Assembly (NCBI RefSeq): GCF_017876755.1
Contig: NZ_JAGIOO010000001.1
Span: 7,921,786 to 7,985,785, forward strand
Length of the DNA: 64,000 nucleotides
DNA from: Crossiella equi
GTDB taxonomy: Bacteria; Actinomycetota; Actinomycetes; Mycobacteriales; Pseudonocardiaceae
Reading direction: 5' to 3'
Part shown: in pieces, positions 1-64,000 of the stretch
How the letters are laid out: each line of letters begins with the position of its first letter
Numbering within the stretch: position 1 is the stretch's first letter
Notes under the pieces: model-generated
Database searches by the model: none
What the model saw: the letters and a program-made list of their open reading frames with translations, nothing else
Told to the model about the DNA's origin: nothing
Made by a program: the position numbers and the translations under genes

Positions 1-16
1 CGGGGGCGCAACCCGG

Positions 17-691
17 TCACAGCGGTCCGAACCGGTAACCGAACCCGCGCACGGTCTGGATGTAGCGGGGTTCGCGCGGGGTGTCCTCGACCTTGGCGCG
101 CAGCCGTTGCACGCAGTTGTCCACCAGGCGCGAGTCGCCGAGGTAGTCGTGCTCCCACACCGCCTCCAGCAGCTGCTGCCTGCTGAACACGCGCCCGGGC
201 GCCTGGACCAGTGTGAGCAGCAGCCGCAGCTCGGTCGCGGTGAGCGGGACCGGTTCGCCGCGCCGGGACACCGAGGCGGCGGCCGCGTTGACCACCAGGT
301 CCCCGAACACCAGCGGCGTCTCGGCGGTGGGCTGCCCGCGCCGCAGCACCGCGCGGATGCGGGCGTCCAGGACCGCGGGCCGCACCGGTTTGACCACGTA
401 GTCGTCGGCCCCGGCGGCCAGCCCGCCCACCACGTCGAAGTCGTCGCCGCGCGCGGTCAGCATGATCACCGGGACGGTGCCCGCCGCCCGGATCCGTGCG
501 CACACCGCGAAACCGTCCATTCCGGGCAGCATCAGGTCCAGCACCACGAGCTCGGGTGCGGCCGCGGCGAACTCGCGCAGCCCGTCCTCACCGGAGGCCG
601 CCACCCGCACCCGATGGCCGTGCCGGGCGAGCGCGAGCTCCAGACCCCGGCGGACCAGCGCGTCGTCCTCGATGAGCAGAATGGACACCAC
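17..691 (-). CDS. OmpR/PhoB-family response regulator
   Basis: A 224-aa two-component response regulator that would bind DNA after phosphorylation. The receiver domain (residues 1-115) has the acidic pair Asp9/Asp10, the phospho-acceptor Asp52 in VVLDLMLPG, Thr79 and Lys101 in VVKP. The C-terminal half (about 125-224) is a winged helix with the usual TATELRLL and VRGFGYRF signatures. The start is GTG at 691, with a second in-frame GTG at 688. The partner histidine kinase is not upstream, where TspO lies, so it is probably just outside the left edge, downstream of this gene. The regulon cannot be told from the window. Confidence 0.93.
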   Translation of the reverse strand: MVSILLIEDDALVRRGLELALARHGHRVRVAASGEDGLREFAAAAPELVVLDLMLPGMDGFAVCARIRAAGTVPVIMLTARGDDFDVVGGLAAGADDYVVKPVRPAVLDARIRAVLRRGQPTAETPLVFGDLVVNAAAASVSRRGEPVPLTATELRLLLTLVQAPGRVFSRQQLLEAVWEHDYLGDSRLVDNCVQRLRAKVEDTPREPRYIQTVRGFGYRFGPL

Positions 692-760
692 CCGGCCAGT
701 ATCGGCGCCCCGGCCCGCACCCGCCCGGGGCGCGGCGGGCTTGCGACACGATCAGTGCAC

Positions 761-1249
761 TCAGAGTCCGGGGTTCATCCGCCAGATGGCGAAGTTCAGC
801 GCGCAGGCGAAGGCCGTGTACAGCCAGTACGGCAGCAGCAGGAGCGCGGCGGGCCGGTGCACGCGCCAGAACAGCCAGCCGGTGGCGGTGATGGCGAAGA
901 ACAGCAGCACCACCTCCAGGAACGCCAGCCCGTACAGGCGCGCGCCGTAGAAGACCGGGGTCCAGGCGGCGTTGAGCGAGAGCTGCACGCAGTAGGCGGT
1001 GATCGGGGTGGCGGAGTCCTCGACGTCGCGCCAGACCAGCCAGCCGGACAGCGCGATCATCAGGTAGAGCACCAGCCAGATCGGCCCGAACAGGTACGAG
1101 GGCGGTGACCAGGACGGCAGGTTGAGCTCCAGCGAGTCCGCCGCCGTGATGCTGGACAGCGCCCCGACCGTCCCGGCCATGGTGACGGCCCCCAGGAAAA
1201 CCGCCCCCGCGCCGAGCTGGCGGGCTGGGGACGGGCGGGCCTTCGGCAC
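761..1249 (-). CDS. TspO/MBR family membrane protein
   Basis: A five-helix membrane protein of the TspO/peripheral benzodiazepine receptor family, about 162 aa. Family signatures are visible: WxPPxYLFGPIW in helix 2, a LNAAWTPVFYG segment and PYWLYTAFACALN near the C-terminus. Members bind tetrapyrroles and take part in stress-related porphyrin handling. The frame is open to 1306, but I prefer GTG at 1249: a GGGAG precedes it and the extra 19 residues are not family-like. A TAGAAT-like -10 element lies just upstream on the minus strand. It sits next to the response regulator in the same orientation, but nothing shows they share a transcript. Confidence 0.85.
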   Translation of the reverse strand: MPKARPSPARQLGAGAVFLGAVTMAGTVGALSSITAADSLELNLPSWSPPSYLFGPIWLVLYLMIALSGWLVWRDVEDSATPITAYCVQLSLNAAWTPVFYGARLYGLAFLEVVLLFFAITATGWLFWRVHRPAALLLLPYWLYTAFACALNFAIWRMNPGL

Positions 1250-1403
1250 GGGGACTCCCAAGATCAGGTTGGGCCCGATTCTAGGACTGCTCCACTCGGC
1301 CGACAACGGTGGTGCGGAAGTGCGCCAGCGGCCCAGGACCCGTGGTGCGACCTCGGTCGCCCACGGGCCCTGGGCCGCGCGAACCGCTACAGCTTGTCAT
1401 CGG

Positions 1404-2279
1404 TCACCGGATGGAGAAGGACTCCCCGTAGACCTTCCAGTTCAGCGGGGTGGTGAGCTCGAAGTTCTTCTCGCGCAGGAACACCCGCTGCGCGGTGTCC
1501 ACGCGGCTGGTGTCCTCGTGCGCGGCCTCCTGCTTCATGGCCCACACCCGTGCGTCCAGGTAGGCGTTGAGGTAGGCGGTCTCGTCGCCGCCCTGGGCCG
1601 GGGGCTTGGCCTTGGCCAGGGCGCGCTCGCGGATGCCGCCGAAGCTGGTCGGGTCGTCACCGTTGCCGTGCATGACGATGGCGTCGTAGTAGATGAACTG
1701 CCCGAGGGCGCGCAGCCCGTCCGCCTTCGCCTGCCGGACCGCCGGGTTGAAGTACACGCGGTCCCGCTCGGACTCCTGCGCCTCCTGGAAGACCCTGTCC
1801 CTGGCCGCGGTCTTCCAGTCCTTGGTGTAGTTGGGGTCCAAGCCCTGGTGGCTGGCGCTGCCGTCGACCTTGCGCAGTGCGGGCAGGTACTTGGCCAGCA
1901 CGTTGCCGGGCTTGCGGGCGGTGTAGGCCTCGACGAGCTCCACCATGTCGTGCGTCCCGGAACAAAACCCGATGATGCCCGCGGTGTACCCGCGCCCGTC
2001 CTTGATGTCCTCGATGTAGCCGAACTGCGCACGCCAGTCCAACGAAGAGTTCTCGGCACTGGACACGATCCTCATGGCGATCTCCTTCTTCGCCGGATCA
2101 TCAAGCCCGGCAACGGCCGCGGCCTCCAGGACCCCCGCCGTCGAAGCCGCCCGGTCCCAGTCGGCGCCCGCCGACCCGACCCCCTGGGCCAAGGCCGGGC
2201 TGGCCCCGGCCCCACCGAACCCGAGTGCGACCACGACGGCGACGGCCACCGGCCGACTCTGCCAAACAGCGAACCTCAT
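1404..2279 (-). CDS. Secreted chitosanase, glycoside hydrolase family 46
   Basis: An endo-chitosanase that hydrolyses beta-1,4 linkages in chitosan outside the cell. The precursor is 291 aa with a signal peptide (basic n-region, AVAVVVALGFGGAGASPALA, cleavage near residue 32). The mature part carries GH46 hallmarks: the catalytic Glu in SSAENSSLDW, the catalytic Asp in EDIKDGRGYT, then AGIIGFCSGTHDM. Its length matches Streptomyces and Kitasatospora chitosanases. The start ATG at 2279 has a strong AAGGAGG 8 nt upstream. The frame extends to 2399, but that part is neither signal-like nor conserved-looking. A TTGACT-like -35 element lies near 2412 on the minus strand. Confidence 0.95.
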   Translation of the reverse strand: MRFAVWQSRPVAVAVVVALGFGGAGASPALAQGVGSAGADWDRAASTAGVLEAAAVAGLDDPAKKEIAMRIVSSAENSSLDWRAQFGYIEDIKDGRGYTAGIIGFCSGTHDMVELVEAYTARKPGNVLAKYLPALRKVDGSASHQGLDPNYTKDWKTAARDRVFQEAQESERDRVYFNPAVRQAKADGLRALGQFIYYDAIVMHGNGDDPTSFGGIRERALAKAKPPAQGGDETAYLNAYLDARVWAMKQEAAHEDTSRVDTAQRVFLREKNFELTTPLNWKVYGESFSIR

Positions 2280-3631
2280 CGGAGGATCCTCCTTGCGGGA
2301 GAAGGAAAACCCCGTGCGCGCTGGCGGCGTCACACGTCCGAGGCGGACCCCGGGAACAGGGAGGAACCGGGGCCGTGACCCGAGTGAACAGCACCCCAAC
2401 CCAAATAGTCAAGGCTCTTGCCTAATTGCCCGCCGGGCCGGATGTGCTTGCGCCCCAACGAATGCCCGTTTTGCCCACCGTCGTCCCCCAACGCGCGAAA
2501 CGCCCCTGCCCGCCGGGTCTCCGCCGGTTTCAGTACTCGTTCGGCCCGCCTCCTCGCTGGCGACCGGAAGATCAAGAGGCTCCCAGGACCCGTACTCGAA
2601 ACCGCTTGCCGGGGTCGCTGGGCCGGTCCGCTGGAGTGATCCGTGTCGGACTGGATCTCTGTGGCCAGCGCCTCGAGAAGCCCCTGAGGTCATCACCCGA
2701 TCGTTGTCGGGGTGCTGGGCAACCACGACGGCTGGAAAAGCGTTCCGCAGAGGAAGCGGTGTGGCGGGGCGGACCCGAGGAGTCGGGCTCGGACGCAGAT
2801 GGCCCCGGTCTGTCCCACGCGGCGCTGATTGTTGGGGTTCGCCATGGCCACGGCTGGCAGGTGCTGGTGGCAGGTGGCTCGGGCCGCGGACGCCGGACGG
2901 CGCGGGGGAGAGCTGGCGGGTCGGGCCGAACCGACCTGGGTTGCCTCGCCTGACTCCCCGCGCCCTGTTCGGTCAGTGATGTCCCGGTCTCGGCCCGGCT
3001 CGCTCCGTCGGGGCCGCTGGTCTCAGCTTCTCCAGTCGCTCCACCTGGCCCGGTTGGCCCACCTCGGCCCACCTGGCTGCGGTTGCATGGCTGGGCACCG
3101 GGGGTGCCCGTCAGCCTGGGCGTCCTGCCGTCTTGGTTCGTTCCGGCGGGTTCGGGGCGGCTTCGGGTGTGCTCGCGGATTCGGCTGGTTGGTTGTTGGG
3201 GTGGCCCATGAAAAGGGGGCAATGGGGGAGAGGCTGCCCCATCGGGCGGGATGTTCGGTGGGGGTCGGGAATACGGTTAATGAACCTGATCACGTCTGGC
3301 CGGAGGCTGGATTGCGTGCTCTGCGTGATTGTGGGTGTGTTTTTGGCTGGTCGGGGTTGACGCTCGGTGACGTGGTGTCCGTGCTTACCGTAACGCGGGG
3401 ACGCAAACCGGGTATCTGGCTTTATCAGGCTCTTTGAAGTGAGGGGATCCTTGGTCAGTCTAGTGCCTTGCTTGGCATTTTTTCGTCAGGTACCGTCCGG
3501 GATCGGTACGCCGAAGTCATCTGGGGGATGTTGTCGGCTCGGAATTTGGGCTGGCCATGTCCTGGCTTGGTGTGTACCGGCTTCAGTCCTGGGGTGGACT
3601 GCTGTGTCCTGAAGCTTGCGAAGGGGAGCCC
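2280..3631. other. 1.35-kb non-coding region upstream of the NRPS operon
   Basis: No convincing gene is present. The open frames here lack the third-position GC bias of every neighbour, and their translations are Arg/Pro/Gly-rich. The sequence becomes visibly less GC-rich towards 3240-3560. Near its right end are a short hairpin (TGCC at 3464-3467, GGCA at 3474-3477) followed by six T at 3478-3483, and a second stem (GTACCG/CGGTAC, about 3491-3510). These could be attenuation or regulatory structures in the operon leader. A TTGACG at 3356 is a weak promoter candidate. The region probably holds the chitosanase promoter (left) and the biosynthetic operon promoter (right). Confidence 0.5.
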
Positions 3632-6600
3632 ATGAAGCGCCTTGGCGCGCTGTTGGACGCTGAATACTGTTCGCTCGTCGGTCGGGTTGCGGAATACCTG
3701 ATCGATGCCGGGCACGTCGTGTACGTGCGCGGGGATCGGGCCGCTTGGGCCGGGGCGAATCCTCGGTTGTCCGCTGCTGATCTCGCGCAGGTCGAGGTCG
3801 GGGTTGAGCCCGCCGATGGGGTGGACTGCCGGATTCGGCTCGGGGGTGAGCCGGTCGGTCTCGGGGCTGAGCGGGATGTCCAGCTGCGTGTCGTGGAGGT
3901 GGAGGGGAGCCGCTTCGCCCGGTGTGAGCTGGGGGGACGGGTCGTCGCACAACGTTCCTGCGGGCAGTCCGCGGCTGAGGCCGAGGATGCCGTCGTCGAG
4001 GCGTGCATCGATGCGCTCATCGATCTGTCGCGCGGGGAGCCCGTGGTCGCCGAGTGCGCGCCCGGGGTTGATGTGCTCCAGGAGTTCCTCGACTGCCAGC
4101 GGCAGGCCGCCCTGTTGCGCGAACGGTACCGGCGGCTCGGGGCGCCGTTCCTGGTGTCCGACCTCGTGGAAAGTCAAGGGGATGCGCGTAGTTTCAGTTG
4201 TGAGTTGAACGAGCTGGCTGCGGGCTTCGAATTCCGGGAAATGCACCTGGAATGGCTTTCTGTTTGGCTGCTGTTCTTGCTCAATGGGCGCAAACCGGGC
4301 GTCTACGGTTACGATCTCGCGGGGGCGCGCGGGGGTGTGCGCAAGTACCTGCCTGTGTCGGCGGAAATGACGGCAAGTGAGCTTGTCGGCCAAACGAGTG
4401 ATGCGGTCTACGGGGTCAGCGGCAACCGCTTCTACGATTTCCGTGCCACCTGTGGGAACCACCCCGGCAGCGGGCTCACCGTCGGGTACGGGCGGCCAGC
4501 GGCGCCCGGAGTGGTGCGTGTGGAGTACCGCGACGGGAAACTCCACTGCTACGACAGCACCGGGTCTCCGTTCTTCGAGTTCCTGCCCGACTTCCTGGAC
4601 GAGTTCTTCGCCCGGCTCGGTGGGTTCGCGGCCGGGGAGCTCCCCCTTGGCGCGCTCACCGGGCTGCCCGACCGCGTTCGCGAGGCCTTCCCCAGCGGGC
4701 CCGCGCCCACGCCGTTCCCGGCCGATCTGCCCATCCACCACGCCATCGCCCAGGCCGCCCGGCGCACCCCCGACGCGCCCGCGCTGCTCTGCGGCGACAC
4801 CCGGCTCAGCCACCGCCAGCTGGACGAGGCCGCCAACCGGCTGGCCCACCTCGTCCGCGCCACGCACGCCCCCGCCGTCGGCGACCGCATCGCGCTCTAC
4901 CTCGACCGCACCGAGCACCTCCTCATCGCCGTGCTGGCCACCCTCAAGCTCGGCTGCGCCTATGTCCCGGTCGACCTCGACTCCCCGCCCGAGCGCACCG
5001 GCCTCATCCTCGACGCCAGCCGCCCCGCGCTCGTGCTCACCGACGAGCACGCCCGCCCCCGCCTGGACACCGGGCTGCCGGTGCTGGTCGTGGACGGCGT
5101 GGACACCTCGGCGCAGCCCGCCACCGACCCCGGCACCGAGGTCACCGGCGCCGATCTGGCCTACGTCATCTACACCTCCGGTACCACCGGTGTGCCCAAG
5201 GGCGTCGCGGTCGAGCACCGCAACTTCCTCAACATCGCCACCGACATCCGCGGCTGCCTGGACTTCCGCGCCACCGACCGCATGCTCGCGGTCACCACGA
5301 TCGCCTTCGACATCTCCACCCTCGAGGTCTTCCTGCCGCTGATGTGCGGCGGCGCGGTGGTCATGGCCCGCCGCGACGACCTCCTCGAGGTCGACCGCCT
5401 GCTCGACCTCGTCGCGCGCCACGGCGTCACCGTCATGCAGGCCACCCCGTCGCTGTGGCACCTGGTCACCCGCCGCCTGGACGGCCGCACCCTGCCGGTG
5501 CGCGCCCTCTGCGGCGGCGAGGCACTGCCCGCCGCGCTGGCCGAACAGCTGACCGGGGCCGTGCGGGAGTGCTGGAACGTCTACGGCCCCACCGAGACCG
5601 CGGTCTGGTCCACCCGCACGAAGATCACCGCGCCGGTCGGCCGCGTCACCATCGGCCGCCCGCTGGCCAACACCCGCTGCCACGTCCTGGACGAGCGGCG
5701 CGACCCGCTGCCGCCCGGCATCCCCGGTGAGCTCCACATCGGCGGCGCGGGTGTCGCACGCGGCTACTTCGGCGACCCCGAGCTGACCGACCGCCGCTTC
5801 GTCCCGGACCCGTTCGTCCCCGGGCAACGCCTCTACCGCACCGGCGACCTCGCCCGCGTGCTGGCCAACGGCGAGCTGGAGTTCCTGGGCCGCAACGACT
5901 TCCAGGTCAAGCTGCGCGGCCACCGCATCGAGCTCGGCGAGATCGAGAGCACCCTGGCCGGGCACGACGGCGTCGAGGCCGCGCTCGTCGTGGTCGGGGG
6001 CGGCAACACCGCCGACGGCGACGACGGCCGCTACCTGGCCGCCTACTACCTCGCGCCGGCGCCCGTCGACGAGACCGGGCTCCGCGACTTCCTGGCCGAC
6101 CGGCTCTCGGAGTACATGACGCCGACGGTGTTCATCCACCTGACCGCGTTCCCGCTCAACGCCAACGGCAAGATCGACCGCGCCGCCCTGCCTGACCCGG
6201 GCGAGCACCTGGTCTCCGGCCGGGTGCCCCCGGCCACCGAGATGGAGGCCCGGCTGCACGCGCTGTGGGTGGACCTGCTGGGGCACGAGGACATCGGCGT
6301 CACCGACGACTTCTTCCGCTTCGGTGGCAACAGCATCCTCGGCATCCGCCTGGTCAACCGCATCAACAGCGAGCTGGGCACCGACCTCAAGATCCGCGAC
6401 CTGTTCCGCGAGAAGACCGTGCGCGCGCTGGCCGGACCGGTCGCCGCGGGCCTGGGCACCTTCGCCTTCCGGGACTTCGTGATCGAGGAGGGCGATCGGG
6501 ACGCCCTGCACGAGCCGTTCCCGCTGACCAACGTGCAGCAGGCCTACTACCTGGGCCGGTTCAACAACTTCGAGCTCAGCGACGTCTCCACGCACGTCTA

Positions 6601-9600
6601 CACCGAGTTCCGCTACCGCCACCTCGACCCGGCCCGCGCCGAACGCGCCTTCAACCGGGTGCTGCGCCGCCACCACGCGCTGCGCACGGTCTTCGCCGAG
6701 GACGGCCAGCGCTTCCTGCCCGAGGTCCCCGACTACCGGATCCCGGTGCACGAGCTGTGCGAGGAATCCGAGCTGCTGGCCCTGCGCGAGCAGTACTCGC
6801 ACAAGCGCTACGACCCCGAGACCTACCCGCTGTTCGACCTGGTGGTCAGCCGCCTGGACGGCGTGTGGCGCCTGCACGTCAGCTTCGACGCGATCATCGT
6901 GGACATGTCCAGCTTCGGCATCCTCTTCCAGGAGTGGGCGGGCTACTACCGCGAGCCCGAGCTGGCCCTGCCCGAACCGGCCATCAGCTACCGCGACTAC
7001 GTGCTGCGCTACGAGCGCATCCGCGACAGCGCGCTGTTCGACGCCGCCGAGGACTACTGGCGGGCCAAGGCCGAGGACTACCGCATCGAGCTGACCCTGC
7101 CGATGCGCGCCCGGCCGTCCTCAGTGGACACACCCCGGTTCCGGCGCCTCAGCCGGACCGTGCCGCGCCCGGTGTGGCAGGCGCTGTCCGCGCGCTGCAA
7201 CCGCTACGGCATCAGCCCGACCGCGCTGATCCTGGAGCTGTACGGCCGGGTGCTCGCGCACTACAGCGGCCAGGACCAGCTGTGCGTCAACCTGACGCTG
7301 TTCAACCGCCTGCCGCTGCACGCCGACGTCAACGGTGTCATCGGCGACTTCACCGTGCTCGGCCTGTTCGACTACCGCACGCGGACCGAGCTGGGTATCG
7401 CGGCCAAGCTGCGCGCGGTGCACGACGAGCTGCTGCGTGACATCGACCACAACCTCTACGACGGCATCGACTTCCAGCGCTGGCTCAAGCTCAGCAACGG
7501 CCTGCCGCCCAACAAGATCGTGGCCCCGGTCGTGCTCACCTCCACGCTCGGCTCCGGCGACTCGGCGAGCCTGTTCGAGCTGCCGCTGGACGAGCACTAC
7601 GACGGCATGGACTACTCGATCTCCCAGACCTCGCAGGTGTGGCTGGACAACAAGGCCTACGAGACCGCGCAGGGCCTGGTCGCGGAGTGGGACTACGTCG
7701 AGCAGCTCTTCGCCGACGAGGTCATCCAGGCCATGCACGACGCCTACTGCTGGCTGATCGAACGCGTGGCCGAGCTGGAGTGGGAGGCCGACGACTACCC
7801 GCGCCTGCCGCTGCCCGCCGCCGACCGCGCGGTCATCGAGGCGGCCAACTCGGCCCGCCGCCCGGTCAGCGAGCACACGCTGTTCTCCCTCTACGAGGAG
7901 CGCCTGGCCGAGTTCGCGGACGGCACCGCCGTCATCGACGGCTCCGGCGAGTACCGCTACGACCGGCTGCACCGCGACAGCACCCGCCTGGCGGGCGCGC
8001 TGGCACGGCAGGAGGTCGTCGGTGTGCTGGCGGAGAAGGGCTACCCGCAGGTGGTGGCCACGCTCGGTGTGATGAAGTCCGGCTCGGCCTACGTGCCGAT
8101 GAACGTGGAGTGGCCCAACGGCCGCATCGGCGAGGTGCTGGCCCAGGCGGGCGCGGACACGCTGCTGGTCTCCCGCGCCCAGCTCGGGCGCACGACCGGC
8201 GAGCTGGGCGCCCGGATCCTGGTGGTCGAGGACCTGGTCGAGCAGGCCGCCGAGGCCGAGCTGCCCGAGGTGCACCCGGACGACGTGGCCTACGTGATCT
8301 TCACCTCCGGCTCGACCGGCAAGCCCAAGGGCGTCACGATCTCCCACCGCGGCGCGGTCAACACGCTGCTCGCGGTCAACGACGAGTTCGCGGTCACCGC
8401 GGCCGACCGCGTGCTGGCGCTGTCCGAGCTGAGCTTCGACCTGTCGGTCTACGACCTGTTCGGCGTGCTGGCCGCGGGCGGCACGGTCGTCTTCCCGAAC
8501 CAGGCCGAGACGCGGAACCCGGCGCACTGGGCCGAGCTGGTCCAGCGGCACGGCGTGACCCTGTGGAACAGCGTGCCGCAGCTGGCGGGCCTGCTCGCCG
8601 ACGAGGGCAGCGCCGAGCAGCTGGCGAGCCTGCGCGCGGTGCTGATGAGCGGCGACTGGATCCCGACCGGCCTGCCGGACAAGCTGCGCGCGCTCAACCC
8701 GGACCTGACCGTGATGAGCCTGGGCGGTGCGACCGAGGGCTCCATCTGGTCCATCTGGTACCCGGTCGGCGTGGTCGACCCGGACTGGACGAGCATTCCC
8801 TACGGCTTCGCCATGCCCAACCAGCGGATGTACGTGCTGGACGCCCGCGGCGAGCACTGCCCGGTCGGCGTCACCGGCCACATCCACATCGGCGGCGACG
8901 GCGTGGCCCTGGGCTACTGGCGTGACGAGGAGCAGACCGCCAAGCGCTACTTCACCCACCCGGAGCTGGGCCGCCTCTACCACACCGGAGACCTCGGCCG
9001 CTGGAACGCCCAGGGCCACATCGAGTTCCTCGGCCGCGACGACTTCCAGGTCAAGCTGAACGGCTACCGCGTGGAGCTGGAGGAGATCTCGGCCAAGATC
9101 GCCCGCCTGCCGGGCGTGGACAGCGCGGTGGTCACCGTGCAGAAGGGCGAGGACCAGGACCACCTGGTCGGCTACCTCGTCCCGGAGCACGTCCCAGCCA
9201 GGTCCACTGTGGACAAGGCCGACTTCCTGCTGGCCCAGCACGGCCTGCTGACCGAGGTCACCCCGCACCGGCAGCTGACCGAGGAGGCCGAGGAGTCGGT
9301 CTACACCCTGGCCAAGAGCTACCGCCGCTTCACCGGGGAGGAGGTGGACCTGGACGCGGTGCGCAAGCACTTCGCCGAGGCCACCACCCGTCAGGAGCAG
9401 CGCAGCGACGGCGGGGACTGGGCCGAGGTGCTCGGCCAGCTCGCCGCCGTCACCGTGCCCGGTCGCCTGACCCCGAAGTACCGGTACCCCTCGGCGGGCG
9501 GGGCCTACCCGCTGCGGGTGTTCGCCGGTCTCGCCGACGGCGGCCGGTACTACCACCACCCGCTCACCCACGAGCTGTGCACGCACCCGCTGGCCGAGCA

Positions 9601-10597
9601 GGCCGTGGGCGCGGAGCAGATCACGCTGGTCGCGCACTGGCCCGCCATCACCCCGCTCTACGGCGACCGCGCCGCCGAGCTGGCGCAGCTGGAGGCCGGG
9701 CACGCGCTGGCGCTGCTCACCGGGGAGCTGTCCCGCCGCGGCATCGCGCACCGGGTCGAGCTGCCCATGACCGACCTGGACGCCGAGCACACCGTGCTGT
9801 GCCGGGTGCACCTCGGCCAGGACGGCGGGTACCGCCCGGAGGCCCTGGACCTGGTGTGCCTGACCCGCGACGAGGAGGGGGTGTTCAGTGCCCCCGGCCT
9901 CATCCAGACCAGCGTGTTCGAACAGCGCACCGAGGCCTTCGCGGTCCTCGCGGGCGCCCCGGCCGTGCTCGTGCTGGAAGGTGAGCCCGGCCCCGGCCAC
10001 CGGGTCAGCGCCGGGTTCCTCTTCCAGCGGCTGCGGGAACGGCTGCACGCTGACGGCCTGGGCACGTGCCCACTGGGCCTGAAGCCCACCGCTCGCACCG
10101 TGTACGCCCTCGCCCTGGGCCACGTGCCCGCCGAGGACGTCACCGCGCCCGAGGTCCCGGCGGAGGTGCCGGACCTGGCCGAGGTGGTCAACCGCGAGCT
10201 GGCCCGGGTGCTGCCCGCGTACATGCTGCCGCGTTTCTGCACCGTGCTGGACGAGCTGCCGCTCTCGGCCAACGGCAAGGTCCAGCTGGACCGCCTGCCG
10301 CAGGTCGAGATCGAGGGCCACTACCAGGCCCCGGCCACCGACACCGAGTGGACCCTGGCCGAGATGTGGGGCCGGTTGCTGGGCCGCCCCGCGGACGCGG
10401 TGAGCACCGGCGAGAGCTTCTTCACCATCGGCGGCGACTCGCTGGCCGCGATGAAGCTGATCCGCCTGCTGCACCAGGACCTCGGCTTCGACATCAAGCT
10501 GCGCGAGCTGTACCGGCACGACGACATCGTCACCCTGGCCCGGCTCGTGGACCAGGCACGCACCGGCGACGAGGACCGCGAGGAGGGGGAGCTGTGA
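3632..10597 (+). CDS. NRPS 1: [degenerate C]-A(Gly)-PCP-Cy-A(Cys)-Ox-PCP
   Basis: A 2321-aa synthetase that builds the glycyl-thiazole part of the predicted althiomycin-type product. Domains by residue: an atypical N-terminal region (1-355) that looks like a condensation fold without an HHxxxDG motif; A1 (361-853), code read as DILQCGVVWK, glycine-like; PCP1 (870-940, FGGNSI); heterocyclisation domain (960-1390) starting FPLTNVQQAYYLGRF, with its DxxxxDxxS motif as DAIIVDMSS; A2 (1415-2225), code DLYNLSLIWK, the classic cysteine code; an oxidase inserted inside A2 before the A10 motif (about 1857-2156, KYRYPSAGG signature of McbC/BlmIII-type FMN oxidases); PCP2 (2230-2310, IGGDSL). Ox should convert thiazoline to thiazole. 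The start ATG at 3632 has GAAGGGGAG upstream. The protein ends EDREEGEL, an acidic tail suited to the TubC-type docking domain of the next protein. Third-position GC is clearly lower over 3632-4450. Confidence 0.93.
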   Translation: MKRLGALLDAEYCSLVGRVAEYLIDAGHVVYVRGDRAAWAGANPRLSAADLAQVEVGVEPADGVDCRIRLGGEPVGLGAERDVQLRVVEVEGSRFARCELGGRVVAQRSCGQSAAEAEDAVVEACIDALIDLSRGEPVVAECAPGVDVLQEFLDCQRQAALLRERYRRLGAPFLVSDLVESQGDARSFSCELNELAAGFEFREMHLEWLSVWLLFLLNGRKPGVYGYDLAGARGGVRKYLPVSAEMTASELVGQTSDAVYGVSGNRFYDFRATCGNHPGSGLTVGYGRPAAPGVVRVEYRDGKLHCYDSTGSPFFEFLPDFLDEFFARLGGFAAGELPLGALTGLPDRVREAFPSGPAPTPFPADLPIHHAIAQAARRTPDAPALLCGDTRLSHRQLDEAANRLAHLVRATHAPAVGDRIALYLDRTEHLLIAVLATLKLGCAYVPVDLDSPPERTGLILDASRPALVLTDEHARPRLDTGLPVLVVDGVDTSAQPATDPGTEVTGADLAYVIYTSGTTGVPKGVAVEHRNFLNIATDIRGCLDFRATDRMLAVTTIAFDISTLEVFLPLMCGGAVVMARRDDLLEVDRLLDLVARHGVTVMQATPSLWHLVTRRLDGRTLPVRALCGGEALPAALAEQLTGAVRECWNVYGPTETAVWSTRTKITAPVGRVTIGRPLANTRCHVLDERRDPLPPGIPGELHIGGAGVARGYFGDPELTDRRFVPDPFVPGQRLYRTGDLARVLANGELEFLGRNDFQVKLRGHRIELGEIESTLAGHDGVEAALVVVGGGNTADGDDGRYLAAYYLAPAPVDETGLRDFLADRLSEYMTPTVFIHLTAFPLNANGKIDRAALPDPGEHLVSGRVPPATEMEARLHALWVDLLGHEDIGVTDDFFRFGGNSILGIRLVNRINSELGTDLKIRDLFREKTVRALAGPVAAGLGTFAFRDFVIEEGDRDALHEPFPLTNVQQAYYLGRFNNFELSDVSTHVYTEFRYRHLDPARAERAFNRVLRRHHALRTVFAEDGQRFLPEVPDYRIPVHELCEESELLALREQYSHKRYDPETYPLFDLVVSRLDGVWRLHVSFDAIIVDMSSFGILFQEWAGYYREPELALPEPAISYRDYVLRYERIRDSALFDAAEDYWRAKAEDYRIELTLPMRARPSSVDTPRFRRLSRTVPRPVWQALSARCNRYGISPTALILELYGRVLAHYSGQDQLCVNLTLFNRLPLHADVNGVIGDFTVLGLFDYRTRTELGIAAKLRAVHDELLRDIDHNLYDGIDFQRWLKLSNGLPPNKIVAPVVLTSTLGSGDSASLFELPLDEHYDGMDYSISQTSQVWLDNKAYETAQGLVAEWDYVEQLFADEVIQAMHDAYCWLIERVAELEWEADDYPRLPLPAADRAVIEAANSARRPVSEHTLFSLYEERLAEFADGTAVIDGSGEYRYDRLHRDSTRLAGALARQEVVGVLAEKGYPQVVATLGVMKSGSAYVPMNVEWPNGRIGEVLAQAGADTLLVSRAQLGRTTGELGARILVVEDLVEQAAEAELPEVHPDDVAYVIFTSGSTGKPKGVTISHRGAVNTLLAVNDEFAVTAADRVLALSELSFDLSVYDLFGVLAAGGTVVFPNQAETRNPAHWAELVQRHGVTLWNSVPQLAGLLADEGSAEQLASLRAVLMSGDWIPTGLPDKLRALNPDLTVMSLGGATEGSIWSIWYPVGVVDPDWTSIPYGFAMPNQRMYVLDARGEHCPVGVTGHIHIGGDGVALGYWRDEEQTAKRYFTHPELGRLYHTGDLGRWNAQGHIEFLGRDDFQVKLNGYRVELEEISAKIARLPGVDSAVVTVQKGEDQDHLVGYLVPEHVPARSTVDKADFLLAQHGLLTEVTPHRQLTEEAEESVYTLAKSYRRFTGEEVDLDAVRKHFAEATTRQEQRSDGGDWAEVLGQLAAVTVPGRLTPKYRYPSAGGAYPLRVFAGLADGGRYYHHPLTHELCTHPLAEQAVGAEQITLVAHWPAITPLYGDRAAELAQLEAGHALALLTGELSRRGIAHRVELPMTDLDAEHTVLCRVHLGQDGGYRPEALDLVCLTRDEEGVFSAPGLIQTSVFEQRTEAFAVLAGAPAVLVLEGEPGPGHRVSAGFLFQRLRERLHADGLGTCPLGLKPTARTVYALALGHVPAEDVTAPEVPAEVPDLAEVVNRELARVLPAYMLPRFCTVLDELPLSANGKVQLDRLPQVEIEGHYQAPATDTEWTLAEMWGRLLGRPADAVSTGESFFTIGGDSLAAMKLIRLLHQDLGFDIKLRELYRHDDIVTLARLVDQARTGDEDREEGEL

Positions 10598-13500
10598 GCA
10601 CCGCCGTGGAACTGCTGCACGACCTGCGGGCGGCCAAGGTCCTGGTGTGGGCCAAGGAGGGCGGCAAGCTCGGCTTCTCCGCCGACAAGACCCTGGGCTT
10701 CCCCGACGAGCTGCGCGAACGCGTCCGGACCGCTCGCGCGGAGCTGCTCGCGGTGCTCCAGCGCAACGGCGTGGACTCCGCCGAGCGCGCCGAGCGCACC
10801 ACCTTCCACCGGCTGCCGCTGGCCGAGACCGGCGAGCTGCGCTCGATCCAGCGCGCCATGTACCTGCAGAGCCGCATGGACGAGCTCGCGGGCACCTACA
10901 CCATCCCGCTGTTCGTCGAGCTGCCCGGCGCGGACCCCCAGCGCGCCGGGCAGGCCCTGCGCGCGCTGCTGGACGGTGAACCGCTGCTGCGCATGGCCGT
11001 CCAGGAGGACCTCACCTACCGGATCCTGTCCACAGAGGATATTCCTGTGGAAACCCGGCAGGTCAGCGGCGTGGAGCTGGACGCCCTGCGCGAGGAACGC
11101 GCCCGCACCGCCCTGCCCCTGGAGGGTGGGCGGCTGCTGCTGCCCGAGGTGCTGGTCACCGAGGACGCCGTGGTGGTCGGCCTGACCCACCACCACCTGC
11201 TCTCCGACGCGCCATCGATGTATGTGCTCGGCGAACGCCTGGCCGGGCTGTACGCGGGCACCGCCACCCCCGAGCAGCCGTCCTATGTGGACTACGTGGC
11301 GCACCAGGAGGTGGAGCTGCGCGCCGAGCACTACACCCAGGCCCGCGAACGCCTCACCGCGAAGCTGGCCGCCGCCAACCGCCCGCGGCTGGGGCGGATG
11401 CGGCCGGGGGACAACCGCGCGGTCACCCGCGAGGACCGCCTGGGCCTGGCCGAGCTGGAGGCGCTGCGAGGTCTCGCCCGCGAGCACCGGGTCAGCCTGT
11501 ACTCGGTGCTGCTCACCGGCCTGTACAGCGTGCTCAGCACGTTCGCGGGCGGCGAGACCGGGTTCGTGGTGGCCGCGACCGTCGGCAACCGGCCGGTGGA
11601 GTTCGAGTCCTCGGTCGGCCCGTTCATCACCACGCTGCCGGTCATCCCCGACTACGAGCCCGGCGCCGACTTCGCCACCAACGTGCGGCGGGTGCATGAG
11701 GAGGTCGTCGACCTCAACCAGCACCACCAGCTCAACCTGGACGTGCTCGCCGAGGGCCTGCCCGGCGGAGCCGCCGACTTGCTCGAACTGGTGAAGGTGC
11801 TGTTCACCTTCCACAACTTCCGCGAGGCACCCGACCAGGGCGGGGTACCGCACCGGGTGCTGCCCTACGCCGACATCGCGGACAAGTTCGGCCTCACCGT
11901 GATCGCCAAGCCGGAGGCCGACGGCCTGCTGCTCACCACCACGCACGCCGTGGCGCGGTTCGAGCCCGGCTTCGTGGACGCGGTCACCGACGCCTGGCTG
12001 GCGCTGCTGCGCGCCGTGCCGGCGCACCACGGCCCGCTGGCCACCCTGTCGCTGCTGGACGGGCCCACCCGGGAGCTGATCACCCGCGAGAACGCCACCG
12101 AGGCCGACCTCGGCGACGACGTGACCGCGGTGGAGCTGTTCCACCGCCAGGCCGACCGCACCCCGGACAACCTGGCCGTGGTCTTCCGCGAGCACCGCCT
12201 GACCTACCGCGAGCTGGACGAGCGCGCGAACCGCCTGGCGCACGAGCTGATCGCGCGCGGCGTGCGCCCCGGCAGCCTGGTGTGCCTGCTCCTGGAGCGC
12301 GGCCAGCACCTGTCCGTGGCGGTCCTGGCCGTGCTCAAGGCCGGTGGCGCCTACGTGCCGGTCGACCCGGGCCAGCCCGAGGACCGCGTCCGGTTCATCC
12401 TCGCCGACACCGCGACCCCGGTGCTGCTCACCGACTCGACCCGGGCCAGCGGTTACCACAACGCCGTGGTCGTCGACACCGACCCCGACCAGCCCAGCAC
12501 TCGGCCTGAGGTGGCGCTGACCAGCGCGGACCTCGCCTACGCGATCTACACCTCCGGTACCACCGGCCGCCCCAAGGGCGTGCTCATCGAGCACCGCGGC
12601 CTGGTCAACCGGGTGCGCTGGATGCAGCGGGCCTACCCGATCACCGAGGCCGACCGGGTCGTGCAGAAGACGCCGTACGTCTTCGACGTCTCGGTGTGGG
12701 AGCTGGTGTGGGCGCACTGGTACGGCGCGGCCATCGTCTTCGCCGAGCCCGAGGGCCACAAGGACCCCGAGTACCTGGCCGGGCTGATCCGGCGCGAGCA
12801 GGTCACCGTCATCCACTTCGTGCCCTCGATGCTGGGCGCCTTCCTGGAGGCCCTGCGCGAGCCCGAGGCCCTGCGCAGCCTGCGGTTGCTGTTCGCCAGC
12901 GGTGAGGAGCTCAAGCTCGAGCACGTGCGGGCGGTGCACGACCGCCTGCCCTGGGTGGCGCCGCACAACCTGTACGGGCCCACCGAGGCCTCCATCGACG
13001 TGCTCGCCTTCGACTGCACGGACCGTGCCCTCGACCGGGTGCTGATCGGGCGGCCGATCGCGAACACCCGCGCGCACGTGCTCAACGACCAGCTCCAGGA
13101 GCTGCCGGTCTACGCGGTCGGCGAGCTGTTCCTGGGCGGCGTCGGCCTGGCCCGGGGGTACCTGAACCGGCCGGAGCTGACCGAGGAGCGGTTCGTCCAG
13201 GCGGGGGAGCGGCTGTACCGCACCGGCGACCTGGTGCGCCGCCTGCCTGACGGCAGCCTGGACTACCTGGGCCGCAACGACTTCCAGGTCAAGATCCGCG
13301 GTTACCGGATCGAGCTGGGCGAGGTCGAGTCGGCCCTGACCCGCCTGCCCGGCATCCGCCAGGCCGTGGTCGTGGTCTGGGGCCAGAACCTGGCCGGGTA
13401 CTACGTCGGCAGCGCGGACCCGGCGCGGCTGCGCGCCGAGCTGAACGCGGTGCTGCCCGAGTACATGGTGCCCGCCGCGCTGGTGGAGCTCACCGAGGTG

Positions 13501-16500
13501 CCGCTGACGGTCAACGGCAAGCTGGACCGCCGCGCGCTGCCCGAACCCGTGGCCGCCGCGGCGACCGGCGTGGTCGAACCGCGCACCGGACGCGAGGCCG
13601 AGGTCCGCGCGGTGTGCGCCGACGCCCTGGGCCGCGACGGGTTCGGCGTCACCGACGACCTGACCCGGCTGGGCATGGACAGCATCGTCGCGATCCGCCT
13701 CGCCGCCCGGCTGCGCCAGCGGTTCGGGCAGGCCGTGGCGGTGCGCGAGGTGTTCGCCGCCCGCACGGTCGAGCGCCTGACCGCACTCCTGGCCAGCACG
13801 GAGTCCACTGTGGACGTTGTTGCCGAGCAGGGGAGGCTGTCCGGTGCGGTGCCGCTGTTGCCGATCCAGTCCTGGTTCTTCGACCAGGAGCCGCCCCGGC
13901 GCGAGCACTGGAACCAGGCCTTCCTGATCCGCGTGCCCGAGCTCGACCTGGCCCGCCTGGGCACCGCGCTGGGCGCGCTGTTCGAGCGGCACGACGCCCT
14001 GCGGCTGCGCTTCCGCACCGAGAACGACCGGATCGTCCAGTACTACGACGAGCACGCCGTGCCCGCCGGGCTCGCGGTGCTGGACGTGCGCACGGTCTCC
14101 GGGGAGGCACTCCAGCGCTCGCTCACCACCTGGCAGCGCGGCTTCGACCTCGCCGACGGTCCGCTGCACGCGGCCGGGTACCTGCACGGGTACGCCGACG
14201 GCAGCGCGCGGGTGTTCCTGGCCCTGCACCACCTCGTGGTGGACGCGGTCAGCTGGCGGGTGCTCGCCGACGACCTGCACGCCCTCTACGAGGGCCGCGA
14301 GCTGGGTGCGAAGGGCACGAGCTACCGCGAGTGGGCCGAAGCGGTCGCCGGGTACGGGTGCCCCGATCCGGAGTACTGGCAGCGGCAGCTGGACGGGGCC
14401 CGGGATCTCGGGGCCACCGATGAGCCGTGCTCGGCGGAGCTGCTGCTGGACGCCGAGGCCACCGAGCTGCTGCTGGGCGCGGCGAACACCGCCTTCCGCA
14501 CCACGCCCGAGGAGCTGCTGCTCACCGCGACCGGGCTCGCCCTGCGCGAGCTGACCGGGCAGGCCGCGCACACCGTCGTGCTGGAGGGCCACGGCCGGGA
14601 CGGCCTCGACCTGGACGTCTCGGGCACGGTCGGCTGGTTCACCACGCTGCGGCCGTTCCGGCTGGACACCGGCGGCGCGGCCCCGGACCTCGTCGGCGCG
14701 GTGCTCGCCGTCAAGGAGGCCCTGCGCGCCGCACCCCCGGCGATCGGCTTCGGCGCCCGCCACCACGAGCTGCCCGACCTCTGGTTCAACTACCTCGGCC
14801 AGCCCGGCGCCACCGACGGCGACTGGCAGGTCCTCACCGACCCGGCCGGGCAGACCATGCCGGGTGGCATGCCCGGCGCGCTCTCGATCTTCGCCCTGGT
14901 CACCGGCGGCAGGCTGCGCGTCACCCTGGACAGCCGCCTCGGCCGGGAACGCACCGCCAGGCTCGCCGACGCCCTGGACACCGCGCTGCGGCAGGTGCTC
15001 ACCGGCTGCGCGGCGCACGAGCCCGGCGGCTACACCCCGAGCGACCTGCGCGAGGTCCGCGGCGAGGCCGACCTGCCCGAACCGGTGCTCGGCCTGGACC
15101 CGCACGGCTGGTTCGAGCTGACCGACATCCAGCAGGCCTACCTGCTCGGCCGGTACGGCAACTACGAGATCGGCAACGTGGCCAACCACGTCTACGCCGA
15201 ACACGTCTACCCGCACCTGGACACCGCCCGCCTGGAACGCGCGATCAACGACCTGGTCGCCGAGGCCGACGTGCTGCGCACCGTGTTCTCCCTGGACCGG
15301 CTGCGCCAGCGCGTGCTGCCCGCGCACGAGGTGCCCGCCTACGAGCTGGCCGTTCGCACCTACCAGCGGTACTCCGAGCTGCTCCTGGAGGACGTGCGCG
15401 ACCGGCTCTCGCACGAGGTGCACGACGCCGAGCGGTTCCCGCTGTTCACCTTCGAGGTCAGCGTCTTCCCGGACCGGGCCGTGCTGCACCTGGGCATGGA
15501 CCTGATCACCCTGGACGTGCGCAGCCGCCTCACCCTGCTGCGCCGCCTGCACGATCTCTACACCGGCACCGCGTCACCACCGCTGCCCCAGGCCACGTTC
15601 AAGGACCACCAGGACCACGCCGCCCTGCTGCGCGGCTCCGAGTGGTACCGGCGCGACCGCGCCTACTGGCAGGCGAAGCTGCCCACGATGCCGCCGCGCC
15701 CCGGGCTGCCGCTGCGGAACAGCCCGGACACCGTGGTGCACCCGCGCTTCGGCGAGCACACGATCGAGGTCGCGCCCGAGGTGTGGCAGCGGTTCAAGGC
15801 CCGGACCAGCGCGCTCGGGGTGTCCGCCTCGGCCGCGCTGCTCGGGCTGTTCGGCAGCATCCTCGCGCACGCCGCGGGCACCACCGAGCTGCCGATCACC
15901 GTCACCCTGGCCAACCGCGTGCCGCTGGTACCGGACGTCGACCGGGTGCTCGGCAACTTCACCTCGACCGTGCTGCACCACTTCACCGACCAGCCGCGGG
16001 ATGCCGAGGCGCTGCTCCGGCACACCCACGACCGGCTGTGGGAGGACATCGCGCACTCGCTCTACCCGGGGGTGCGCGTGCAGCGCGACCTGGTGCGCCT
16101 GCACGAGCTGGACGCGACCAAGGCGCTCTCGCCGATCGTGTTCACCGGCGCGGTCGGCGAGGCCACCCGCGAGTTCGCGCGGCTGCCGTTCCTGGCCGAG
16201 GACGAGCACCTCGACCGCCGCCGCTGGGGCGCGCAGACCTCGCAGGCCTGGATCGACCTGCAGGCCGTGGAGTCCGGCGACGGGTTCAGCAGCAAGTGGC
16301 TCTACGTCGAGCAACTCTTCCACGAGGACGACATCGCGCACCTCAACGGGCTGTTCGTCCGGCTCATCGGCCAGCTCGCCGACGGCGGGACGGACCTGCC
16401 GCGCGCGGACTACCTCCGGGCGGCCGACCGCGAGCTGATCGAGGCCGCGAACGCCTTCGACCGCGAGCCGTCCGAGGACACCCTGGTCAGCCTCATCGAC

Positions 16501-19500
16501 CGGCACGACCCGGCGTCCCCGGCGGTCATCGACGCGGCCGGTGCGCACAGCTACGGCGACCTGGTCACCGACAGCGCGGCCCTCGCGGGTGCGCTGCTGG
16601 GCACCGAGGGCTCGCTGGTCGCGGTGCTCGCGGACAAGGGCTACCACCAGGTCCTGGCCACCACCGCGGTGCTGCGCGCGGGCCTGGCCTACCTGCCGCT
16701 GCACGTGGACTGGCCCCTGGAACGCGTCGCGGGCATCCTCACCGAGTCGGGCACCGGCACCGTGCTCCTCACCCGGGCCCACGCCCAGCGCGCCGAGGTC
16801 CGGGAGCTGGGCGCGCGGTTCCGGCTGCTGGTCATCGAGGACCACCTGGACCAGGCCCCCGTGCGGCTGCCCGAGGTCCGCGCCGACGACCTCGCCTACG
16901 TCATCTTCACCTCCGGCTCCACCGGCAAGCCCAAGGGCGTCACGATCTCCCACCGCGGCGCGATGAACACCATCCACGCGGTCAACGAACGCTTCCAGGT
17001 CACCGCGGCCGACCGCGTGCTGGCGCTGTCCGAGCTGAGCTTCGACCTGTCCGTCTACGACCTGTTCGGCCTGCTCGCCGTCGGCGGAACGATCGTCTGC
17101 CCGGACCAGGCCCGCACCAAGGACCCCGCGCACTGGGCCGACCTGGTCCAGCGGCACGGCGTGACCCTGTGGAACAGCGTGCCGCAGCTGGCCGGTCTGC
17201 TCGCCGAGGAGGCCGCGCACCTGGGCAGCCTGCGCGTGGTCATGATGAGCGGCGACTGGATCCCGACCACGCTCCCGGCCCGCCTGCGCGAGGTCTGCCC
17301 GGCCGCCGTGGTGATGAGCCTGGGCGGCGCGACGGAGGGCTCCATCTGGTCGATCTGGTACGAGATCGGCGAGGTCGACCCGGACTGGCCGAGCATTCCC
17401 TACGGCTGCGCCATGCCCAACCAGCGCGTGTACGTGCTCACCGCCGCGGGCGAGCACTGCCCGGTGGGGGTGCCCGGGGAGATCCACATCGGTGGCGCGG
17501 GTGTGGCCCTGGGCTACTGGCGCGACCCCGGGCTGACCGCCGCCCGCTACTTCACCCACCCCGAGCTGGGCCGCCTCTACCGCACCGGCGACCTCGGCTG
17601 CTGGCGCGAGCCCGGGCACATCGAGTTCCTCGGCCGCACCGACTTCCAGGTCAAGCTCAACGGCTACCGCGTGGAGCTGGGCGAGGTCGAGGCCGCGCTC
17701 GCCGCCTGTGACGGTGTGGCCCAGAGCGTGGCCGCGGTGGTGCGCGACCGCCTGGTCGGCTACTACGTGGCCGAGCGCCCGCTGCCCGAGGCCGCGCTGA
17801 CCGCGCACCTGGCCCGGCGGCTGCCCGAGTACATGGTGCCCGAGGCCCTGGTGCACCTGACCGCGCTCCCGTTGAGCCCCAACGGCAAGCTCGACCGCGC
17901 CGCGCTGCCCGAACCGGACGCGCCGACCACCGAGGGCCACCTCGCGCCCCGGGACGAGGGCGAGCGGCGGCTGCGCGACCTGTGGGCCGAGGTGCTCGGC
18001 CTGCCCGCCGACCGGCTCGGCGTGCGGGACGACCTGCTCAAGCTCGGGGTGGACAGCATCGTGGCCATCCGTGTGGTCGGCCGCCTGCGCCGCCAGCTCG
18101 GCCTCGCCGTCGGCGTGCGGGACGTGTTCGCCCACCGCACGGTCGAGCAGTTCCACCAGCGGTTCGGCCACACCACCGCCACCGAGGTGCGGGCCGAACA
18201 GGGTGTGCTGACCGGCCCGTTGCCCACGCTGCCCGTGCAGGACTGGCTGCTCGGCCAGGACCTGCCCGAGCCCGCGCACTGGAACCAGTCCTTCCTCATC
18301 CGCGTGCCCGCGCTGGACCCCGACCGGCTCGCCGACTGCGTGCGGCAGCTCGTGGACCACCACGACGCGCTGCGCCTGCGCGTGGCCGACGGCCTGCGCT
18401 ACGGCACCGGAAGCCCCGGGCTGCGCACCGCCGATGTGTCCACTGTGGATGATCTGGACGCGCTGCTCACCGAGTGGCAGAACGGGTTCGACCTCGCCGA
18501 CGGCCCGCTGTGCGCCTTCGGCTACCTGCACGGCTACCCCGACGGCAGCGCCCGCGTGTTCGTCGCGGTGCACCACCTCGCCGTGGACGTGCTCAGCTGG
18601 CAGCTGCTCACCGAGGACCTGCACACCCTGTACCAGGGCGGCTCGCTCGGCGAGAAGTCCACCAGCTACCGGCAGTGGGCCGAGCACGTCCGGACGCGCT
18701 TCGCCGAGGCCGTGCTCCCGGCCAGGCACCCCGAACCCCTCGCGCCCGCCGGTCCGGCCCGGCACCTGCGGCTGGACTTCGACGCCGAGCTCACCGAGCG
18801 GCTGCACCGGTGCCAGCGGGTGTACGGCACCGGCGTGGACGAGTTCCTGCTCACCGCGCTCGGCCTCGCCCTGGCCGAGGTCACCGGGCGCTCCTCCTGG
18901 GACGTCGCCCTGGAGGGCCACGGCCGCGACGAGGTCTCCGCCGACCTGGACCTCACCCGCACGGTCGGCTGGTTCACCACGCTCCACCCCGCACACCTGG
19001 CACTGTCCGCCGACCCGGTGGCCAGCCTCAAGACGGTCAAGGACTCGGTCCGCGCCGCCCGGGAGCACGCCCTGGCCTACGGCGTCGCGGTCGGCTACAC
19101 GCACCCGATGCCGCCGGTCTGCCTGAACTACCTGGGATGGCTGGAGGACTCCGGTGAGCCCTGGAGCGTCACCGCCGAGCCCGCCGGGACCGCGGTCCAC
19201 CCGGCCAACGAGCTGCCGTACACGCTGAACCTGGCCGGAGCCGTGCGCGGCGACCGCCTGGAACTGCTCGTGGCCAGCAAACTGTCCGAAGAGGACACCG
19301 AACGCCTGGCCCTGGCCCTGCGCGGCCAGCTCGCCACGCTCGTGGCCCTGGTCGGCGCGGAAACCCGTACGCACCTGACCGCCAGCGATATCGCGCACGT
19401 GCTGCCCCAGGAGCGCCTGGACGAGCTCCAGGCCACCCGCGAGCTGGCCGACGTCTTCGCCGCGACCAGCCTGCAACAGGGCTTCATCGCACACGCCCTG

Positions 19501-22500
19501 CGCCAGGGCCAGGCCGACGACGCCTACCGCGTGCAGGCGGTCTGGGACTACCACGCCGCGATCGACCCCGACCTGCTCCGCCAGGCCTGGGCGCACGCGC
19601 AGGCCCAGCACGCCTGCCTGCGCACCGGGTTCGACTGGGCCCACGACCACGTCCAGGTCGTGGCTCGCGAGGCCAGGCTGGACTGGCGGTTCACCGACCT
19701 GTCCGGGCACCCCGAACCGCGCCGCGAGTTCTCCGCGCTGGTGCTCGCCGACCGCGAGACCCCGTACGACCTCGCCCAGCCGGGCCTGTTCCGGTTGCGG
19801 CTGGTCAAGTTCGGTGACCGCGCCTACACCTGCCTGCTCAACACCCACCACGCGATCCTGGACGGCTGGAGCAGCCCGCTGCTGCTGGACACCGTGCACA
19901 CCGCGTACCTGCGGCTGCTGGACGGCCGGGAACCGGCCGCCGCCACCGAGGACTACGCCGCCTGCCAGCGCTACCTGGCCGCACACGCCCACGAGCACAC
20001 CGGGTTCTGGCGCGCACACGTCGCCGACGCGTCCGGCCCGGCCGACCTCGGCGGCCTGCTGCGGCCCGAGGCACGCGGCACCGACCTGGGCAACCACCGC
20101 CGGGTCGAGCGGCAGAACCGCCGCGCCCGGCTCCTGCCCGCCCACGCCGCCACCGCGCTGCGCACGGCTGCCGCCGCCGAGGGCGTCACCCCGGCCGCGG
20201 TGTTCCAGTACGCCTGGCACCGCCAGCTCAGCGTGTACGGCGGCACCGGCACCACCGTGGTGGGCACCGTGCTGTCCGGGCGCGAGCTGCCCGTGGACGG
20301 TATCGAACGCGCGGTCGGCCTGTTCCTGAGCACCGTGCCGCTGCTCGTCCGGCACACCGCCGAGGCCACCCTGGCCGCCGAGGTCCAGGCGCTGCAACGG
20401 GACCTGCACGAGGCCTCCCGCCGCGGCACCGTCGACCTGGCGGCCCTGGAACCGGCCGGGCGGCGCCTGTTCGACAGCCTGTTCATCCACGAGAACTACC
20501 CCGAGTCCGCCAACCCCGAGCACACCCGCGAGCTGGCCCCGGAGTTCCGGTGGCGGCACCAGAAGCGGGACTACCCACTGGTGCTCACCGTCGCCGAACG
20601 CGGCGAGGCCGTGGAACTGTCCGTGGACTACGCCGAGGAGCTGTTCGAGGCGTCCACTGTGGACAGGCTGCTGGCCGGGGTGGAGACCGTGGTGTCCGCG
20701 TTCACCGCCCGCCCGGCCACGCCGGTCACCGAGGTGGTGCTCGCCGGGGCGGCCGACCTGGCCGCGCAGCGCGCGTGGAACGACACCGGCGTGGCCCTGC
20801 CCGCCGAACCGGTCATCCACCGGGCCTTCGCCCGGCACGCGGCCGCCACCCCGGACGCGCCCGCCCTGGAGCACACCGGCGAGGTGCTGACCTACGCCGA
20901 GCTGGACGCCCTCACCAACCGCCTCGCCCGCGCCCTGGACGTGGCACCGGGGGAGCGGGTGTTGCTCCTGCTCGACCGCGGCCTCCACACCGTCGCCGGA
21001 CCGCTGGCCGTGCTCAAGGCCGGAGCCGCCTACGTCCCGCTCGCCCCGGACTACCCGAAGGAGCGCGGCGCCCGCGTCGTCGCGGGCAGCGGGGCCCGGG
21101 TGGTGCTCACCCAGGCCAGGCACCGCGCCCGGGTGCAGGAGCAGTGGCCCGGACTGCGCGTGGTCACCGTCGAGGAGCCCGCGGAGTCGGCCGCTCCGCT
21201 GGGGGTCGAGGTGAGCGGGGACGGCCCCGCCTACCTCATGTACACCTCCGGCAGCACCGGCGAGCCCAAGGGTGTGGAGATCACCCACCACGCGTTCACC
21301 AGCACCGTCGAGGCCGTGCGGCAGCGGCACTTCCCGGGTTCGGGACCGCTGTCCACCTACAGCGTCACCAACTACGTCTTCGACATCTTCGGCCTGGAGT
21401 ACGGCCTCACGCTGCTCACCGGCGGCCGGATCACCGTCGGCGACCCGTGGGTGACCGGGCTGGACTGCTCGCCGTTCGACTTCGTGCAGATGACCCCCAG
21501 CCTGCTGGAGCTGAAACTGCCCGACCTGCGCGGCACCGGCGGGGTCCGGCTGCTGGTCGGCGGGGAGAAGCTGGAGCGGCGCCTGCTGGAGTCCGCGCTG
21601 CCCCGCTTCGCCGAGGTCGTCAACGTCTACGGGCCCACCGAGACCACGATCTGGTCCACCACCGCCACCTACCGCGGCGAGCTGGCCGGGCCGGTCACCA
21701 TCGGCCGGGCGCTGCCCAACGAGGGCGCGCACGTGCTCGGCACCGGGCTCGCGCCGCTGCCCATCGGCGCGGTCGGCGAGCTGTGCCTGAGCGGGCAGGC
21801 CCTGGCCACCGGGTACGCCGGCGACCCCGGGCTGACGCGGGCCCGGTTCGTCGACACCCCGCTCGGCCGCGTCTACCGCACCGGCGACCTCGCGCGCTGG
21901 CTGCCCGAGGGCGAGCTGGAGTTCCTCGGCCGGGTGGACAACCAGGTCAAGCTGCGCGGGCACCGCATCGAGCTCGGCGAGATCGACAGCGCCCTGCTCG
22001 CCTGCGGCGCGCGCCAGGCCGTCACGCTGGTCGTGGACGAACGCCTGGTCGGCTACCACGTCGGTGCCGAGATCAGCGCCGAACAGCTGGTCGAGCTGCT
22101 GCCCGAGCACATGCGGCCCGAGGTCCTCATCCGCCTGGACGCGCTGCCGCTGACCCACAGCGGCAAGCTCGACCGGCGCGCGCTGCCCGTGCCCGCCGCC
22201 GAGCCCGCCGGGTTCGCCGCGCCCAGCACCGACGTGGAGGCCGTGCTGGCCGCCGCCTGGTGCGCGGTGCTCGGGGCCGACCGGGTCGGCAGGCACGACC
22301 GCTTCTTCGACCTGGGCGGCAACTCCGTGTCGCTGACCCGGGTGCACGGCCGCCTGCCCGCCGACCTGCGGGCCCGGGTCAGCGTCACCGACCTGTTCGC
22401 CCACCCCACGATCGCCGGGCTGGCCGCACACCTGGACCGGCCCGCCGCGGCCGCACCCGTGACCGTGCGGGAGCGGTCCACTGTGGACCGGGACATCGCG

Positions 22501-25500
22501 GTGATCGGCATGGCCTGCCGCTTCCCGGACGCCGACACCGTCGAGGAGTACTGGCACAACCTCCTGGCGGGCAAGCGGTCCGCCGTGCGGCACAGCCGCG
22601 AGGAGCTGCTGGCCGCGGGCGTGCCCGAGCGGCTGCTGGACCGGCCGTCGTACGTGCCGGTGCAGGTCCGCATGCGGGACGTCGGCGCCTTCGACGCGGC
22701 GTTCTTCGGCTTCTCCCGCCGGGACGCCGAGCTGATGGACCCGCAGCAGCGCGTGTTCCTGGAAACCGCCTGGCACGCCCTGGAGGACGCCTTCCACGAC
22801 CCGGTCTCGGCCGACGCGGTCGGCGTGTTCGCGGGCATGGGCCAGAACGCCTACTTCGACGACCACGTCCGCCCGGCCCTGGCCGGTGCCGACCCGGCCG
22901 AGGAGTACCAGGCGATGATCCACAGCCAGGCGAACTTCCTGGCCACCAAGGTCGCCTACCGGCTCGACCTCACCGGCCCCGCGATCACCGTGCAGACCGC
23001 GTGCTCCTCCTCGCTGGTCGCGGTGCACCAGGCCGTTGGCGCGCTGCTGGCCGGGGACTGCGACGTGGCACTGGCCGGTGGGGTGTCCATCGGCCAGCTC
23101 GGTGTGCGGGGCTACCTGCACCAGCAGGGCATGGTCTTCTCCGCCGACGGCACCTGCCGGGCCTTCGACGCCTCGGCCACCGGCACGATCGAGGGCCAGG
23201 GCGCGGGCATCGTGGTGCTCAAGCCCCTGGACCGCGCCCTCGCCGACGGCGACCAGGTCCGCGCGGTGATCAAGGCCTCGGCGGTCAACAACGACGGCCA
23301 CGACAAGGTCGGCTACACCGCGCCGAGCGCCCGCCAGCAGGCCGCCGTCATCGCCGCCGCGCACCGCCGGGCGGGCATCACCGCCGACACCGTCGGCTAC
23401 GTGGAGACCCACGGCACCGGCACCCCACTCGGCGACCCGATCGAGTTCGAGGGCCTGCGCACGGCCTTCGGCCCCGGCGCCAACGCGGTGCTGGGCGCGG
23501 TGAAGGCCAACATCGGGCACCTGGACGTCGCCTCCGGGGTGGCCGGGCTGATCAAGGCCGTGCTGTGCCTGGAGCACCGCACCCTGGTGCCCACACCCGG
23601 TTTCGAGAAGCCCAACCCGGCGATCGACCTGGCGGGCAACGGCTTCCGGGTCGGTACCGAGGTCGAGCCCTGGGACAGCGCCGGGGTCCGGCGGGCCGGG
23701 GTGAGCTCGTTCGGGATCGGCGGCACCAACGCGCACGTGGTGCTGGAGGAGGCCCCGGCGGTGCCGCGGACCCCCGGCAACGGGCGCGACCGGCAGCTGG
23801 TGGTGGTCTCCGGGCGCACGCCCGAGGCCGCGCGGCGGCAGGCCGTCCGCCTGGCCGCCCACCTCCCGGCGGAGCTGTCGCGACTGTCCTACACGAGCCT
23901 GGCCGCGCGCCGACCGTTCGAGCACGGTCTCGTCGCCACCGGCACCACCCCCGCCGAGCTCGCCGAGGCCCTGCGCGTCCCGGCCGAACCCGTGCCGTGG
24001 CGCGAGCACCGCCCGGTCGTCTTCCTCTTCCCGGGCCAGGGCTCGCAGTACCAGGGCATGGGCCGCGCGCTCTACGACAGCGAACCGCTGTTCCGGTCCA
24101 CAGTGGACGAATGCGCGGCGCACCTGGCCGGGCTGGGCGACGGCGTGGCCGACCTGCTCGGCTGGACCGCCCGCGTCGGCGAGACCGAGTACACCCAGCC
24201 CGCGCTGTTCGTGCTGGAGTACGCCCTGGCCCGCTGGTTCACCGCACACGGGGTGCGACCGGCCGCGATGATCGGGCACAGCGTCGGCGAGTACGTGGCC
24301 GCGTGCCTGGCCGGGGTGTTCACGCTGCCCGAGGCCCTGCGCCTGGTGCACACCCGGGGACGGCTGCTCGCCCGCACCGCGCCCGGCGCCATGCTCGCCG
24401 TGCCGCTGCCGGAGTCCGAGGAGCTGCTCGCCGGGTACGCGCTGGACGTGGCCGCGGTCAACGACCACGGCAGCTGCGTGGTGGCCGGGACCCCCGAGGA
24501 GGTCACCCGGTTCGCCGAGGACCTCGCCGCCCGCGGCGTGCGGGCCCGGCGGGTACCGGTCAGCCGGGCCTTCCACTCCCGGCTGCTGGAGCCGGTGCTG
24601 GCCGAGTTCGAGCGGGCCGTGGCCTCGGTCGAGCCGCGCAAGCCCGAGCTGCCGTTCATCTCCGGTCTCACCGGGGACTGGGCCGACCCGTGGGAGGTCA
24701 CCCAGCCCCGCTACTGGGTCGACCAGCTGCGCGGCAAGGTCGCCTTCGCCGACGGCCTGGGCACCCTGCTCACCGCCGAGCCCACCCGGCACGCCGCCTA
24801 CGCCGAGATCGGCCCCGGCCGGGTGCTCGCGCGCCTGGTGCGCACGCACCGCCACCGCGAGGACAACCCGGTCACCGCCACCCAGCCCCGATCGGCCGAG
24901 GGCGACGCGCGGGCCGAGGCGCTGACCGCGCTGGGCGTGCTGCACGTGGCCGGTGCCCCGGTGGACGCCGCGGTGCTCACCGGGCACGGCCCGGCCGACC
25001 GGGTCCGCCTGCCCGGCTACGCCTTCGACCGCACCGAGCACTGGATCGGCCGCACCGCCCGCGAGGAGCACGCCGCGCCCGAACCGGACGGCGTGGCCAC
25101 GGTGGAGGCCGTGGTCGAGGAGGCCTGGCGCGCGGTCCTGGGCGTGGCCCCGGCCAGCCCGCACGAGGACTTCTTCGCCCAGGGCGGCGACTCGCTGGCC
25201 GCGGTGCAGCTCGTGGCCAGGGTGGAACGCCGCCTGGGCGTCCGCCTGGAGCTGCTCGAGCTGCCCCGACCGACCCCGGCCGCGCTGTGCGCGCAGCTGC
25301 GGGCGCGCCTGGCCGGGCTGACCGGCGTGGGCCCGCGCTCGGTGGTGCGCATCCGCCAGGGCGAGGACGGCGTGGTCCCGCTGGTGCTGGTGCACCCGGT
25401 GGGCGGCGACGTGTACTTCTACCGCGAGCTGGCCCAGACCCTGCCGGAGTCGCAGCCGGTGTACGTGATCCGCTCACCCATGCTGGACGGCCTGGCCGAG

Positions 25501-26181
25501 TTCGACACGATCGAGGACATGGCGGGCCACTACCTGGACCTGCTGGCCGAGCTGGACGTGCGTCCCCCGTACCGCCTGGGCGGCTCCTCCTTCGGCGGCC
25601 TGGTGGCCTACGAGATGGCCCGCGAGGTCGCGGCCCGCCACGGCCTCCGCCCGGAGGTCGTCCTGGTCGACACCCCGTCCCCGGACAACCTCCCGGCGGA
25701 CATGGCGGAACCGGAGATCCTGGACTACCTCTCGCGCTACGGCCTGTCCGGCCTGGCCTTCAGCCAGACCGAGCTGGAGTCCCTGCCCACCACCGAAGCC
25801 AAGATCCGCTACCTGGCCGACCGCGCCCGGGGCACGGTTTTCGAGGAGATGCTGGCCGAGGACTTCCTGCCCACCTACCTGCACGTCTGGCGTCGCCACA
25901 GCGCGGCCATGCACCGCTACCGCGCCCAGCCCTACGACGGCGACCTGGTGTTCTTCTCCCACCAGGAGACCATCCCGGAGTTCCCGACGGGCCAGGACCG
26001 GTTCTGGCGGCGGCTGGCGCAGGGCGGCTGGCGGCACGTCCCCGTGCCCGGCAACCACCTGAGCATGAACGCCATGCCGCACGTCGCGCACATCGGCGCG
26101 GCACTGGGGGAGAAGCGGCTGGCGGGCCCGACCCCGCCCAGCTCCCCCGACCCGGCCCCCACCTCCGAGGAGTCCCGATGA
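10594..26181 (+). CDS. NRPS-PKS 2: dock-C-A(Ser)-PCP-E-Cy-A(Cys)-PCP-E-C-A(Gly)-PCP-KS-AT-ACP-TE
   Basis: A 5195-aa hybrid synthetase that finishes the chain. By residue: TubC-like docking domain (3-55); C (85-490, HHLLSDAPS with Ala for the usual Gly); A, code DVWHFSLIDK, serine (509-985); PCP (LGMDSI); E (1085-1489, HHLVVDAVSW, EGHGRD); Cy (1505-1936, DLITLDVRS = DxxxxDxxS); A, code DLYNMSLIWK, cysteine (1949-2443); PCP; E (2539-2926, HHLAVDVLSW); C (2949-3369, HHAILDGWS); A, code DILQVGVIWK, glycine-like (3402-3866); PCP (LGGNSV); KS (3966-4393, active Cys in TACSSS); AT (4472-4769, GHSVGEYVAA with RAFHS, malonyl type); ACP (4836-4906, QGGDSL); TE (4926-5163, GSSFGG). No KR, DH or ER is present, so a beta-keto thioester reaches the TE. 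The GTG start overlaps the previous stop (GTGA) behind AGGAGGGGG. The gene overlaps the next one by 4 nt. Confidence 0.94.
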   Translation: MSTAVELLHDLRAAKVLVWAKEGGKLGFSADKTLGFPDELRERVRTARAELLAVLQRNGVDSAERAERTTFHRLPLAETGELRSIQRAMYLQSRMDELAGTYTIPLFVELPGADPQRAGQALRALLDGEPLLRMAVQEDLTYRILSTEDIPVETRQVSGVELDALREERARTALPLEGGRLLLPEVLVTEDAVVVGLTHHHLLSDAPSMYVLGERLAGLYAGTATPEQPSYVDYVAHQEVELRAEHYTQARERLTAKLAAANRPRLGRMRPGDNRAVTREDRLGLAELEALRGLAREHRVSLYSVLLTGLYSVLSTFAGGETGFVVAATVGNRPVEFESSVGPFITTLPVIPDYEPGADFATNVRRVHEEVVDLNQHHQLNLDVLAEGLPGGAADLLELVKVLFTFHNFREAPDQGGVPHRVLPYADIADKFGLTVIAKPEADGLLLTTTHAVARFEPGFVDAVTDAWLALLRAVPAHHGPLATLSLLDGPTRELITRENATEADLGDDVTAVELFHRQADRTPDNLAVVFREHRLTYRELDERANRLAHELIARGVRPGSLVCLLLERGQHLSVAVLAVLKAGGAYVPVDPGQPEDRVRFILADTATPVLLTDSTRASGYHNAVVVDTDPDQPSTRPEVALTSADLAYAIYTSGTTGRPKGVLIEHRGLVNRVRWMQRAYPITEADRVVQKTPYVFDVSVWELVWAHWYGAAIVFAEPEGHKDPEYLAGLIRREQVTVIHFVPSMLGAFLEALREPEALRSLRLLFASGEELKLEHVRAVHDRLPWVAPHNLYGPTEASIDVLAFDCTDRALDRVLIGRPIANTRAHVLNDQLQELPVYAVGELFLGGVGLARGYLNRPELTEERFVQAGERLYRTGDLVRRLPDGSLDYLGRNDFQVKIRGYRIELGEVESALTRLPGIRQAVVVVWGQNLAGYYVGSADPARLRAELNAVLPEYMVPAALVELTEVPLTVNGKLDRRALPEPVAAAATGVVEPRTGREAEVRAVCADALGRDGFGVTDDLTRLGMDSIVAIRLAARLRQRFGQAVAVREVFAARTVERLTALLASTESTVDVVAEQGRLSGAVPLLPIQSWFFDQEPPRREHWNQAFLIRVPELDLARLGTALGALFERHDALRLRFRTENDRIVQYYDEHAVPAGLAVLDVRTVSGEALQRSLTTWQRGFDLADGPLHAAGYLHGYADGSARVFLALHHLVVDAVSWRVLADDLHALYEGRELGAKGTSYREWAEAVAGYGCPDPEYWQRQLDGARDLGATDEPCSAELLLDAEATELLLGAANTAFRTTPEELLLTATGLALRELTGQAAHTVVLEGHGRDGLDLDVSGTVGWFTTLRPFRLDTGGAAPDLVGAVLAVKEALRAAPPAIGFGARHHELPDLWFNYLGQPGATDGDWQVLTDPAGQTMPGGMPGALSIFALVTGGRLRVTLDSRLGRERTARLADALDTALRQVLTGCAAHEPGGYTPSDLREVRGEADLPEPVLGLDPHGWFELTDIQQAYLLGRYGNYEIGNVANHVYAEHVYPHLDTARLERAINDLVAEADVLRTVFSLDRLRQRVLPAHEVPAYELAVRTYQRYSELLLEDVRDRLSHEVHDAERFPLFTFEVSVFPDRAVLHLGMDLITLDVRSRLTLLRRLHDLYTGTASPPLPQATFKDHQDHAALLRGSEWYRRDRAYWQAKLPTMPPRPGLPLRNSPDTVVHPRFGEHTIEVAPEVWQRFKARTSALGVSASAALLGLFGSILAHAAGTTELPITVTLANRVPLVPDVDRVLGNFTSTVLHHFTDQPRDAEALLRHTHDRLWEDIAHSLYPGVRVQRDLVRLHELDATKALSPIVFTGAVGEATREFARLPFLAEDEHLDRRRWGAQTSQAWIDLQAVESGDGFSSKWLYVEQLFHEDDIAHLNGLFVRLIGQLADGGTDLPRADYLRAADRELIEAANAFDREPSEDTLVSLIDRHDPASPAVIDAAGAHSYGDLVTDSAALAGALLGTEGSLVAVLADKGYHQVLATTAVLRAGLAYLPLHVDWPLERVAGILTESGTGTVLLTRAHAQRAEVRELGARFRLLVIEDHLDQAPVRLPEVRADDLAYVIFTSGSTGKPKGVTISHRGAMNTIHAVNERFQVTAADRVLALSELSFDLSVYDLFGLLAVGGTIVCPDQARTKDPAHWADLVQRHGVTLWNSVPQLAGLLAEEAAHLGSLRVVMMSGDWIPTTLPARLREVCPAAVVMSLGGATEGSIWSIWYEIGEVDPDWPSIPYGCAMPNQRVYVLTAAGEHCPVGVPGEIHIGGAGVALGYWRDPGLTAARYFTHPELGRLYRTGDLGCWREPGHIEFLGRTDFQVKLNGYRVELGEVEAALAACDGVAQSVAAVVRDRLVGYYVAERPLPEAALTAHLARRLPEYMVPEALVHLTALPLSPNGKLDRAALPEPDAPTTEGHLAPRDEGERRLRDLWAEVLGLPADRLGVRDDLLKLGVDSIVAIRVVGRLRRQLGLAVGVRDVFAHRTVEQFHQRFGHTTATEVRAEQGVLTGPLPTLPVQDWLLGQDLPEPAHWNQSFLIRVPALDPDRLADCVRQLVDHHDALRLRVADGLRYGTGSPGLRTADVSTVDDLDALLTEWQNGFDLADGPLCAFGYLHGYPDGSARVFVAVHHLAVDVLSWQLLTEDLHTLYQGGSLGEKSTSYRQWAEHVRTRFAEAVLPARHPEPLAPAGPARHLRLDFDAELTERLHRCQRVYGTGVDEFLLTALGLALAEVTGRSSWDVALEGHGRDEVSADLDLTRTVGWFTTLHPAHLALSADPVASLKTVKDSVRAAREHALAYGVAVGYTHPMPPVCLNYLGWLEDSGEPWSVTAEPAGTAVHPANELPYTLNLAGAVRGDRLELLVASKLSEEDTERLALALRGQLATLVALVGAETRTHLTASDIAHVLPQERLDELQATRELADVFAATSLQQGFIAHALRQGQADDAYRVQAVWDYHAAIDPDLLRQAWAHAQAQHACLRTGFDWAHDHVQVVAREARLDWRFTDLSGHPEPRREFSALVLADRETPYDLAQPGLFRLRLVKFGDRAYTCLLNTHHAILDGWSSPLLLDTVHTAYLRLLDGREPAAATEDYAACQRYLAAHAHEHTGFWRAHVADASGPADLGGLLRPEARGTDLGNHRRVERQNRRARLLPAHAATALRTAAAAEGVTPAAVFQYAWHRQLSVYGGTGTTVVGTVLSGRELPVDGIERAVGLFLSTVPLLVRHTAEATLAAEVQALQRDLHEASRRGTVDLAALEPAGRRLFDSLFIHENYPESANPEHTRELAPEFRWRHQKRDYPLVLTVAERGEAVELSVDYAEELFEASTVDRLLAGVETVVSAFTARPATPVTEVVLAGAADLAAQRAWNDTGVALPAEPVIHRAFARHAAATPDAPALEHTGEVLTYAELDALTNRLARALDVAPGERVLLLLDRGLHTVAGPLAVLKAGAAYVPLAPDYPKERGARVVAGSGARVVLTQARHRARVQEQWPGLRVVTVEEPAESAAPLGVEVSGDGPAYLMYTSGSTGEPKGVEITHHAFTSTVEAVRQRHFPGSGPLSTYSVTNYVFDIFGLEYGLTLLTGGRITVGDPWVTGLDCSPFDFVQMTPSLLELKLPDLRGTGGVRLLVGGEKLERRLLESALPRFAEVVNVYGPTETTIWSTTATYRGELAGPVTIGRALPNEGAHVLGTGLAPLPIGAVGELCLSGQALATGYAGDPGLTRARFVDTPLGRVYRTGDLARWLPEGELEFLGRVDNQVKLRGHRIELGEIDSALLACGARQAVTLVVDERLVGYHVGAEISAEQLVELLPEHMRPEVLIRLDALPLTHSGKLDRRALPVPAAEPAGFAAPSTDVEAVLAAAWCAVLGADRVGRHDRFFDLGGNSVSLTRVHGRLPADLRARVSVTDLFAHPTIAGLAAHLDRPAAAAPVTVRERSTVDRDIAVIGMACRFPDADTVEEYWHNLLAGKRSAVRHSREELLAAGVPERLLDRPSYVPVQVRMRDVGAFDAAFFGFSRRDAELMDPQQRVFLETAWHALEDAFHDPVSADAVGVFAGMGQNAYFDDHVRPALAGADPAEEYQAMIHSQANFLATKVAYRLDLTGPAITVQTACSSSLVAVHQAVGALLAGDCDVALAGGVSIGQLGVRGYLHQQGMVFSADGTCRAFDASATGTIEGQGAGIVVLKPLDRALADGDQVRAVIKASAVNNDGHDKVGYTAPSARQQAAVIAAAHRRAGITADTVGYVETHGTGTPLGDPIEFEGLRTAFGPGANAVLGAVKANIGHLDVASGVAGLIKAVLCLEHRTLVPTPGFEKPNPAIDLAGNGFRVGTEVEPWDSAGVRRAGVSSFGIGGTNAHVVLEEAPAVPRTPGNGRDRQLVVVSGRTPEAARRQAVRLAAHLPAELSRLSYTSLAARRPFEHGLVATGTTPAELAEALRVPAEPVPWREHRPVVFLFPGQGSQYQGMGRALYDSEPLFRSTVDECAAHLAGLGDGVADLLGWTARVGETEYTQPALFVLEYALARWFTAHGVRPAAMIGHSVGEYVAACLAGVFTLPEALRLVHTRGRLLARTAPGAMLAVPLPESEELLAGYALDVAAVNDHGSCVVAGTPEEVTRFAEDLAARGVRARRVPVSRAFHSRLLEPVLAEFERAVASVEPRKPELPFISGLTGDWADPWEVTQPRYWVDQLRGKVAFADGLGTLLTAEPTRHAAYAEIGPGRVLARLVRTHRHREDNPVTATQPRSAEGDARAEALTALGVLHVAGAPVDAAVLTGHGPADRVRLPGYAFDRTEHWIGRTAREEHAAPEPDGVATVEAVVEEAWRAVLGVAPASPHEDFFAQGGDSLAAVQLVARVERRLGVRLELLELPRPTPAALCAQLRARLAGLTGVGPRSVVRIRQGEDGVVPLVLVHPVGGDVYFYRELAQTLPESQPVYVIRSPMLDGLAEFDTIEDMAGHYLDLLAELDVRPPYRLGGSSFGGLVAYEMAREVAARHGLRPEVVLVDTPSPDNLPADMAEPEILDYLSRYGLSGLAFSQTELESLPTTEAKIRYLADRARGTVFEEMLAEDFLPTYLHVWRRHSAAMHRYRAQPYDGDLVFFSHQETIPEFPTGQDRFWRRLAQGGWRHVPVPGNHLSMNAMPHVAHIGAALGEKRLAGPTPPSSPDPAPTSEESR

Positions 26182-27047
26182 CCAGAACGGCACCCGGTCC
26201 CGCCCGGTGCGCGGTCCCCGGTGGCCGCGTGTGGTTCGAGGTCGCCAACCCCGACGCCCCCGGCACCCCGGTGGTGGTCGTGCACGGCGGCCCCGGCACC
26301 CCGCACGACTACCTCCGCCCCCTCGCCGACCAGCTGCCCGGCCACCCGGTCCTGTTCTACGACCAGCTCGGCTGCGGCCGCTCCGACCGCCCGGCCGACG
26401 TGCGCTGGGAGCTGCCGCGCTTCGTCGAGGAGCTCGACGCCGTGGTCACCGAGGCGGGGTTCGGTGAGTACCACCTGCTCGGGCACTCCTTCGGCAGCAT
26501 GGTCGCCTGCGACGCCGCCCTGCGCGGGGACGACCGGCTGCGCGGCCTGGTGCTGATGTCCCCGGTGCTGTCCACGCGCCACCACGAGCGGGAGATGCAG
26601 CGCCTGCTGCTGACCTTCCCGCAGCGCGTGGCCCGCGGCATCGCCGCCGCCCTGCGCGGGCGGCCCAGCCCGGAGACGCCCGGGGCGATGCTGCACTTCG
26701 CCGAGCGCCACATGTGCCGCCTGGACCCCTGGCCCGAGGTGCTCACCGAGGTGCGGGACAGCAACCCCGAGGTCCGGGACGCGTTGTGGGGACCGACTGA
26801 ATTCCAGATCAGCGGGAGCCTGCGCGGCTATCACCGGATCGACCAACTCGGCCAGCTCGACATTCCCGTTCTGCTACTCTGCGGGGCGAATGATTTCACC
26901 TCCCCGAGAATGTGCTCGGCATTCGCGGACGCGTTACGGAACGCCCGTTTGTGCGTTATCGAAAATGCCTCGCACATGGCACACCTCGAGGATCCGGCAG
27001 AGTGCGGCGTCCGCTTGCGCGAGTTCTTCGGCGCGCTCGCACCGTAG
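26178..27047 (+). CDS. Alpha/beta hydrolase, proline iminopeptidase-like, in the biosynthetic operon
   Basis: A 289-aa S33-type alpha/beta hydrolase. The oxyanion-hole motif HGGPGTPHDY, the YDQLGCGRSD segment, nucleophile Ser in GHSFGSM, acid Asp in GANDFTSP and the final His in NASHMAHLE are all present, so it should be active. It has no signal peptide. ATG overlaps the NRPS-PKS stop (ATGA), giving tight translational coupling. In an althiomycin-type pathway it could hydrolyse stalled intermediates, help close the pyrrolinone ring, or trim the product; I cannot choose among these. The last 180 bp (about 26860-27040) have unusually low third-position GC for this operon. Confidence 0.85.
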   Translation: MTRTAPGPARCAVPGGRVWFEVANPDAPGTPVVVVHGGPGTPHDYLRPLADQLPGHPVLFYDQLGCGRSDRPADVRWELPRFVEELDAVVTEAGFGEYHLLGHSFGSMVACDAALRGDDRLRGLVLMSPVLSTRHHEREMQRLLLTFPQRVARGIAAALRGRPSPETPGAMLHFAERHMCRLDPWPEVLTEVRDSNPEVRDALWGPTEFQISGSLRGYHRIDQLGQLDIPVLLLCGANDFTSPRMCSAFADALRNARLCVIENASHMAHLEDPAECGVRLREFFGALAP

Positions 27048-27056
27048 AGAGACGGA

Positions 27057-28286
27057 ATGATGGAGAACAGGTCCGAAGCCAAGGTGACACCCGGCAAGTT
27101 CTTGCCCGCGTTGCTGGTCATGGCGTTGGTCGGCACGATCATCGAGATCGACATGTCCGTGCCCAGCTTCCCCGACATCGCCCGTGAGCTGGGCGTTTCC
27201 GGTGCGGCGGTGCAGCTGACCATCACGCTGAACTTCCTCGGCTACTGCCTCGGCGCGCTGGCCTACGGCCCGCTCTCCGACCGGTACGGGCGGCGGAAGA
27301 TGATGCTCGGCGGCAATGTCGTCATGCTGCTCGGCGCACTCGGCTGCGCCGTGGCCACCAACATGGAGTTCCTGCTCGCCTCGCGGTTCGTGCAGGGCAT
27401 CGGCGCCAGCACCGCCGTCGTTCTCGTGTTCGTCATCATCGGCGACGTCTACGAGGGCATGGCCGCCATGAAGATGTACGGTGTGATGAATGCGGCGATG
27501 TCCGTGCTCATGACCGCGGCTCCGCCGGTCGGCGGATTTGTCAATCACGCGATCGGCTGGCGCGGCAACTATTTCGTGGTTTTCGCCATCACGGCGCTGT
27601 CGCTGCTGCTGATGTTCTTCTTCCTGCCCGAGACCCGCACCCGGGCGCTGAGCACCATCACCGTGCGCTCGGTGCTGGCCGACTACCGCAAGCTCGTGGG
27701 CAGCGGCGCGTTCGTGGCCGCCTCCCTGGTGCCCAGCCTGCTCTTCGCCGCCTACATGGTCTTCATCGCGGCCAGCTCGTTCATCTACACCGGCACCTTC
27801 GGCCTGACCACCACCGAGTTCGCGCTGAACCTGCTCATCATCGTGGCCTCCTTCGCCATCCCGAGCATGTTCGCCACCAAGCTCATCCCGGTGCTCGGCG
27901 GCCCGGCGGGCACCGTGCGCTGGAGCCTGGGCGCGGTCGTCGTGGGTGTGCTCGCCTTCCTCACCCTGGGCACCGGCGCGGCGGCGGTCACCGGCTCGGT
28001 CGCGGTGTTCTGCGTCGGCTTCGCCGTGGTCTACCCGGTCGTGTTCGGCCGGTCCATGTCCGTCTTCCCCGAGCTGGGCGGCGCGGCCTCCTCGGTCACC
28101 ATGAGCGCCCGCGCGCTGCTGGTGACCCTGCTGACCGCGATCTCCAGCGCCTTCTTCACCGGCGACCCGGTGGTGCCCGCCGCCGTCATGGCGGGTGCCG
28201 TGGTGGTCGTCGTGCTGCTCAGCGTGGTCAACGGCCGCGCCGAAAAGCGCGCGCAGGCCCGTCAGCCCGCGCCGGAAGCAGCCTGA
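27057..28286 (+). CDS. MFS drug exporter, Bcr/CflA-type (DHA1)
   Basis: A 409-aa major facilitator with about 12 membrane helices. It has the motif A equivalent GPLSDRYGRRKMM between helices 2 and 3, and the early acidic residues of the drug:H+ antiporter 1 group (TIIEIDMSVPSFPDIA in helix 1) typical of Bcr/CflA transporters. It starts 10 nt after the hydrolase stop; ATG at 27057 and 27060 are equivalent choices. Its place inside the biosynthetic operon makes it the likely product exporter and a self-protection factor. From memory, the Serratia althiomycin cluster also has an MFS protein linked to self-resistance. Confidence 0.92.
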   Translation: MMENRSEAKVTPGKFLPALLVMALVGTIIEIDMSVPSFPDIARELGVSGAAVQLTITLNFLGYCLGALAYGPLSDRYGRRKMMLGGNVVMLLGALGCAVATNMEFLLASRFVQGIGASTAVVLVFVIIGDVYEGMAAMKMYGVMNAAMSVLMTAAPPVGGFVNHAIGWRGNYFVVFAITALSLLLMFFFLPETRTRALSTITVRSVLADYRKLVGSGAFVAASLVPSLLFAAYMVFIAASSFIYTGTFGLTTTEFALNLLIIVASFAIPSMFATKLIPVLGGPAGTVRWSLGAVVVGVLAFLTLGTGAAAVTGSVAVFCVGFAVVYPVVFGRSMSVFPELGGAASSVTMSARALLVTLLTAISSAFFTGDPVVPAAVMAGAVVVVVLLSVVNGRAEKRAQARQPAPEAA

Positions 28287-28318
28287 TCCCCTTCATCCCG
28301 CAAGAGAGGTGCACGACC

Positions 28319-29296
28319 ATGACCGCGACTACCAGTGAGGCAGCGCCCGACACGGCTCCGCTGCGCAGCCTCGGCCCGGACTACGTGGCGCGCTGGGAGG
28401 CGCGGGGCTCGGTGCGCACCCGGCCCCGCAAGACCATCGACTTCGGTCTGACGGGCCACTTCTTCCCCGCGGACCGGCAGCCGCTGCTGCTGGCCCCGGA
28501 GGTCGCCGGGCTGGACGGGGAGGTGCGCGAGCGCATCCTCATCCAGTCCTTCTTCAAGTACCTGCACGACATCGTGAACCTGGAGATCAAGGAGATCGTG
28601 TCGGCGTGCACCAAGGTGCTCGACGGCACGCTCCCCGTCCCGCTCTCCGACGAGCTCAAGCTCAACTGCTACTCGATCGTCATCGACGAGTACTACCACG
28701 TCTACATCGCCCAGGACCTCATCCTGCAGCTGCGCAAGCGGTACCCGGACCTGGGCCACTTCGACTTCCCGGTCTCGGACTCCATGCGCGCGGTCGCCGA
28801 GATCAAGGCGCGCCTGGACGCCCGCTACCACGACGTGTTCGAGGTGCTGGCCAACTGCATCTTCGAGACCACGCTCGTGCGCGAGCTGGTGGAGTTCTTC
28901 AACGCCGAGGACGTGCACCCGTCCATCCGGTACTACGTCAACGACCACATGAACGACGAGTCCCGGCACTACGCGTTCTTCCTCGACCTGATGAAGCACG
29001 TGTGGGCGGAGCTGCCCGAGGACTACCGCGAGGCCATCGGCTCGCGCCTGGGCGAGTTCGTCAAGCTCTACCTGACGGTGGAGTCGGAGAAGCAGTTCAA
29101 CGTGGCGCTGATGACCGAGGTGCTCGGCGGCGACGCCGCACGCGCCGAGGCGTCGGTGGCACGCCTGTACGAGGGTTTTGACGTCACCGCGGACCTGCCC
29201 ATCGCGCAGAACGTGCTGCGCGCGTTCGGCAAGGCCGGTCTTCTGGACCACGCCGCGGTGCGCTCGAGTTTCCGCAAGATCGGCTGGGAGGTCTGA
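28319..29296 (+). CDS. AurF-like diiron N-oxygenase (candidate oxime-forming enzyme)
   Basis: A 325-aa soluble protein of the p-aminobenzoate N-oxygenase (AurF) family. The two diiron ligand sets can be seen in a helical protein: Glu in NLEIKEIV, then ExxH in DEYYHVYIAQD; Glu in CIFETTLVREL, then ExxH in NDESRHYAFF. Family members oxidise amines through hydroxylamine to nitroso, oxime or nitro groups using a peroxo-diiron centre. Here the likely substrate is the amino group of the starter glycine, giving the aldoxime on the thiazole. It starts 32 nt after the MFS gene with AGAGAGG as ribosome site, and its stop overlaps the next start by 1 nt (TGATG). The substrate is inference; the fold and ligands are clear. 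Confidence 0.9.
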   Translation: MTATTSEAAPDTAPLRSLGPDYVARWEARGSVRTRPRKTIDFGLTGHFFPADRQPLLLAPEVAGLDGEVRERILIQSFFKYLHDIVNLEIKEIVSACTKVLDGTLPVPLSDELKLNCYSIVIDEYYHVYIAQDLILQLRKRYPDLGHFDFPVSDSMRAVAEIKARLDARYHDVFEVLANCIFETTLVRELVEFFNAEDVHPSIRYYVNDHMNDESRHYAFFLDLMKHVWAELPEDYREAIGSRLGEFVKLYLTVESEKQFNVALMTEVLGGDAARAEASVARLYEGFDVTADLPIAQNVLRAFGKAGLLDHAAVRSSFRKIGWEV

Positions 29297-30222
29297 TGAA
29301 CGCCGTCGTCTCACACCGCACCGGGTCCCGGGTGCCGGAGGGGGAGGCCACCGCCGCGCTGGTGGCCGGGATCGGGGCCCGCCTGCGCGAGAGCGACCGG
29401 CTGGTGCTGCCGCTGGAGGAGTCGCTGGAGCTGCTGGACCGGCTGCGCGAGTTCGAGCTCGGCCGGTTCCTGCTGCACAACCAGGGCCTCAACGGCTTCT
29501 GGACCGCCTACATCTTCCGCCACCCGCAGGGCGCGCCCGGCAGCTGCCCCACCGAGGACTGGCTGCTCAACCGCTCGCTGCTCTCCGGTGCCCGCGAACG
29601 CTTCCACCGCTTCAAGGCCACCATCGCCCGGCACGTCACCGACGGCGCGGTGCTCGCCTCCATCCCCTGCGGCCTGATGGACGACCTGCTGGAGCAGGAC
29701 TACTCCGGCGTGCGGGACGTGCGCGTCGTCGGCATGGACATCGACCCGGAGTCCCTGGCGCTGGCCAAGGAGAACGCCGAGTCGCGGGGCCTGGGCGCGC
29801 TGTGTGAGTTCGGTGAGCGCGACGCCTGGGACCTGGGCCGCACCGCCGAGTTCGACCTGCTGGTCAGCAACGGGCTCAACATGTACGAGTCCGACCCGGA
29901 CCGGCTGCGCCTGCTGTACCGCAACTTCGCCCAGGCGCTCAAGCCCGGCGGCAGCCTGCTGCTGAGCTTCCTCACCCCGCCGCCCCCGCCGCCGTGGGTC
30001 GACGAGAGCCGCGTCCAGGAGTGGGACAAGTACGGCATCGAGGTCGCCGACCTCCAGCGCGAGCTGGCCCTGTTCGGTGACATCGTGCAGGCCAAGTACC
30101 TCAACTTCACCCCGGAGGCCGAGGTGCGGCAGATGCTGGCCGAGGCCGGGCTGGTGATCGAGTCGGTCGACTACAGCGCCACCGGCGTGCTGCCGATCAT
30201 CACCGCGCGCAAGCCGGGCTGA
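29296..30222 (+). CDS. SAM-dependent methyltransferase (candidate pyrrolinone O-methyltransferase)
   Basis: A 308-aa class I SAM methyltransferase. An N-terminal helical region (1-110) precedes the Rossmann part. Motif I is atypical (VLASIPCGLMDDLL instead of the usual GxGxG), but the acidic loop VVGMDIDPESLALAKENA is classic, followed by the DLLVSNGLNMYE and LKPGGSLLLSF segments. It is the last gene of the operon, translationally coupled to the N-oxygenase through TGATG and followed by a strong terminator. No methyltransferase domain is present in the synthetases, so this enzyme is the natural candidate for O-methylation of the beta-keto/enol oxygen that gives the 4-methoxy-pyrrolinone. Confidence 0.9.
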   Translation: MNAVVSHRTGSRVPEGEATAALVAGIGARLRESDRLVLPLEESLELLDRLREFELGRFLLHNQGLNGFWTAYIFRHPQGAPGSCPTEDWLLNRSLLSGARERFHRFKATIARHVTDGAVLASIPCGLMDDLLEQDYSGVRDVRVVGMDIDPESLALAKENAESRGLGALCEFGERDAWDLGRTAEFDLLVSNGLNMYESDPDRLRLLYRNFAQALKPGGSLLLSFLTPPPPPPWVDESRVQEWDKYGIEVADLQRELALFGDIVQAKYLNFTPEAEVRQMLAEAGLVIESVDYSATGVLPIITARKPG

Positions 30223-30258
30223 GCCAGGGCGAGCGGGGCCGTCCCCCCGCTCCGCCCC

Positions 30259-30306
30259 ACCGGGCGGCGGCGACTTCCCCCAGGGTCGCTGCCGCCCGGT
30301 TTTTCC
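30259..30306 (+). terminator. Rho-independent terminator of the biosynthetic operon
   Basis: A 16-bp stem (30259-30274 pairing with 30285-30300, one G-T mismatch) with a 10-nt loop is followed by TTTTCC. It lies 37 nt after the methyltransferase stop and just before the 3' end of the convergent zinc-finger gene. Confidence 0.9.
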
Positions 30307-30312
30307 TTTCTG

Positions 30313-30774
30313 TCAAGCCGATTCCGGCTCCGCCAGGTGGAACTGGGCCAGCTTCTCCGCCGCGGGCGCCCCGAACTTGCGCCGCACGGTGTTGAGCTGG
30401 ATGTCCAGGCAGTTGCCGATGGTCGACCAGGGCACCCCGGCCGCGCGGTCGCGGGCCACCGCCACCTCGGTGAGGTGCCGGGCCAGCTCCACCAGCCCGG
30501 CGGTCAGCTGCGAGCGCGGCACCTCGCCGTCGCCCATCTGCTCGACCCGCTGGTAGGTCTCCATGAGCAGCCGGATCGCGGCGGCGTGCAGCTCCTCGTC
30601 CAGGGTCGCCAGGGCCGCCGGGGTCTCCTCCGCGCGGCTGCCCTTGCAGCGCACGCGGTAGGCGGCCTGCTTGCACGCGGTGGAGCAGAACCGCCAGCGC
30701 GCGGTGGCGTTCGCCGGGCGGGGCGTGTCGCAGTCGGGCTTGGCGCAGGTGACGGCGGACGTCGACGTGATCAT
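30313..30774 (-). CDS. Small zinc-finger/HTH-like protein, possible regulator
   Basis: A 153-aa protein I cannot assign to a named family. The N-terminus has a putative zinc-binding knuckle (CAKPDC... then FCSTACKQAAYR) of the kind seen in small actinobacterial DNA-binding proteins. A helical middle is followed by a helix-turn-helix-like stretch near residues 110-138 (VPWSTIGNCLDIQLNTVRRKFG, here cited in part). The start ATG at 30774 has GGAGG 6 nt upstream. It lies between the biosynthetic operon (convergent) and the ABC-F gene (same strand, upstream, 52-nt gap), so it may be co-transcribed with the latter. A role as local regulator is inference. Confidence 0.6.
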   Translation of the reverse strand: MITSTSAVTCAKPDCDTPRPANATARWRFCSTACKQAAYRVRCKGSRAEETPAALATLDEELHAAAIRLLMETYQRVEQMGDGEVPRSQLTAGLVELARHLTEVAVARDRAAGVPWSTIGNCLDIQLNTVRRKFGAPAAEKLAQFHLAEPESA

Positions 30775-30826
30775 TCATGCCTCCACGAGAAGACAAGTGG
30801 TGCAGGGGGAAGAGGGAGAAGGGGGT

Positions 30827-32425
30827 TCAGGCGAGCGCGACGAGTTCGCGGTAGTCGGCCTTCCACAGGTCCTCGACACCGTCGGGCAGCACGAGGACGC
30901 GGTCGGGCCGCAGCGCCTCCACGGCACCGCCGTCGTGGGTGACCATGACGACGGAGCCCCGGTAGGAGCTGATCGCGCCGAGGATCTCGTTGCGGGAAGC
31001 GGGATCCAGGTTGTTCGTCGGCTCGTCCAGCAGCAGCACGTTCGCGCTGGAGACCACGAGCGTGGCCAGCGCGAGGCGGGTCTTCTCCCCGCCGGAGAGC
31101 ACGCGCGCGGGCTTGTCCACCTCGTCCCCGGAGAACAGGAACGAGCCCAGCACCAGGCGCGCCTCGCCGTGCGTCAGCTGCGGTGCGGACGCGGTGAGGT
31201 TGGCCAGCACGGACTTGTCCCCGTCGAGGGTCTCGTGCTCCTGGGCGTAGTAGCCGATGCGGGTGCCGTGGCCGTAGGAGACGATCCCGGTGTCGGGCTG
31301 CTCGACCCCGGCCAGGATGCGCAGCAGCGTGGTCTTGCCCGCCCCGTTGAGCCCGAGGATGGCCACGCGGGTGCCGCGGTCGATGGCCAGGTCCACCGAG
31401 GCGAAGACCTCCTGCGAACCGTAGGCCTTGGACAGCCCGTGCGCGGTCAGCGGGGTGCGCCCGCACGGCGCGGGCTCGGGCAGCCGCAGCTTGGCCACCT
31501 TGTCCGCGCGGTGCTCGGGTTCGAGGTCGGCGAGCATGCGGTTGGCCCGCCGCACCATGTTCTTCGCGGCCACCGCGGTCTTCACCCCGGCACGCATCTT
31601 CTCCGCCTGCGCCACGAGGGACTCGGCCTTGCGCTCGGCGTTGACCCGCTCGCGGCGGCGACGGCGCTCGTCGGTCTCGCGCTGCTTGAGGTAGGCCTCC
31701 CAGCCGACGTGGTAGAAGTCGATGGTCTGCCGGTGGGCGTCCAGGTGCCAGACCCGGTTCACGACCTCGCGCAACAGGTCCACGTCGTGGCTGATGACGA
31801 TGAGCCCACCGGTGTGCGAGGCCAGGAACCGCCGCAGCCAGGTGATCGAGTCCTGGTCGAGGTGGTTGGTGGGCTCGTCCAGCAGCAGCGTGTCGTGCCC
31901 GGCGAAGAGCACCCGGGCGAGCTCGACCCGCCGCCGCTGCCCGCCGGAGAGCACCCCCAGGGGCTTGGCCAGCACCTGCTCGTCGAGCCCGAGGTTGGCG
32001 GCCACCTGCGCGGCCGAGGCCTCGGCGGCGTACCCGCCCTGGGCCAGGAACTCCGCCTCGGCCCGCGAATAGTCGCGCATGGCCTTGTCCAGGGCGGTCC
32101 CGGTCCGCGACGCGATGGCCACCTCGGCCTCGCGCAGCCGCCGCACCACCTCGCCGAGCCCGCGGGCGTCGAGGATGCGTTCGGCGGCGGTCTGGGACGC
32201 GAGCCCGGCGGCGGGTTCCTGGGGCAGGTAGCCCACGGAACCCACGTGTGAGACCGACCCCTCGGCGGGCGTGGTCTCCCCGGCCAGCACACGGGTGAGC
32301 GAGGTCTTCCCGGCCCCGTTGCGGCCGACCAGGCCGATCTTCTCGCCGGGAACGACACGGAAACTGACCGTGTCCAGCAAAAGGCGCGCGCCAACGCGCA
32401 CCGCAATGTCACTTGCGGTAATCAA
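30827..32425 (-). CDS. ABC-F ATPase, candidate ribosome-protection (self-resistance) protein
   Basis: A 532-aa soluble protein with two ABC ATPase domains and no membrane segments. Walker A motifs are GLVGRNGAGKTS and ILGLNGAGKTT; signature motifs LSGGQRRR and LSGGEKTR; Walker B/EQ-type LLLDEPTNHLD and LLLDEPTNNLD. The charged linker of about 80 residues (RRRRRERVNAERKAE...) defines ABC-F proteins, which bind the ribosomal E site and can displace 50S-targeting antibiotics. The sequence resembles the widespread actinobacterial Rv1473-type subgroup, so it may be a general ABC-F rather than a dedicated one. It starts at TTG 32425 with GGAGAG 8 nt upstream, inside a leader that looks like a translational attenuator. 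Its position next to an althiomycin-type operon suggests self-resistance. Confidence 0.92.
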   Translation of the reverse strand: MITASDIAVRVGARLLLDTVSFRVVPGEKIGLVGRNGAGKTSLTRVLAGETTPAEGSVSHVGSVGYLPQEPAAGLASQTAAERILDARGLGEVVRRLREAEVAIASRTGTALDKAMRDYSRAEAEFLAQGGYAAEASAAQVAANLGLDEQVLAKPLGVLSGGQRRRVELARVLFAGHDTLLLDEPTNHLDQDSITWLRRFLASHTGGLIVISHDVDLLREVVNRVWHLDAHRQTIDFYHVGWEAYLKQRETDERRRRRERVNAERKAESLVAQAEKMRAGVKTAVAAKNMVRRANRMLADLEPEHRADKVAKLRLPEPAPCGRTPLTAHGLSKAYGSQEVFASVDLAIDRGTRVAILGLNGAGKTTLLRILAGVEQPDTGIVSYGHGTRIGYYAQEHETLDGDKSVLANLTASAPQLTHGEARLVLGSFLFSGDEVDKPARVLSGGEKTRLALATLVVSSANVLLLDEPTNNLDPASRNEILGAISSYRGSVVMVTHDGGAVEALRPDRVLVLPDGVEDLWKADYRELVALA

Positions 32426-32433
32426 GGTGGTTA

Positions 32434-32508
32434 CTCTCCGGATCTAGCTCGGGACAGACTGGTGGCGTGCGACCAGGTCCTGAGCTAATAAATCCGGGAG
32501 GCAGACAT
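32434..32508 (-). promoter_or_regulatory. Leader peptide and translational attenuator of the ABC-F gene
   Basis: On the minus strand a 7-codon ORF (ATG 32508 to TAG 32485, MSASRIY) precedes the ABC-F gene. Its 3' part can pair with the ABC-F ribosome-binding region: CCGGAT (32497-32492) with ATCCGG (32443-32438), and TAGCTC (32487-32482) with GAGCTA (32450-32445). This encloses an inner hairpin, GGAC-CTGGT / ACCAG-TCT-GTCC (32480-32452). The Shine-Dalgarno GGAGAG is 32439-32434, so its first two G are paired. No T-run follows, so translational rather than transcriptional attenuation fits better. A ribosome stalled on the uORF would open the base of the stem. Confidence 0.6.
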
Positions 32509-32514
32509 GGGGCC

Positions 32515-32545
32515 AGCATATCCGCCCGGGGTGGGGTCTCGGCAA
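32515..32545 (-). promoter_or_regulatory. Putative promoter of the ABC-F transcript
   Basis: TTGCCG (32545-32540) and TATGCT (32520-32515) are separated by 19 nt on the minus strand. The -10 element ends 6 nt before the uORF ATG, so transcription would begin at or next to that ATG and the leader peptide would be translated leaderless. The spacing is longer than ideal. Confidence 0.4.
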
Positions 32546-32842
32546 GTGGTTCCACGCCGAGGCCCCTGAGCTGCGACGATGTGCGCTGCTCGGCGCTTCC
32601 GGAGCAGTCCGGCGATCCGCTTGGGCGCGTCACCGGCCGACAGTTCGGCCGGTGCCCCGTCCGGCAGCTCGATCCGTTGTTGTCCGGCCGCTTGCGCTGG
32701 TCGAGGGCCACGTGCCAGGCGCCGTCGTGGAGCGGCTTGACGTCGGCGGAGGCGAGCCGCGTGCCCCGCCGGGCCAGTGCTCCCAGCAGGCGTACCCGCC
32801 TTGGACGAGCACGACCGGCTGGCCCATGTTGTTGGATGCCAT
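32540..32842 (-). pseudogene. Small unidentified gene with two apparent -1 frameshifts
   Basis: A coding-quality reading frame starts at ATG 32842 (AAAGGAAAAGGGG upstream) and begins MASNNMGQPVVLVQGGY. Third-position GC is near 100% up to about 32766, then coding character moves to another frame (TRLASADVKPLHDGAWHVA). It moves again near 32668 to a third frame (IELPDGAPAELSAGDAPKRI). Each switch would be repaired by one extra base, the first in a G-run (GGCGGGGC). The repaired protein would be about 90-115 aa; I do not recognise the family. Either a decaying gene or two base-call errors would explain it. Its 3' end runs into the ABC-F promoter region. Confidence 0.55.
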
Positions 32843-33038
32843 GCCCCCTTTTCCTTTGTGGCGAAGGCGAAAGGGGCGCGCCCCGTGGTGCGGATCCTGT
32901 TGTCAGGATGTGCTCGGGCGGGGATGGCGCGCTCGTGCCGGGGGCCGGGCTCGTGGGCGGGCTGGGCTGCCCGTGCCCGGGTGCGGCGGCGGGGACCGTG
33001 GCCGGCCCCGCGTCCGCCTGGCCGTCCGCCCCGTGACT

Positions 33039-33058
33039 CAGAACGAACGGTCGTTCTG
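33039..33058. promoter_or_regulatory. TetR-type palindromic operator, site 1
   Basis: CAGAACGAACGGTCGTTCTG has perfect 8-bp arms around ACGG, followed by TATGCT on the plus strand. Its right part, GAACGGTCGTTCTG, differs by one base from the operator upstream of the SDR gene at 35913. It lies past the 3' end of the OsmC gene and reads towards it in antisense, so its target gene is unclear. Confidence 0.55.
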
Positions 33059-33078
33059 CTATGCTCCCGGGAAACGCC

Positions 33079-33510
33079 TCAGGCGACCGTGGCGTCGATC
33101 GTGACCGGGATGGAGGGGCCGAGGGCCTTGGAGTACGGGCAGATCTTGTGCGCCGCGCGCCCGAGCTCCTCCGCCGCCGCCTGCGAGATGCCGGTGACCT
33201 CCAGGTGCAGGGCGGCGCTGAGGTGGAACCCGCCCGCGCCGTCGTGGTGCAGGGTCACCTCGGCGACCACGGCGAGGTCCTTCAGCGGCACCTTGGTCTG
33301 CTGCGCGGCGATGCGGGTGGCGCCCAGGAAGCAGGAGGCCCAGCCCGCCGCCAGGAGCTGTTCGGGGTTGGTGGCATCGCCCGAACCGCCGAGCTCCTTG
33401 GGGAAGGCGAAGCGGAGGTCCAGGTTGCCGTCGCTGGCCACCGCGCGGCCGCCGTTGCGGCCCTCGCCGGTGACGGTCACGGCGGCGGTGTACTGGGTTG
33501 CTGTTGTCAT
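33079..33510 (-). CDS. OsmC/Ohr-family organic hydroperoxide resistance protein
   Basis: A 143-aa peroxidase of the Ohr/OsmC family, which reduces organic hydroperoxides with a pair of reactive cysteines. Both are present: Cys in WASCFLGA and Cys in HKICPYSKA. The N-terminal YTAAVTVTGEGRNGG and the FPKELGGSG segments are Ohr-like. The frame opens at 33687, but the family-like N-terminus begins at ATG 33510, which has TGGAG upstream. A copy of the repeated box GTCAACAACTCGTCC (33547-33561, minus) lies about 37 bp upstream, matching boxes in front of the neighbouring LuxR and cupin genes. Confidence 0.92.
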   Translation of the reverse strand: MTTATQYTAAVTVTGEGRNGGRAVASDGNLDLRFAFPKELGGSGDATNPEQLLAAGWASCFLGATRIAAQQTKVPLKDLAVVAEVTLHHDGAGGFHLSAALHLEVTGISQAAAEELGRAAHKICPYSKALGPSIPVTIDATVA

Positions 33511-33670
33511 GGCGGCCACTCCACCAGCCGGTTGTCCACGAAACGCGGACGAGTTGTTGACGCGAAGGGAAAGGCCATGACCCCGGGGTAGGCCGTGGCC
33601 ACCGACGCGCCGGTCTCCGCGTCGCGCGCGGGAGTGTGGGGCGCACACCCCCCGAGGACTGCCTCCGGCC

Positions 33671-33698
33671 GTCCGCAATTCGTCCACAATCCGTCTAC
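33671..33698 (+). promoter_or_regulatory. Repeated regulator box upstream of the LuxR gene
   Basis: GTCCACAATCCGTCTAC (33682-33698) preceded by GTCCGCAAT (33671-33679) gives half-sites spaced 11 bp apart, one helical turn. The same 13-mer ACAATCCGTCTAC recurs at 34382-34394, and a related copy lies at 33546-33561 on the minus strand upstream of the OsmC gene. Confidence 0.5.
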
Positions 33699-33721
33699 TC
33701 CGTACTGCTTGCCTCGCTCAG

Positions 33722-34363
33722 GTGAGGGACGAGCAGGAGCCGGTGCGGCTCGCGGTGGAGGTGGTGGACCGGCGGCTGGCCGGTGACCTGCTGCCGCTGG
33801 TGCGGCTGGTGGAGGAGTTCCGGGTGGTGCCCGCGCAGGAGCGCGACACCGCCGACGTGCTGCTGGTGCTGGCCGGTGAGGTCACCGACGGGCTGGTGGT
33901 GCGGCTGGCCACGCGGGCGGCGACCGCGGCCCGGGTTGGGCGGTGCGTGGTGCTGGTCGCGGCGGTGGTGCCGGAGCGGCACCTGCCCGCGCTGTTCGCC
34001 GCCGGTGTGGTGAGTGTGCTGGGCCGGGGCGCCGGGGTGGCCGAGGTCGTGCACGCCGTGCGCGCCAGCGCTTCCGGCAACGCGGTGCTGCCGGACCGGC
34101 TCGTGCGCTGGCTGGTGGACGAGGTCCGCGTGACCCAGGGCGAGATGCTGGCGAGCGAGGCGCTGGCCATCGGTGGGCTGAGCCGCCGGGAGGTCGAGGT
34201 GCTGCGGCTGGTGGCGCTGGGGGAGGACAACGCGGTCATCGCGGCGCGGCTGGGCTTCGCCGAGCGGACGGTCAAGCGCACGATGACCGAGCTGACGGTG
34301 CGGCTGGGGTTGCGGAACCGGGCGCACGCGGTGGCGTACGCGATGCGGGCCGGGGCGATCTAG
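33722..34363 (+). CDS. LuxR-family regulator with degenerate receiver domain
   Basis: A 213-aa NarL/LuxR-type regulator. The C-terminal helix-turn-helix is complete (LSRREVEVLRLVALGEDN ... FAERTVKRTMTELTVRLG). The N-terminal 120 residues look like a receiver fold, but the acceptor Asp is missing: the strand reads ADVLLVLAGEVTDG where DVVLLDxxMP is expected, so activity is unlikely to depend on phosphorylation. The start is GTG 33722, with little Shine-Dalgarno sequence. Repeated boxes occur in front of this gene, the OsmC gene and the cupin lipoprotein gene, so it may control all three and itself. Confidence 0.85.
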   Translation: MRDEQEPVRLAVEVVDRRLAGDLLPLVRLVEEFRVVPAQERDTADVLLVLAGEVTDGLVVRLATRAATAARVGRCVVLVAAVVPERHLPALFAAGVVSVLGRGAGVAEVVHAVRASASGNAVLPDRLVRWLVDEVRVTQGEMLASEALAIGGLSRREVEVLRLVALGEDNAVIAARLGFAERTVKRTMTELTVRLGLRNRAHAVAYAMRAGAI

Positions 34364-34377
34364 GGCGCCCACCCGGC

Positions 34378-34407
34378 GTCAACAATCCGTCTACAACCGT
34401 TGGGCAG
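34378..34407 (+). promoter_or_regulatory. Repeated regulator box upstream of the cupin lipoprotein gene
   Basis: GTCAACAATCCGTCTAC (34378-34394) continues with half-site-like GTCTACAAC (34389-34397) and GTTGGGCAG (34399-34407) at 10-11-bp phasing. It shares 13 consecutive bases with the box upstream of the LuxR gene and lies about 60 bp before ATG 34454. Confidence 0.5.
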
Positions 34408-34453
34408 CATGGGTTCCAGCAAGAAGAACGGCCCCCTGAACAGAGGATTCCCC

Positions 34454-34918
34454 ATGTCCCACCGACGTCCTGTCCTGCGCACCGCCTTCGTCGCGCTGAC
34501 CCTCGGACTGGGGCTGGCCGCGTGCGCCCCGGCCGGTGCCAACAGTCCGGCGCCCACCGCCGCGGCCGCCACCAGCACACTCGGCTCCGCGCCCACCGAC
34601 GGCGTCACCCGCAAGGAGCTCCAGCGCTTCCCCTCACCCGCCAAGGGCTGGGACGTCGTGCAGACCCTGGTGGAGATCCCGGTGGGCAAGGAGTCCGGCA
34701 AGCACTCCCACCCGGGCGTCGAGATCGGCTACATCGTGCAGGGGGACGTGGTCATCGACTTCGCCGACGGTCGGCCGTCGCTGACCCTGCACACCGGGGA
34801 GCCGTTCAACATCCCGCCGAACGTCGTGCACAACGCCCGCAACGTGGGGACGCTGCGGACCAAGATGCTGTCCAGCTACCTGGTCGAGGAGGGAAAACCG
34901 TTGGTGCACATGCACTGA
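34454..34918 (+). CDS. Cupin-domain lipoprotein
   Basis: A 154-aa exported protein. A lipobox (GLAAC, Cys near residue 24) follows a hydrophobic signal, so it should be lipid-anchored outside the membrane. After a low-complexity Thr/Ala/Pro spacer, residues about 55-154 form a single cupin: KHSHPGVEIGYIVQGDV (metal-binding His and Glu) and PNVVHNARNVG (second His). The ligand or reaction is unknown; similar small cupins are often annotated as stress-related. ATG 34454 has AGAGG upstream. It is probably in the same regulon as the LuxR and OsmC genes through a shared box, and is followed by a bidirectional terminator. Confidence 0.85.
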   Translation: MSHRRPVLRTAFVALTLGLGLAACAPAGANSPAPTAAAATSTLGSAPTDGVTRKELQRFPSPAKGWDVVQTLVEIPVGKESGKHSHPGVEIGYIVQGDVVIDFADGRPSLTLHTGEPFNIPPNVVHNARNVGTLRTKMLSSYLVEEGKPLVHMH

Positions 34919-34924
34919 CACGCC

Positions 34925-34958
34925 AACGGGGTGGCTGCCCGGGAGCAGCCACCCCGTT
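34925..34958. terminator. Bidirectional terminator hairpin
   Basis: A perfect 14-bp inverted repeat (34925-34938 with 34945-34958, 6-nt loop) lies between the convergent cupin and alpha/beta hydrolase genes. There is no long T-run on either side. Confidence 0.75.
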
Positions 34959-34977
34959 CCGGTCGCCACGGGTCTTC

Positions 34978-35682
34978 TCAGGCGAGCCGGTCGGCCGCGG
35001 CGAGGATCACCTCGGCCACCACCCGGGGCTGGGAGACGGACACGGCGTGCGAGGCGTCGACGCGGCGCACGGTGGACCCGGCGCGCGCGGCCATGAACTC
35101 CTGGGCCTCGGCGGGAATCGCGTTGTCCTGGTTGGCGATCAGCGCGCGCGAGGGCAGCGTGCGCCACGCGGGCTCGCCGTCGAAGGCGGCGGCGAGGGCC
35201 TGCTCGGCGACGGGGCGCTGCGTGACGGCCAGGGTGGCGGCCTCGGCGGCCGGGACGTCGGCGGCGAAGACCTCGGCGAAGTCCTCGGGCTTGATGGAGA
35301 GCTCGGGCTGGCCGTCGTGGACGAGGACGTTCGTGGTGGCCGGGCCGAGCTTGGCGCCCGCGAACTTGCCGGAGAGCTCGAAAACGCTCTCGCCGTTGTC
35401 GGGCTGGAAGGCCGCGATGTAGACCAGGGCCTTGACGTTGGGGGCCTGGGCCGCGGCCTTGGTGATCAGGACGCCGCCGTAGGAGTGGCCCGCGAGGACG
35501 ACCGGGCCGTCGATGTCGTTCGCGATGTCGGCGACGTGGGCCGCGTCGGTGGTGATGCCGCGGAGCGGGTTGGCGGCGGCGACCACGCGGTGGCCCTGGG
35601 CCTGGAGCTGGGGGATCACGCCGTTCCAGCTGGAGGAGTCGGCGAAGGCACCGTGGACGAGGACGATCGTGGGCTTGGTCAT
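34978..35682 (-). CDS. Alpha/beta hydrolase (EST/esterase-like)
   Basis: A 234-aa alpha/beta hydrolase with no signal peptide: HGAFADSSSWNGVIP (oxyanion hole), nucleophile Ser in LAGHSYGGVL, and His in VDASHAVSVSQP. It belongs to the plant-esterase-like or salicylate-esterase-like group of short bacterial hydrolases; the substrate is unknown. ATG 35682 has GAGGAG 8 nt upstream; the extended frame to 35844 crosses the promoter and is not used. An operator-like palindrome (35701-35720) sits in the promoter. It is divergent from the SDR gene, and a common repressor is likely. Confidence 0.87.
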   Translation of the reverse strand: MTKPTIVLVHGAFADSSSWNGVIPQLQAQGHRVVAAANPLRGITTDAAHVADIANDIDGPVVLAGHSYGGVLITKAAAQAPNVKALVYIAAFQPDNGESVFELSGKFAGAKLGPATTNVLVHDGQPELSIKPEDFAEVFAADVPAAEAATLAVTQRPVAEQALAAAFDGEPAWRTLPSRALIANQDNAIPAEAQEFMAARAGSTVRRVDASHAVSVSQPRVVAEVILAAADRLA

Positions 35683-35700
35683 CGGGGGCTCCTCAGCTGA

Positions 35701-35720
35701 TAGAACGATCGGTCTTTCTG
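35701..35720. promoter_or_regulatory. TetR-type operator, site 2 (hydrolase promoter)
   Basis: TAGAACGATCGGTCTTTCTG lies 19 nt before the hydrolase start. Read on the minus strand it contains GACCGATCGTTCTA, which matches the core GAMCGNTCGTTCTR of the other two sites. It falls between a TTGCCA -35-like and a CTATCA -10-like element, a repressing position. Confidence 0.55.
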
Positions 35721-35770
35721 GTGGCAACTGTAGTCCCAGGGGTGGCGGGGTCAACGTGGCAAGCGTCCTC

Positions 35771-35799
35771 TTGCGGAAAGAACGTTCGTTCTGTATGGT
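35771..35799 (+). promoter_or_regulatory. Promoter with TetR-type operator, site 3 (SDR promoter)
   Basis: TTGCGG (35771-35776) and TATGGT (35794-35799) are 17 nt apart, and the spacer holds the palindrome AGAACGTTCGTTCT (35779-35792). The layout is that of a promoter repressed by a protein binding between -35 and -10. It drives the SDR gene at 35913. Confidence 0.6.
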
Positions 35800-35912
35800 G
35801 CGCGGAGCTATGCCTGAGCGGCATCGATCGCGCTGAGCAGGCATTTCACACGGGGTTCCGGTGTGCCTAACTTCGGAGAGGTCAACGCGGTACGCACTTC
35901 CGAGGAGTGGTC

Positions 35913-36620
35913 ATGAACCAGAAAGTCGCAGTCGTCACCGGGGCTTCGCAGGGCATCGGCGCCGGGCTCGTCGCGGGGTACCGGAAGCACGGGTGGCTCG
36001 TCGTCGCCAACTCGCGGAACATCGCGCCCAGCGACGACCCCGGGGTGGTGACCGTGGCCGGGGACATCGGGGACCCGGACACCGCCCGCGCCGTCATCGA
36101 CGCCGCCGTCAGCGGGTTCGGGCGGGTGGACACCCTCGTGAACAACGCGGGGGTCTTCCTGGCCAAGCCGTTCACCGAGTACACCGCCGAGGACTACGCG
36201 CGGGTGTCGCGGCTCAACCTGGACGGGTTCTTCCACGTCAGCCAGCTCGCCGTGGCCCGGATGCTGGCGCAGGGGCAGGGCGGGCACCTGGTCAACATCA
36301 CCACCAGCCTCGTCGACCACGCCAACAGCGCGGTGCCGTCGGTGCTGGCCTCGTTGACCAAGGGCGGGTTGCAGTCGGCCACCAAGTCGCTGGCCATCGA
36401 GTACGCCGGGCGCGGGATCCGGGTCAACGCCGTCTCGCCCGGGATCATCGCCACGCCCATGCACCCCGAACAGACGCACGCCGCGCTGGCCGGGCTGCAC
36501 CCCGTCGGGCGGATCGGGGAGGTCCAGGACGTCGTGGACGCCGTCCTGTTCCTCGAGGACACGTCGTTCGTGACCGGGGAGATCCTGCACGTGGACGGCG
36601 GGCAGAGCGCCGGTCACTGA
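35913..36620 (+). CDS. SDR-family protein lacking the catalytic tyrosine
   Basis: A 235-aa short-chain dehydrogenase/reductase fold. The NAD(P)-binding TGASQGIGAG and the NNAG motif are normal. The catalytic YxxxK reads AxxxK (in SVLASLTKGGL), so the usual proton-donating Tyr is replaced by Ala; the Lys and the PGIIATPM segment remain. This suggests a non-canonical mechanism or a binding role. ATG 35913 is preferred over GTG 35907 because GAGGAG (35902-35907) is correctly spaced for it. It is divergent from the hydrolase with a TetR-type operator at each promoter. The 3' end overlaps the convergent LysR gene by 7 nt. Confidence 0.88.
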   Translation: MNQKVAVVTGASQGIGAGLVAGYRKHGWLVVANSRNIAPSDDPGVVTVAGDIGDPDTARAVIDAAVSGFGRVDTLVNNAGVFLAKPFTEYTAEDYARVSRLNLDGFFHVSQLAVARMLAQGQGGHLVNITTSLVDHANSAVPSVLASLTKGGLQSATKSLAIEYAGRGIRVNAVSPGIIATPMHPEQTHAALAGLHPVGRIGEVQDVVDAVLFLEDTSFVTGEILHVDGGQSAGH

Positions 36621-37465
36621 GGGGCGCTGGCCACCGCCGCCGCCACGAAGTTGCGGATCTGGCGTTCGCGGACGCCGGGCAGGAAGGCCACCGAGACCGG
36701 GATCGGCGGGGCCGCCACCAGGGGGACGAAGTGGACGGCCGGGTGGATGTTGCGGCGCATCGCCACCTCCGGGACCACGCCGATGCCCCGGTTCGCCGCC
36801 ACCGACTCCACCCACTCGTCGAAGTTGGCCGTCTCGACGATGCGGTCCGGGCCCTCGCCCTCGGGGAAGGACCACGGGCCCGTGGTGCCGCTGACCTTGT
36901 TCACCACCAGGGGCCAGTCCTTGACCTGGTGCCAGTGCAGCTCCGGGAGCGCGGCCAGGCGGCAGTGCGTCGAGCAGACCGCCACCCGGGCCTCGTCGAA
37001 GAGGTGGACCAGGCGCAGCGGCGGCTGGTGCGGCGGGGTGCCCCGGACCACGGCGATGTCGACCTGGCCCTGTTCGACCGCGGCCAGCGGGTCGTCGATG
37101 CGCACCAGGGACACCGAGTTGCCCGTGGCCTCCTCGTAGGCGCGCACGGTCAGCTGCGCCCACGGGTCCGGCAGCAGCCAGCTGAAGCCCAGCCGGACCG
37201 TCACGGACGAGCGGACCGAGGCCAGGGCCTCCTCCACCCCCAGCAGCGCCTGCTGGGCGCGGGCCAGGAAGGCCCGGCCCGCCTCGGTGAGCGCGACGTG
37301 CCGGGAGTCGCGGTCCAGCAGCCGCACCTCCAGGGCGTCCTCCAGCTGCTTGACTGTGCGGGTCAGCGCGGGCTGGGTGATCACCAGCTGCTCGGCGGCC
37401 CTGGTGAACGACAACTGCTGCGCCACGGCGACGAACGCGCGCAGGTGCCGAAGCTCAACGCTCAT
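36614..37465 (-). CDS. LysR-family transcriptional regulator
   Basis: A 283-aa LysR-type regulator: N-terminal winged HTH (LRHLRAFVAVAQQLSFTRAA ... ITQPALTRTVKQLE) and a periplasmic-binding-like effector domain from about residue 90. The start is taken as ATG 37465; ATG 37474 is 3 codons upstream. It is divergent from the nitronate monooxygenase gene (32-nt gap between starts), the usual arrangement for a LysR gene and its target, so it probably controls that gene. Confidence 0.93.
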   Translation of the reverse strand: MSVELRHLRAFVAVAQQLSFTRAAEQLVITQPALTRTVKQLEDALEVRLLDRDSRHVALTEAGRAFLARAQQALLGVEEALASVRSSVTVRLGFSWLLPDPWAQLTVRAYEEATGNSVSLVRIDDPLAAVEQGQVDIAVVRGTPPHQPPLRLVHLFDEARVAVCSTHCRLAALPELHWHQVKDWPLVVNKVSGTTGPWSFPEGEGPDRIVETANFDEWVESVAANRGIGVVPEVAMRRNIHPAVHFVPLVAAPPIPVSVAFLPGVRERQIRNFVAAAVASAPQ

Positions 37466-37497
37466 GACTGGCAATACTAGGAAGGGAACCCCCTGCC

Positions 37498-38514
37498 ATG
37501 GACAACCCGCTGGCCGGGCTCGGCCTCACCACCCCGCTGCTCGCCGCCCCCATGGCGGGTGGGCCCACCACCCCGGCGCTGGTCGGCGCCGCGGCCCGGG
37601 CGGGCGGGCTCGGCTTCCTTGCCGCCGGGTACCTCGCACCCGAGGCCTTCGCCGCGCAGCTCGCCCTGACCCGGGCGCAGACCTCGCTGTTCGGGGTCAA
37701 CCTGTTCGCGCCCAACCCGGTGGCCGTCGACCCGGCCGCCTACACCGCCTACCGGGACCGGCTGCGGGCCGACGCCGAGCGGTTCGGGGCGGAGCTGCCG
37801 GAGACACCGGTGGAGGACGACGACTGGTGGCGGGACAAGGTCGACCTGCTGCTGGCCGACCCGGTGCCGGTGGTCTCCTTCACCTTCGGCCTGCCTGACG
37901 CCGCCGCGCTCGCCGGGCTCCGGCGGGCGGGCAGCCTGCTCGTGCAGACCGTCACCAGCGCCGAGGAGGGGCTGCACGCGGTCGAGGCCGGGGTGGACGC
38001 GATCATCGTGCAGGCCGCCGCCGCGGGCGGGCACTCGGCCACCTTCACCCCCGGGCGGCCGCTCCCGGTGAAGCCGTTGCCCGAGCTGCTCACCGAGGTC
38101 AACCACGCCGTCGGGCTGCCCAAGATCGCCGCCGGTGGCGTGGTGCGGCCGGAGCAGGTGCGCGAGCTCCTCACCTGCTGCGCGCGGGCGGTGCTGGTCG
38201 GCACCGCGCTGCTGCTCACCCCGGAGGCGGGCACCTCGGCCGCGCACCGCGCCGCACTGTCCGAAGTGGACCGTGGTGACACCGTGCTCACCCGCGCGTT
38301 CACCGGGCGGCCCGCGCGGGCGCTGCGCAACGGCTTCCTGGACGCCCACGACGCCGCCGCCCCCCTGGGTTACCCGGCGCTGCACCACCTGACCAGGCCC
38401 ATCCGGCGGGCGGGCGAGGTGGAGCACGTGAACCTGTGGGCGGGCACCGGGTACCGGGAGGTCCAGGCGAAACCGGCCGCGGAGGTCCTCGCCGGGCTCG
38501 CCGCCCACCTCTAG
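37498..38514 (+). CDS. Nitronate monooxygenase (2-nitropropane dioxygenase family)
   Basis: A 338-aa FMN enzyme with a TIM-barrel fold that oxidises alkyl nitronates, often as protection against propionate-3-nitronate. Typical parts: PLLAAPMAGGPTTPALV at the N-terminus, GVNLFAP, the AAAAGGHSATF glycine-rich stretch carrying the active-site His equivalent, and KIAAGGVVRPEQV for phosphate binding of FMN. ATG 37498 follows GAAGGGAA. It is divergent from the LysR gene. It is outside the biosynthetic operon, and I see no reason to link it to the oxime chemistry there. Confidence 0.92.
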   Translation: MDNPLAGLGLTTPLLAAPMAGGPTTPALVGAAARAGGLGFLAAGYLAPEAFAAQLALTRAQTSLFGVNLFAPNPVAVDPAAYTAYRDRLRADAERFGAELPETPVEDDDWWRDKVDLLLADPVPVVSFTFGLPDAAALAGLRRAGSLLVQTVTSAEEGLHAVEAGVDAIIVQAAAAGGHSATFTPGRPLPVKPLPELLTEVNHAVGLPKIAAGGVVRPEQVRELLTCCARAVLVGTALLLTPEAGTSAAHRAALSEVDRGDTVLTRAFTGRPARALRNGFLDAHDAAAPLGYPALHHLTRPIRRAGEVEHVNLWAGTGYREVQAKPAAEVLAGLAAHL

Positions 38515-38559
38515 GAATATTGGCGTGCCGACTCTCCCCGCTCGCCCTACGGTGGGCCG

Positions 38560-39258
38560 GTGACCGCTGTCATCACCGGCGCGGCGAGCGGTATCGGGCT
38601 CGCCCTGGCCGAGGCCCTGCACGCCAGGGGAACCGGCCTGGTGCTCGCCGACGTCAACGCGCCCGACCTGTCCGAGGTGGCCGGACGACTCGGCGCCACC
38701 GCCGTGCCCACCGACGTCACCGATCCCCAGGCGCTGGTGGCGCTCGCCGACGAGGCCCCGGGCGCGCGCCTGGTGTGCCTCAACGCGGGCATCCTCGGCC
38801 AGGACCTCGGTGCGCCGTGGGAGGTCTCGGCGGAGGACTGGGACCGGGTGTTCGCGGTCAACGTCGCCGGGGTGGTCAACGGCCTGCGCGCGTTCGTACC
38901 CCGGCTGCTGGCCTCGGGCGAGCCCGCGCACCTGCTGATCACCGCCTCCCTGGCGGGCGCGGCGACCTTCCCCTACGGCGGCGCGTACGGGCCGTCCAAG
39001 CACGCGGTCACCTCGCTGGCCACCGCCACCGCGCAGGCCCTGGCCGACACCCCGGTCGGTGTCACCATGCTCTGCCCGGCCCTGGTGGCCACGAAGATGT
39101 CCCCGGAGGGCGTGCCGCCGGAGGAGATCGCGGCGGCCGCGCTGCGGGCGGTCGACGAGGGCCGGTTCGCGGTGGTGCCCGAGGACTGGCAGGAGACCGT
39201 GGTGCGCCAGCGGCGGCAGCTGGTGCGCGGCGAGCTGCCCGAGGTACCGCCGTTCTGA
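38560..39258 (+). CDS. Short-chain dehydrogenase/reductase
   Basis: A 232-aa classical SDR: TGAASGIGLALAEAL nucleotide-binding motif, LNAGILG, catalytic Ser in TASLAG and the YGPSK catalytic Tyr-Lys. The start is GTG 38560. It lies 45 bp after the nitronate monooxygenase gene on the same strand, so they may be co-transcribed. The stop directly abuts the stop of the convergent EamA transporter gene. The substrate is unknown. Confidence 0.92.
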   Translation: MTAVITGAASGIGLALAEALHARGTGLVLADVNAPDLSEVAGRLGATAVPTDVTDPQALVALADEAPGARLVCLNAGILGQDLGAPWEVSAEDWDRVFAVNVAGVVNGLRAFVPRLLASGEPAHLLITASLAGAATFPYGGAYGPSKHAVTSLATATAQALADTPVGVTMLCPALVATKMSPEGVPPEEIAAAALRAVDEGRFAVVPEDWQETVVRQRRQLVRGELPEVPPF

Positions 39259-40089
39259 TCAGGCCGAGACCAGGAGCACCCCGGCCACCACGGCGGCCAG
39301 TCCGGCCAGCCGGGACGGGGTGATCCGCTCGCGCAGCACCAGCGCGCCGAGCAGTACCCCGAGCACCACGTTGAGCGTGCGGCCGGTGGCCACCGCGGCC
39401 ACCGGTTCCAGCGCCAGCGCCACCAGCACCAGGCCGTAGCCGGCCGGGATGAGCAGCGCGACCGGCAGCGCCCGCCGCCAGTGCGCCAGCACCGGCCGCA
39501 ACGCCGTGCCGCGGGCCCGTACGAACACCGTCAGCAGCAGGACCTGGCCGAGGTTGCCGACCGCCAGGTACGGCAGCACGTGCACACCCAGCGCGGTGAT
39601 CGCGTAGGCGTCCCAGAGGGTGTACGCGCAGCCGCAGGCGGCCACGCCCAGCCCGAGCCACACCCCGCGCGCCGCCCCCGGCCGCCGGTCCACCCACTCC
39701 ACCGCGAGCACCCCGCCCAGCACCAGAGCCAGCCCGCACCAGGCCAGCGGGCGCGGCCAGCCCGTCCACGGGATCGTGGCCAGGGTGACCAGGGCGGGCG
39801 GGGTGCCCCGGCTGACCGGGTAGACCACGGAGAACTCGCCCACGCGGTAGGCGCTCTGCAACACCAGGGCGTAGCCGGTGTGCAGCAGCATGCTCACCAG
39901 CCCCGGCCACAGCGACGGCAGCGCGGTGCCCTCCGCCAGGCTCCAGCCCAGCAGGCCCAACGCGCCTGGCAACGCGATCACCGAGTACAGCCAGACGAAC
40001 TCCGGTCCCTGTCCCGGCGCGGACTTGATCAGCAGATTCCATCCGGCGTGGCACAGCGCGGCCACCACGAGCAACCCCAGAGCGATCAC
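39259..40089 (-). CDS. EamA/DMT-superfamily transporter
   Basis: A 276-aa membrane protein with about ten predicted helices and the two-repeat layout of EamA (drug/metabolite) transporters; TLNVVLGVLLGALVLRERI near the C-terminus is typical. The cargo is unknown. Translation starts at GTG 40089, directly beside the first of two palindromic operators, and no Shine-Dalgarno fits between them. The transcript is probably leaderless, using a TAGACA-like -10 inside the operator. Divergent from a TetR gene that should repress it. Confidence 0.9.
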   Translation of the reverse strand: MIALGLLVVAALCHAGWNLLIKSAPGQGPEFVWLYSVIALPGALGLLGWSLAEGTALPSLWPGLVSMLLHTGYALVLQSAYRVGEFSVVYPVSRGTPPALVTLATIPWTGWPRPLAWCGLALVLGGVLAVEWVDRRPGAARGVWLGLGVAACGCAYTLWDAYAITALGVHVLPYLAVGNLGQVLLLTVFVRARGTALRPVLAHWRRALPVALLIPAGYGLVLVALALEPVAAVATGRTLNVVLGVLLGALVLRERITPSRLAGLAAVVAGVLLVSA

Positions 40090-40127
40090 GTAGACAGTGT
40101 CTACCAGCTAGAGTAGACGCTGTCTAC
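40090..40127. promoter_or_regulatory. Twin palindromic operators between EamA and TetR genes
   Basis: GTAGACAGTGTCTAC (40090-40104) and GTAGACGCTGTCTAC (40113-40127) are near-identical 15-bp palindromes with centres 23 bp apart, about two helical turns. They fill the divergent intergenic region, and the first touches the EamA start codon. They are the expected binding sites of the adjacent TetR protein. Confidence 0.8.
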
Positions 40128-40141
40128 GAAAGCGGGTGCGC

Positions 40142-40663
40142 ATGACCGAGGACGAGCTGGGGGAACGGCTGCTCACGGCGGCCGGGGAGCTGCTGGACAG
40201 CAGCGGGATCGAGGCGGTGACCATCCGGGAGACCGCGCGGCGGTGCGGGGTCTCGCACGGGGCGCCGCGCCGCCACTTCCCGTCCCGCACCGCGCTGCTG
40301 GGTCACCTGGCCAAACGCCTGGCCGAGTCGCTGCACGCGGAGCTGGACGGCACCGACGGCACCCCGGCCGGGTTCGCCCGCGCCTACGTCGACTTCGCCG
40401 CCGCCCGCCCGCACGCCTTCGACCTGCTGCTGCGGCACGACCTGCTGGAGGCCTCCGGCGCGGACCTGCGCGCCACCACCGCGCCGCTGGTGACCCGCTG
40501 GTGCGCGGCCTGGCAGGCGCGGCACCCCGGGGCCGGCCGGGAGGACGCCCTGGCCCGGCTGCTCGGCGTGCACGGCATCGCCTCGTTCGTCGCGCACCAG
40601 AGCCACCGGGCCCTGGGGCTGGACCCGGTGGCTCTGCTGGCGGTGGTGCTGCGCCGGAGCTAG
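40142..40663 (+). CDS. TetR-family transcriptional repressor
   Basis: A 173-aa TetR regulator. The N-terminal HTH is clear (TIRETARRCGVSHGAPRRHFPSRTALL, cited in part); the C-terminal ligand domain is short, with a TetR_C-like WHG-type helical pattern. ATG 40142 is preferred over GTG 40136. Two 15-bp palindromes in the divergent promoter make it the likely autorepressor and repressor of the EamA transporter. Its 3' end overlaps the convergent GT87 gene by 4 nt. Confidence 0.92.
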   Translation: MTEDELGERLLTAAGELLDSSGIEAVTIRETARRCGVSHGAPRRHFPSRTALLGHLAKRLAESLHAELDGTDGTPAGFARAYVDFAAARPHAFDLLLRHDLLEASGADLRATTAPLVTRWCAAWQARHPGAGREDALARLLGVHGIASFVAHQSHRALGLDPVALLAVVLRRS

Positions 40664-41844
40664 GCGATGCTCCTGCGCCGCACCGCCAGCACGAGCAGCG
40701 CGCCGACGGTGAGCCAGACGTAGACGTCACCCGGGATGTGCTGCCAGAAGGTCCACAGCAGCTCGCGGTCGTTCTCGTTCGGCATCATCTTGAACGGCTT
40801 GACGCAGAACACCACGACCACCGCGGCGAACAGCCCCCACTGCCACCACTGGCGCAGCCGCACGGCGATCACCAGGAACGCGGGCGCGCACCACACCCAG
40901 TGGTGCGACCAGGACACCGGCGAGGCCAGCAGACCGCCCGCGGCGATCGCCAGCAGGGCCACCACGTCCTCGCGGGCGCGCAGCGCGACCACCACGGCCA
41001 GTGCCATGACGGCCGCGGTCAGGCCCAGCCACAGCAGCGGGACCACGTCCTTGCCCGGGTTCACACGTTCCAGCACGCCGCGCAGCGACTGGTTGGCGGC
41101 GTAGGGCAGCCCGCCGATGCGGCTCGGGTCGGTCAGCGCGTGGAACCAGTACTCCGCCGACTCCTTGGCGGCGAGGGCGAAACCGAGGGCGCCGAAGCCG
41201 ATGAAGGAGACCACCGCGGTCACCGCGGCCCGCCAGTCGCGGCGCAGCAGGAAGTACAGCACGAACACCGCGGGGGTCAGCTTGATCGCGGCGGCCAGGC
41301 CGACCAGCACGCCGCGCCAGCGCGGGTTGCGCACGGCCAGGCAGTCGATGACCACCAGGCCCATCAGCAGCAGGTTGACCTGTCCGAAGTGGAGGGTGTC
41401 CAGCACCGGCTCCAGGAAGATCGCGGCGACCGAGGCGCCGAGGCCGACCGTCCAGGCCACGTCCTTGTCCTGGGCCAGCCGTCCGGCCACCAGCACGCAC
41501 ACCGCGGTCAGCGCCACGAAGCCCGCCGCGGTGACCACCGCGTTGGCCAGCCACAGCGGGATCCCGGCGAGCGCGGTGAACAGGACCGCGGCCAGCGGCG
41601 GGTAGGTGAACGGCAGCCTCGGGCCGGGCAGCGGGCCGGGGAAGTCCACGTACAGGGGGATGCCGCGCAGCCAGGCCAGCCCGCCGTTGCGGTAGACCTC
41701 CAGGTCGAGGAGGCTCCTGCTGGCGACCAGCAGCAGCAGGCAGGCGAGCGCGACCCACCACAGTGGACCCACCACCCGCCGGGCCAGGCGCCAGCGCCGC
41801 TGGGCCGGTGTGTGCACAGTGGACTGCTCGATGTCGTTCACCAC
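40660..41844 (-). CDS. GT87-type membrane mannosyltransferase
   Basis: A polytopic protein of about 394 aa of the DUF2029/GT87 family, polyprenyl-phosphate-mannose-dependent transferases such as mycobacterial PimE. Characteristic features: the extracytoplasmic DLEVYRNGGLAWLRGIPLYV loop after helix 1 (cited as its start and end), FTYPPLAAVLF, and about ten further helices. The frame opens at 41934, but GTG 41844/41841 is preferred because GAAGG precedes it and the upstream part looks non-coding. It likely acts in cell-envelope glycolipid or glycan synthesis. Divergent from the acyltransferase-3 gene. Confidence 0.88.
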   Translation of the reverse strand: MVNDIEQSTVHTPAQRRWRLARRVVGPLWWVALACLLLLVASRSLLDLEVYRNGGLAWLRGIPLYVDFPGPLPGPRLPFTYPPLAAVLFTALAGIPLWLANAVVTAAGFVALTAVCVLVAGRLAQDKDVAWTVGLGASVAAIFLEPVLDTLHFGQVNLLLMGLVVIDCLAVRNPRWRGVLVGLAAAIKLTPAVFVLYFLLRRDWRAAVTAVVSFIGFGALGFALAAKESAEYWFHALTDPSRIGGLPYAANQSLRGVLERVNPGKDVVPLLWLGLTAAVMALAVVVALRAREDVVALLAIAAGGLLASPVSWSHHWVWCAPAFLVIAVRLRQWWQWGLFAAVVVVFCVKPFKMMPNENDRELLWTFWQHIPGDVYVWLTVGALLVLAVRRRSIA

Positions 41845-41939
41845 GTACCTTCGTTGCCGGAACGGCGTGCCGCGTTGCGGAATCGCCGTTGTGACGGTCC
41901 TCACGGCAACAACGGGGCGGTCAGCGGTCACCACTGTCC

Positions 41940-43025
41940 ATGAGCCATTCCCACCACGCGCCGCCGCGCCACGAGGACTACCTGGCCCAGAAGCGGTTCC
42001 CGGCCCTGGACGGCGTGCGCGCGCTCGCCGCGCTGATGGTCGTGCTGTTCCACAGCCAGGGCCCGGAGATCCTCCAGGGCTGGCTGGGCGTTCAGGTCTT
42101 CTTCGTGCTCTCCGGGTTCCTGATCACCACGCTGCTGCTGCGCGAGTACGACCGCGACGGGCGGATCAGCCTGGCCAACTTCTACCGGCGCCGCGCCTTC
42201 CGCATCCTGCCCATGTACTTCGTGGTGCTCCTGCTCACCGCCGCGGGCCTGCTCGTCGTCGGGCAGTTCGCGAGCAACCCGCTCGGCCGCGACTTCGGGC
42301 TGTACTTCGTCTTCTTCACCGAGTTCGGGCACGGCGGCCCGTACGGGCAGGCCTGGTCACTGGGCATCGAGCAGAAGTTCTACCTGCTGTGGCCGCTGCT
42401 GGCGTTCGTGCTGTTCCCACGCAGGCGCCCGCTGGTCACCGCCGCGCTGATGGCGCTCGCGCTGGCCGTCATCCCGTTCACCGTGGCCAGCGACCCCAAG
42501 GGCTGGTCGGTGCACTACTTCACCGTGCTCATGGGCTGCCTGCTGGCGATGGCCCTGCACCACCGGCGCGGGTTCGCCGTGCTGCGGCACCTGATGCGGC
42601 CGTGGGTGGCGGGCGGGGTGTGCCTGGCGTTCATCGGGGTGCACCTGTCCGTCTCGACGATGTCGGACCTGCTGGACAAGGCCGTGTTCGACATCCCGGG
42701 CTTCGTCGCGGTGGTCCCGGTCTACGCCCTGGCCGCCACCCTGCTGCTGGCCGCGGTGCTGGGCCGGGGCCTGCCGCGGCGCCTGCTGTCCGGCCGCCTC
42801 ATGTCCTACCTGGGCGACCGCTCGTACTCCATCTACCTGGTGCACATGATCGCGATCGGCGCGGTGAAGGTGCTCATCCCGGGCGCCTCCGGCCTGCTGC
42901 TGGCCATCCCCACGGTCCTGGTCTCGATCGGCATCGCGGACCTGTGCTTCCGCTGGATCGAACGACCGCTGATCCAGCTGGGCCGTCGCCGCGAGGCCCG
43001 GGCGGTCGCGGCCGTGTCGTCCTAG
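41940..43025 (+). CDS. Acyltransferase 3 family membrane protein
   Basis: A 361-aa membrane O-acyltransferase of the OafA/AT3 type. It shows FPALDGVRALAALMVVLFH with the conserved Asp-Gly-Arg and His of helix 1, GVQVFFVLSGFLIT, NFYRRRAFRILP, QAWSLGIEQKFYLLWP and a late SYSIYLVHM. These enzymes acetylate or acylate surface glycans or secondary metabolites. It is divergent from the mannosyltransferase, which suggests a shared role in envelope glycoconjugates. The ribosome-binding site is weak. It overlaps the next (convergent) gene by 4 nt. Confidence 0.93.
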   Translation: MSHSHHAPPRHEDYLAQKRFPALDGVRALAALMVVLFHSQGPEILQGWLGVQVFFVLSGFLITTLLLREYDRDGRISLANFYRRRAFRILPMYFVVLLLTAAGLLVVGQFASNPLGRDFGLYFVFFTEFGHGGPYGQAWSLGIEQKFYLLWPLLAFVLFPRRRPLVTAALMALALAVIPFTVASDPKGWSVHYFTVLMGCLLAMALHHRRGFAVLRHLMRPWVAGGVCLAFIGVHLSVSTMSDLLDKAVFDIPGFVAVVPVYALAATLLLAAVLGRGLPRRLLSGRLMSYLGDRSYSIYLVHMIAIGAVKVLIPGASGLLLAIPTVLVSIGIADLCFRWIERPLIQLGRRREARAVAAVSS

Positions 43026-43636
43026 GCGGCGGTGGTCTGGGCGGTGACCGCGGGCTGGGCCTCGGCTCGGGCCCGCTTGCGGAACCACACCGTCCAGACC
43101 ACCACCGGTGCCAGCACGGCGATCTCCACCACCTGGCTGAGCCCGGCCACCACCGGCACCGGGAGCTCGAACACCAGCACCCCGCGCACCACCGCCTCGG
43201 CCAGCAGCGCCACCGCCCACACCGAGGTGACCAGCACGAACGGTCGCCGGAAGTCCACGTCGGCCAGCCGCCCCGCCTCCGCCGGGTCCCCGGGCCGCAG
43301 CCGCAGCCGCCGGGACAGGTAGTACAGCGCGGGCCGCCGCAACAGGCAGCTGGCCAGGAACACCAGGCCGACCAGCGTCGAGGTGAGCGGGTCGCGCAGC
43401 AGGACCAGGCGGGCGTCCCCGACCCACAGCGCGGCGGCCAGGCTGACCGCGTTGGTCGACAACACCAGCGCCAGCACCAGGTCCGGGCCGCGCCGCAGCC
43501 ACACCCACCCCGCCCGCGCGGCCACCGCCGCCGTGCCCAGGAGCAGGCAGGTCAGGTCGTCGAAGCCGAGCAGCCGGGCCGTGTAGTAGACGGCGGGGGA
43601 CAGGCCGAGGTCCAGGGCGATCGAGAAGCGCGTCAT
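43022..43636 (-). CDS. Conserved membrane protein, VC0807-like
   Basis: A 204-aa protein with about six hydrophobic helices and short loops. It resembles small VC0807-type actinobacterial membrane proteins with no known role (PAVYYTARLLGFDD ... ASCLLRRPALYYLSRRL). The start is ATG 43636. The C-terminus is charged and then Ala/Thr-rich. No catalytic or binding motif was seen. Confidence 0.75.
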   Translation of the reverse strand: MTRFSIALDLGLSPAVYYTARLLGFDDLTCLLLGTAAVAARAGWVWLRRGPDLVLALVLSTNAVSLAAALWVGDARLVLLRDPLTSTLVGLVFLASCLLRRPALYYLSRRLRLRPGDPAEAGRLADVDFRRPFVLVTSVWAVALLAEAVVRGVLVFELPVPVVAGLSQVVEIAVLAPVVVWTVWFRKRARAEAQPAVTAQTTAA

Positions 43637-43779
43637 GCCGCTGACGCTAGGCGGCGGGCGGGTGGAGCTGCCTCGGCGTGGCGGTGGGGAGGGGGATCTC
43701 CACCCGGGGGTGGAGGTCGTCGGACGGCGGCCAGGTCACGTGGAGCGCGAATGGTCCTGTGGCGAATAGGATCAGTGGT

Positions 43780-44355
43780 GTGACCACGTTGCCCGACTGG
43801 ACGCGCCCCCCGCGTGCCGAGGGCTGGTACGCGGAAGACCTCGATGGTCCCCCTGGGGCACTGAGGCACACCGAACTGGTCGATGGGGTGCTCGTGTTCA
43901 GGGTGTCTCCGCAGCGGCGTTGGCACGGCCGCATGGTCACGGCGCTGACCAACGCCCTCGTCGACAGCGCACCTGAAGGCGTCGAGGTGGACCGGGAGTT
44001 CACCATCCGCCTCGACCAGCGGAACCGTCCCGAACCCGACATCGTGGTCAACACGAAGCCGGTGGCCGACGACCAGACCTGGGTCGAGCCGTCGGACGTG
44101 CTGCTCGTGGTCGAGGTCGTCTCGCCGGAGTCGGAGCACCGGGACACGACCGTCAAACCGCGCAAGTACGCCGAGGCGGGTATCCCGCACTACTGGATCG
44201 TGGAGTACGGCGCGAGCGGGCCGGTCGTGCACGTCTACGAGCTGGACAGGGTCACCAGCACCTATGCCCCGGCGGGAATCTTCCGGGAGCGGCTGGAGCG
44301 GCCGGTGCCGTTCCCGGTCGACCTGCAGCTGTCGAACCTCCTCCGGCGGAGCTGA
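43780..44355 (+). CDS. Uma2-family putative PD-(D/E)XK nuclease
   Basis: A 191-aa protein of the Uma2/DUF820 family, common in actinomycetes and cyanobacteria. The restriction-endonuclease-like core is visible: ELVDGVLVF, RNRPEPDIVV (acidic metal ligand) and LLVVEVVSPESEHRDT with the catalytic Glu, then KPRKYAEAGIPHYWIVE (cited in parts). The cellular role of the family is not established. GTG 43780 (VTTLPDW) matches the usual N-terminus; the longer frame from 43678 overlaps the promoter area. Confidence 0.88.
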   Translation: MTTLPDWTRPPRAEGWYAEDLDGPPGALRHTELVDGVLVFRVSPQRRWHGRMVTALTNALVDSAPEGVEVDREFTIRLDQRNRPEPDIVVNTKPVADDQTWVEPSDVLLVVEVVSPESEHRDTTVKPRKYAEAGIPHYWIVEYGASGPVVHVYELDRVTSTYAPAGIFRERLERPVPFPVDLQLSNLLRRS

Positions 44356-44661
44356 GCGGTCAGCGGGCCGCGAGCAGCTGGTCTCCGACCGCGACCACCA
44401 CGGCGGCCAGCACCACGAGGCACCACCGGTGGGTCGGGCGGTCTCGGCGGATCGCGACACCGCCGCCGACCAGCATGGTGAGCAGGCTGGTGACCAGGGG
44501 ACAGGACGGGCAGGCCCCGGGCCGAGGTGAGGAGCGGCGGCCACCGGCCCGGCTCGTTGGTCTCGGTCAGGGGGCCAGTGTTGGGCTCCAGGCGTTGGTG
44601 CGCAGGGCAAACCCGGGCGGGAAGCGCTTACCGGCTCCGGTGGCAAGCGCTTCCCGCCAGC
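44356..44661. other. Intergenic region with a perfect inverted repeat and a doubtful small ORF
   Basis: A perfect 14-bp inverted repeat occupies 44616-44629 and 44645-44658 (arm GGCGGGAAGCGCTT) just past the 3' end of the GlcG-like gene. It has no T-run. Each arm also contains AAGCGCTT, the core of LacI-family operators, so a pair of operators is an alternative. Between 44361 and about 44480 on the minus strand a short frame with good third-position GC would encode a hydrophobic C-terminus (LVTSLLTMLVGGGVAIRR ... VVVAVGDQLLAAR, cited in parts), but I found no clear start. Confidence 0.4.
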
Positions 44662-45060
44662 TCACAGCACGGCGGCCGCGTGGCGGGCGACCTGGTCGTC
44701 CTGGTCCGGGGCGCCGCCGCCCACGCCGATCGCGCCCACCAGACGGCCGTCGCGGCGCAGGGGGACACCGCCCGCGATGAACAGCAGCGGCTGGTTGAGG
44801 GCCGTCGGCAGGCTGTGGAAGGGGCCCGTCGGTTTGACCGCGTCGGCGAGCTCGGCGGTCGGGGCGTCGAGCTGGACCGCGGTGTAGGCCTTGCGGGTGC
44901 TGGTCTCGCCCGAGATGAGCAGGGCGTCGGCGTCCCGGAGGAAGCCCAGCAGGTGGCCGCCCCGGTCCACCACGCTCACGCTGACCGCGATGCCCAGGTC
45001 GGCGGCGGCCTTGCGGGCGGTGTCCAGGAGCAGGTCGAGCTCGGTGTTGCTCAGGTCCAT
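44662..45060 (-). CDS. GlcG/HbpS-like (DUF336) protein
   Basis: A 132-aa protein of the GlcG/HbpS family. VSVVDRGGHLLGFLRDADA, TSTRKAYTAVQL, GGVPLRRDGRLVGAIGVGG (cited up to its core) and the C-terminal DDQVARHAA are typical. Some members bind heme and act as accessory sensors; others occur with glycolate or aromatic catabolism genes. There is no signal peptide. It starts 10 nt after the VOC gene stop and is surely co-transcribed with it. Confidence 0.9.
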   Translation of the reverse strand: MDLSNTELDLLLDTARKAAADLGIAVSVSVVDRGGHLLGFLRDADALLISGETSTRKAYTAVQLDAPTAELADAVKPTGPFHSLPTALNQPLLFIAGGVPLRRDGRLVGAIGVGGGAPDQDDQVARHAAAVL

Positions 45061-45070
45061 GGTGTTGTCC

Positions 45071-45604
45071 TCATTCGCCGCGGACGAAGGAGCCCGCGGG
45101 GGTGATCAGTTCCAGGTTGACCCCGTCGGGGTCGGAGAAGTACGCGACGCGGGTGCCCACGGCGTTGGGGGAGCCGTTCTCCTCGCGGAAGGTGTAGGGC
45201 GGGGCGTCGAACTTGATGCCCGCGGCGGTCAGCCGCTCGTACACGGCGTCCAGGTCCTCGACCTCGAAGCACAGGTGCATCGACCCCTGGTCGGTGGGCC
45301 CGGCCACGGCGGTGCCCATCTCGGGCTCCTCGAACTGGATGATGTCGATGTTGATGTTGGCCAGCCGCACGGTGGCGTACCGCAGCTTGGCCCCGCCGTG
45401 CACGTGCGCGACCTGGTCCTCGACCTTGGGCCCGTACATGGGCTCGATGCCCTGCATGCGCTCCTGCACGAACGGCTCCTGCCCGGTCAGGGCCCGGTAG
45501 AACGCGACGGCCCGGTCGAGATCCCGCACGGCGATGCCCACGTGGTTCGCGGTCATCAGCCGCACGCCGAGATCCCCGCTGGGCACGGCCTGGGTGTCAG
45601 TCAT
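45071..45604 (-). CDS. VOC-family (glyoxalase/bleomycin resistance/dioxygenase) protein
   Basis: A 177-aa vicinal-oxygen-chelate protein with two beta-alpha-beta-beta-beta units. HVGIAVRDLDRAVAFYRALTG opens the first (cited in part), and MHLCFEVEDLDAVYERL and AYFSDPDGVNLELI form the second. The metal ligands His (NHVGI), His (MHLCF) and Glu (NLELI) are present, so an active metal site is likely; it may be a lyase, epimerase or dioxygenase. ATG 45604 follows GGAGAG. An inverted repeat (45630-45657) in its promoter suggests MarR-type control. First gene of an operon with the GlcG-like gene. Confidence 0.9.
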   Translation of the reverse strand: MTDTQAVPSGDLGVRLMTANHVGIAVRDLDRAVAFYRALTGQEPFVQERMQGIEPMYGPKVEDQVAHVHGGAKLRYATVRLANINIDIIQFEEPEMGTAVAGPTDQGSMHLCFEVEDLDAVYERLTAAGIKFDAPPYTFREENGSPNAVGTRVAYFSDPDGVNLELITPAGSFVRGE

Positions 45605-45629
45605 CCGACTCTCCTTCGCTGACGCGTTG

Positions 45630-45657
45630 GCAACTAACGGCGACTGCAATAGTTGCA
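45630..45657. promoter_or_regulatory. Inverted repeat in the VOC-GlcG promoter
   Basis: GCAACTA (45630-45636) and TAGTTGC (45650-45656) are perfect inverted arms 13 nt apart. The right arm is part of a second palindrome, TGCAATAGTTGCA (45645-45657). This resembles MarR-type operators and lies 26 nt before the VOC start codon. Confidence 0.5.
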
Positions 45658-45849
45658 TGCGCGGGTTAATGGCGCAAGCGGGAGGGGCGGGTGGGTCGGG
45701 GGTACCCGGAGGGCGCCGCTGGAACGCGGGTGGGCGGGCCCGGGGCGTGCTGGTGCCGCCTCCGCTGTTGCCCGAGGGGAGGAACGTGGTCTCGCGCTTT
45801 TTCGACGTGCCTGTCCGCCGTGGCTGGATGTGGAGCAGCGGCCGGTGGC

Positions 45850-48705
45850 TCAACCCGGGCAGGGTGGTTCGTAGGCCAGGCCCGGGAAGTACCGCTCCCA
45901 CTCGGCGGCGCTGATCCGGGTCCGCACGTGCCCGCACGCCTGCCCCATGCTGCGCTCGACGTCGGTGTCCAGCAGCCGGGCGGTGCTGTCCCAGCTGCCG
46001 GTGACCAGGGTCTGGCCGTCCGGGCTGAAGGCCACCACCTCCACCGCGTCGGTGTGGGTGAACAGGGTGACCCGGGGGCTCGCGCGGGGTGGGTCGGTGA
46101 CGTCCCACAGGCGGACCGTGCGGTCGTCGCTGCCGGAGGCCAGGGTGCGGCCGTCGGGGCTGAAGGCCACCGCGTACACGCCGTCGGTGTGGCCGGTGAG
46201 GGTGGTCAGCGGGGTCGGGCGGTCCCGGGTGGTGACCTGCCACAGGCGGATCGTGCGGTCGTCGCTGGCCGAGGCCAGGGTGCGGCCGTCCGGGCTGAAG
46301 GCCAGGGAGTGCACGCCCTGGTCGTGGCCGGTGAGGGTGGCCAGCTTCGCCGGGTGGCGCGGGTCGGCGACGTCCCACAGCTGGATGTAGGCCTCGTCGC
46401 CCGCCACGGCCAGGGTGCGGCCGTCCGGGGTGAAGACGACCTCGTAGACCGACTCGGCGTAGCCCGACAGCACGGCCAGCTGGGTCGGGTGGCGCGGGTC
46501 GGTGACGTCCCACAGCCTCGCCGTGCGGTCGTGGCCCGCGGTGACCAGGGTCCGGCCGTCCGGGTTGAAGGAGAGCGAGGCGATCGCCTCGGCGTGGCCG
46601 GTGAGCACCGACAGCAGCGGGCGGTCCGGGGCGCTGACGTCCCACAGCCGGACCGTGCGGTCGTAGCCCGTGCTCGCCAGGGTGCGGCCGTCCGGGCTGA
46701 ACACCACCGAGAACACCGCCTCGGTGTGCCCGCCCAGGGTGGCGGTGTGCACCGGGTGGCGGCGGTCGGCGATGTCCCACAGCCGGACGGTGTGGTCGTC
46801 GCTGCCGGTGGCCATGGTCCGGCCGTCCGGGCTGAGCGCGACCGCGATGATCTCGCTGGCGTGGCTGACCGCGGCCAGCGACAGTGTGCCCAGCAGCCCG
46901 TCCCGGGTCTGCGGGGACGGGGCGAGCCGGTAGGCGGCCAGGCCGAGCTGCACCGCCAGGTCCGGGTTGGTCGGCTGCAACGCGACGGCCTGCCCGGCCA
47001 CGACCTGCGCCCGGGTGGTGTTGCGCTGTTCGGTGACCGCGCGCTCGGACCACACCGCGAACACGGTGGTGGCCACCGCGAGCAGCGACACCACGCTGAG
47101 CAGCGCGACCAGCCTGCGCAGCCGACGCCCGCTGCGGATCTCGGCGGACCGGCTGGCCTGCAGGAACTGCTCTTCCCGTGCGGTCAGCGCCACGTCCTCC
47201 CGGCCCGCCAGCTCCTGGGCCAGGGCCAGCCGGGTGCCCCGGTACAGCGCGCCCGCGTCCCGGCCCAGCCCCTCCCACTCCTCGGCGGCGTCGGTGAGCT
47301 GGCGGTGCAGGCGCAGGCCCTCGCGGTCCTCGTGCAGCCAGCCGTGCAGCCTCGGCCAGGCCCGGATCAGCGCCTCGTGCGTGATCTCCACGCCGTGCCG
47401 GTCCCGGGCCAGCAGCCGCGCGTCGGTGAACGCCTCCAGCACCACGGCCAGGTCCGGGTCCGCGCCGAGCTCGGCGACCTCCAGCCTGCGCTTGGTGTCC
47501 TCGGTGCCCTCACCGAGGGCGACCAGCCTGCCGAACAGCGCCCGGGCCGCCCGCCGCTGCACCGGGTCCAGCCCGGTGAACACGTCCTCGGCGGTACGGC
47601 TGAGCGCGCCGTCCAGCCCGCCCGCGGCCTGGTAGGCGCCGACGGTGAGCCGGTTGCCGCTGCGCCGCCGCCACACCTGCAGCAGCACGTGCGAGAGCAG
47701 CGGCAGCACCCCCGGCCGCCCGTGCGCCTGCGCGATGAGGTCCGCGACCAGCGGGTTCTCCACCGAGCACCGCGCCTGCCGCGCGGGCTCGACCACGGCC
47801 CGGCGCAGCTCGTCGGCGCTCATCGGACCGGCCACCACCTGGCCCTCGGGCATCGCGGCCAGCAGCTCCGGGAAGGCCGAGCAGTGCGCGAAGAAGTCCG
47901 AGCGCATGCCCAGCACCACGCGGCAGCGGCTGTCCGGCAGCCCGGCCGCGGTGGTCAGCGCGTTGAGGAACCGGGTGCGCTCGTCCTCGTCGGCGCACAG
48001 GGTGAAGACCTCCTCGAACTGGTCGACCACCAGCACCACTGAGGGCCCGTCCTCGCCCGCCAGCTGGGAGACCAGGCGGTGCAGCCCGCGGTCGTCGCGC
48101 CGCCACTCCTCGGCCACCGCGCCGGGGGCCAGGCCCAGCGCCGCCGCCAGCCGCACCGAGGCGCGCTCGACCGGGTGCCGTCCGGGGGTGAACAGCACGA
48201 CGGTGCGCCCGGCCGAGGTCAGCTCCGGCACCACCCCCGCGCGCAGCACCGAGGACTTGCCGGAGCCGGACGCGCCGAAGAGCAGGACCAGCCGCCGGCG
48301 CGCCAGTCTGCCGAGCACCTCGGCGACCAGCCGTTCGCGGCCGAAGAACAGGTGCGCGTCCGCCGAGCCGAAGGCGCGCAGCCCGACGTAGGGCGCACCG
48401 GCGGGTGCCTCGGCGGGCTCGGCGACGGCGGAGCGCCCGTGCAGCTCGGTCGTGACGGCCTGCCACCGCCGCTCCCACTCGGCCTCGTCGCCCTCGCAGG
48501 CGCGGACGAAGGCGAGCGTGACCTCCCGGCTGGGCAGCCGCCGCCCGTTGGCCGCCTCGGACAGCGTGGTCGCCGAGTAGTGGGCGACCCGGCCCATCTC
48601 GCGGTAGGACGGCGTACCCGCCTTGGTGCGCAGCAGGCGCAGGTCGGCGGCGAAGTCGACCAGCGCCGAGCCGTCGCGGACCAGCTCGTTCTCGGCACGG
48701 GGCAC
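45850..48705 (-). CDS. HTH - nSTAND1 NTPase - transmembrane - WD40 repeat protein
   Basis: A 951-aa signalling protein. Residues 15-75 are an XRE-like HTH (YREMGRVAHYSATTLSEA). An nSTAND1 NTPase follows, with P-loop GASGSGKSS near 144-152 and VVLVVDQFEEVF as Walker B. One transmembrane helix lies around 530-560 (LVALLSVVSLLAVATTVF). The C-terminal third has seven WD40 repeats, each ending with an LWDV-like motif after SPDGRTLA, enough for one seven-bladed propeller. The tail WERYFPGLAYEPPCPG is typical of this group. STAND NTPases assemble on ligand sensing; actinomycetes carry many of unknown role, and some relatives act in phage defence or development. ATG/GTG start at 48705. Confidence 0.92.
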   Translation of the reverse strand: MPRAENELVRDGSALVDFAADLRLLRTKAGTPSYREMGRVAHYSATTLSEAANGRRLPSREVTLAFVRACEGDEAEWERRWQAVTTELHGRSAVAEPAEAPAGAPYVGLRAFGSADAHLFFGRERLVAEVLGRLARRRLVLLFGASGSGKSSVLRAGVVPELTSAGRTVVLFTPGRHPVERASVRLAAALGLAPGAVAEEWRRDDRGLHRLVSQLAGEDGPSVVLVVDQFEEVFTLCADEDERTRFLNALTTAAGLPDSRCRVVLGMRSDFFAHCSAFPELLAAMPEGQVVAGPMSADELRRAVVEPARQARCSVENPLVADLIAQAHGRPGVLPLLSHVLLQVWRRRSGNRLTVGAYQAAGGLDGALSRTAEDVFTGLDPVQRRAARALFGRLVALGEGTEDTKRRLEVAELGADPDLAVVLEAFTDARLLARDRHGVEITHEALIRAWPRLHGWLHEDREGLRLHRQLTDAAEEWEGLGRDAGALYRGTRLALAQELAGREDVALTAREEQFLQASRSAEIRSGRRLRRLVALLSVVSLLAVATTVFAVWSERAVTEQRNTTRAQVVAGQAVALQPTNPDLAVQLGLAAYRLAPSPQTRDGLLGTLSLAAVSHASEIIAVALSPDGRTMATGSDDHTVRLWDIADRRHPVHTATLGGHTEAVFSVVFSPDGRTLASTGYDRTVRLWDVSAPDRPLLSVLTGHAEAIASLSFNPDGRTLVTAGHDRTARLWDVTDPRHPTQLAVLSGYAESVYEVVFTPDGRTLAVAGDEAYIQLWDVADPRHPAKLATLTGHDQGVHSLAFSPDGRTLASASDDRTIRLWQVTTRDRPTPLTTLTGHTDGVYAVAFSPDGRTLASGSDDRTVRLWDVTDPPRASPRVTLFTHTDAVEVVAFSPDGQTLVTGSWDSTARLLDTDVERSMGQACGHVRTRISAAEWERYFPGLAYEPPCPG

Positions 48706-48859
48706 CGGACGATCAACTCCCCCAGGAATGGGACGCCGTTGTCAGCGTCGTGTTGTCAGCCTGCCGTCCTCCCGGCGCCTGACATCCGGACCAGCATAAA
48801 CAGATCGTGCCCCGCCGCGGACGGCGTTGGGCGAACGCGCGTTTCACCTGGGGAGCACG

Positions 48860-51800
48860 ATGAGAAGACCGACGTCGCGGACGGTCGCCGGGGCGGTGGT
48901 GGCCGCGGTGCTGGCGGCCCTGCTGGCACCGGTGGCCGCCGCCGCGCCCAAGCCCGCGAGCCCACCCGCCGAGGACCGGCTGTGGACCACCACCGGCGAC
49001 CAGACCGGGCTGCACGTGCTGGTCGCCGAGGCCGCCACCGGCTACGCCTGGCGCACCGCCGCCACCCTGAACCGGCCGGGCCTGGACGCCGACCAGTGGA
49101 TCGGCAACGCCTGCGCGACGGTCTCCGGCCGCCACCTCGTCGTGGTGTACGCGCCGAGGACCTACACCAACAAGCCGGAGCTGTTCGACCGGGGCGGCTA
49201 CACCGCGGTGGTCGACCTGGCCACCGGTACCACCCGGCACCTGCCCGTGCGCACCTCGCTCGCCTACTTCAACCCCGGCTGCGGGCACGGTGAGTCCGCC
49301 GTGCTGACCCAGGGCGGCGACACCGACCTCGGCAAGACCGGGCTGATCACCCTGGACGCGGCGACCGGGAAGCTGAGCCCCCGGGTCGAGGTGCCCGGCC
49401 AGCTGACCTCGGCGGTACCGACGGCCGACGGCATCGTCGGCGCCGACCGGGACGCGGTGGTCCGCGTCGCGGGCGACGGCGTGCGCACGGTGCTCGCGGC
49501 CAGCACCGGCACCCCGTTCGGGCTGACCACCGACCGGGCGGGCGGCCTGGTGTTCCTGGACCGCGCGCAGGACCAGGTGCGGGTGCGCCGCGCGGCGGGC
49601 GTGCGCGGCAAGCCCGCGGTCAGCACGCTGGCCCAGGGCAGGCTCGGTGAGCTCGGCCTGGCCGCCAGTGCCAACCGGACCGTGGCCATCACCGGCACCG
49701 CGACCGAGACCCGGGCGCTGCCCCCGTCGGTGGTGAAGCTGGACGTCCCGGTGCGCGCCCAGCCGTCGACCACCGGCGCGGCCGTCGTGCAGGAGGTGGC
49801 CCCGCCCGCCGGGGACGGCCCGGTGCGGGTGGAGGGCAGGAGCCTGGCCACCGGCAAGGCGCTGACCGCCACGCTCACTCCCGAAGCCCCGGCCCCGGCA
49901 GGCGGGCTGTCGGTGCGGGAGCGCCCGGACGACGCGGGCCGGTACTGCGCGGTCCCGCGCAACGACCCGAAGACCCAGGTCTACCAGCCCAAGCCCAAGC
50001 AGGTGGAGTGGGCGGCCGACATGGCGGTGAAGGGCCACCTGATGGTGCAGCGCCCGGCCAACTGGAAGGGCAACGGCCTCCCGGCCTACGCCCCGCAGGA
50101 CATGTTCAAGCCGATCATGTTGAAGAACCACCCCGACGGCCGGGTGCCCGCGCAGATCCTGCTGGGCATCCTCGGCCAGGAGTCCAACCTGTGGCAGGCC
50201 ACGCGCCTGGCCTACCCCGGGGAGACCGGCAACCCGCTGATCGGCAACTACTACGGCACCGACATCTACAACGGCACCCCGGCCGACGACTGGGACATCC
50301 GCTGGGACAAGGCCGACTGCGGCTACGGCGTCTCCCAGATGACCGACGGCATGCGCCTGGCCGGGCACGAGAAGCCCGGGGAGACCTCGCTGCCGTGGGA
50401 GCAGCAGAAGGCGATCGCCACCGACTACGCCGCCAACCTCGCCGCGGGCCTGCGCGTGCTGCAGAAGAAGTGGAACGAGCTCCAGGAGGAGAACGTCCTG
50501 CTCAACAACGGCGACCCGGCCAAGCTGGAGAACTGGTTCCTGGCCACCTGGGCCTACAACTCCGGCTACCACAAGAAGGGCGAGGCGGGCTCGGCGGGCG
50601 CGTACGGGCTGGGCTGGCTGAACAACCCGGCCAACCCGAAGTACGACCCGAACCGCAAGGACTTCGGCAAGAACCCCAAGGACTTCGCCACCCCGCAGAA
50701 GTGGCCGTACCCGGAGAAGGTGCTCGGCTTCGCCTCCTACCCGCCCTCCGGCTGGGAGGCACCGGGGACCGAGGTGCCGTTCTTCCGCGCCGGGCAGTGG
50801 CTGGTCAACGAGTTCCGTGACACCGCCCGCCCGCACCCGGGCACCTTCTGCAGCAACACCGCGAACGAGTGCTGGTACGGCCGCAACGAGTTCGTCCCGG
50901 ACTACCCCGGCGAGCCCGGCACCGGCAAGGGCGATGTGCGCGGTGAGCCCGCCGGGCCGTGCGCGCACACCAACGGCGGCAAGTTCGACCTCAAGTGCTG
51001 GTGGCACACCTCGGTCACCTGGAAGCCCAACTGCGCCCGCGAGTGCGGGTTCGAGTTCATCCGCTACGACTGGCCGCAGTACGCCGCCGAGCCCGAGGAC
51101 GGCGCCAGCTTCCCGCCTGGCTGCGGTGACTACGGCCTGCCCGCCAACGCGCTGGTCATCGACGACGTGGGCGCGGACGTACCGAAGGTCAGCAAACCCG
51201 GCTGCGCCTCCCGGGGCGGGGCGGGCACCTTCGACCTGGCCTTCGGCTCGGACTCCGCGCGCATCGACCTGCACCAGCTCGGCGGGGGCTACGGCGCGCA
51301 CTTCTGGTTCTCCCACACCAACAAGGCCGACCCGCTGGGCAACCGGCTCAAGATCACCGGCACCTGGACGCTCAACCGGGCGGTCAACGGCTGGGCCCGC
51401 GTGTACGTGCACGTGCCCGACCACGCCGCGCACACCAGGCAGGCCCGCTACGACATCGACCTGGGCAACGGGGGCAGCCGGTTCCGCGTGCTGCCGCAGC
51501 GGGTCAAGGCGAACAAGTGGGTCTCGCTGGGCGCGTTCCCGTTCGCGGGCACACCGAAGGTGCGGCTGGCCAACCAGACCGCGGACGGCAAGGGGGTGGA
51601 GGACATCGCCTGGGACGCGGTGGCCGTGGTGCCGCTGCCGCGCAAGCCCGACCACGTCATCGCCGCGCTGGGCGACTCCTACGCCTCCGGTGAGGGCGCC
51701 TCGGGTCCCGACGGCGTGGACTACTACCCGGAGACCGACGTCGACGGCAAGGACACCAACGGCTGGCGGGCCGCCTGCCACCGCTCGACCAAGTCCTGGT

Positions 51801-52621
51801 CGCGGGTGATGACACTGGCCGACTCCGGCGTGGGGGTGGGCCCCCGGGCGGACGCGCACGACGAGCGCGTGGAGTACCGCTCGGTGGCCTGCTCGGGCGC
51901 GCGCACGAAGAACCTGCTGCCCACCAAGGCCGGGGTGACCGACGCCTGGGGCAACCCGGCGGAGACGGCCTACGGCGAGCTGTCGCAGCTGGACAGCGGG
52001 TGGGTCAACGAGGACACCACGCTGGTGACGCTGTCGGTGGGCGGCAACGACGCCCGGTTCATCGACGTCTTCCAGTTCTGCGCCTACAAGTCGCTGCTGC
52101 GCTGCACCGACCCCCGCTCGGTCATGGGCAACGACCCGGAGGCGCTGGTGACCTACGAGCCGAAGGTGCTCGCCAACCAGGTGCGCACCTCGGTGGAGAC
52201 GGTGCTCGCGCAGGTCGTGGACAAGGCACCGCTGGCGAACATCGTGCTCGTCGGCTACCCGGAGCTGTTGTCCAACAACGCCTCCTGCCTCAAGGGCCTG
52301 GACCAGGAGGAGGTCACCTGGCTCAACTCGATGGGCACCTTCCTCAACGGCCAGCTGAAGAAGGCCGCGGACAACACCGCCGCCAAGGGCGTGCGCATCC
52401 GGTTCGCCGACCCGGCCGCGGACTTCGCGGGCCAGGCGGTCTGCGGTGACCCGGCCCTGATCCACAGCGTCGTCCTGGACCTGACCCCGGGCGACAACCC
52501 CGCGCTGGAGGCGTGGCCGGGCTTCGGGGTCCTGTCCGCCCAGAGCTTCCACCCCACGATCGACGGCGCCGCGCGGTACGCGCGAGCCGTCACGCGCAGC
52601 CTGCGCGACCTCGGCATCTGA
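48860..52621 (+). CDS. Giant secreted protein: lytic-transglycosylase-like, Golvesin-like and SGNH hydrolase domains
   Basis: A 1253-aa exported protein. Signal peptide: AGAVVAAVLAALLAPVAAAA (cleavage about residue 32). Residues 40-350 look like a beta-propeller-type region. Residues 380-600 contain a lysozyme-like core with GQESN (candidate catalytic Glu near 439) and GYGVSQMTDG, as in soluble transglycosylases. Residues about 790-927 resemble the Golvesin/Xly carbohydrate-binding module. Residues 930-1253 are a complete SGNH esterase/lipase: GDSYASGEG, VGGNDARF and SFHPT with the catalytic His. ATG 48860 has GGGGAG upstream. It is paralogous over its first ~900 residues to the protein at 53477, which ends in a ricin-type lectin instead. 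It probably acts on cell walls or polysaccharide outside the cell. Confidence 0.85.
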   Translation: MRRPTSRTVAGAVVAAVLAALLAPVAAAAPKPASPPAEDRLWTTTGDQTGLHVLVAEAATGYAWRTAATLNRPGLDADQWIGNACATVSGRHLVVVYAPRTYTNKPELFDRGGYTAVVDLATGTTRHLPVRTSLAYFNPGCGHGESAVLTQGGDTDLGKTGLITLDAATGKLSPRVEVPGQLTSAVPTADGIVGADRDAVVRVAGDGVRTVLAASTGTPFGLTTDRAGGLVFLDRAQDQVRVRRAAGVRGKPAVSTLAQGRLGELGLAASANRTVAITGTATETRALPPSVVKLDVPVRAQPSTTGAAVVQEVAPPAGDGPVRVEGRSLATGKALTATLTPEAPAPAGGLSVRERPDDAGRYCAVPRNDPKTQVYQPKPKQVEWAADMAVKGHLMVQRPANWKGNGLPAYAPQDMFKPIMLKNHPDGRVPAQILLGILGQESNLWQATRLAYPGETGNPLIGNYYGTDIYNGTPADDWDIRWDKADCGYGVSQMTDGMRLAGHEKPGETSLPWEQQKAIATDYAANLAAGLRVLQKKWNELQEENVLLNNGDPAKLENWFLATWAYNSGYHKKGEAGSAGAYGLGWLNNPANPKYDPNRKDFGKNPKDFATPQKWPYPEKVLGFASYPPSGWEAPGTEVPFFRAGQWLVNEFRDTARPHPGTFCSNTANECWYGRNEFVPDYPGEPGTGKGDVRGEPAGPCAHTNGGKFDLKCWWHTSVTWKPNCARECGFEFIRYDWPQYAAEPEDGASFPPGCGDYGLPANALVIDDVGADVPKVSKPGCASRGGAGTFDLAFGSDSARIDLHQLGGGYGAHFWFSHTNKADPLGNRLKITGTWTLNRAVNGWARVYVHVPDHAAHTRQARYDIDLGNGGSRFRVLPQRVKANKWVSLGAFPFAGTPKVRLANQTADGKGVEDIAWDAVAVVPLPRKPDHVIAALGDSYASGEGASGPDGVDYYPETDVDGKDTNGWRAACHRSTKSWSRVMTLADSGVGVGPRADAHDERVEYRSVACSGARTKNLLPTKAGVTDAWGNPAETAYGELSQLDSGWVNEDTTLVTLSVGGNDARFIDVFQFCAYKSLLRCTDPRSVMGNDPEALVTYEPKVLANQVRTSVETVLAQVVDKAPLANIVLVGYPELLSNNASCLKGLDQEEVTWLNSMGTFLNGQLKKAADNTAAKGVRIRFADPAADFAGQAVCGDPALIHSVVLDLTPGDNPALEAWPGFGVLSAQSFHPTIDGAARYARAVTRSLRDLGI

Positions 52622-52632
52622 CTGGAGGAGAT

Positions 52633-53007
52633 GTGTTGGACACCAAGAGGATCGGTGCCGTGCTCGCGGCCACCGCGCTCACCCTCGGCACCCTGGCCAG
52701 CCCCGCGACCGCGGCGGCCAGCCGGGACTGCAAGAACATCGGCAACGGCGAGCTGTGCGTCGAGGTGGTCAAGTTCTACTCGGTGGCCAAGGTCAGCTAC
52801 CGCAAGACCGCGGGCGCACCGTACCGGGGCGAGCTCGTGCTGTGGGACTACGACGGCTGGCAGCGGGCGGGCAGCACGGCCACCTGGTACGTGGGCTCCT
52901 ACTTCTCCCAGGAGTTCCACACCGACTTCATGCACTCCTGCATCACCGCGGGCATCCACGAACCGCCCGCGGGCGACAACATCTGGGGCGGCCGGCTCTG
53001 CTTCTGA
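52633..53007 (+). CDS. Small secreted protein of unknown function
   Basis: A roughly 124-aa exported protein with signal peptide AVLAATALTLGTLASPATA and a mature part of about 95 aa with four Cys (DCKNIGNGELCVEV ... HSCITAG ... GGRLCF), probably two disulfides. I do not recognise the family. Start is GTG 52633 or TTG 52636; TTG has the better spacing to GGAGGAG. It lies 12 nt after the SGNH fusion gene and is probably part of a four-gene exoprotein operon. Confidence 0.7.
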   Translation: MLDTKRIGAVLAATALTLGTLASPATAAASRDCKNIGNGELCVEVVKFYSVAKVSYRKTAGAPYRGELVLWDYDGWQRAGSTATWYVGSYFSQEFHTDFMHSCITAGIHEPPAGDNIWGGRLCF

Positions 53008-53030
53008 GCGGCCGGGAAAGCGAGACAGTG

Positions 53031-53474
53031 ATGAACACCCTCACCAAGGCGGCGTTGTGCGCGGCGGGCCTGGCGGCCCTGCTGCCCGCGACGGCGGTGG
53101 CCGGGCCCCAGGGCACGGCCCAGACCTTCTACCACAACCAGCAGACCAGGCTGTACCTCGACGACAACCTCCAGGACGGGCTGCGGGCCTTCCCGTACAA
53201 CGGCGGGATCTACCAGCAGTGGATCGAGACCAAGTGGCAGGACAACACCTTCCAGTTCAAGAACCGCGCGACCGGGCGCTGCATCGAGGACACCCCGCAG
53301 TACGGGCCGATGGCCAAGCCCTGCAACCAGTCCCGGCGCCAGAGCTGGTACATCACCCGCTGGAAGGACCTCACGATGGAGTTCCGAAACCAGGAGACCG
53401 GGCGCTGCCTCGACAACTACAACGGCCTGCGCACCGGCACCTGTGACATGTCCACCACGCAGAGCTGGCTCTGA
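53031..53474 (+). CDS. Small secreted ricin-type lectin-like protein
   Basis: A 147-aa exported protein with signal peptide AALCAAGLAALLPATAVA. The mature part is a single beta-trefoil-like RICIN unit: RATGRCIEDTPQYGPM and QETGRCLDNYNGLRTGTC, each followed by QSWY/QSWL (the QxW motif). Such domains bind galactose-type or other glycans. ATG 53031 is 24 nt after the previous gene. The giant protein that follows ends with a similar lectin domain, so the two may bind the same surface. Confidence 0.82.
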   Translation: MNTLTKAALCAAGLAALLPATAVAGPQGTAQTFYHNQQTRLYLDDNLQDGLRAFPYNGGIYQQWIETKWQDNTFQFKNRATGRCIEDTPQYGPMAKPCNQSRRQSWYITRWKDLTMEFRNQETGRCLDNYNGLRTGTCDMSTTQSWL

Positions 53475-53476
53475 GC

Positions 53477-56400
53477 ATGCGCACCCCGAGGAGAGCGGCG
53501 CCGAGGACATCGGCGCCCAGGAGAACAGCGCTGTGCGTGCTGGCCGCGGCGGCCCTGCTGCCCGCCGCGGTCCCGGCCGCCCAGGCCGCGCCGCCGAGGC
53601 CCGCACCGGTGGACCAGGCCGCGATCGACCCCGGCAAGCGCGAGGAGCTGCTGGGCAAGGGCTGGCAGGCCTCCGGCGACCGCCTGTGGACCACCAGTGG
53701 TGACAGCACCGGCCTGCACCTGCTGGTCGCCGAGGCCAGGACGGGTTACGCGTGGCGCACCGCCGCCACGCTCAACCAGCCGGGCGTCGAGGCCGACCAG
53801 TGGATCGGCAACGTCTGCCTGACGGGTTCGGGCAGGCGCGCGGTGGTGGTCTACGCCCCGCGCACTTACACCAACGACGAGCAGCTGACCAGCCGCGGCG
53901 GGTTCACCGCGGTGGTCGACCTGGACGGCGGCGCGGTCACCCGGCTGCCCGTGCGCACCTCGCTGGCCTACTTCAACCCGGGCTGCGGCGCGGGCGAGAC
54001 CGCCGCGCTGACCCAGGAGGGGCACGAGGACCTCGGCCGGACCGGCGTGCTGACCGTGGACGCGGCCAGCGGCAAGCTCAGCCCGCGCACCGAGCTCGAC
54101 AACCAGGTGACCTCGGCGACCCCGCTGGACGGCGGGTTCGTCGTCGCCGACCGGGTGGGCCTGCTCAAGGTCGGCGCGGACGGCAGGAAGAAGCGCCTGG
54201 TCGCCGACTCCGGCGGCGTGCCCTCGCACGTGGCCGCCGACGCCGGTGGCGGGGTGGTCTTCCTGGACCGGGACAACGGCACCGCCCGGGTCCGGCGCGT
54301 GCTGCCCGGCTCGGCACCGGTCACGCTCGCCACCGGCCAGCCCGGCGAGCTCGGCCTCACCCACAGCGGCGGCCGCGCGTTCGTCACCGGCCGTCCGGCG
54401 ACGGTGGCGGCCCTGCCCGCCACCGTGACCCGCCTGGACGCACCGGCCGACGCGCTCGTCTCCACGAAGGGCGCCACGGCGGTGACCGGGGTGGAGCTGG
54501 TGCGCGGTGACCGCGACCCGCGTGGTGCGCTGCCGGTGCGCATCCAGGGCCGCAGCCTGCGCACCGGCAAGGCACTGGACTTCACCGTGGACCCGGGCGC
54601 CACGCTCACCCCGCGCTGGGACGAGCGCACCGACGACCCGGACCGGGTGTGCTCGGTGCCGCGCAACGACGTCGCGCTGCAGGTCTACCAGCCCAAGCCG
54701 AAGCAGGTGGAGTGGGCGGCCGACCAGGCGGTCAAGGGCGCACTGGACGTGCGGCGGATGGACAACTGGCGGGGCAACGGCATCAACGGCTACGCGGTCA
54801 AGGACTTCTTCCCCAAGCCGAAGCTGAGCACCGGGGGCGAGGTGCCCGCGCAGATCCTGCTCGGGGTCCTCGGCCAGGAGTCGAACCTGTGGCAGGCCAG
54901 CAAGTACACCCTGCCCGGTGAGCTGGGCAACCCGCTGATCGGCAACTACTACGGCGCCGACGTCTACAACGCCGATCCCGGGGACGACTGGACCATCCGG
55001 TGGGACAAGGCCGACTGCGGCTACGGCGTCTCGCAGATGACCGACGGCATGCGCCTGCCCGGCAAACCCAAGCCGGACAAGCCGAACGACAAGCCGAAGT
55101 CCCGCCCGGTGCAGGTGGCGATCGCCACGGACTACGCCGCGAACGTGGCCGCCGGTCTGGAGCTGCTCGGTACCAAGTGGAACGAGCTGCAGGCGCAGGG
55201 GATGACGTTGAACAACAACGACCCCGCCCGCATCGAGAACTGGTTCTACACGGTGTGGGCCTACAACTCCGGCTTCCACCCGCGAGGGGAGGCCGGCGCC
55301 AACGGCGCGTGGGGGCTCGGCTGGCTGAACAACCCGGTCAACCCGCGCTACCCGGCGGGCCGCCCGAACTTCGGGGCCAACCCGAAGGACTACGCCAAAC
55401 CGCAGCAGTGGCCCTACCCGGAGAAGGTGCTCGGCTTCGCCGCCAACCCGCCCGCGGGCTTCGAGGCGCCCGGGGTCGAGGTGCCGTTCTTCCGCGCGGC
55501 CTGGTGGAACGGCGCCGAGGGTGATGAGAACACCCCGGGCACGGCGAAGTACAACCGCCGGACCGCCCGTCCTGAGGCGAAGTGGTTCTGCGAGATGTCC
55601 GAGGACTGCCACCTGGGCCAGGCGTGGAAGCCGACCGCGCCGGAGGTGGCCGACGAACCGGCCGGGCCGTGCGCGCACGTCAACGCGGCCGGGCAGTACG
55701 ACCTCAAGTGCTGGGTGCACCACCCGGTGACCTGGAAGGCCGACTGCGCCCGGGACTGCGGTCGCGAGTTCATCCGCTACGACCCGGGCTTCGCCGAACC
55801 GGAGGACGGCACCAGCCACGCGCCGCGGTGTGACATGGCCGGGGTGCTCCGGGAGGCGCACGTCATCGACAACCGGCCCGACGACGAGGCGCCGCGCCGC
55901 GACCGCACCTGCAAGGACGGCATCCGCCGCAACGCGGGCACGTTCAACCTGACCTTCGGCCGCAACGCCCTGGGGCAGGAGTCCGGCAAGATCGACCTGC
56001 ACCAGCTGGGCAGCGGGTTCGGCGGCCACCACTGGATGAGCCACAACCGGATCCCCAACGCCGACGAGCGGCCGGGGGAGGTCAAGGGCACCTGGGCGTT
56101 CGAGCCGGTGATCGACGGACTGGCCAGGGTGCTGGTGTTCCTGCCCGCGCACCTGGACTCCGGCCGCACCAAGGTCGGCTTCGGCTACTACACGGTGGAG
56201 ACCGCGAACGGGCCGGTGCGGGTGCGGCTCAACCTGCGCGGCTCGGGGGACCGGTGGGTCTCGCTCGGCGAGTTCTCCTTCTTCGGCAAGCCGAAGGTGC
56301 ACCTGACGACGATGTCGGAGGGCGCGGAGTACGCCGGTACCGAGGTCGCCTTCGACGCGGTCGCCGTCCAGCCGCTCATCGGGGAGACCGGCTCGCCGTA

Positions 56401-56848
56401 CCGGGCGCAGATCCGGCACATCGCCAACTGGTGCCTGGTGCCCGAGCGCATGGACGCCACCGTGCACGGCCTGACCGAGGTGCGCACCTGCACCCCGTGG
56501 ATGGCCAACACCTGGGTGTTCAAGCAGGTCGAGGGCGGCGGACCCGGTGCCCTGCCGGTGTACCAGATCATCGACCGCGGCAGCGGCGAGTGCCTGGAGG
56601 CGCAGAACGGCAGCACCGCGGTCGGTGCCTCCGCCCGGATCTGGGCCTGCGGCCCCGGGAACAACTTCCAGCTGTGGACCGGGGTGACGGTCGGCAACGG
56701 GCAACCGGCGCAGGCGATCAGGAACAAGGAGACCGGGATGTGCCTGCACACCGAGCCCAAGGGCGAGACCGGGCTCTGGGTCGTGCAGAAGCCCTGTGAC
56801 GGCCCGGAGGTCGGGGACAGCAAGCTGTGGGTGCTCGACATGAGGTGA
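53477..56848 (+). CDS. Giant secreted protein: lytic-transglycosylase-like domain plus ricin-type lectin
   Basis: A 1123-aa exported protein, paralogue of the one at 48860. Signal peptide ALCVLAAAALLPAAVPAAQA. The beta-propeller-type N-terminal region, the lysozyme-like core (VLGQESN, Glu near residue 466; GYGVSQMTDG), the conserved LGFAANPPAGFEAPG block, a Cys-containing EPAGPCAH segment and a Golvesin-like module all occur in the same order as in the paralogue. The C-terminal 150 residues (from about 972) are a ricin-type lectin (GSGECLEAQNGSTAV, NKETGMCLHTEP) in place of the SGNH esterase. It starts 2 nt after the lectin gene and overlaps the subtilase gene by 4 nt, so one operon is likely. 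Confidence 0.83.
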   Translation: MRTPRRAAPRTSAPRRTALCVLAAAALLPAAVPAAQAAPPRPAPVDQAAIDPGKREELLGKGWQASGDRLWTTSGDSTGLHLLVAEARTGYAWRTAATLNQPGVEADQWIGNVCLTGSGRRAVVVYAPRTYTNDEQLTSRGGFTAVVDLDGGAVTRLPVRTSLAYFNPGCGAGETAALTQEGHEDLGRTGVLTVDAASGKLSPRTELDNQVTSATPLDGGFVVADRVGLLKVGADGRKKRLVADSGGVPSHVAADAGGGVVFLDRDNGTARVRRVLPGSAPVTLATGQPGELGLTHSGGRAFVTGRPATVAALPATVTRLDAPADALVSTKGATAVTGVELVRGDRDPRGALPVRIQGRSLRTGKALDFTVDPGATLTPRWDERTDDPDRVCSVPRNDVALQVYQPKPKQVEWAADQAVKGALDVRRMDNWRGNGINGYAVKDFFPKPKLSTGGEVPAQILLGVLGQESNLWQASKYTLPGELGNPLIGNYYGADVYNADPGDDWTIRWDKADCGYGVSQMTDGMRLPGKPKPDKPNDKPKSRPVQVAIATDYAANVAAGLELLGTKWNELQAQGMTLNNNDPARIENWFYTVWAYNSGFHPRGEAGANGAWGLGWLNNPVNPRYPAGRPNFGANPKDYAKPQQWPYPEKVLGFAANPPAGFEAPGVEVPFFRAAWWNGAEGDENTPGTAKYNRRTARPEAKWFCEMSEDCHLGQAWKPTAPEVADEPAGPCAHVNAAGQYDLKCWVHHPVTWKADCARDCGREFIRYDPGFAEPEDGTSHAPRCDMAGVLREAHVIDNRPDDEAPRRDRTCKDGIRRNAGTFNLTFGRNALGQESGKIDLHQLGSGFGGHHWMSHNRIPNADERPGEVKGTWAFEPVIDGLARVLVFLPAHLDSGRTKVGFGYYTVETANGPVRVRLNLRGSGDRWVSLGEFSFFGKPKVHLTTMSEGAEYAGTEVAFDAVAVQPLIGETGSPYRAQIRHIANWCLVPERMDATVHGLTEVRTCTPWMANTWVFKQVEGGGPGALPVYQIIDRGSGECLEAQNGSTAVGASARIWACGPGNNFQLWTGVTVGNGQPAQAIRNKETGMCLHTEPKGETGLWVVQKPCDGPEVGDSKLWVLDMR

Positions 56849-57765
56849 CGGCGGGCGCGCTGGCGCTGCTGCTGGCGGGGTGGCCGGGGTTCGCCTCGGC
56901 CGCCCCGGCCAGTCCGTGGCGCGAGCAGCTCGCCGTCGCACAGGCCCACGAGCTGTCCCGGGGCGAGGGCGTGGTGGTCGGCCTGGTGGACACCGCCGTC
57001 GACCCGGCCGACCCGGCGCTGGCCGGGGTGCTGCTGCCCGCCGCCGGTTTCCCGGACCGGCCCGGCGCACCGGACGGGCACGGCACCACGATGGCGCGGT
57101 TCGTGCACGCGGTGGCCCCGGCCGCCCGGATCCGGCCCGCCCACCTGGCCGGGGGCCCGGCCCAGGCCAACGCCGCCCTGCGCTGGCTGGTGGACCAGGG
57201 CGCCCGGGTGGTCAACATCTCGCTGGGCGGCAGCCCGGGCAGCACCGCCTTCGACGAGGGCCTCCGGTACGCGCTGGCGCACGACGTGCTGGTGGTCGCC
57301 TCGGCTGGCAACGCCGGTACCGATGCCGCGGTGCCCAGCCCGGCCGACCGGCCCGGGGTGCTCGCGGTGTCCCCTGTGGACGGTGCGGGGGTGTTCCGGG
57401 ACGAGGTCGGCGTGCGGGGGCCGCGGGTGTTCCTGGCCGCGCCGGGGGTGTCGGTCGCGGCGGGCACCGAGCCGCCCCGGTCCGGGACCAGCCAGGCCGC
57501 CGCGATCGTCTCCGGGGTCGCCGCCCTGGTGCGCGCCCGCCACCCCTCCCTGAGCGGCCCCGAGGTGGCCGGGCTGCTGGCCCGCACCGCCCGGGACGCG
57601 GGCCCGCCCGGCCGGGACGACCGGTACGGGCACGGCATCGTCGACCCGGTGGCCGCCCTGGCCGCACCGGCCGAGCGGGCGCCGTCCTGGTGGTGGCTCG
57701 CGTTTGCACCGCTGGTCCTGCTCGGCGCGCTGGCCCGGTTCAGGCCCGGACGAGTCCGCGGATGA
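56845..57765 (+). CDS. Subtilase (S8) with C-terminal membrane anchor, mycosin-like
   Basis: A 306-aa exported serine protease. After a signal sequence, the catalytic triad is complete: Asp in VVGLVDTAVD, His in DGHGTTMA, Ser in SGTSQAAAIVSG. A single hydrophobic helix (WWWLAFAPLVLLGALA) and a basic tail close the protein, anchoring it on the outer face of the membrane as in mycosins. No type VII secretion gene is near, so the mycosin likeness may be only architectural. GTG 56845 overlaps the preceding stop (GTGA). It could process the exoproteins of the same operon. The 3' end overlaps the convergent decarboxylase gene by 26 nt. Confidence 0.88.
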   Translation: MTAGALALLLAGWPGFASAAPASPWREQLAVAQAHELSRGEGVVVGLVDTAVDPADPALAGVLLPAAGFPDRPGAPDGHGTTMARFVHAVAPAARIRPAHLAGGPAQANAALRWLVDQGARVVNISLGGSPGSTAFDEGLRYALAHDVLVVASAGNAGTDAAVPSPADRPGVLAVSPVDGAGVFRDEVGVRGPRVFLAAPGVSVAAGTEPPRSGTSQAAAIVSGVAALVRARHPSLSGPEVAGLLARTARDAGPPGRDDRYGHGIVDPVAALAAPAERAPSWWWLAFAPLVLLGALARFRPGRVRG

Positions 57766-59104
57766 GGTCCAGGGCCTCGGTCACGCGGGCCCGGTCGGTG
57801 CGGTGGCTGAGCACGCACAGGCGCAGCAGGTACCGGCCGTCCACCCGGGTGCTGGACAGGAACACCCGCCCGGTGGCGTTGAGCCGCTCCAGGAAGCGGC
57901 GGTTGGCCTCGTCGCCGGCCTCGCGCAGCGCGAAGACGTTCACGGTCAGGTCCGGGGCCAGGGGGACGTCCAGCTCCGGCATCGCTGACAGCTCGCGGTG
58001 CACCAGCCGGGCCAGGTCCAGGCGTTCGGCCAGGGCGGTGCGGAAGGCCGCCAGGCCGTGCAGGTGCAGGGGCAGCCACAGGCGCAGGCCCCGGAACTCG
58101 CGGGTCAGTTCCGGGCCCAGGTCGCTGTAGTCCGGCGGCCACGGGTTGCGGTCCAGGTCCTGGAGGTAGCTCGCGTCCGCGGTGTGTGCCGCCCGCAGCG
58201 TCGACTCCTCCCGGACCAGCAGGACGCCGGTGCCGTAGGCCAGGAACATCGACTTGTGCGGGTCGATGGTGATCGAGTCGGCCGCCTCGATCCCCCGCAG
58301 CTTGGCCCGACCCTCCTCGGTGAGTTGGAAACCGCCGCCGTAGGCCGCGTCCACGTGCAGCCACAGGCCGTGGCGGCGGGCGAGCCCGGCCAGCTCCGGC
58401 AGCGGGTCGATCGTGCCGGTGCTCGTGCTGCCGCCCGTGGCGGTCAGCAGGAACGGGCGGTGCCCGGCGGCCAGGTCCGCGCGGACCATCTCCTCGGCGG
58501 CGGTGGCGTCCATGCGGTGGTCGGGGGTCACCGGGACCACGCGCACCTGGTCCGGGCGCAGGCCCGCGAGCAGGGCGGCCTTGGCCACGCTCAAGTGGGT
58601 GTGCTCGGTGACGTAGAGCGTGCCGCGCGCGTGGTCCTGGCCCAGGCGGTCCTGGCGGGCCGCGACCACCGCGGCGAAGGTGGCCAGCGATCCGCCCGTG
58701 GTGACCAGGCCGTTCGCCCCCTCCGGCAGGCCGAACTCCGCGCACAGCCAGCGCAGCACGCTGTCCTCCATGGCCACCAGTGCCGGGGCGGTCGCGGCCA
58801 CGCCGGTGTAGCGGTTCACCAGCAGGGACAGGAACTCCGCCAGCGCGGAGGAGACCAGGCCGCCCGCCGGGAAGTACGCCAGGTAGCCCGGACCGGCGGT
58901 GTCCACCGCGTTGGCCGCCGCCTCGCCGAAGGCCGCCACCAGGTCCGGGAAGGAGCCCGGGGTCTCGGCGGGCGGGTCGAAGGGTTTCGGCTCGCTCAGC
59001 CGGGAGGCCGGGGCCTGCGGCAGGGTGTGCAGGAAGTCGGCGGCGAACTCGGTCGCCGTGGTCATCATCGCGGCCAGCTCCGCGCGGCTCGGGTCCCAGG
59101 ACAT
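57740..59104 (-). CDS. PLP-dependent group II decarboxylase
   Basis: A 454-aa fold-type I PLP enzyme of the aromatic-L-amino-acid/glutamate decarboxylase group. LHVDAAYGGGF (cofactor-binding Asp and stacking Ala/Tyr region) and the Schiff-base Lys in TIDPHKSMFLAYG are intact, as is the N-terminal PGYLAYFPAGG substrate loop. Substrate unknown; actinomycete relatives use tryptophan, tyrosine or DOPA. ATG 59104 (MSWDPSR) is preferred to 59113. The AraC gene lies upstream on the same strand, 43 nt away, and may regulate it or share its transcript. Confidence 0.92.
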   Translation of the reverse strand: MSWDPSRAELAAMMTTATEFAADFLHTLPQAPASRLSEPKPFDPPAETPGSFPDLVAAFGEAAANAVDTAGPGYLAYFPAGGLVSSALAEFLSLLVNRYTGVAATAPALVAMEDSVLRWLCAEFGLPEGANGLVTTGGSLATFAAVVAARQDRLGQDHARGTLYVTEHTHLSVAKAALLAGLRPDQVRVVPVTPDHRMDATAAEEMVRADLAAGHRPFLLTATGGSTSTGTIDPLPELAGLARRHGLWLHVDAAYGGGFQLTEEGRAKLRGIEAADSITIDPHKSMFLAYGTGVLLVREESTLRAAHTADASYLQDLDRNPWPPDYSDLGPELTREFRGLRLWLPLHLHGLAAFRTALAERLDLARLVHRELSAMPELDVPLAPDLTVNVFALREAGDEANRRFLERLNATGRVFLSSTRVDGRYLLRLCVLSHRTDRARVTEALDLIRGLVRA

Positions 59105-59146
59105 GCCAGGCACGGTAGGAACCGGCCGGGCCCGCGGTCTTGTACG

Positions 59147-59968
59147 TTATTGCGCCCGGCCGCGCAGGTACCCGCCGGGCGGCACGCCCACGATGCGCCG
59201 GAAGTGCCGGGACAGGTGCGCCTGGTCGACGAAGCCGAGCTCCGCCGCCGCCCCCGCCGGGCTGGTGCCCGCCGCCAGCAGGCCCCGCGCCACCCGCACC
59301 CGCTCCTGGTTGAGCCAGGCGTGCGGCGGCAGGCCGTAGCGGCGGCGGAACCCGCGCAGCAGCGTGAACCGGCCCAGCCCCACCGCGGCGGCCAGCTCGT
59401 CCAGGCTGGGCGGGGCGGCCATCCGGTCCAGCAGCAGCCGCCGCGCCCGCTCCACCCCGCGCATCCCCGCAGCCGGTGCGGGCAGCTCGCGGGCACCGGT
59501 GCCGCGGTCCAGCCAGAACAGCCGGATCGCCTGGTACAGCAACGACTGCGAGCTCAGCGCGAGGTCGTGTTCGGCCGCCCGGTGCGCGGCCAGGATCGCC
59601 GCCGAGACCTCCGGGCGGTAGGTGGCCTCGCTGAGGAAGGCGGGGGTACCGGCCGGGCCGCCCAGCTCGCGCACCACCGCCGAGATCAGCTCCACCGACG
59701 GGTAGAGCACGCGGTAGTTCCAGCCGGTCTCGTCCACCGCCTGCCCGGAGTGCACCTCACCCGGGTGCAGCGCCACGCTGCCCCCGACGCCGATCACCTC
59801 GCTGCCCGCGCCGCCGTGCAGCACCTCGGCGCCGCGTTCCACCACACCGATCGCGTAGGTGTCGTGGCTGTGCCGGGTGAAGACGTGCCTGCGGTACCGG
59901 GCCGCCAGCAGGTCCAGCCCGGGCACGTTCGGGTGCCGCCAGTACCAGGCGGGTTCGGCCGCCGCCAC
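59147..59968 (-). CDS. AraC-family transcriptional regulator with cupin sensor domain
   Basis: A 273-aa regulator. The N-terminal cupin-like AraC_binding domain (RHSHDTYAIGVVERG ... ALHPGEVHSG) would sense a small molecule. The C-terminal double HTH runs from about residue 170 to 270 (SLDELAAAVGLGRFTLLRGF and AAELGFVDQAHLSRHFRRI, cited in part). GTG start at 59968. It is the gene upstream of the decarboxylase in the same direction, so control of amine formation is plausible. Confidence 0.92.
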   Translation of the reverse strand: MAAAEPAWYWRHPNVPGLDLLAARYRRHVFTRHSHDTYAIGVVERGAEVLHGGAGSEVIGVGGSVALHPGEVHSGQAVDETGWNYRVLYPSVELISAVVRELGGPAGTPAFLSEATYRPEVSAAILAAHRAAEHDLALSSQSLLYQAIRLFWLDRGTGARELPAPAAGMRGVERARRLLLDRMAAPPSLDELAAAVGLGRFTLLRGFRRRYGLPPHAWLNQERVRVARGLLAAGTSPAGAAAELGFVDQAHLSRHFRRIVGVPPGGYLRGRAQ

Positions 59969-60113
59969 GGGCTCAGCCGCGCCCGGTGCCCGACCCGGCC
60001 CCGGTGACCACCGACACCGCGTTGTCCATGTTGTCCATGAAGGTCATTGTTGGCCAGCGACCCCGGTCTGTCTGCCCGGGTATGGTCGGAGGCATGATCA
60101 CGGGAGCGGCCAC

Positions 60114-60386
60114 ATGAACATCACCAACATCTTCAGCGCACTGCTCGTCGGTCTGTTCATCGGCGCCCTCGCCCGTTTCATCGTGCCCGGACGGCAGAAG
60201 ATCCCCATCTACCTGACCATCCTGATCGGCATCGCCTCGGCGCTGGTCGGCACGCTGGTGGCCAACGCGCTCAACGTCGGCGACACCGAGGGCTTCGACT
60301 GGATCGAGTTCTTCATCCAGCTCGGCCTGGCCGCGGTGGTCGTCACGCTCGCCGCCCGCGCCTGGCGGCCACGGCGCCGGGAGTGA
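60114..60386 (+). CDS. GlsB/YeaQ/YmgE-family small membrane protein
   Basis: A 90-aa protein with three hydrophobic helices (IFSALLVGLFIGALARFIVPG; IYLTILIGIASALVGTLVAN; FIQLGLAAVVVTLAARAW, cited near the 20-residue limit) and a basic tail. The G-ALAR-IVPG start is characteristic of the transglycosylase-associated GlsB family, linked to stress but of unknown activity. ATG 60114 follows GGGAG. It is followed by a strong hairpin terminator. Confidence 0.88.
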   Translation: MNITNIFSALLVGLFIGALARFIVPGRQKIPIYLTILIGIASALVGTLVANALNVGDTEGFDWIEFFIQLGLAAVVVTLAARAWRPRRRE

Positions 60387-60391
60387 CCTGG

Positions 60392-60422
60392 GCTCCGGGC
60401 CGGGGCAGTCCCGGCCCGGAGC
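60392..60422. terminator. Bidirectional terminator hairpin
   Basis: A perfect 13-bp inverted repeat (60392-60404 with 60410-60422, loop GCAGT) separates the convergent GlsB-like gene and the secreted-protein gene. It is very GC-rich and lacks T-runs. Confidence 0.75.
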
Positions 60423-60429
60423 GGGTCGC

Positions 60430-60942
60430 TCAGTAGCGGACGAAGGAGAGCTGGATCGGCGCCGCGTTGAAGCAGGCCCCGACGTGGCCGAAGCGGCCCA
60501 CGGTGAAGTGGTGCACCATCTGCACGCCGGTGATCCAGCGGCGCGGGTAGTAGGTGGCGCGGGAGTTCGGGTTGATGCCGGTGAGCGGCAGGTTGAAGGC
60601 ACCGCCGTTGTCGTAGGAGGTGTACTGCCCGAACTGCAGCGAGATGTTGGTCTCGTTGATCACGTCGATGCGGTCGATGTAGAGGTTCGACCCGGTGAAG
60701 TTGCCCCAGATCTGGGTCCGCATGGACCAGTCGGCCACGTTCTCGATCTCGTCGCAGGAGTCGCCCCACGGCGCGATGATCGACGAGGCGATGCCCTGGT
60801 AGTAGTAGTTGCCACCGCCGCGCTGGGCGGCCGCGGGCAGCACGGTCGCCGCGGCGGCCGCGAGCATCACCAGCAGCACCGAGAAGGCGCGTCGCACGTT
60901 GCGCCGGAGCACACCGCGGGTTTTTCGTCTTTCCCCAGACAT
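60430..60942 (-). CDS. Secreted protein of unknown function
   Basis: A 170-aa exported protein. A basic n-region (RRKTRGVLRRNVRRAF) with twin Arg precedes the hydrophobic SVLLVMLAAAAATVLPAAAQ, cleaved after about residue 40; the Tat motif is not canonical. The mature part (about 130 aa) is rich in Tyr, Asn and Gly (GNYYYQGIASSIIAPWGDSC ...) with two Cys and predicted beta structure. I do not recognise it. ATG 60942 has GGGAG upstream. Single-gene transcript between the terminator and a divergent membrane-protein gene. Confidence 0.75.
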   Translation of the reverse strand: MSGERRKTRGVLRRNVRRAFSVLLVMLAAAAATVLPAAAQRGGGNYYYQGIASSIIAPWGDSCDEIENVADWSMRTQIWGNFTGSNLYIDRIDVINETNISLQFGQYTSYDNGGAFNLPLTGINPNSRATYYPRRWITGVQMVHHFTVGRFGHVGACFNAAPIQLSFVRY

Positions 60943-61193
60943 GTTTCTCCCAATCCCCACCGGGCCAAGGGTTTTCGTGCGGCAGCCTGCCGGAGCGGTT
61001 TTGCCTGGGCAACGCGTTTCAAGCGGGTGTGAAACCCCTGGTTTCGGCCGAGTGGCCCTCCGCGTCCCAGGGCCACCGGACCAGCCGGCTCCCGAAAGGG
61101 CAGAGGCGCGTAACGACTCGGCGCCGCCCGGGACCCCTCCCCGGCGCGCCCGCCAGAATCGACTGGCATCGCACACGCCACGAGGGGGCCTCG

Positions 61194-62600
61194 ATGTACC
61201 AGCCGTTCCAGCCGCCGGTGCCACCGCCACCGCCGCCGCGTGACCCGCTCGCGGTCGCCTTCGGCAACGCCTCGCTGCTGGGCATCGGCTACTTCCTGCT
61301 CGGCCGCCGCGGCCTGGGGGTGCTGACCACCCTGGGCACGCTGGTGCTGGCGCTCGTGCAGGCCTGGTGGGTGCGGTCGGGCTGGCTGGAGATCGCGTTC
61401 CTGGTGTGGTGGGTGCTGCTCGTCGCGCACGGCTGGTTCCTCGCCGCCCGCGCCGAGCAGCGCGTGGCGGACCGGCGGGCGCGGGTCGTCGGGATCGCCG
61501 CCGCGGTGGCCACCGTGCTCGTGGCCGGGCTGCTGCGCTTCGACGCCGCCGCCATCGAGGAGGACCTCGCCCAGGCCCGCGCGGACGGCGACTGCGCCAA
61601 GGCCGTGCGGGCCCTGGACCGCGTGTGGTTCGGGCACGAGGTGGTGGCCGCGCCCTCGGTGCTGCGCGGGGAGGACACCGGCCGCGCCTGCGACCGGCTG
61701 CGCACCGCGCGGGAACTGCTGACCACCGCGCTGTCCGGTCAGGTCGACCCCCTGGACCGGGGCTACCGCGCCCTGGACGCGGTGCGGGCCGAGCTGCCCG
61801 GGCACCAGCGCATGGCCGAGGTGGTCGAGGACGCGTTCCTGGCCGGGCTGCCCGCCAAGGACCCCTGCCGCACGGTGGTGCTCACCGACTGGCTCAAGCA
61901 GCGCGTGGCCGGGGGCAAGGACCGGCCCGCGCCGACCGTGGCCGAGGTCGCGCCGCGGGCCCTCGTGGACTGCGGTGAGGGCTACCTGGGCAAGGACTGG
62001 GACAAGGCCCGCGCGCACCTCCGGCAGCTGCTCGACCAGTACCCCGGCCACCCGCTGACCCCGCGCGCCCGGGAGGGCGAGCACAAGGCGGTGCTGGAGA
62101 TCGAGCTGCGCACCGTGCGCGGGCTGGTCAAGGGTTCCAGCCCCGCCTACTGCGACAAGCCCGCCCAGTACCAGGCCGCCCCCGAACCCGGCGGCGGGAC
62201 CAACCGCACGCTGGTGATCGGCGACGACGAGTACACCAAGCGGCTGCCGGGGGAGTGGAAGGTCGACGACGCCGCGCGGGCCCAGCTGGTCCTGTGCGCG
62301 GGCAAGGCCGAGATGGGCACGCCCGTGCGCACCTGCCCGTACCAGGGCAAGGGCGCCTTCGCGAAGTTCCCGCGGGAGGTGACCTTCCGCAAGATCGCCA
62401 TCCCGGTGAAGGTCTTCGAGCTGCGCACCGGCAGGCTCGTCAAGGACCAGCGGGTCGAGATCGGCGGCGCGGTCTGCCCGCGCGTGCTGCACTACACGCG
62501 GTACACGAACCTGGTCGACATCGGGCCGCCGGGCGAGGTGTACGTCGACGCCAAGGACGACGACGTGCGCGGTGCGTTCCAGGGACTGGTCACCCGGTAG
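61194..62600 (+). CDS. Membrane protein with long C-terminal extracytoplasmic domain, unknown function
   Basis: A 468-aa protein. The N-terminus is Pro-rich (YQPFQPPVPPPPPPRDP), followed by two or three hydrophobic helices between residues 22 and 75 and another near 95-118. The remaining 350 residues are hydrophilic, with regular helical segments and several Cys (ACDRL, DPCRT, VDCGEGY, AYCDKP, VLCAG, RTCPY, AVCPR) and part TPR-like (DWDKARAHLRQLLDQYPGH). Not assigned to a family. ATG 61194 lies 6-11 nt after GAGGGGG. The next gene starts 10 nt downstream, which suggests co-transcription with the amidohydrolase. Confidence 0.72.
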   Translation: MYQPFQPPVPPPPPPRDPLAVAFGNASLLGIGYFLLGRRGLGVLTTLGTLVLALVQAWWVRSGWLEIAFLVWWVLLVAHGWFLAARAEQRVADRRARVVGIAAAVATVLVAGLLRFDAAAIEEDLAQARADGDCAKAVRALDRVWFGHEVVAAPSVLRGEDTGRACDRLRTARELLTTALSGQVDPLDRGYRALDAVRAELPGHQRMAEVVEDAFLAGLPAKDPCRTVVLTDWLKQRVAGGKDRPAPTVAEVAPRALVDCGEGYLGKDWDKARAHLRQLLDQYPGHPLTPRAREGEHKAVLEIELRTVRGLVKGSSPAYCDKPAQYQAAPEPGGGTNRTLVIGDDEYTKRLPGEWKVDDAARAQLVLCAGKAEMGTPVRTCPYQGKGAFAKFPREVTFRKIAIPVKVFELRTGRLVKDQRVEIGGAVCPRVLHYTRYTNLVDIGPPGEVYVDAKDDDVRGAFQGLVTR

Positions 62601-62610
62601 CTTGCGGGCC

Positions 62611-63657
62611 ATGACTCGCACCGCGATCTTCAACGTCCGGGTGTTCGACGGCACCGCCCTCACCGAGCCGGGCACGGTCGTCCTGGACGGCCCGGTGTTC
62701 GGCCTGGGCACCGACGGCGCGGAGGTCCTCGACGCCGAGGGCGCCACCCTGCTGCCCGGCCTGATCGACACCCACGTCCACCTCGGCGGGGAGGACACGC
62801 TGCGCCAGCTGGCCCGGCACGGCGTGACCACCGCGCTGGACATGGCCAGCTGGCCGCCGGAGAAGGTGACCGCGCTGCGCGACCGGCCGGGGGTGACCGA
62901 CATCCGCAGCGCGGGCCTGCCCGCGATCGGGCCCGGGGGCGTGCACGCGAAGGTGCTGGGCCTGCCGCCGGAGGCCGTCGTGCTCACGCCGGAGCAGGCC
63001 GAGGAGTTCGTGCGGGCCCGGGTCGCCGAGCGCGTGGACTACGTCAAGGTCGTGCTGGAGGAGCCGGGGGCGGGCGGTCCGGACGAGGAGACCGCGCGGG
63101 CGCTGGTGCGGGCCGCGCACGCCGCCGGGCTGAAGGTGGTCGCGCACGCGGCCTCGGTCGGGGCGTACGCGCTGGCCGCCGAGGTCGGCCCGGACGTGGT
63201 GACCCACCTGCCCTTCGACGGGGTGGTGCGCGAGCAGGACGTGGCCGCGCTGGCCGGGGCGGGCCAGGTCGTGTCCACCACGCTGACCATGGGCCTGGCC
63301 ATGCGGGGACCGGAGGCCCTCGAGGTGATGGCGCCCAGCGTGCTGGCCCTGCACCGCGCCGGGGTGCCGCTGCTGGCAGGCACCGACGCGCACGACCAGG
63401 GCGCGCTGCCCGGCGTGCGGCACGGCAAGAGCCTGTTGCAGGAGCTGGAGCTGCTCGCCCGCTGTGGGCTGAGCCCGGTGGAGGTGCTGCGCGCGGCGAC
63501 CTGGGAACCCGCCAGGCATTTCGGCCTGCTGGACCGCGGCGCGATCCGGCCCGGCCTGCGCGCGGACGCCGTTCTCGTTGCCGGGGACCCGGTTCAGGAC
63601 ATCACCACCGTCCACAATGTCCAGAAAGTCTGGTGTGCCGGACAGTTGGTGAATTGA
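62611..63657 (+). CDS. Amidohydrolase-family protein
   Basis: A 348-aa metal-dependent hydrolase of the amidohydrolase superfamily (imidazolonepropionase/prolidase-like). Metal-site residues: HxH in DTHVHLGGE, the candidate bridging Lys in VDYVKVVLEE, His in KVVAHAAS, His in VTHLPFD and Asp in GTDAHDQG. No signal peptide. The C-terminal GLRADAVLVAGDPVQD closes the small beta domain typical of the family. ATG 62611 follows the upstream membrane-protein gene by 10 nt. Substrate unknown. Confidence 0.9.
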   Translation: MTRTAIFNVRVFDGTALTEPGTVVLDGPVFGLGTDGAEVLDAEGATLLPGLIDTHVHLGGEDTLRQLARHGVTTALDMASWPPEKVTALRDRPGVTDIRSAGLPAIGPGGVHAKVLGLPPEAVVLTPEQAEEFVRARVAERVDYVKVVLEEPGAGGPDEETARALVRAAHAAGLKVVAHAASVGAYALAAEVGPDVVTHLPFDGVVREQDVAALAGAGQVVSTTLTMGLAMRGPEALEVMAPSVLALHRAGVPLLAGTDAHDQGALPGVRHGKSLLQELELLARCGLSPVEVLRAATWEPARHFGLLDRGAIRPGLRADAVLVAGDPVQDITTVHNVQKVWCAGQLVN

Positions 63658-63754
63658 CCACCCGATCGTGTGGCTTGGCTCACGTTCAAGCACCCTGAAA
63701 GGATCATGGGGCGTCTGTGTTGGTGACAGACCGTCGACATGAAGGGGTTGTGTG

Positions 63755-64000
63755 ATGAATTCCAACACCCGACGGGGTGCGGCACTCACTGCCGTGCTCG
63801 CCACCGCCGCGACCAGCGCACTGCTGTTCACCGGTGTGGCCTCCGCGAACCCGACCGACCAGCCGTGCAAGGCCGAACAGCTGGACACCACGCTGGTCGC
63901 GGGTTCGCCCGGTGCGGGCCAGCGCTACGCCTCGCTGCAGTTCACCGCCAAGCCGGGCAACGCCTGCAAGCTGGACGGCCAGGTCGCGGTCGCGCTGACC
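63755..64000 (+). CDS. Secreted protein, truncated by the window edge (DUF4232-like)
   Basis: The first 82 codons of an exported protein: signal peptide LTAVLATAATSALLFTGVASA, then a mature start NPTDQPCKAEQLDTTLVAG that looks like actinobacterial DUF4232 secreted proteins (paired Cys, ASLQFTAKPGNAC). ATG 63755 follows GAAGGGG 7 nt upstream. The 97-nt gap to the amidohydrolase holds its promoter. The C-terminus is outside the window. Confidence 0.75.
   Translation, partial: MNSNTRRGAALTAVLATAATSALLFTGVASANPTDQPCKAEQLDTTLVAGSPGAGQRYASLQFTAKPGNACKLDGQVAVALT

Follow-up and report, generated by a model that had tools for sequence, protein, structure and literature searches.

An althiomycin-type NRPS-PKS operon in Crossiella equi and an adjoining ABC-F protein as candidate ribosome guard

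Althiomycin was found in Streptomyces althioticus. The described lines are alm of Myxococcus xanthus DK897 and alb of Serratia marcescens Db10, in both of which the genes for an MFS pump, an AurF-type oxygenase and a methyltransferase precede those for the two megaenzymes A and B (PMC3445576), an order kept in the relatives of these strains that we compared. The hydrolase AlmF of Myxococcus is unrelated to Alb6 of Serratia, where the pump Alb1 alone gives resistance (PMC3445576). The drug acts at the peptidyl transferase centre (PMC9147431), and since althiomycin-like clusters of actinomycetes have already been published (PMC10145562, PMC7893419), the operon described here is not by itself the first of its kind and adds one more fully sequenced actinomycete althiomycin line. 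Producers of other ribosome-targeting drugs carry ABC-F proteins of the LmrC, Ard1 and TlrC/OleB type, whose genes adjoin the cluster as the ABC-F gene described below does, and lmrC is likewise preceded by a leader ORF (PMC12421871).

Six plus-strand ORFs, each open from start to stop, occupy positions 3632-30222 of the stretch of Crossiella equi contig NZ_JAGIOO010000001.1 that was analysed (64,000 nt, hereafter the window), across which Rfam and tRNA scans returned no matches. The first two junctions overlap by 4 nt each, the next two leave gaps of 9 and 32 nt, and the last is a 1-nt overlap, so the ORF coordinates bear out an earlier note on this DNA that had described six plus-strand genes with overlapping or very short junctions. 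The order is A-B-hydrolase-MFS-AurF-methyltransferase. The AlmA/Alb4-like NRPS (3632..10597, 2321 aa) was assigned by Pfam, homology and adenylation codes, and its start at 3632 was preferred over the listed ORF start at 3557 because it fits the relatives, whose rows were cut at the aligned methionine (in Myxococcus also the ORF's own start). It is followed by the AlmB/Alb5-like NRPS-PKS (10594..26181, 5195 aa), identified by Pfam/NCBIfam, motifs and homology; a proline-iminopeptidase-family hydrolase of the AlmF type (26178..27047; TIGR01250, 190.1 bits against a cut-off of 167.65); an AlmE/Alb1-like MFS efflux protein (27057..28286; MFS_1 and homology); an AlmD/Alb2-like AurF-type diiron N-oxygenase (28319..29296; PF11583 and homology, with one ExxH motif at residue 124 and another at 214), the putative oxime former; and an AlmC/Alb3-like SAM methyltransferase (29296..30222; Methyltransf_25/31 and homology), predicted to act in O-methylation. 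The Pfam matches and TIGR01250 thus agree with the four downstream functions given in the earlier note.

In protein 1, domain prediction by Pfam returned two adenylation (A) domains, a pair of PCPs and a single condensation-type domain. Protein 2, searched as three fragments, gave condensation-type domains, PCPs and three A domains together with KS, AT, ACP and TE. The A, PCP, condensation-type, KS, AT, ACP and TE parts of the domain order given in the earlier note therefore stood, while the C, Cy and E labels are set by motif and position: the Cy domains carry DxxxxD motifs, the two E calls fall below the TIGR01720 cut-off of 74.2 (39.2 and 23.5 bits) and are made on HHxxxD and EGHGRD motifs, and the Ox call is a weak SagB match, also below cut-off (E 1.1e-4). 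So labelled, protein 1 reads as an N-terminal domain followed by A(Gly)-PCP-Cy-A(Cys)/Ox-PCP, and protein 2 as docking, C-A(Ser)-PCP-E, Cy-A(Cys)-PCP-E, C-A(Gly)-PCP and KS-AT(malonyl)-ACP-TE. The AT carries the motif AFHS, which we take to mark a malonyl type. Each of the five A domains has the A10 lysine, and the codes, whose other nine positions were read on the alignment, are DILQLGVVWK (module 1, Gly), DLYNLSLIWK (module 2, Cys), DVWHFSLIDK (module 3, Ser), DLYNMSLIWK (module 4, Cys) and DILQLGVIWK (module 5, Gly). The residue assignments are as in PMC3445576, and the six modules, with the malonyl-type AT as the sixth, agree with the Gly, Cys, Ser, Cys, Gly and malonate series proposed earlier. 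The codes of modules 1, 2, 3 and 5 are identical to those of the Serratia relative, and that of module 4 is one residue off the Serratia code and one off the Myxococcus code. Ahead of the first A domain of protein 1, about 370 residues (3632..4720, the end being approximate) that are absent from the earlier note recur in six aligned relatives and match no Pfam family. One of seven members of this domain gave a DUF1493 match (E 0.084), and an AF2 model reached pLDDT 73.5 and pTM 0.70; profile and Pfam searches for its fold returned essentially the edge of the A domain and, in the best case, where a condensation domain ends. We list it as a domain of unknown function.

The protein-by-protein comparison used Serratia bockelmannii and M. 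xanthus AM003, which are relatives of, and not identical to, Db10 and DK897. As judged from these relatives, the locus has both megaenzymes of alm and alb with the same module specificities, along with their AurF oxygenase, methyltransferase and MFS pump, so that AlmA, AlmB, AlmC, AlmD and AlmE all have homologues here and five of the six operon genes have counterparts in both clusters, at 53-58% identity for AurF, 54-56% for the methyltransferase, 48-54% for MFS and 42-54% for the NRPS/PKS proteins. The AlmA-like protein is 43% identical to that of S. bockelmannii over its full length and 56% to that of Saccharopolyspora sp. NFXS83; the AlmB-like protein is 59% identical to its Saccharopolyspora, 57% to its S. 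althioticus (C-terminal part), 50% to its M. xanthus and 44% to its Serratia counterpart. The MFS protein (67, 54 and 48%) and the AurF-type protein (66, 58 and 53%) rank S. althioticus, M. xanthus and Serratia in the same way, and the methyltransferase is 54-64% identical to relatives, with 47-51% for Legionella, Zooshikella and Glomeribacter. The sixth gene, the AlmF-type hydrolase, is present here as in Myxococcus (53%), while the clusters of Serratia, Zooshikella and Glomeribacter gave no match to it. Two further lines differ from that of althiomycin, the Legionella one with four A domains found and the Glomeribacter one with another module 3 code, two positions of which were probably misread through a motif slip. 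Unlike in alb and alm, the MFS, AurF and methyltransferase genes come after A and B in the window. Among the nearest known systems is BGC7 of Saccharopolyspora sp. NFXS83 (OOZ19_10375-10385), which has the gene order, the convergent ABC-F gene, the HTH-like gene and the leader type described below, with 56-77% identity in the six genes and 71% in the ABC-F protein; the published account of that strain, in its passages on the cluster, names only almAB and almF homologues (PMC10145562).

From homology, module-wise codes and an order B-hydrolase-MFS-AurF-methyltransferase shared with S. althioticus JCM 4344 (compared from the C-terminal part of B onward), we infer that the operon very probably makes althiomycin or a close analogue, as had been proposed from the first reading. 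A different oxime-thiazole peptide, that is an althiomycin analogue altered in oxidation, methylation or release, appears improbable to us: the nitronate/oxime chemistry of related enzymes does lead to other products (PMC9967187) and the module 4 code is one residue off that of the Serratia relative, but genes and order match Saccharopolyspora and, for the part compared, S. althioticus, the five codes agree with Saccharopolyspora save for the same single module 4 residue, and no extra tailoring gene was seen among the ORFs of the operon. On the althiomycin reading, which follows the schemes published for Serratia and Myxococcus, the line would load glycine, the AurF enzyme would N-oxidise it to the oxime, cysteine would be added, cyclised and oxidised to the thiazole, and D-serine, a cysteine-derived thiazoline and glycine would come next. 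The PKS module would then add malonate, the methyltransferase would O-methylate, TE and/or the AlmF-type hydrolase would bring about release and closure of the methoxypyrrolinone, and the MFS pump would export the product. A cluster that is intact and yet silent or defective in this strain would have a parallel in A. acidiphila, for which no activity was seen despite a predicted althiomycin cluster (PMC7893419); with all six reading frames here complete, we consider such a state unlikely.

A short way downstream of the operon and convergent to it lies a minus-strand gene (30827..32425) for an ABC-F ATPase of 532 aa, made up of two ATPase domains and the linker between them (ABC_tran twice, ABC_tran_Xtn); neither this gene nor its leader figured in the earlier note. 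It thus adjoins a cluster whose predicted product targets the peptidyl transferase centre, and is a candidate ribosome-protection factor for self-resistance. The gene could be an ordinary translation factor that stands there by chance, as its subfamily is found once in most actinomycetes, it passes NF000355 by only 1.5 bits (381.5 against 380), and it lies outside the operon. However, it is an extra copy beside the housekeeping ABC-F gene of the same genome at C1:1729295, and an ABC-F gene adjoins 11 of the 12 althiomycin-type clusters with readable flanks, drawn from several ABC-F lineages (that of a Streptomyces copy, that of a Myxococcus copy, the paralogue clade of the window and others); in the Serratia relative none was found in the 40 kb fetched. 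All six cluster-bearing actinomycete genomes searched carry an extra copy of the subfamily, against none of 12 other actinomycetes (11 without an AurF match, the twelfth, G766, with AurF fragments). Two copies occurred in 3 of 117 other genomes, with one copy in 106 of 118 and none in 8 of 118. M. xanthus AM003 likewise has two copies of the ABC-F of its genus where 15 other genomes of the genus, counted for ABC-F copies and not for cluster presence, have one each. These extra copies and the repeated linkage weaken the chance-neighbour explanation, as does the loss of a conserved tip described below, and we regard it as improbable. A single clade for the seven linked actinomycete ABC-F proteins was rejected (p-AU 0.00018, 35-row subset, tip removed), whereas the AurF genes of the same clusters form one clade (support 100/99). 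We also looked for an empty site in congeners, and none could be defined in the four genomes examined, because the flanking chitosanase and OsmC-like genes are far apart (G750) or on different contigs (G751), or the second is only a 49% match (G752, G753); no alm gene was seen in the pieces fetched from G750 and G753.

The tip of the linker reads AGVKTA (residues 279-284; 31574..31591, minus strand, aligned to RAKATKA of YheS) where housekeeping copies mostly have AKATKA. The [KT]A[TS]K tip is kept in all 52 housekeeping copies fetched and in none of the seven linked actinomycete copies; the linked Myxococcus protein also lacks it, a change that by itself is not above background (p 0.24), and altogether the tip is altered in four linked lineages. 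Because the linked proteins of Legionella and Glomeribacter, which belong to the two deviating lines mentioned above, retain the ordinary tip, its change is no universal mark of linkage. Nor are tip-altered copies exclusive to althiomycin: the clade of the window protein has as its sister group tip-altered paralogues that belong to no althiomycin cluster, and the 15-16 kb fetched around each of the extra copies in G411, G478, G491 and G755 showed no alm gene. Of ten ORFs near three of these four copies, Pfam named a pyridine nucleotide reductase, a uracil-DNA glycosylase and a potassium-channel-like gene and left seven unmatched. The linker itself has the same length as in housekeeping copies; a lengthened linker is common among resistance proteins but not required, as OptrA is without it (PMC6723617). 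Compared with the LmrC, Ard1 and TlrC/OleB type, the protein is near the single-copy housekeeping ABC-F of actinomycetes, with a changed tip and a linker not lengthened. We infer that it is probably a self-protection factor: bound to the ribosomes of the producer itself, it would most likely clear the drug from the peptidyl transferase centre and add a second layer of self-resistance.

Upstream of the gene, 83 nt before its start, lies a seven-codon leader ORF, MSASRIY (32485..32508, minus strand). Its RNA provides the 5' arm (32493-32502) of a helix whose 3' arm (32433..32442) covers the ribosome-binding site of the ABC-F gene, both on the minus strand and given by consensus columns, the window's own fold being shifted by one at the outer end. 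The leader pattern was found in 16 of 394 genomes, in every case 82-87 nt ahead of an ABC-F gene, and in 17 of 17 leaders three or four bases of the GGAG site are paired to the ORF. The helix is 93.5% paired, against 25-42% when slid, and shows covariation, with five of its nine pairs changed on both sides; a conserved short ORF and an RNA structure hiding the ribosome-binding site go together here. A weak WblC/WhiB7-like promoter (32515..32553, minus strand) has three mismatches to the published motif and was equalled in 3 of 360 shuffles. We think it somewhat probable that the leader is a drug-responsive control of the ABC-F gene, in which the helix would hold down translation until a drug-stalled ribosome on the leader opens it. 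A leader is no mark of resistance, since linked Streptomyces copies lack this ORF while the housekeeping copies of Streptomyces come with their own leader ORF; in the class sample, one genome (G608) combines the leader and tip type of the window with the absence of any AurF match. Downstream of the ABC-F gene, 30313..30774 (minus strand) encodes a small Cys-rich, HTH-like protein of 153 aa, so described by eye, with no Pfam or NCBIfam match and with homologues, among the loci compared, in Saccharopolyspora (44%) and Nocardiopsis (51%) alone, where they occupy the corresponding position. Leader and neighbour would suit a sensing unit, and LmrC gives only moderate resistance yet is required for signalling (PMC8546547); that the ABC-F protein is chiefly a sensor timing production, with little role in resistance, nevertheless seems rather unlikely, as the HTH-like gene was found in three clusters only and the altered tip residues implicate the drug site. 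An althiomycin-type line joined to ABC-F self-protection under leader control is, as a whole, quite likely the best explanation of the locus.

Within the paper library searched, none of the papers returned joined althiomycin with ABC-F or ABCF. We regard the linked ABC-F gene as of more import than the operon. The wider reading, to which we give about even chances, is that althiomycin clusters took up an ABC-F gene at least three separate times in different phyla, in Streptomyces and Myxococcus by duplication of the housekeeping gene that the host already had, and that a few tip residues facing the peptidyl transferase centre were reshaped to give a drug-specific ribosome guard with a linker not lengthened, while in the window's lineage the codons of the leader ORF came to hide the guard's ribosome-binding site. 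If true, this would be a repeated natural experiment on how changes to a handful of residues at the tip make a resistance factor out of a translation factor; the small leader ORF may then serve as a reporter for drugs that act at the peptidyl transferase centre, and extra, tip-altered copies of this ABC-F subfamily may serve as a flag in genome mining.

The genome of Crossiella equi is a single contig of 9.44 Mb, and six plus-strand genes with short or overlapping junctions make up its althiomycin-type operon (3632-30222). The first protein (2321 aa) reads A-PCP-Cy-A/Ox-PCP, preceded by an N-terminal domain without family assignment, and the second (5195 aa) reads C-A-PCP-E, Cy-A-PCP-E, C-A-PCP and KS-AT-ACP-TE; they are followed by a hydrolase of the proline-iminopeptidase type, which passes the TIGR01250 cut-off, an MFS protein whose best family, Bcr/CflA, scored below its cut-off, and lastly an AurF-type oxygenase and a methyltransferase. 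Domain scans and motifs bore out all main points of the genes and domain order described in an earlier note, the E and Ox domains being called from matches below cut-off plus motifs. Some 370 residues at the N terminus of the AlmA-like protein (3632-4720) matched no Pfam family, are present also in 6/6 aligned relatives, and gave an AF2 model with a pLDDT of 73.5. With module 3 as the anchor of the alignment, the adenylation codes read Gly, Cys, Ser, Cys and Gly, the same series that had been read by eye; those of modules 1, 2, 3 and 5 are identical to the codes of the Serratia relative and that of module 4 differs by one residue. The residue assignment follows the general code-residue link, together with the assignment made by Gerc et al. 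2012 themselves. In the relevant passages of Gerc et al. 2012 (PMC3445576) alb1-6 are described and compared with almA-F, and the alb/alm protein lengths given there (2376/2396, 5347/5428, 318/317, 303/302, 393/446) are close to those of the window operon. Streptomyces althioticus was the source of the first althiomycin description (PMC9147431), and althiomycin-type clusters are in print from Saccharopolyspora NFXS83 (PMC10145562) and A. acidiphila B-2296 (PMC7893419). Since actinomycete clusters of this type have been published, the window operon is a further actinomycete example of an already described cluster. A nitronate monooxygenase-family gene (PF03060; 37498-38514) lies 7 kb beyond the cluster and could act on nitronates. 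Two very large genes (48827-52621 and 53477-56848) each carry a golvesin C-terminal domain, with a GDSL lipase domain in one and a ricin-type lectin domain in one.

Related clusters were sought by scanning genome contigs with a two-sequence AurF alignment, which yielded 25 loci. AurF identity to the window is 77% in Saccharopolyspora NFXS83, 66% in Streptomyces althioticus JCM 4344, 58% in M. xanthus AM003 and 53% in Serratia bockelmannii; the loci also include Nocardiopsis kunsanensis and three further Streptomyces with almost complete genes. Every operon gene has counterparts among the related loci, and the protein-by-protein comparison proposed earlier, run on the Myxococcus and Serratia relatives, likewise recovered them save for the hydrolase in Serratia. 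Hydrolase counterparts occur in the actinomycete, Myxococcus and Legionella clusters, and none was found in those of Serratia, Zooshikella or Glomeribacter. The seven actinomycete AurF genes form a single clade (100/99) with M. xanthus as neighbour (85/87). At E up to 1e-60, the genome containing the window is the only one among 397 in the order sample with a close AurF match; at 1e-40 there is one in 2/394 genomes of the class sample and in one of five within the genus. The distribution of the cluster is sporadic.

Several of the loci deserve separate mention. In a record named Bartonella queenslandensis AUST/NH15 (L022) we noticed an MFS gene, an AurF gene closest to Serratia in the tree and half a methyltransferase gene, which may stem from either contamination or transfer. 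Streptomyces olivaceoviridis (L029) has an althiomycin-type MFS gene (66%) adjoined only by fragments of AurF, perhaps the remnant of a cluster in decay. In Streptomyces endophytica (L045-L046) proteins A and B match those of the window piecewise, which may reflect frame breaks or sequencing errors. Read by motif, module 3 of Glomeribacter (L053-L054) has the code DVWS..LMH, unlike Ser, and Legionella gratiana (L049-L050) yielded just four A domains; with module sets unlike althiomycin's, these two lines probably make other products.

A small Cys-rich gene (30313-30774, minus strand) lies 90 bases beyond the operon end, and next to it is an ABC-F ATPase gene (30827-32425, minus strand). Linkage was counted in 12 clusters, namely the window and the 11 of 25 AurF loci with relevant flank (the other 14 had too short a flank or a different cluster), and an ABC-F gene adjoins 11 of the 12: the window, Saccharopolyspora, Nocardiopsis (whose methyltransferase, HTH-like gene and ABC-F are on a separate contig), S. 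althioticus, S. nigrescens, S. endophytica and S. morookaense among actinomycetes, and M. xanthus, L. gratiana, Zooshikella and Glomeribacter among other bacteria. The Serratia relative has no ABC-F within 40 kb. The gene is co-directional with the operon in the Streptomyces, Legionella, Zooshikella (1.2 kb further on) and Glomeribacter clusters and convergent in the remaining four. In 118 class genomes this subfamily (E up to 1e-150) has one copy in 106, none in 8 and two in 4 (G000, G411, G478 and G491). In another search all six cluster-bearing actinomycete genomes covered hold an extra copy, against 0/12 other actinomycetes searched alongside them, among which G766, a genome with AurF fragments, was counted. 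Two copies (75% alike) are present in the cluster-bearing Myxococcus genome; 15 congeners, counted for ABC-F only, have one each. The window's linked ABC-F is not the housekeeping copy.

In a tree from which the linker-tip columns were excluded, the copies of the window, Saccharopolyspora and Nocardiopsis group together (99/94). The sister of this clade (99/96) consists of extra paralogues without a nearby althiomycin gene, while the Streptomyces linked copies nest among Streptomyces-type housekeeping copies (100/99). The ABC-Fs beside the Legionella, Zooshikella and Glomeribacter clusters are distant (30-34%). A single clade for the seven linked actinomycete ABC-Fs was rejected (p-AU 0.00018, on 35 of 63 rows). 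The cluster thus seems to have acquired an ABC-F on at least three independent occasions, in the window lineage, in Streptomyces and in Myxococcus.

The linker tip of the ABC-F EttA reaches toward the peptidyl transferase centre (PMC8782954). Actinomycete housekeeping ABC-Fs, picked by hand from the copy-number matches, carry [KT]A[TS]K in 52/52 fetched; the Myxococcus housekeeping tip is AKATKA (6/6), and YheS has RAKATKA at the aligned place. The linked tips read AGVKTA (window, residues 279-284) or SNVKTA in the window clade, A-GTKA in Streptomyces, -RVTKA in Myxococcus and A-GVNA in Zooshikella, and the housekeeping motif is retained in Legionella (AKASKA) and Glomeribacter (GKASKS). Since the module sets of these last two depart from althiomycin's, their ordinary tips may go with a product other than althiomycin, a pattern noticed after the fact. 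Change at conserved tip columns exceeds that elsewhere in the window clade (p 1.5e-4) and in Streptomyces (p 8.7e-5 against all housekeeping copies, 0.0026 against Streptomyces-type ones), with no such excess in Myxococcus (p 0.24); these p values are descriptive because the tip was picked after the alignment was seen.

The window ABC-F is also preceded, 83 nt upstream of its start, by a 7-codon ORF, MSASRIY, with MSNSRIY in Saccharopolyspora, MSESRIY in Nocardiopsis and MS[LT]PR[IV]S in the sister paralogues at the same place. A pattern derived from the window-clade and sister-paralogue ORFs matched in 16/394 class genomes (reversed control 0), each time 82-87 nt upstream of an ABC-F of the window type, and tips are altered in all 18 leader-bearing ABC-Fs examined (the 16 matches, Saccharopolyspora and the genome G755). 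The window leader folds with a z of -4.95, and in 17/17 aligned leaders (the near-duplicate G478 left out) the predicted fold pairs 3 or 4 bases of the GGAG ribosome-binding site to the ORF. The consensus helix has 93.5% of cells paired against 25-42% in slid versions, and 5/9 of its pairs are altered on both sides, which 2/500 shuffles equalled. A WblC-type promoter motif, taken from PMC7157823, lies 6-7 nt upstream of the ORF with at most 2 mismatches in 13/18 against 0/360 shuffles; the window's own has 3 mismatches, matched by 3/360 shuffles. The sequences behind these leader, helix and promoter counts are related and not independent of one another. The window-type leader is absent from the Streptomyces linked ABC-Fs. 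Streptomyces housekeeping copies (e.g. loci L061, L075, L077 and L135) have a different leader ORF, of the MA..L...H type, 82-90 nt upstream, and may also be under leader control. Locus L171 holds an ABC-F with leader MSNSRIY and tip SNVKTA in G608, a genome other than the two that gave AurF matches in the class sample.

A literature search, with supplements outside its scope, found no paper in which althiomycin occurs together with ABC-F or ABCF. The main rival reading is that the linked ABC-F serves as a sensor like LmrC. In the passages concerned, ABC-Fs linked to biosynthetic clusters are reported nearly always with drugs of the peptidyl transferase site (PMC8546547), and althiomycin is stated to interfere with peptidyl transferase (PMC9147431). 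Thus self-protection is the leading reading of the linked ABC-F.
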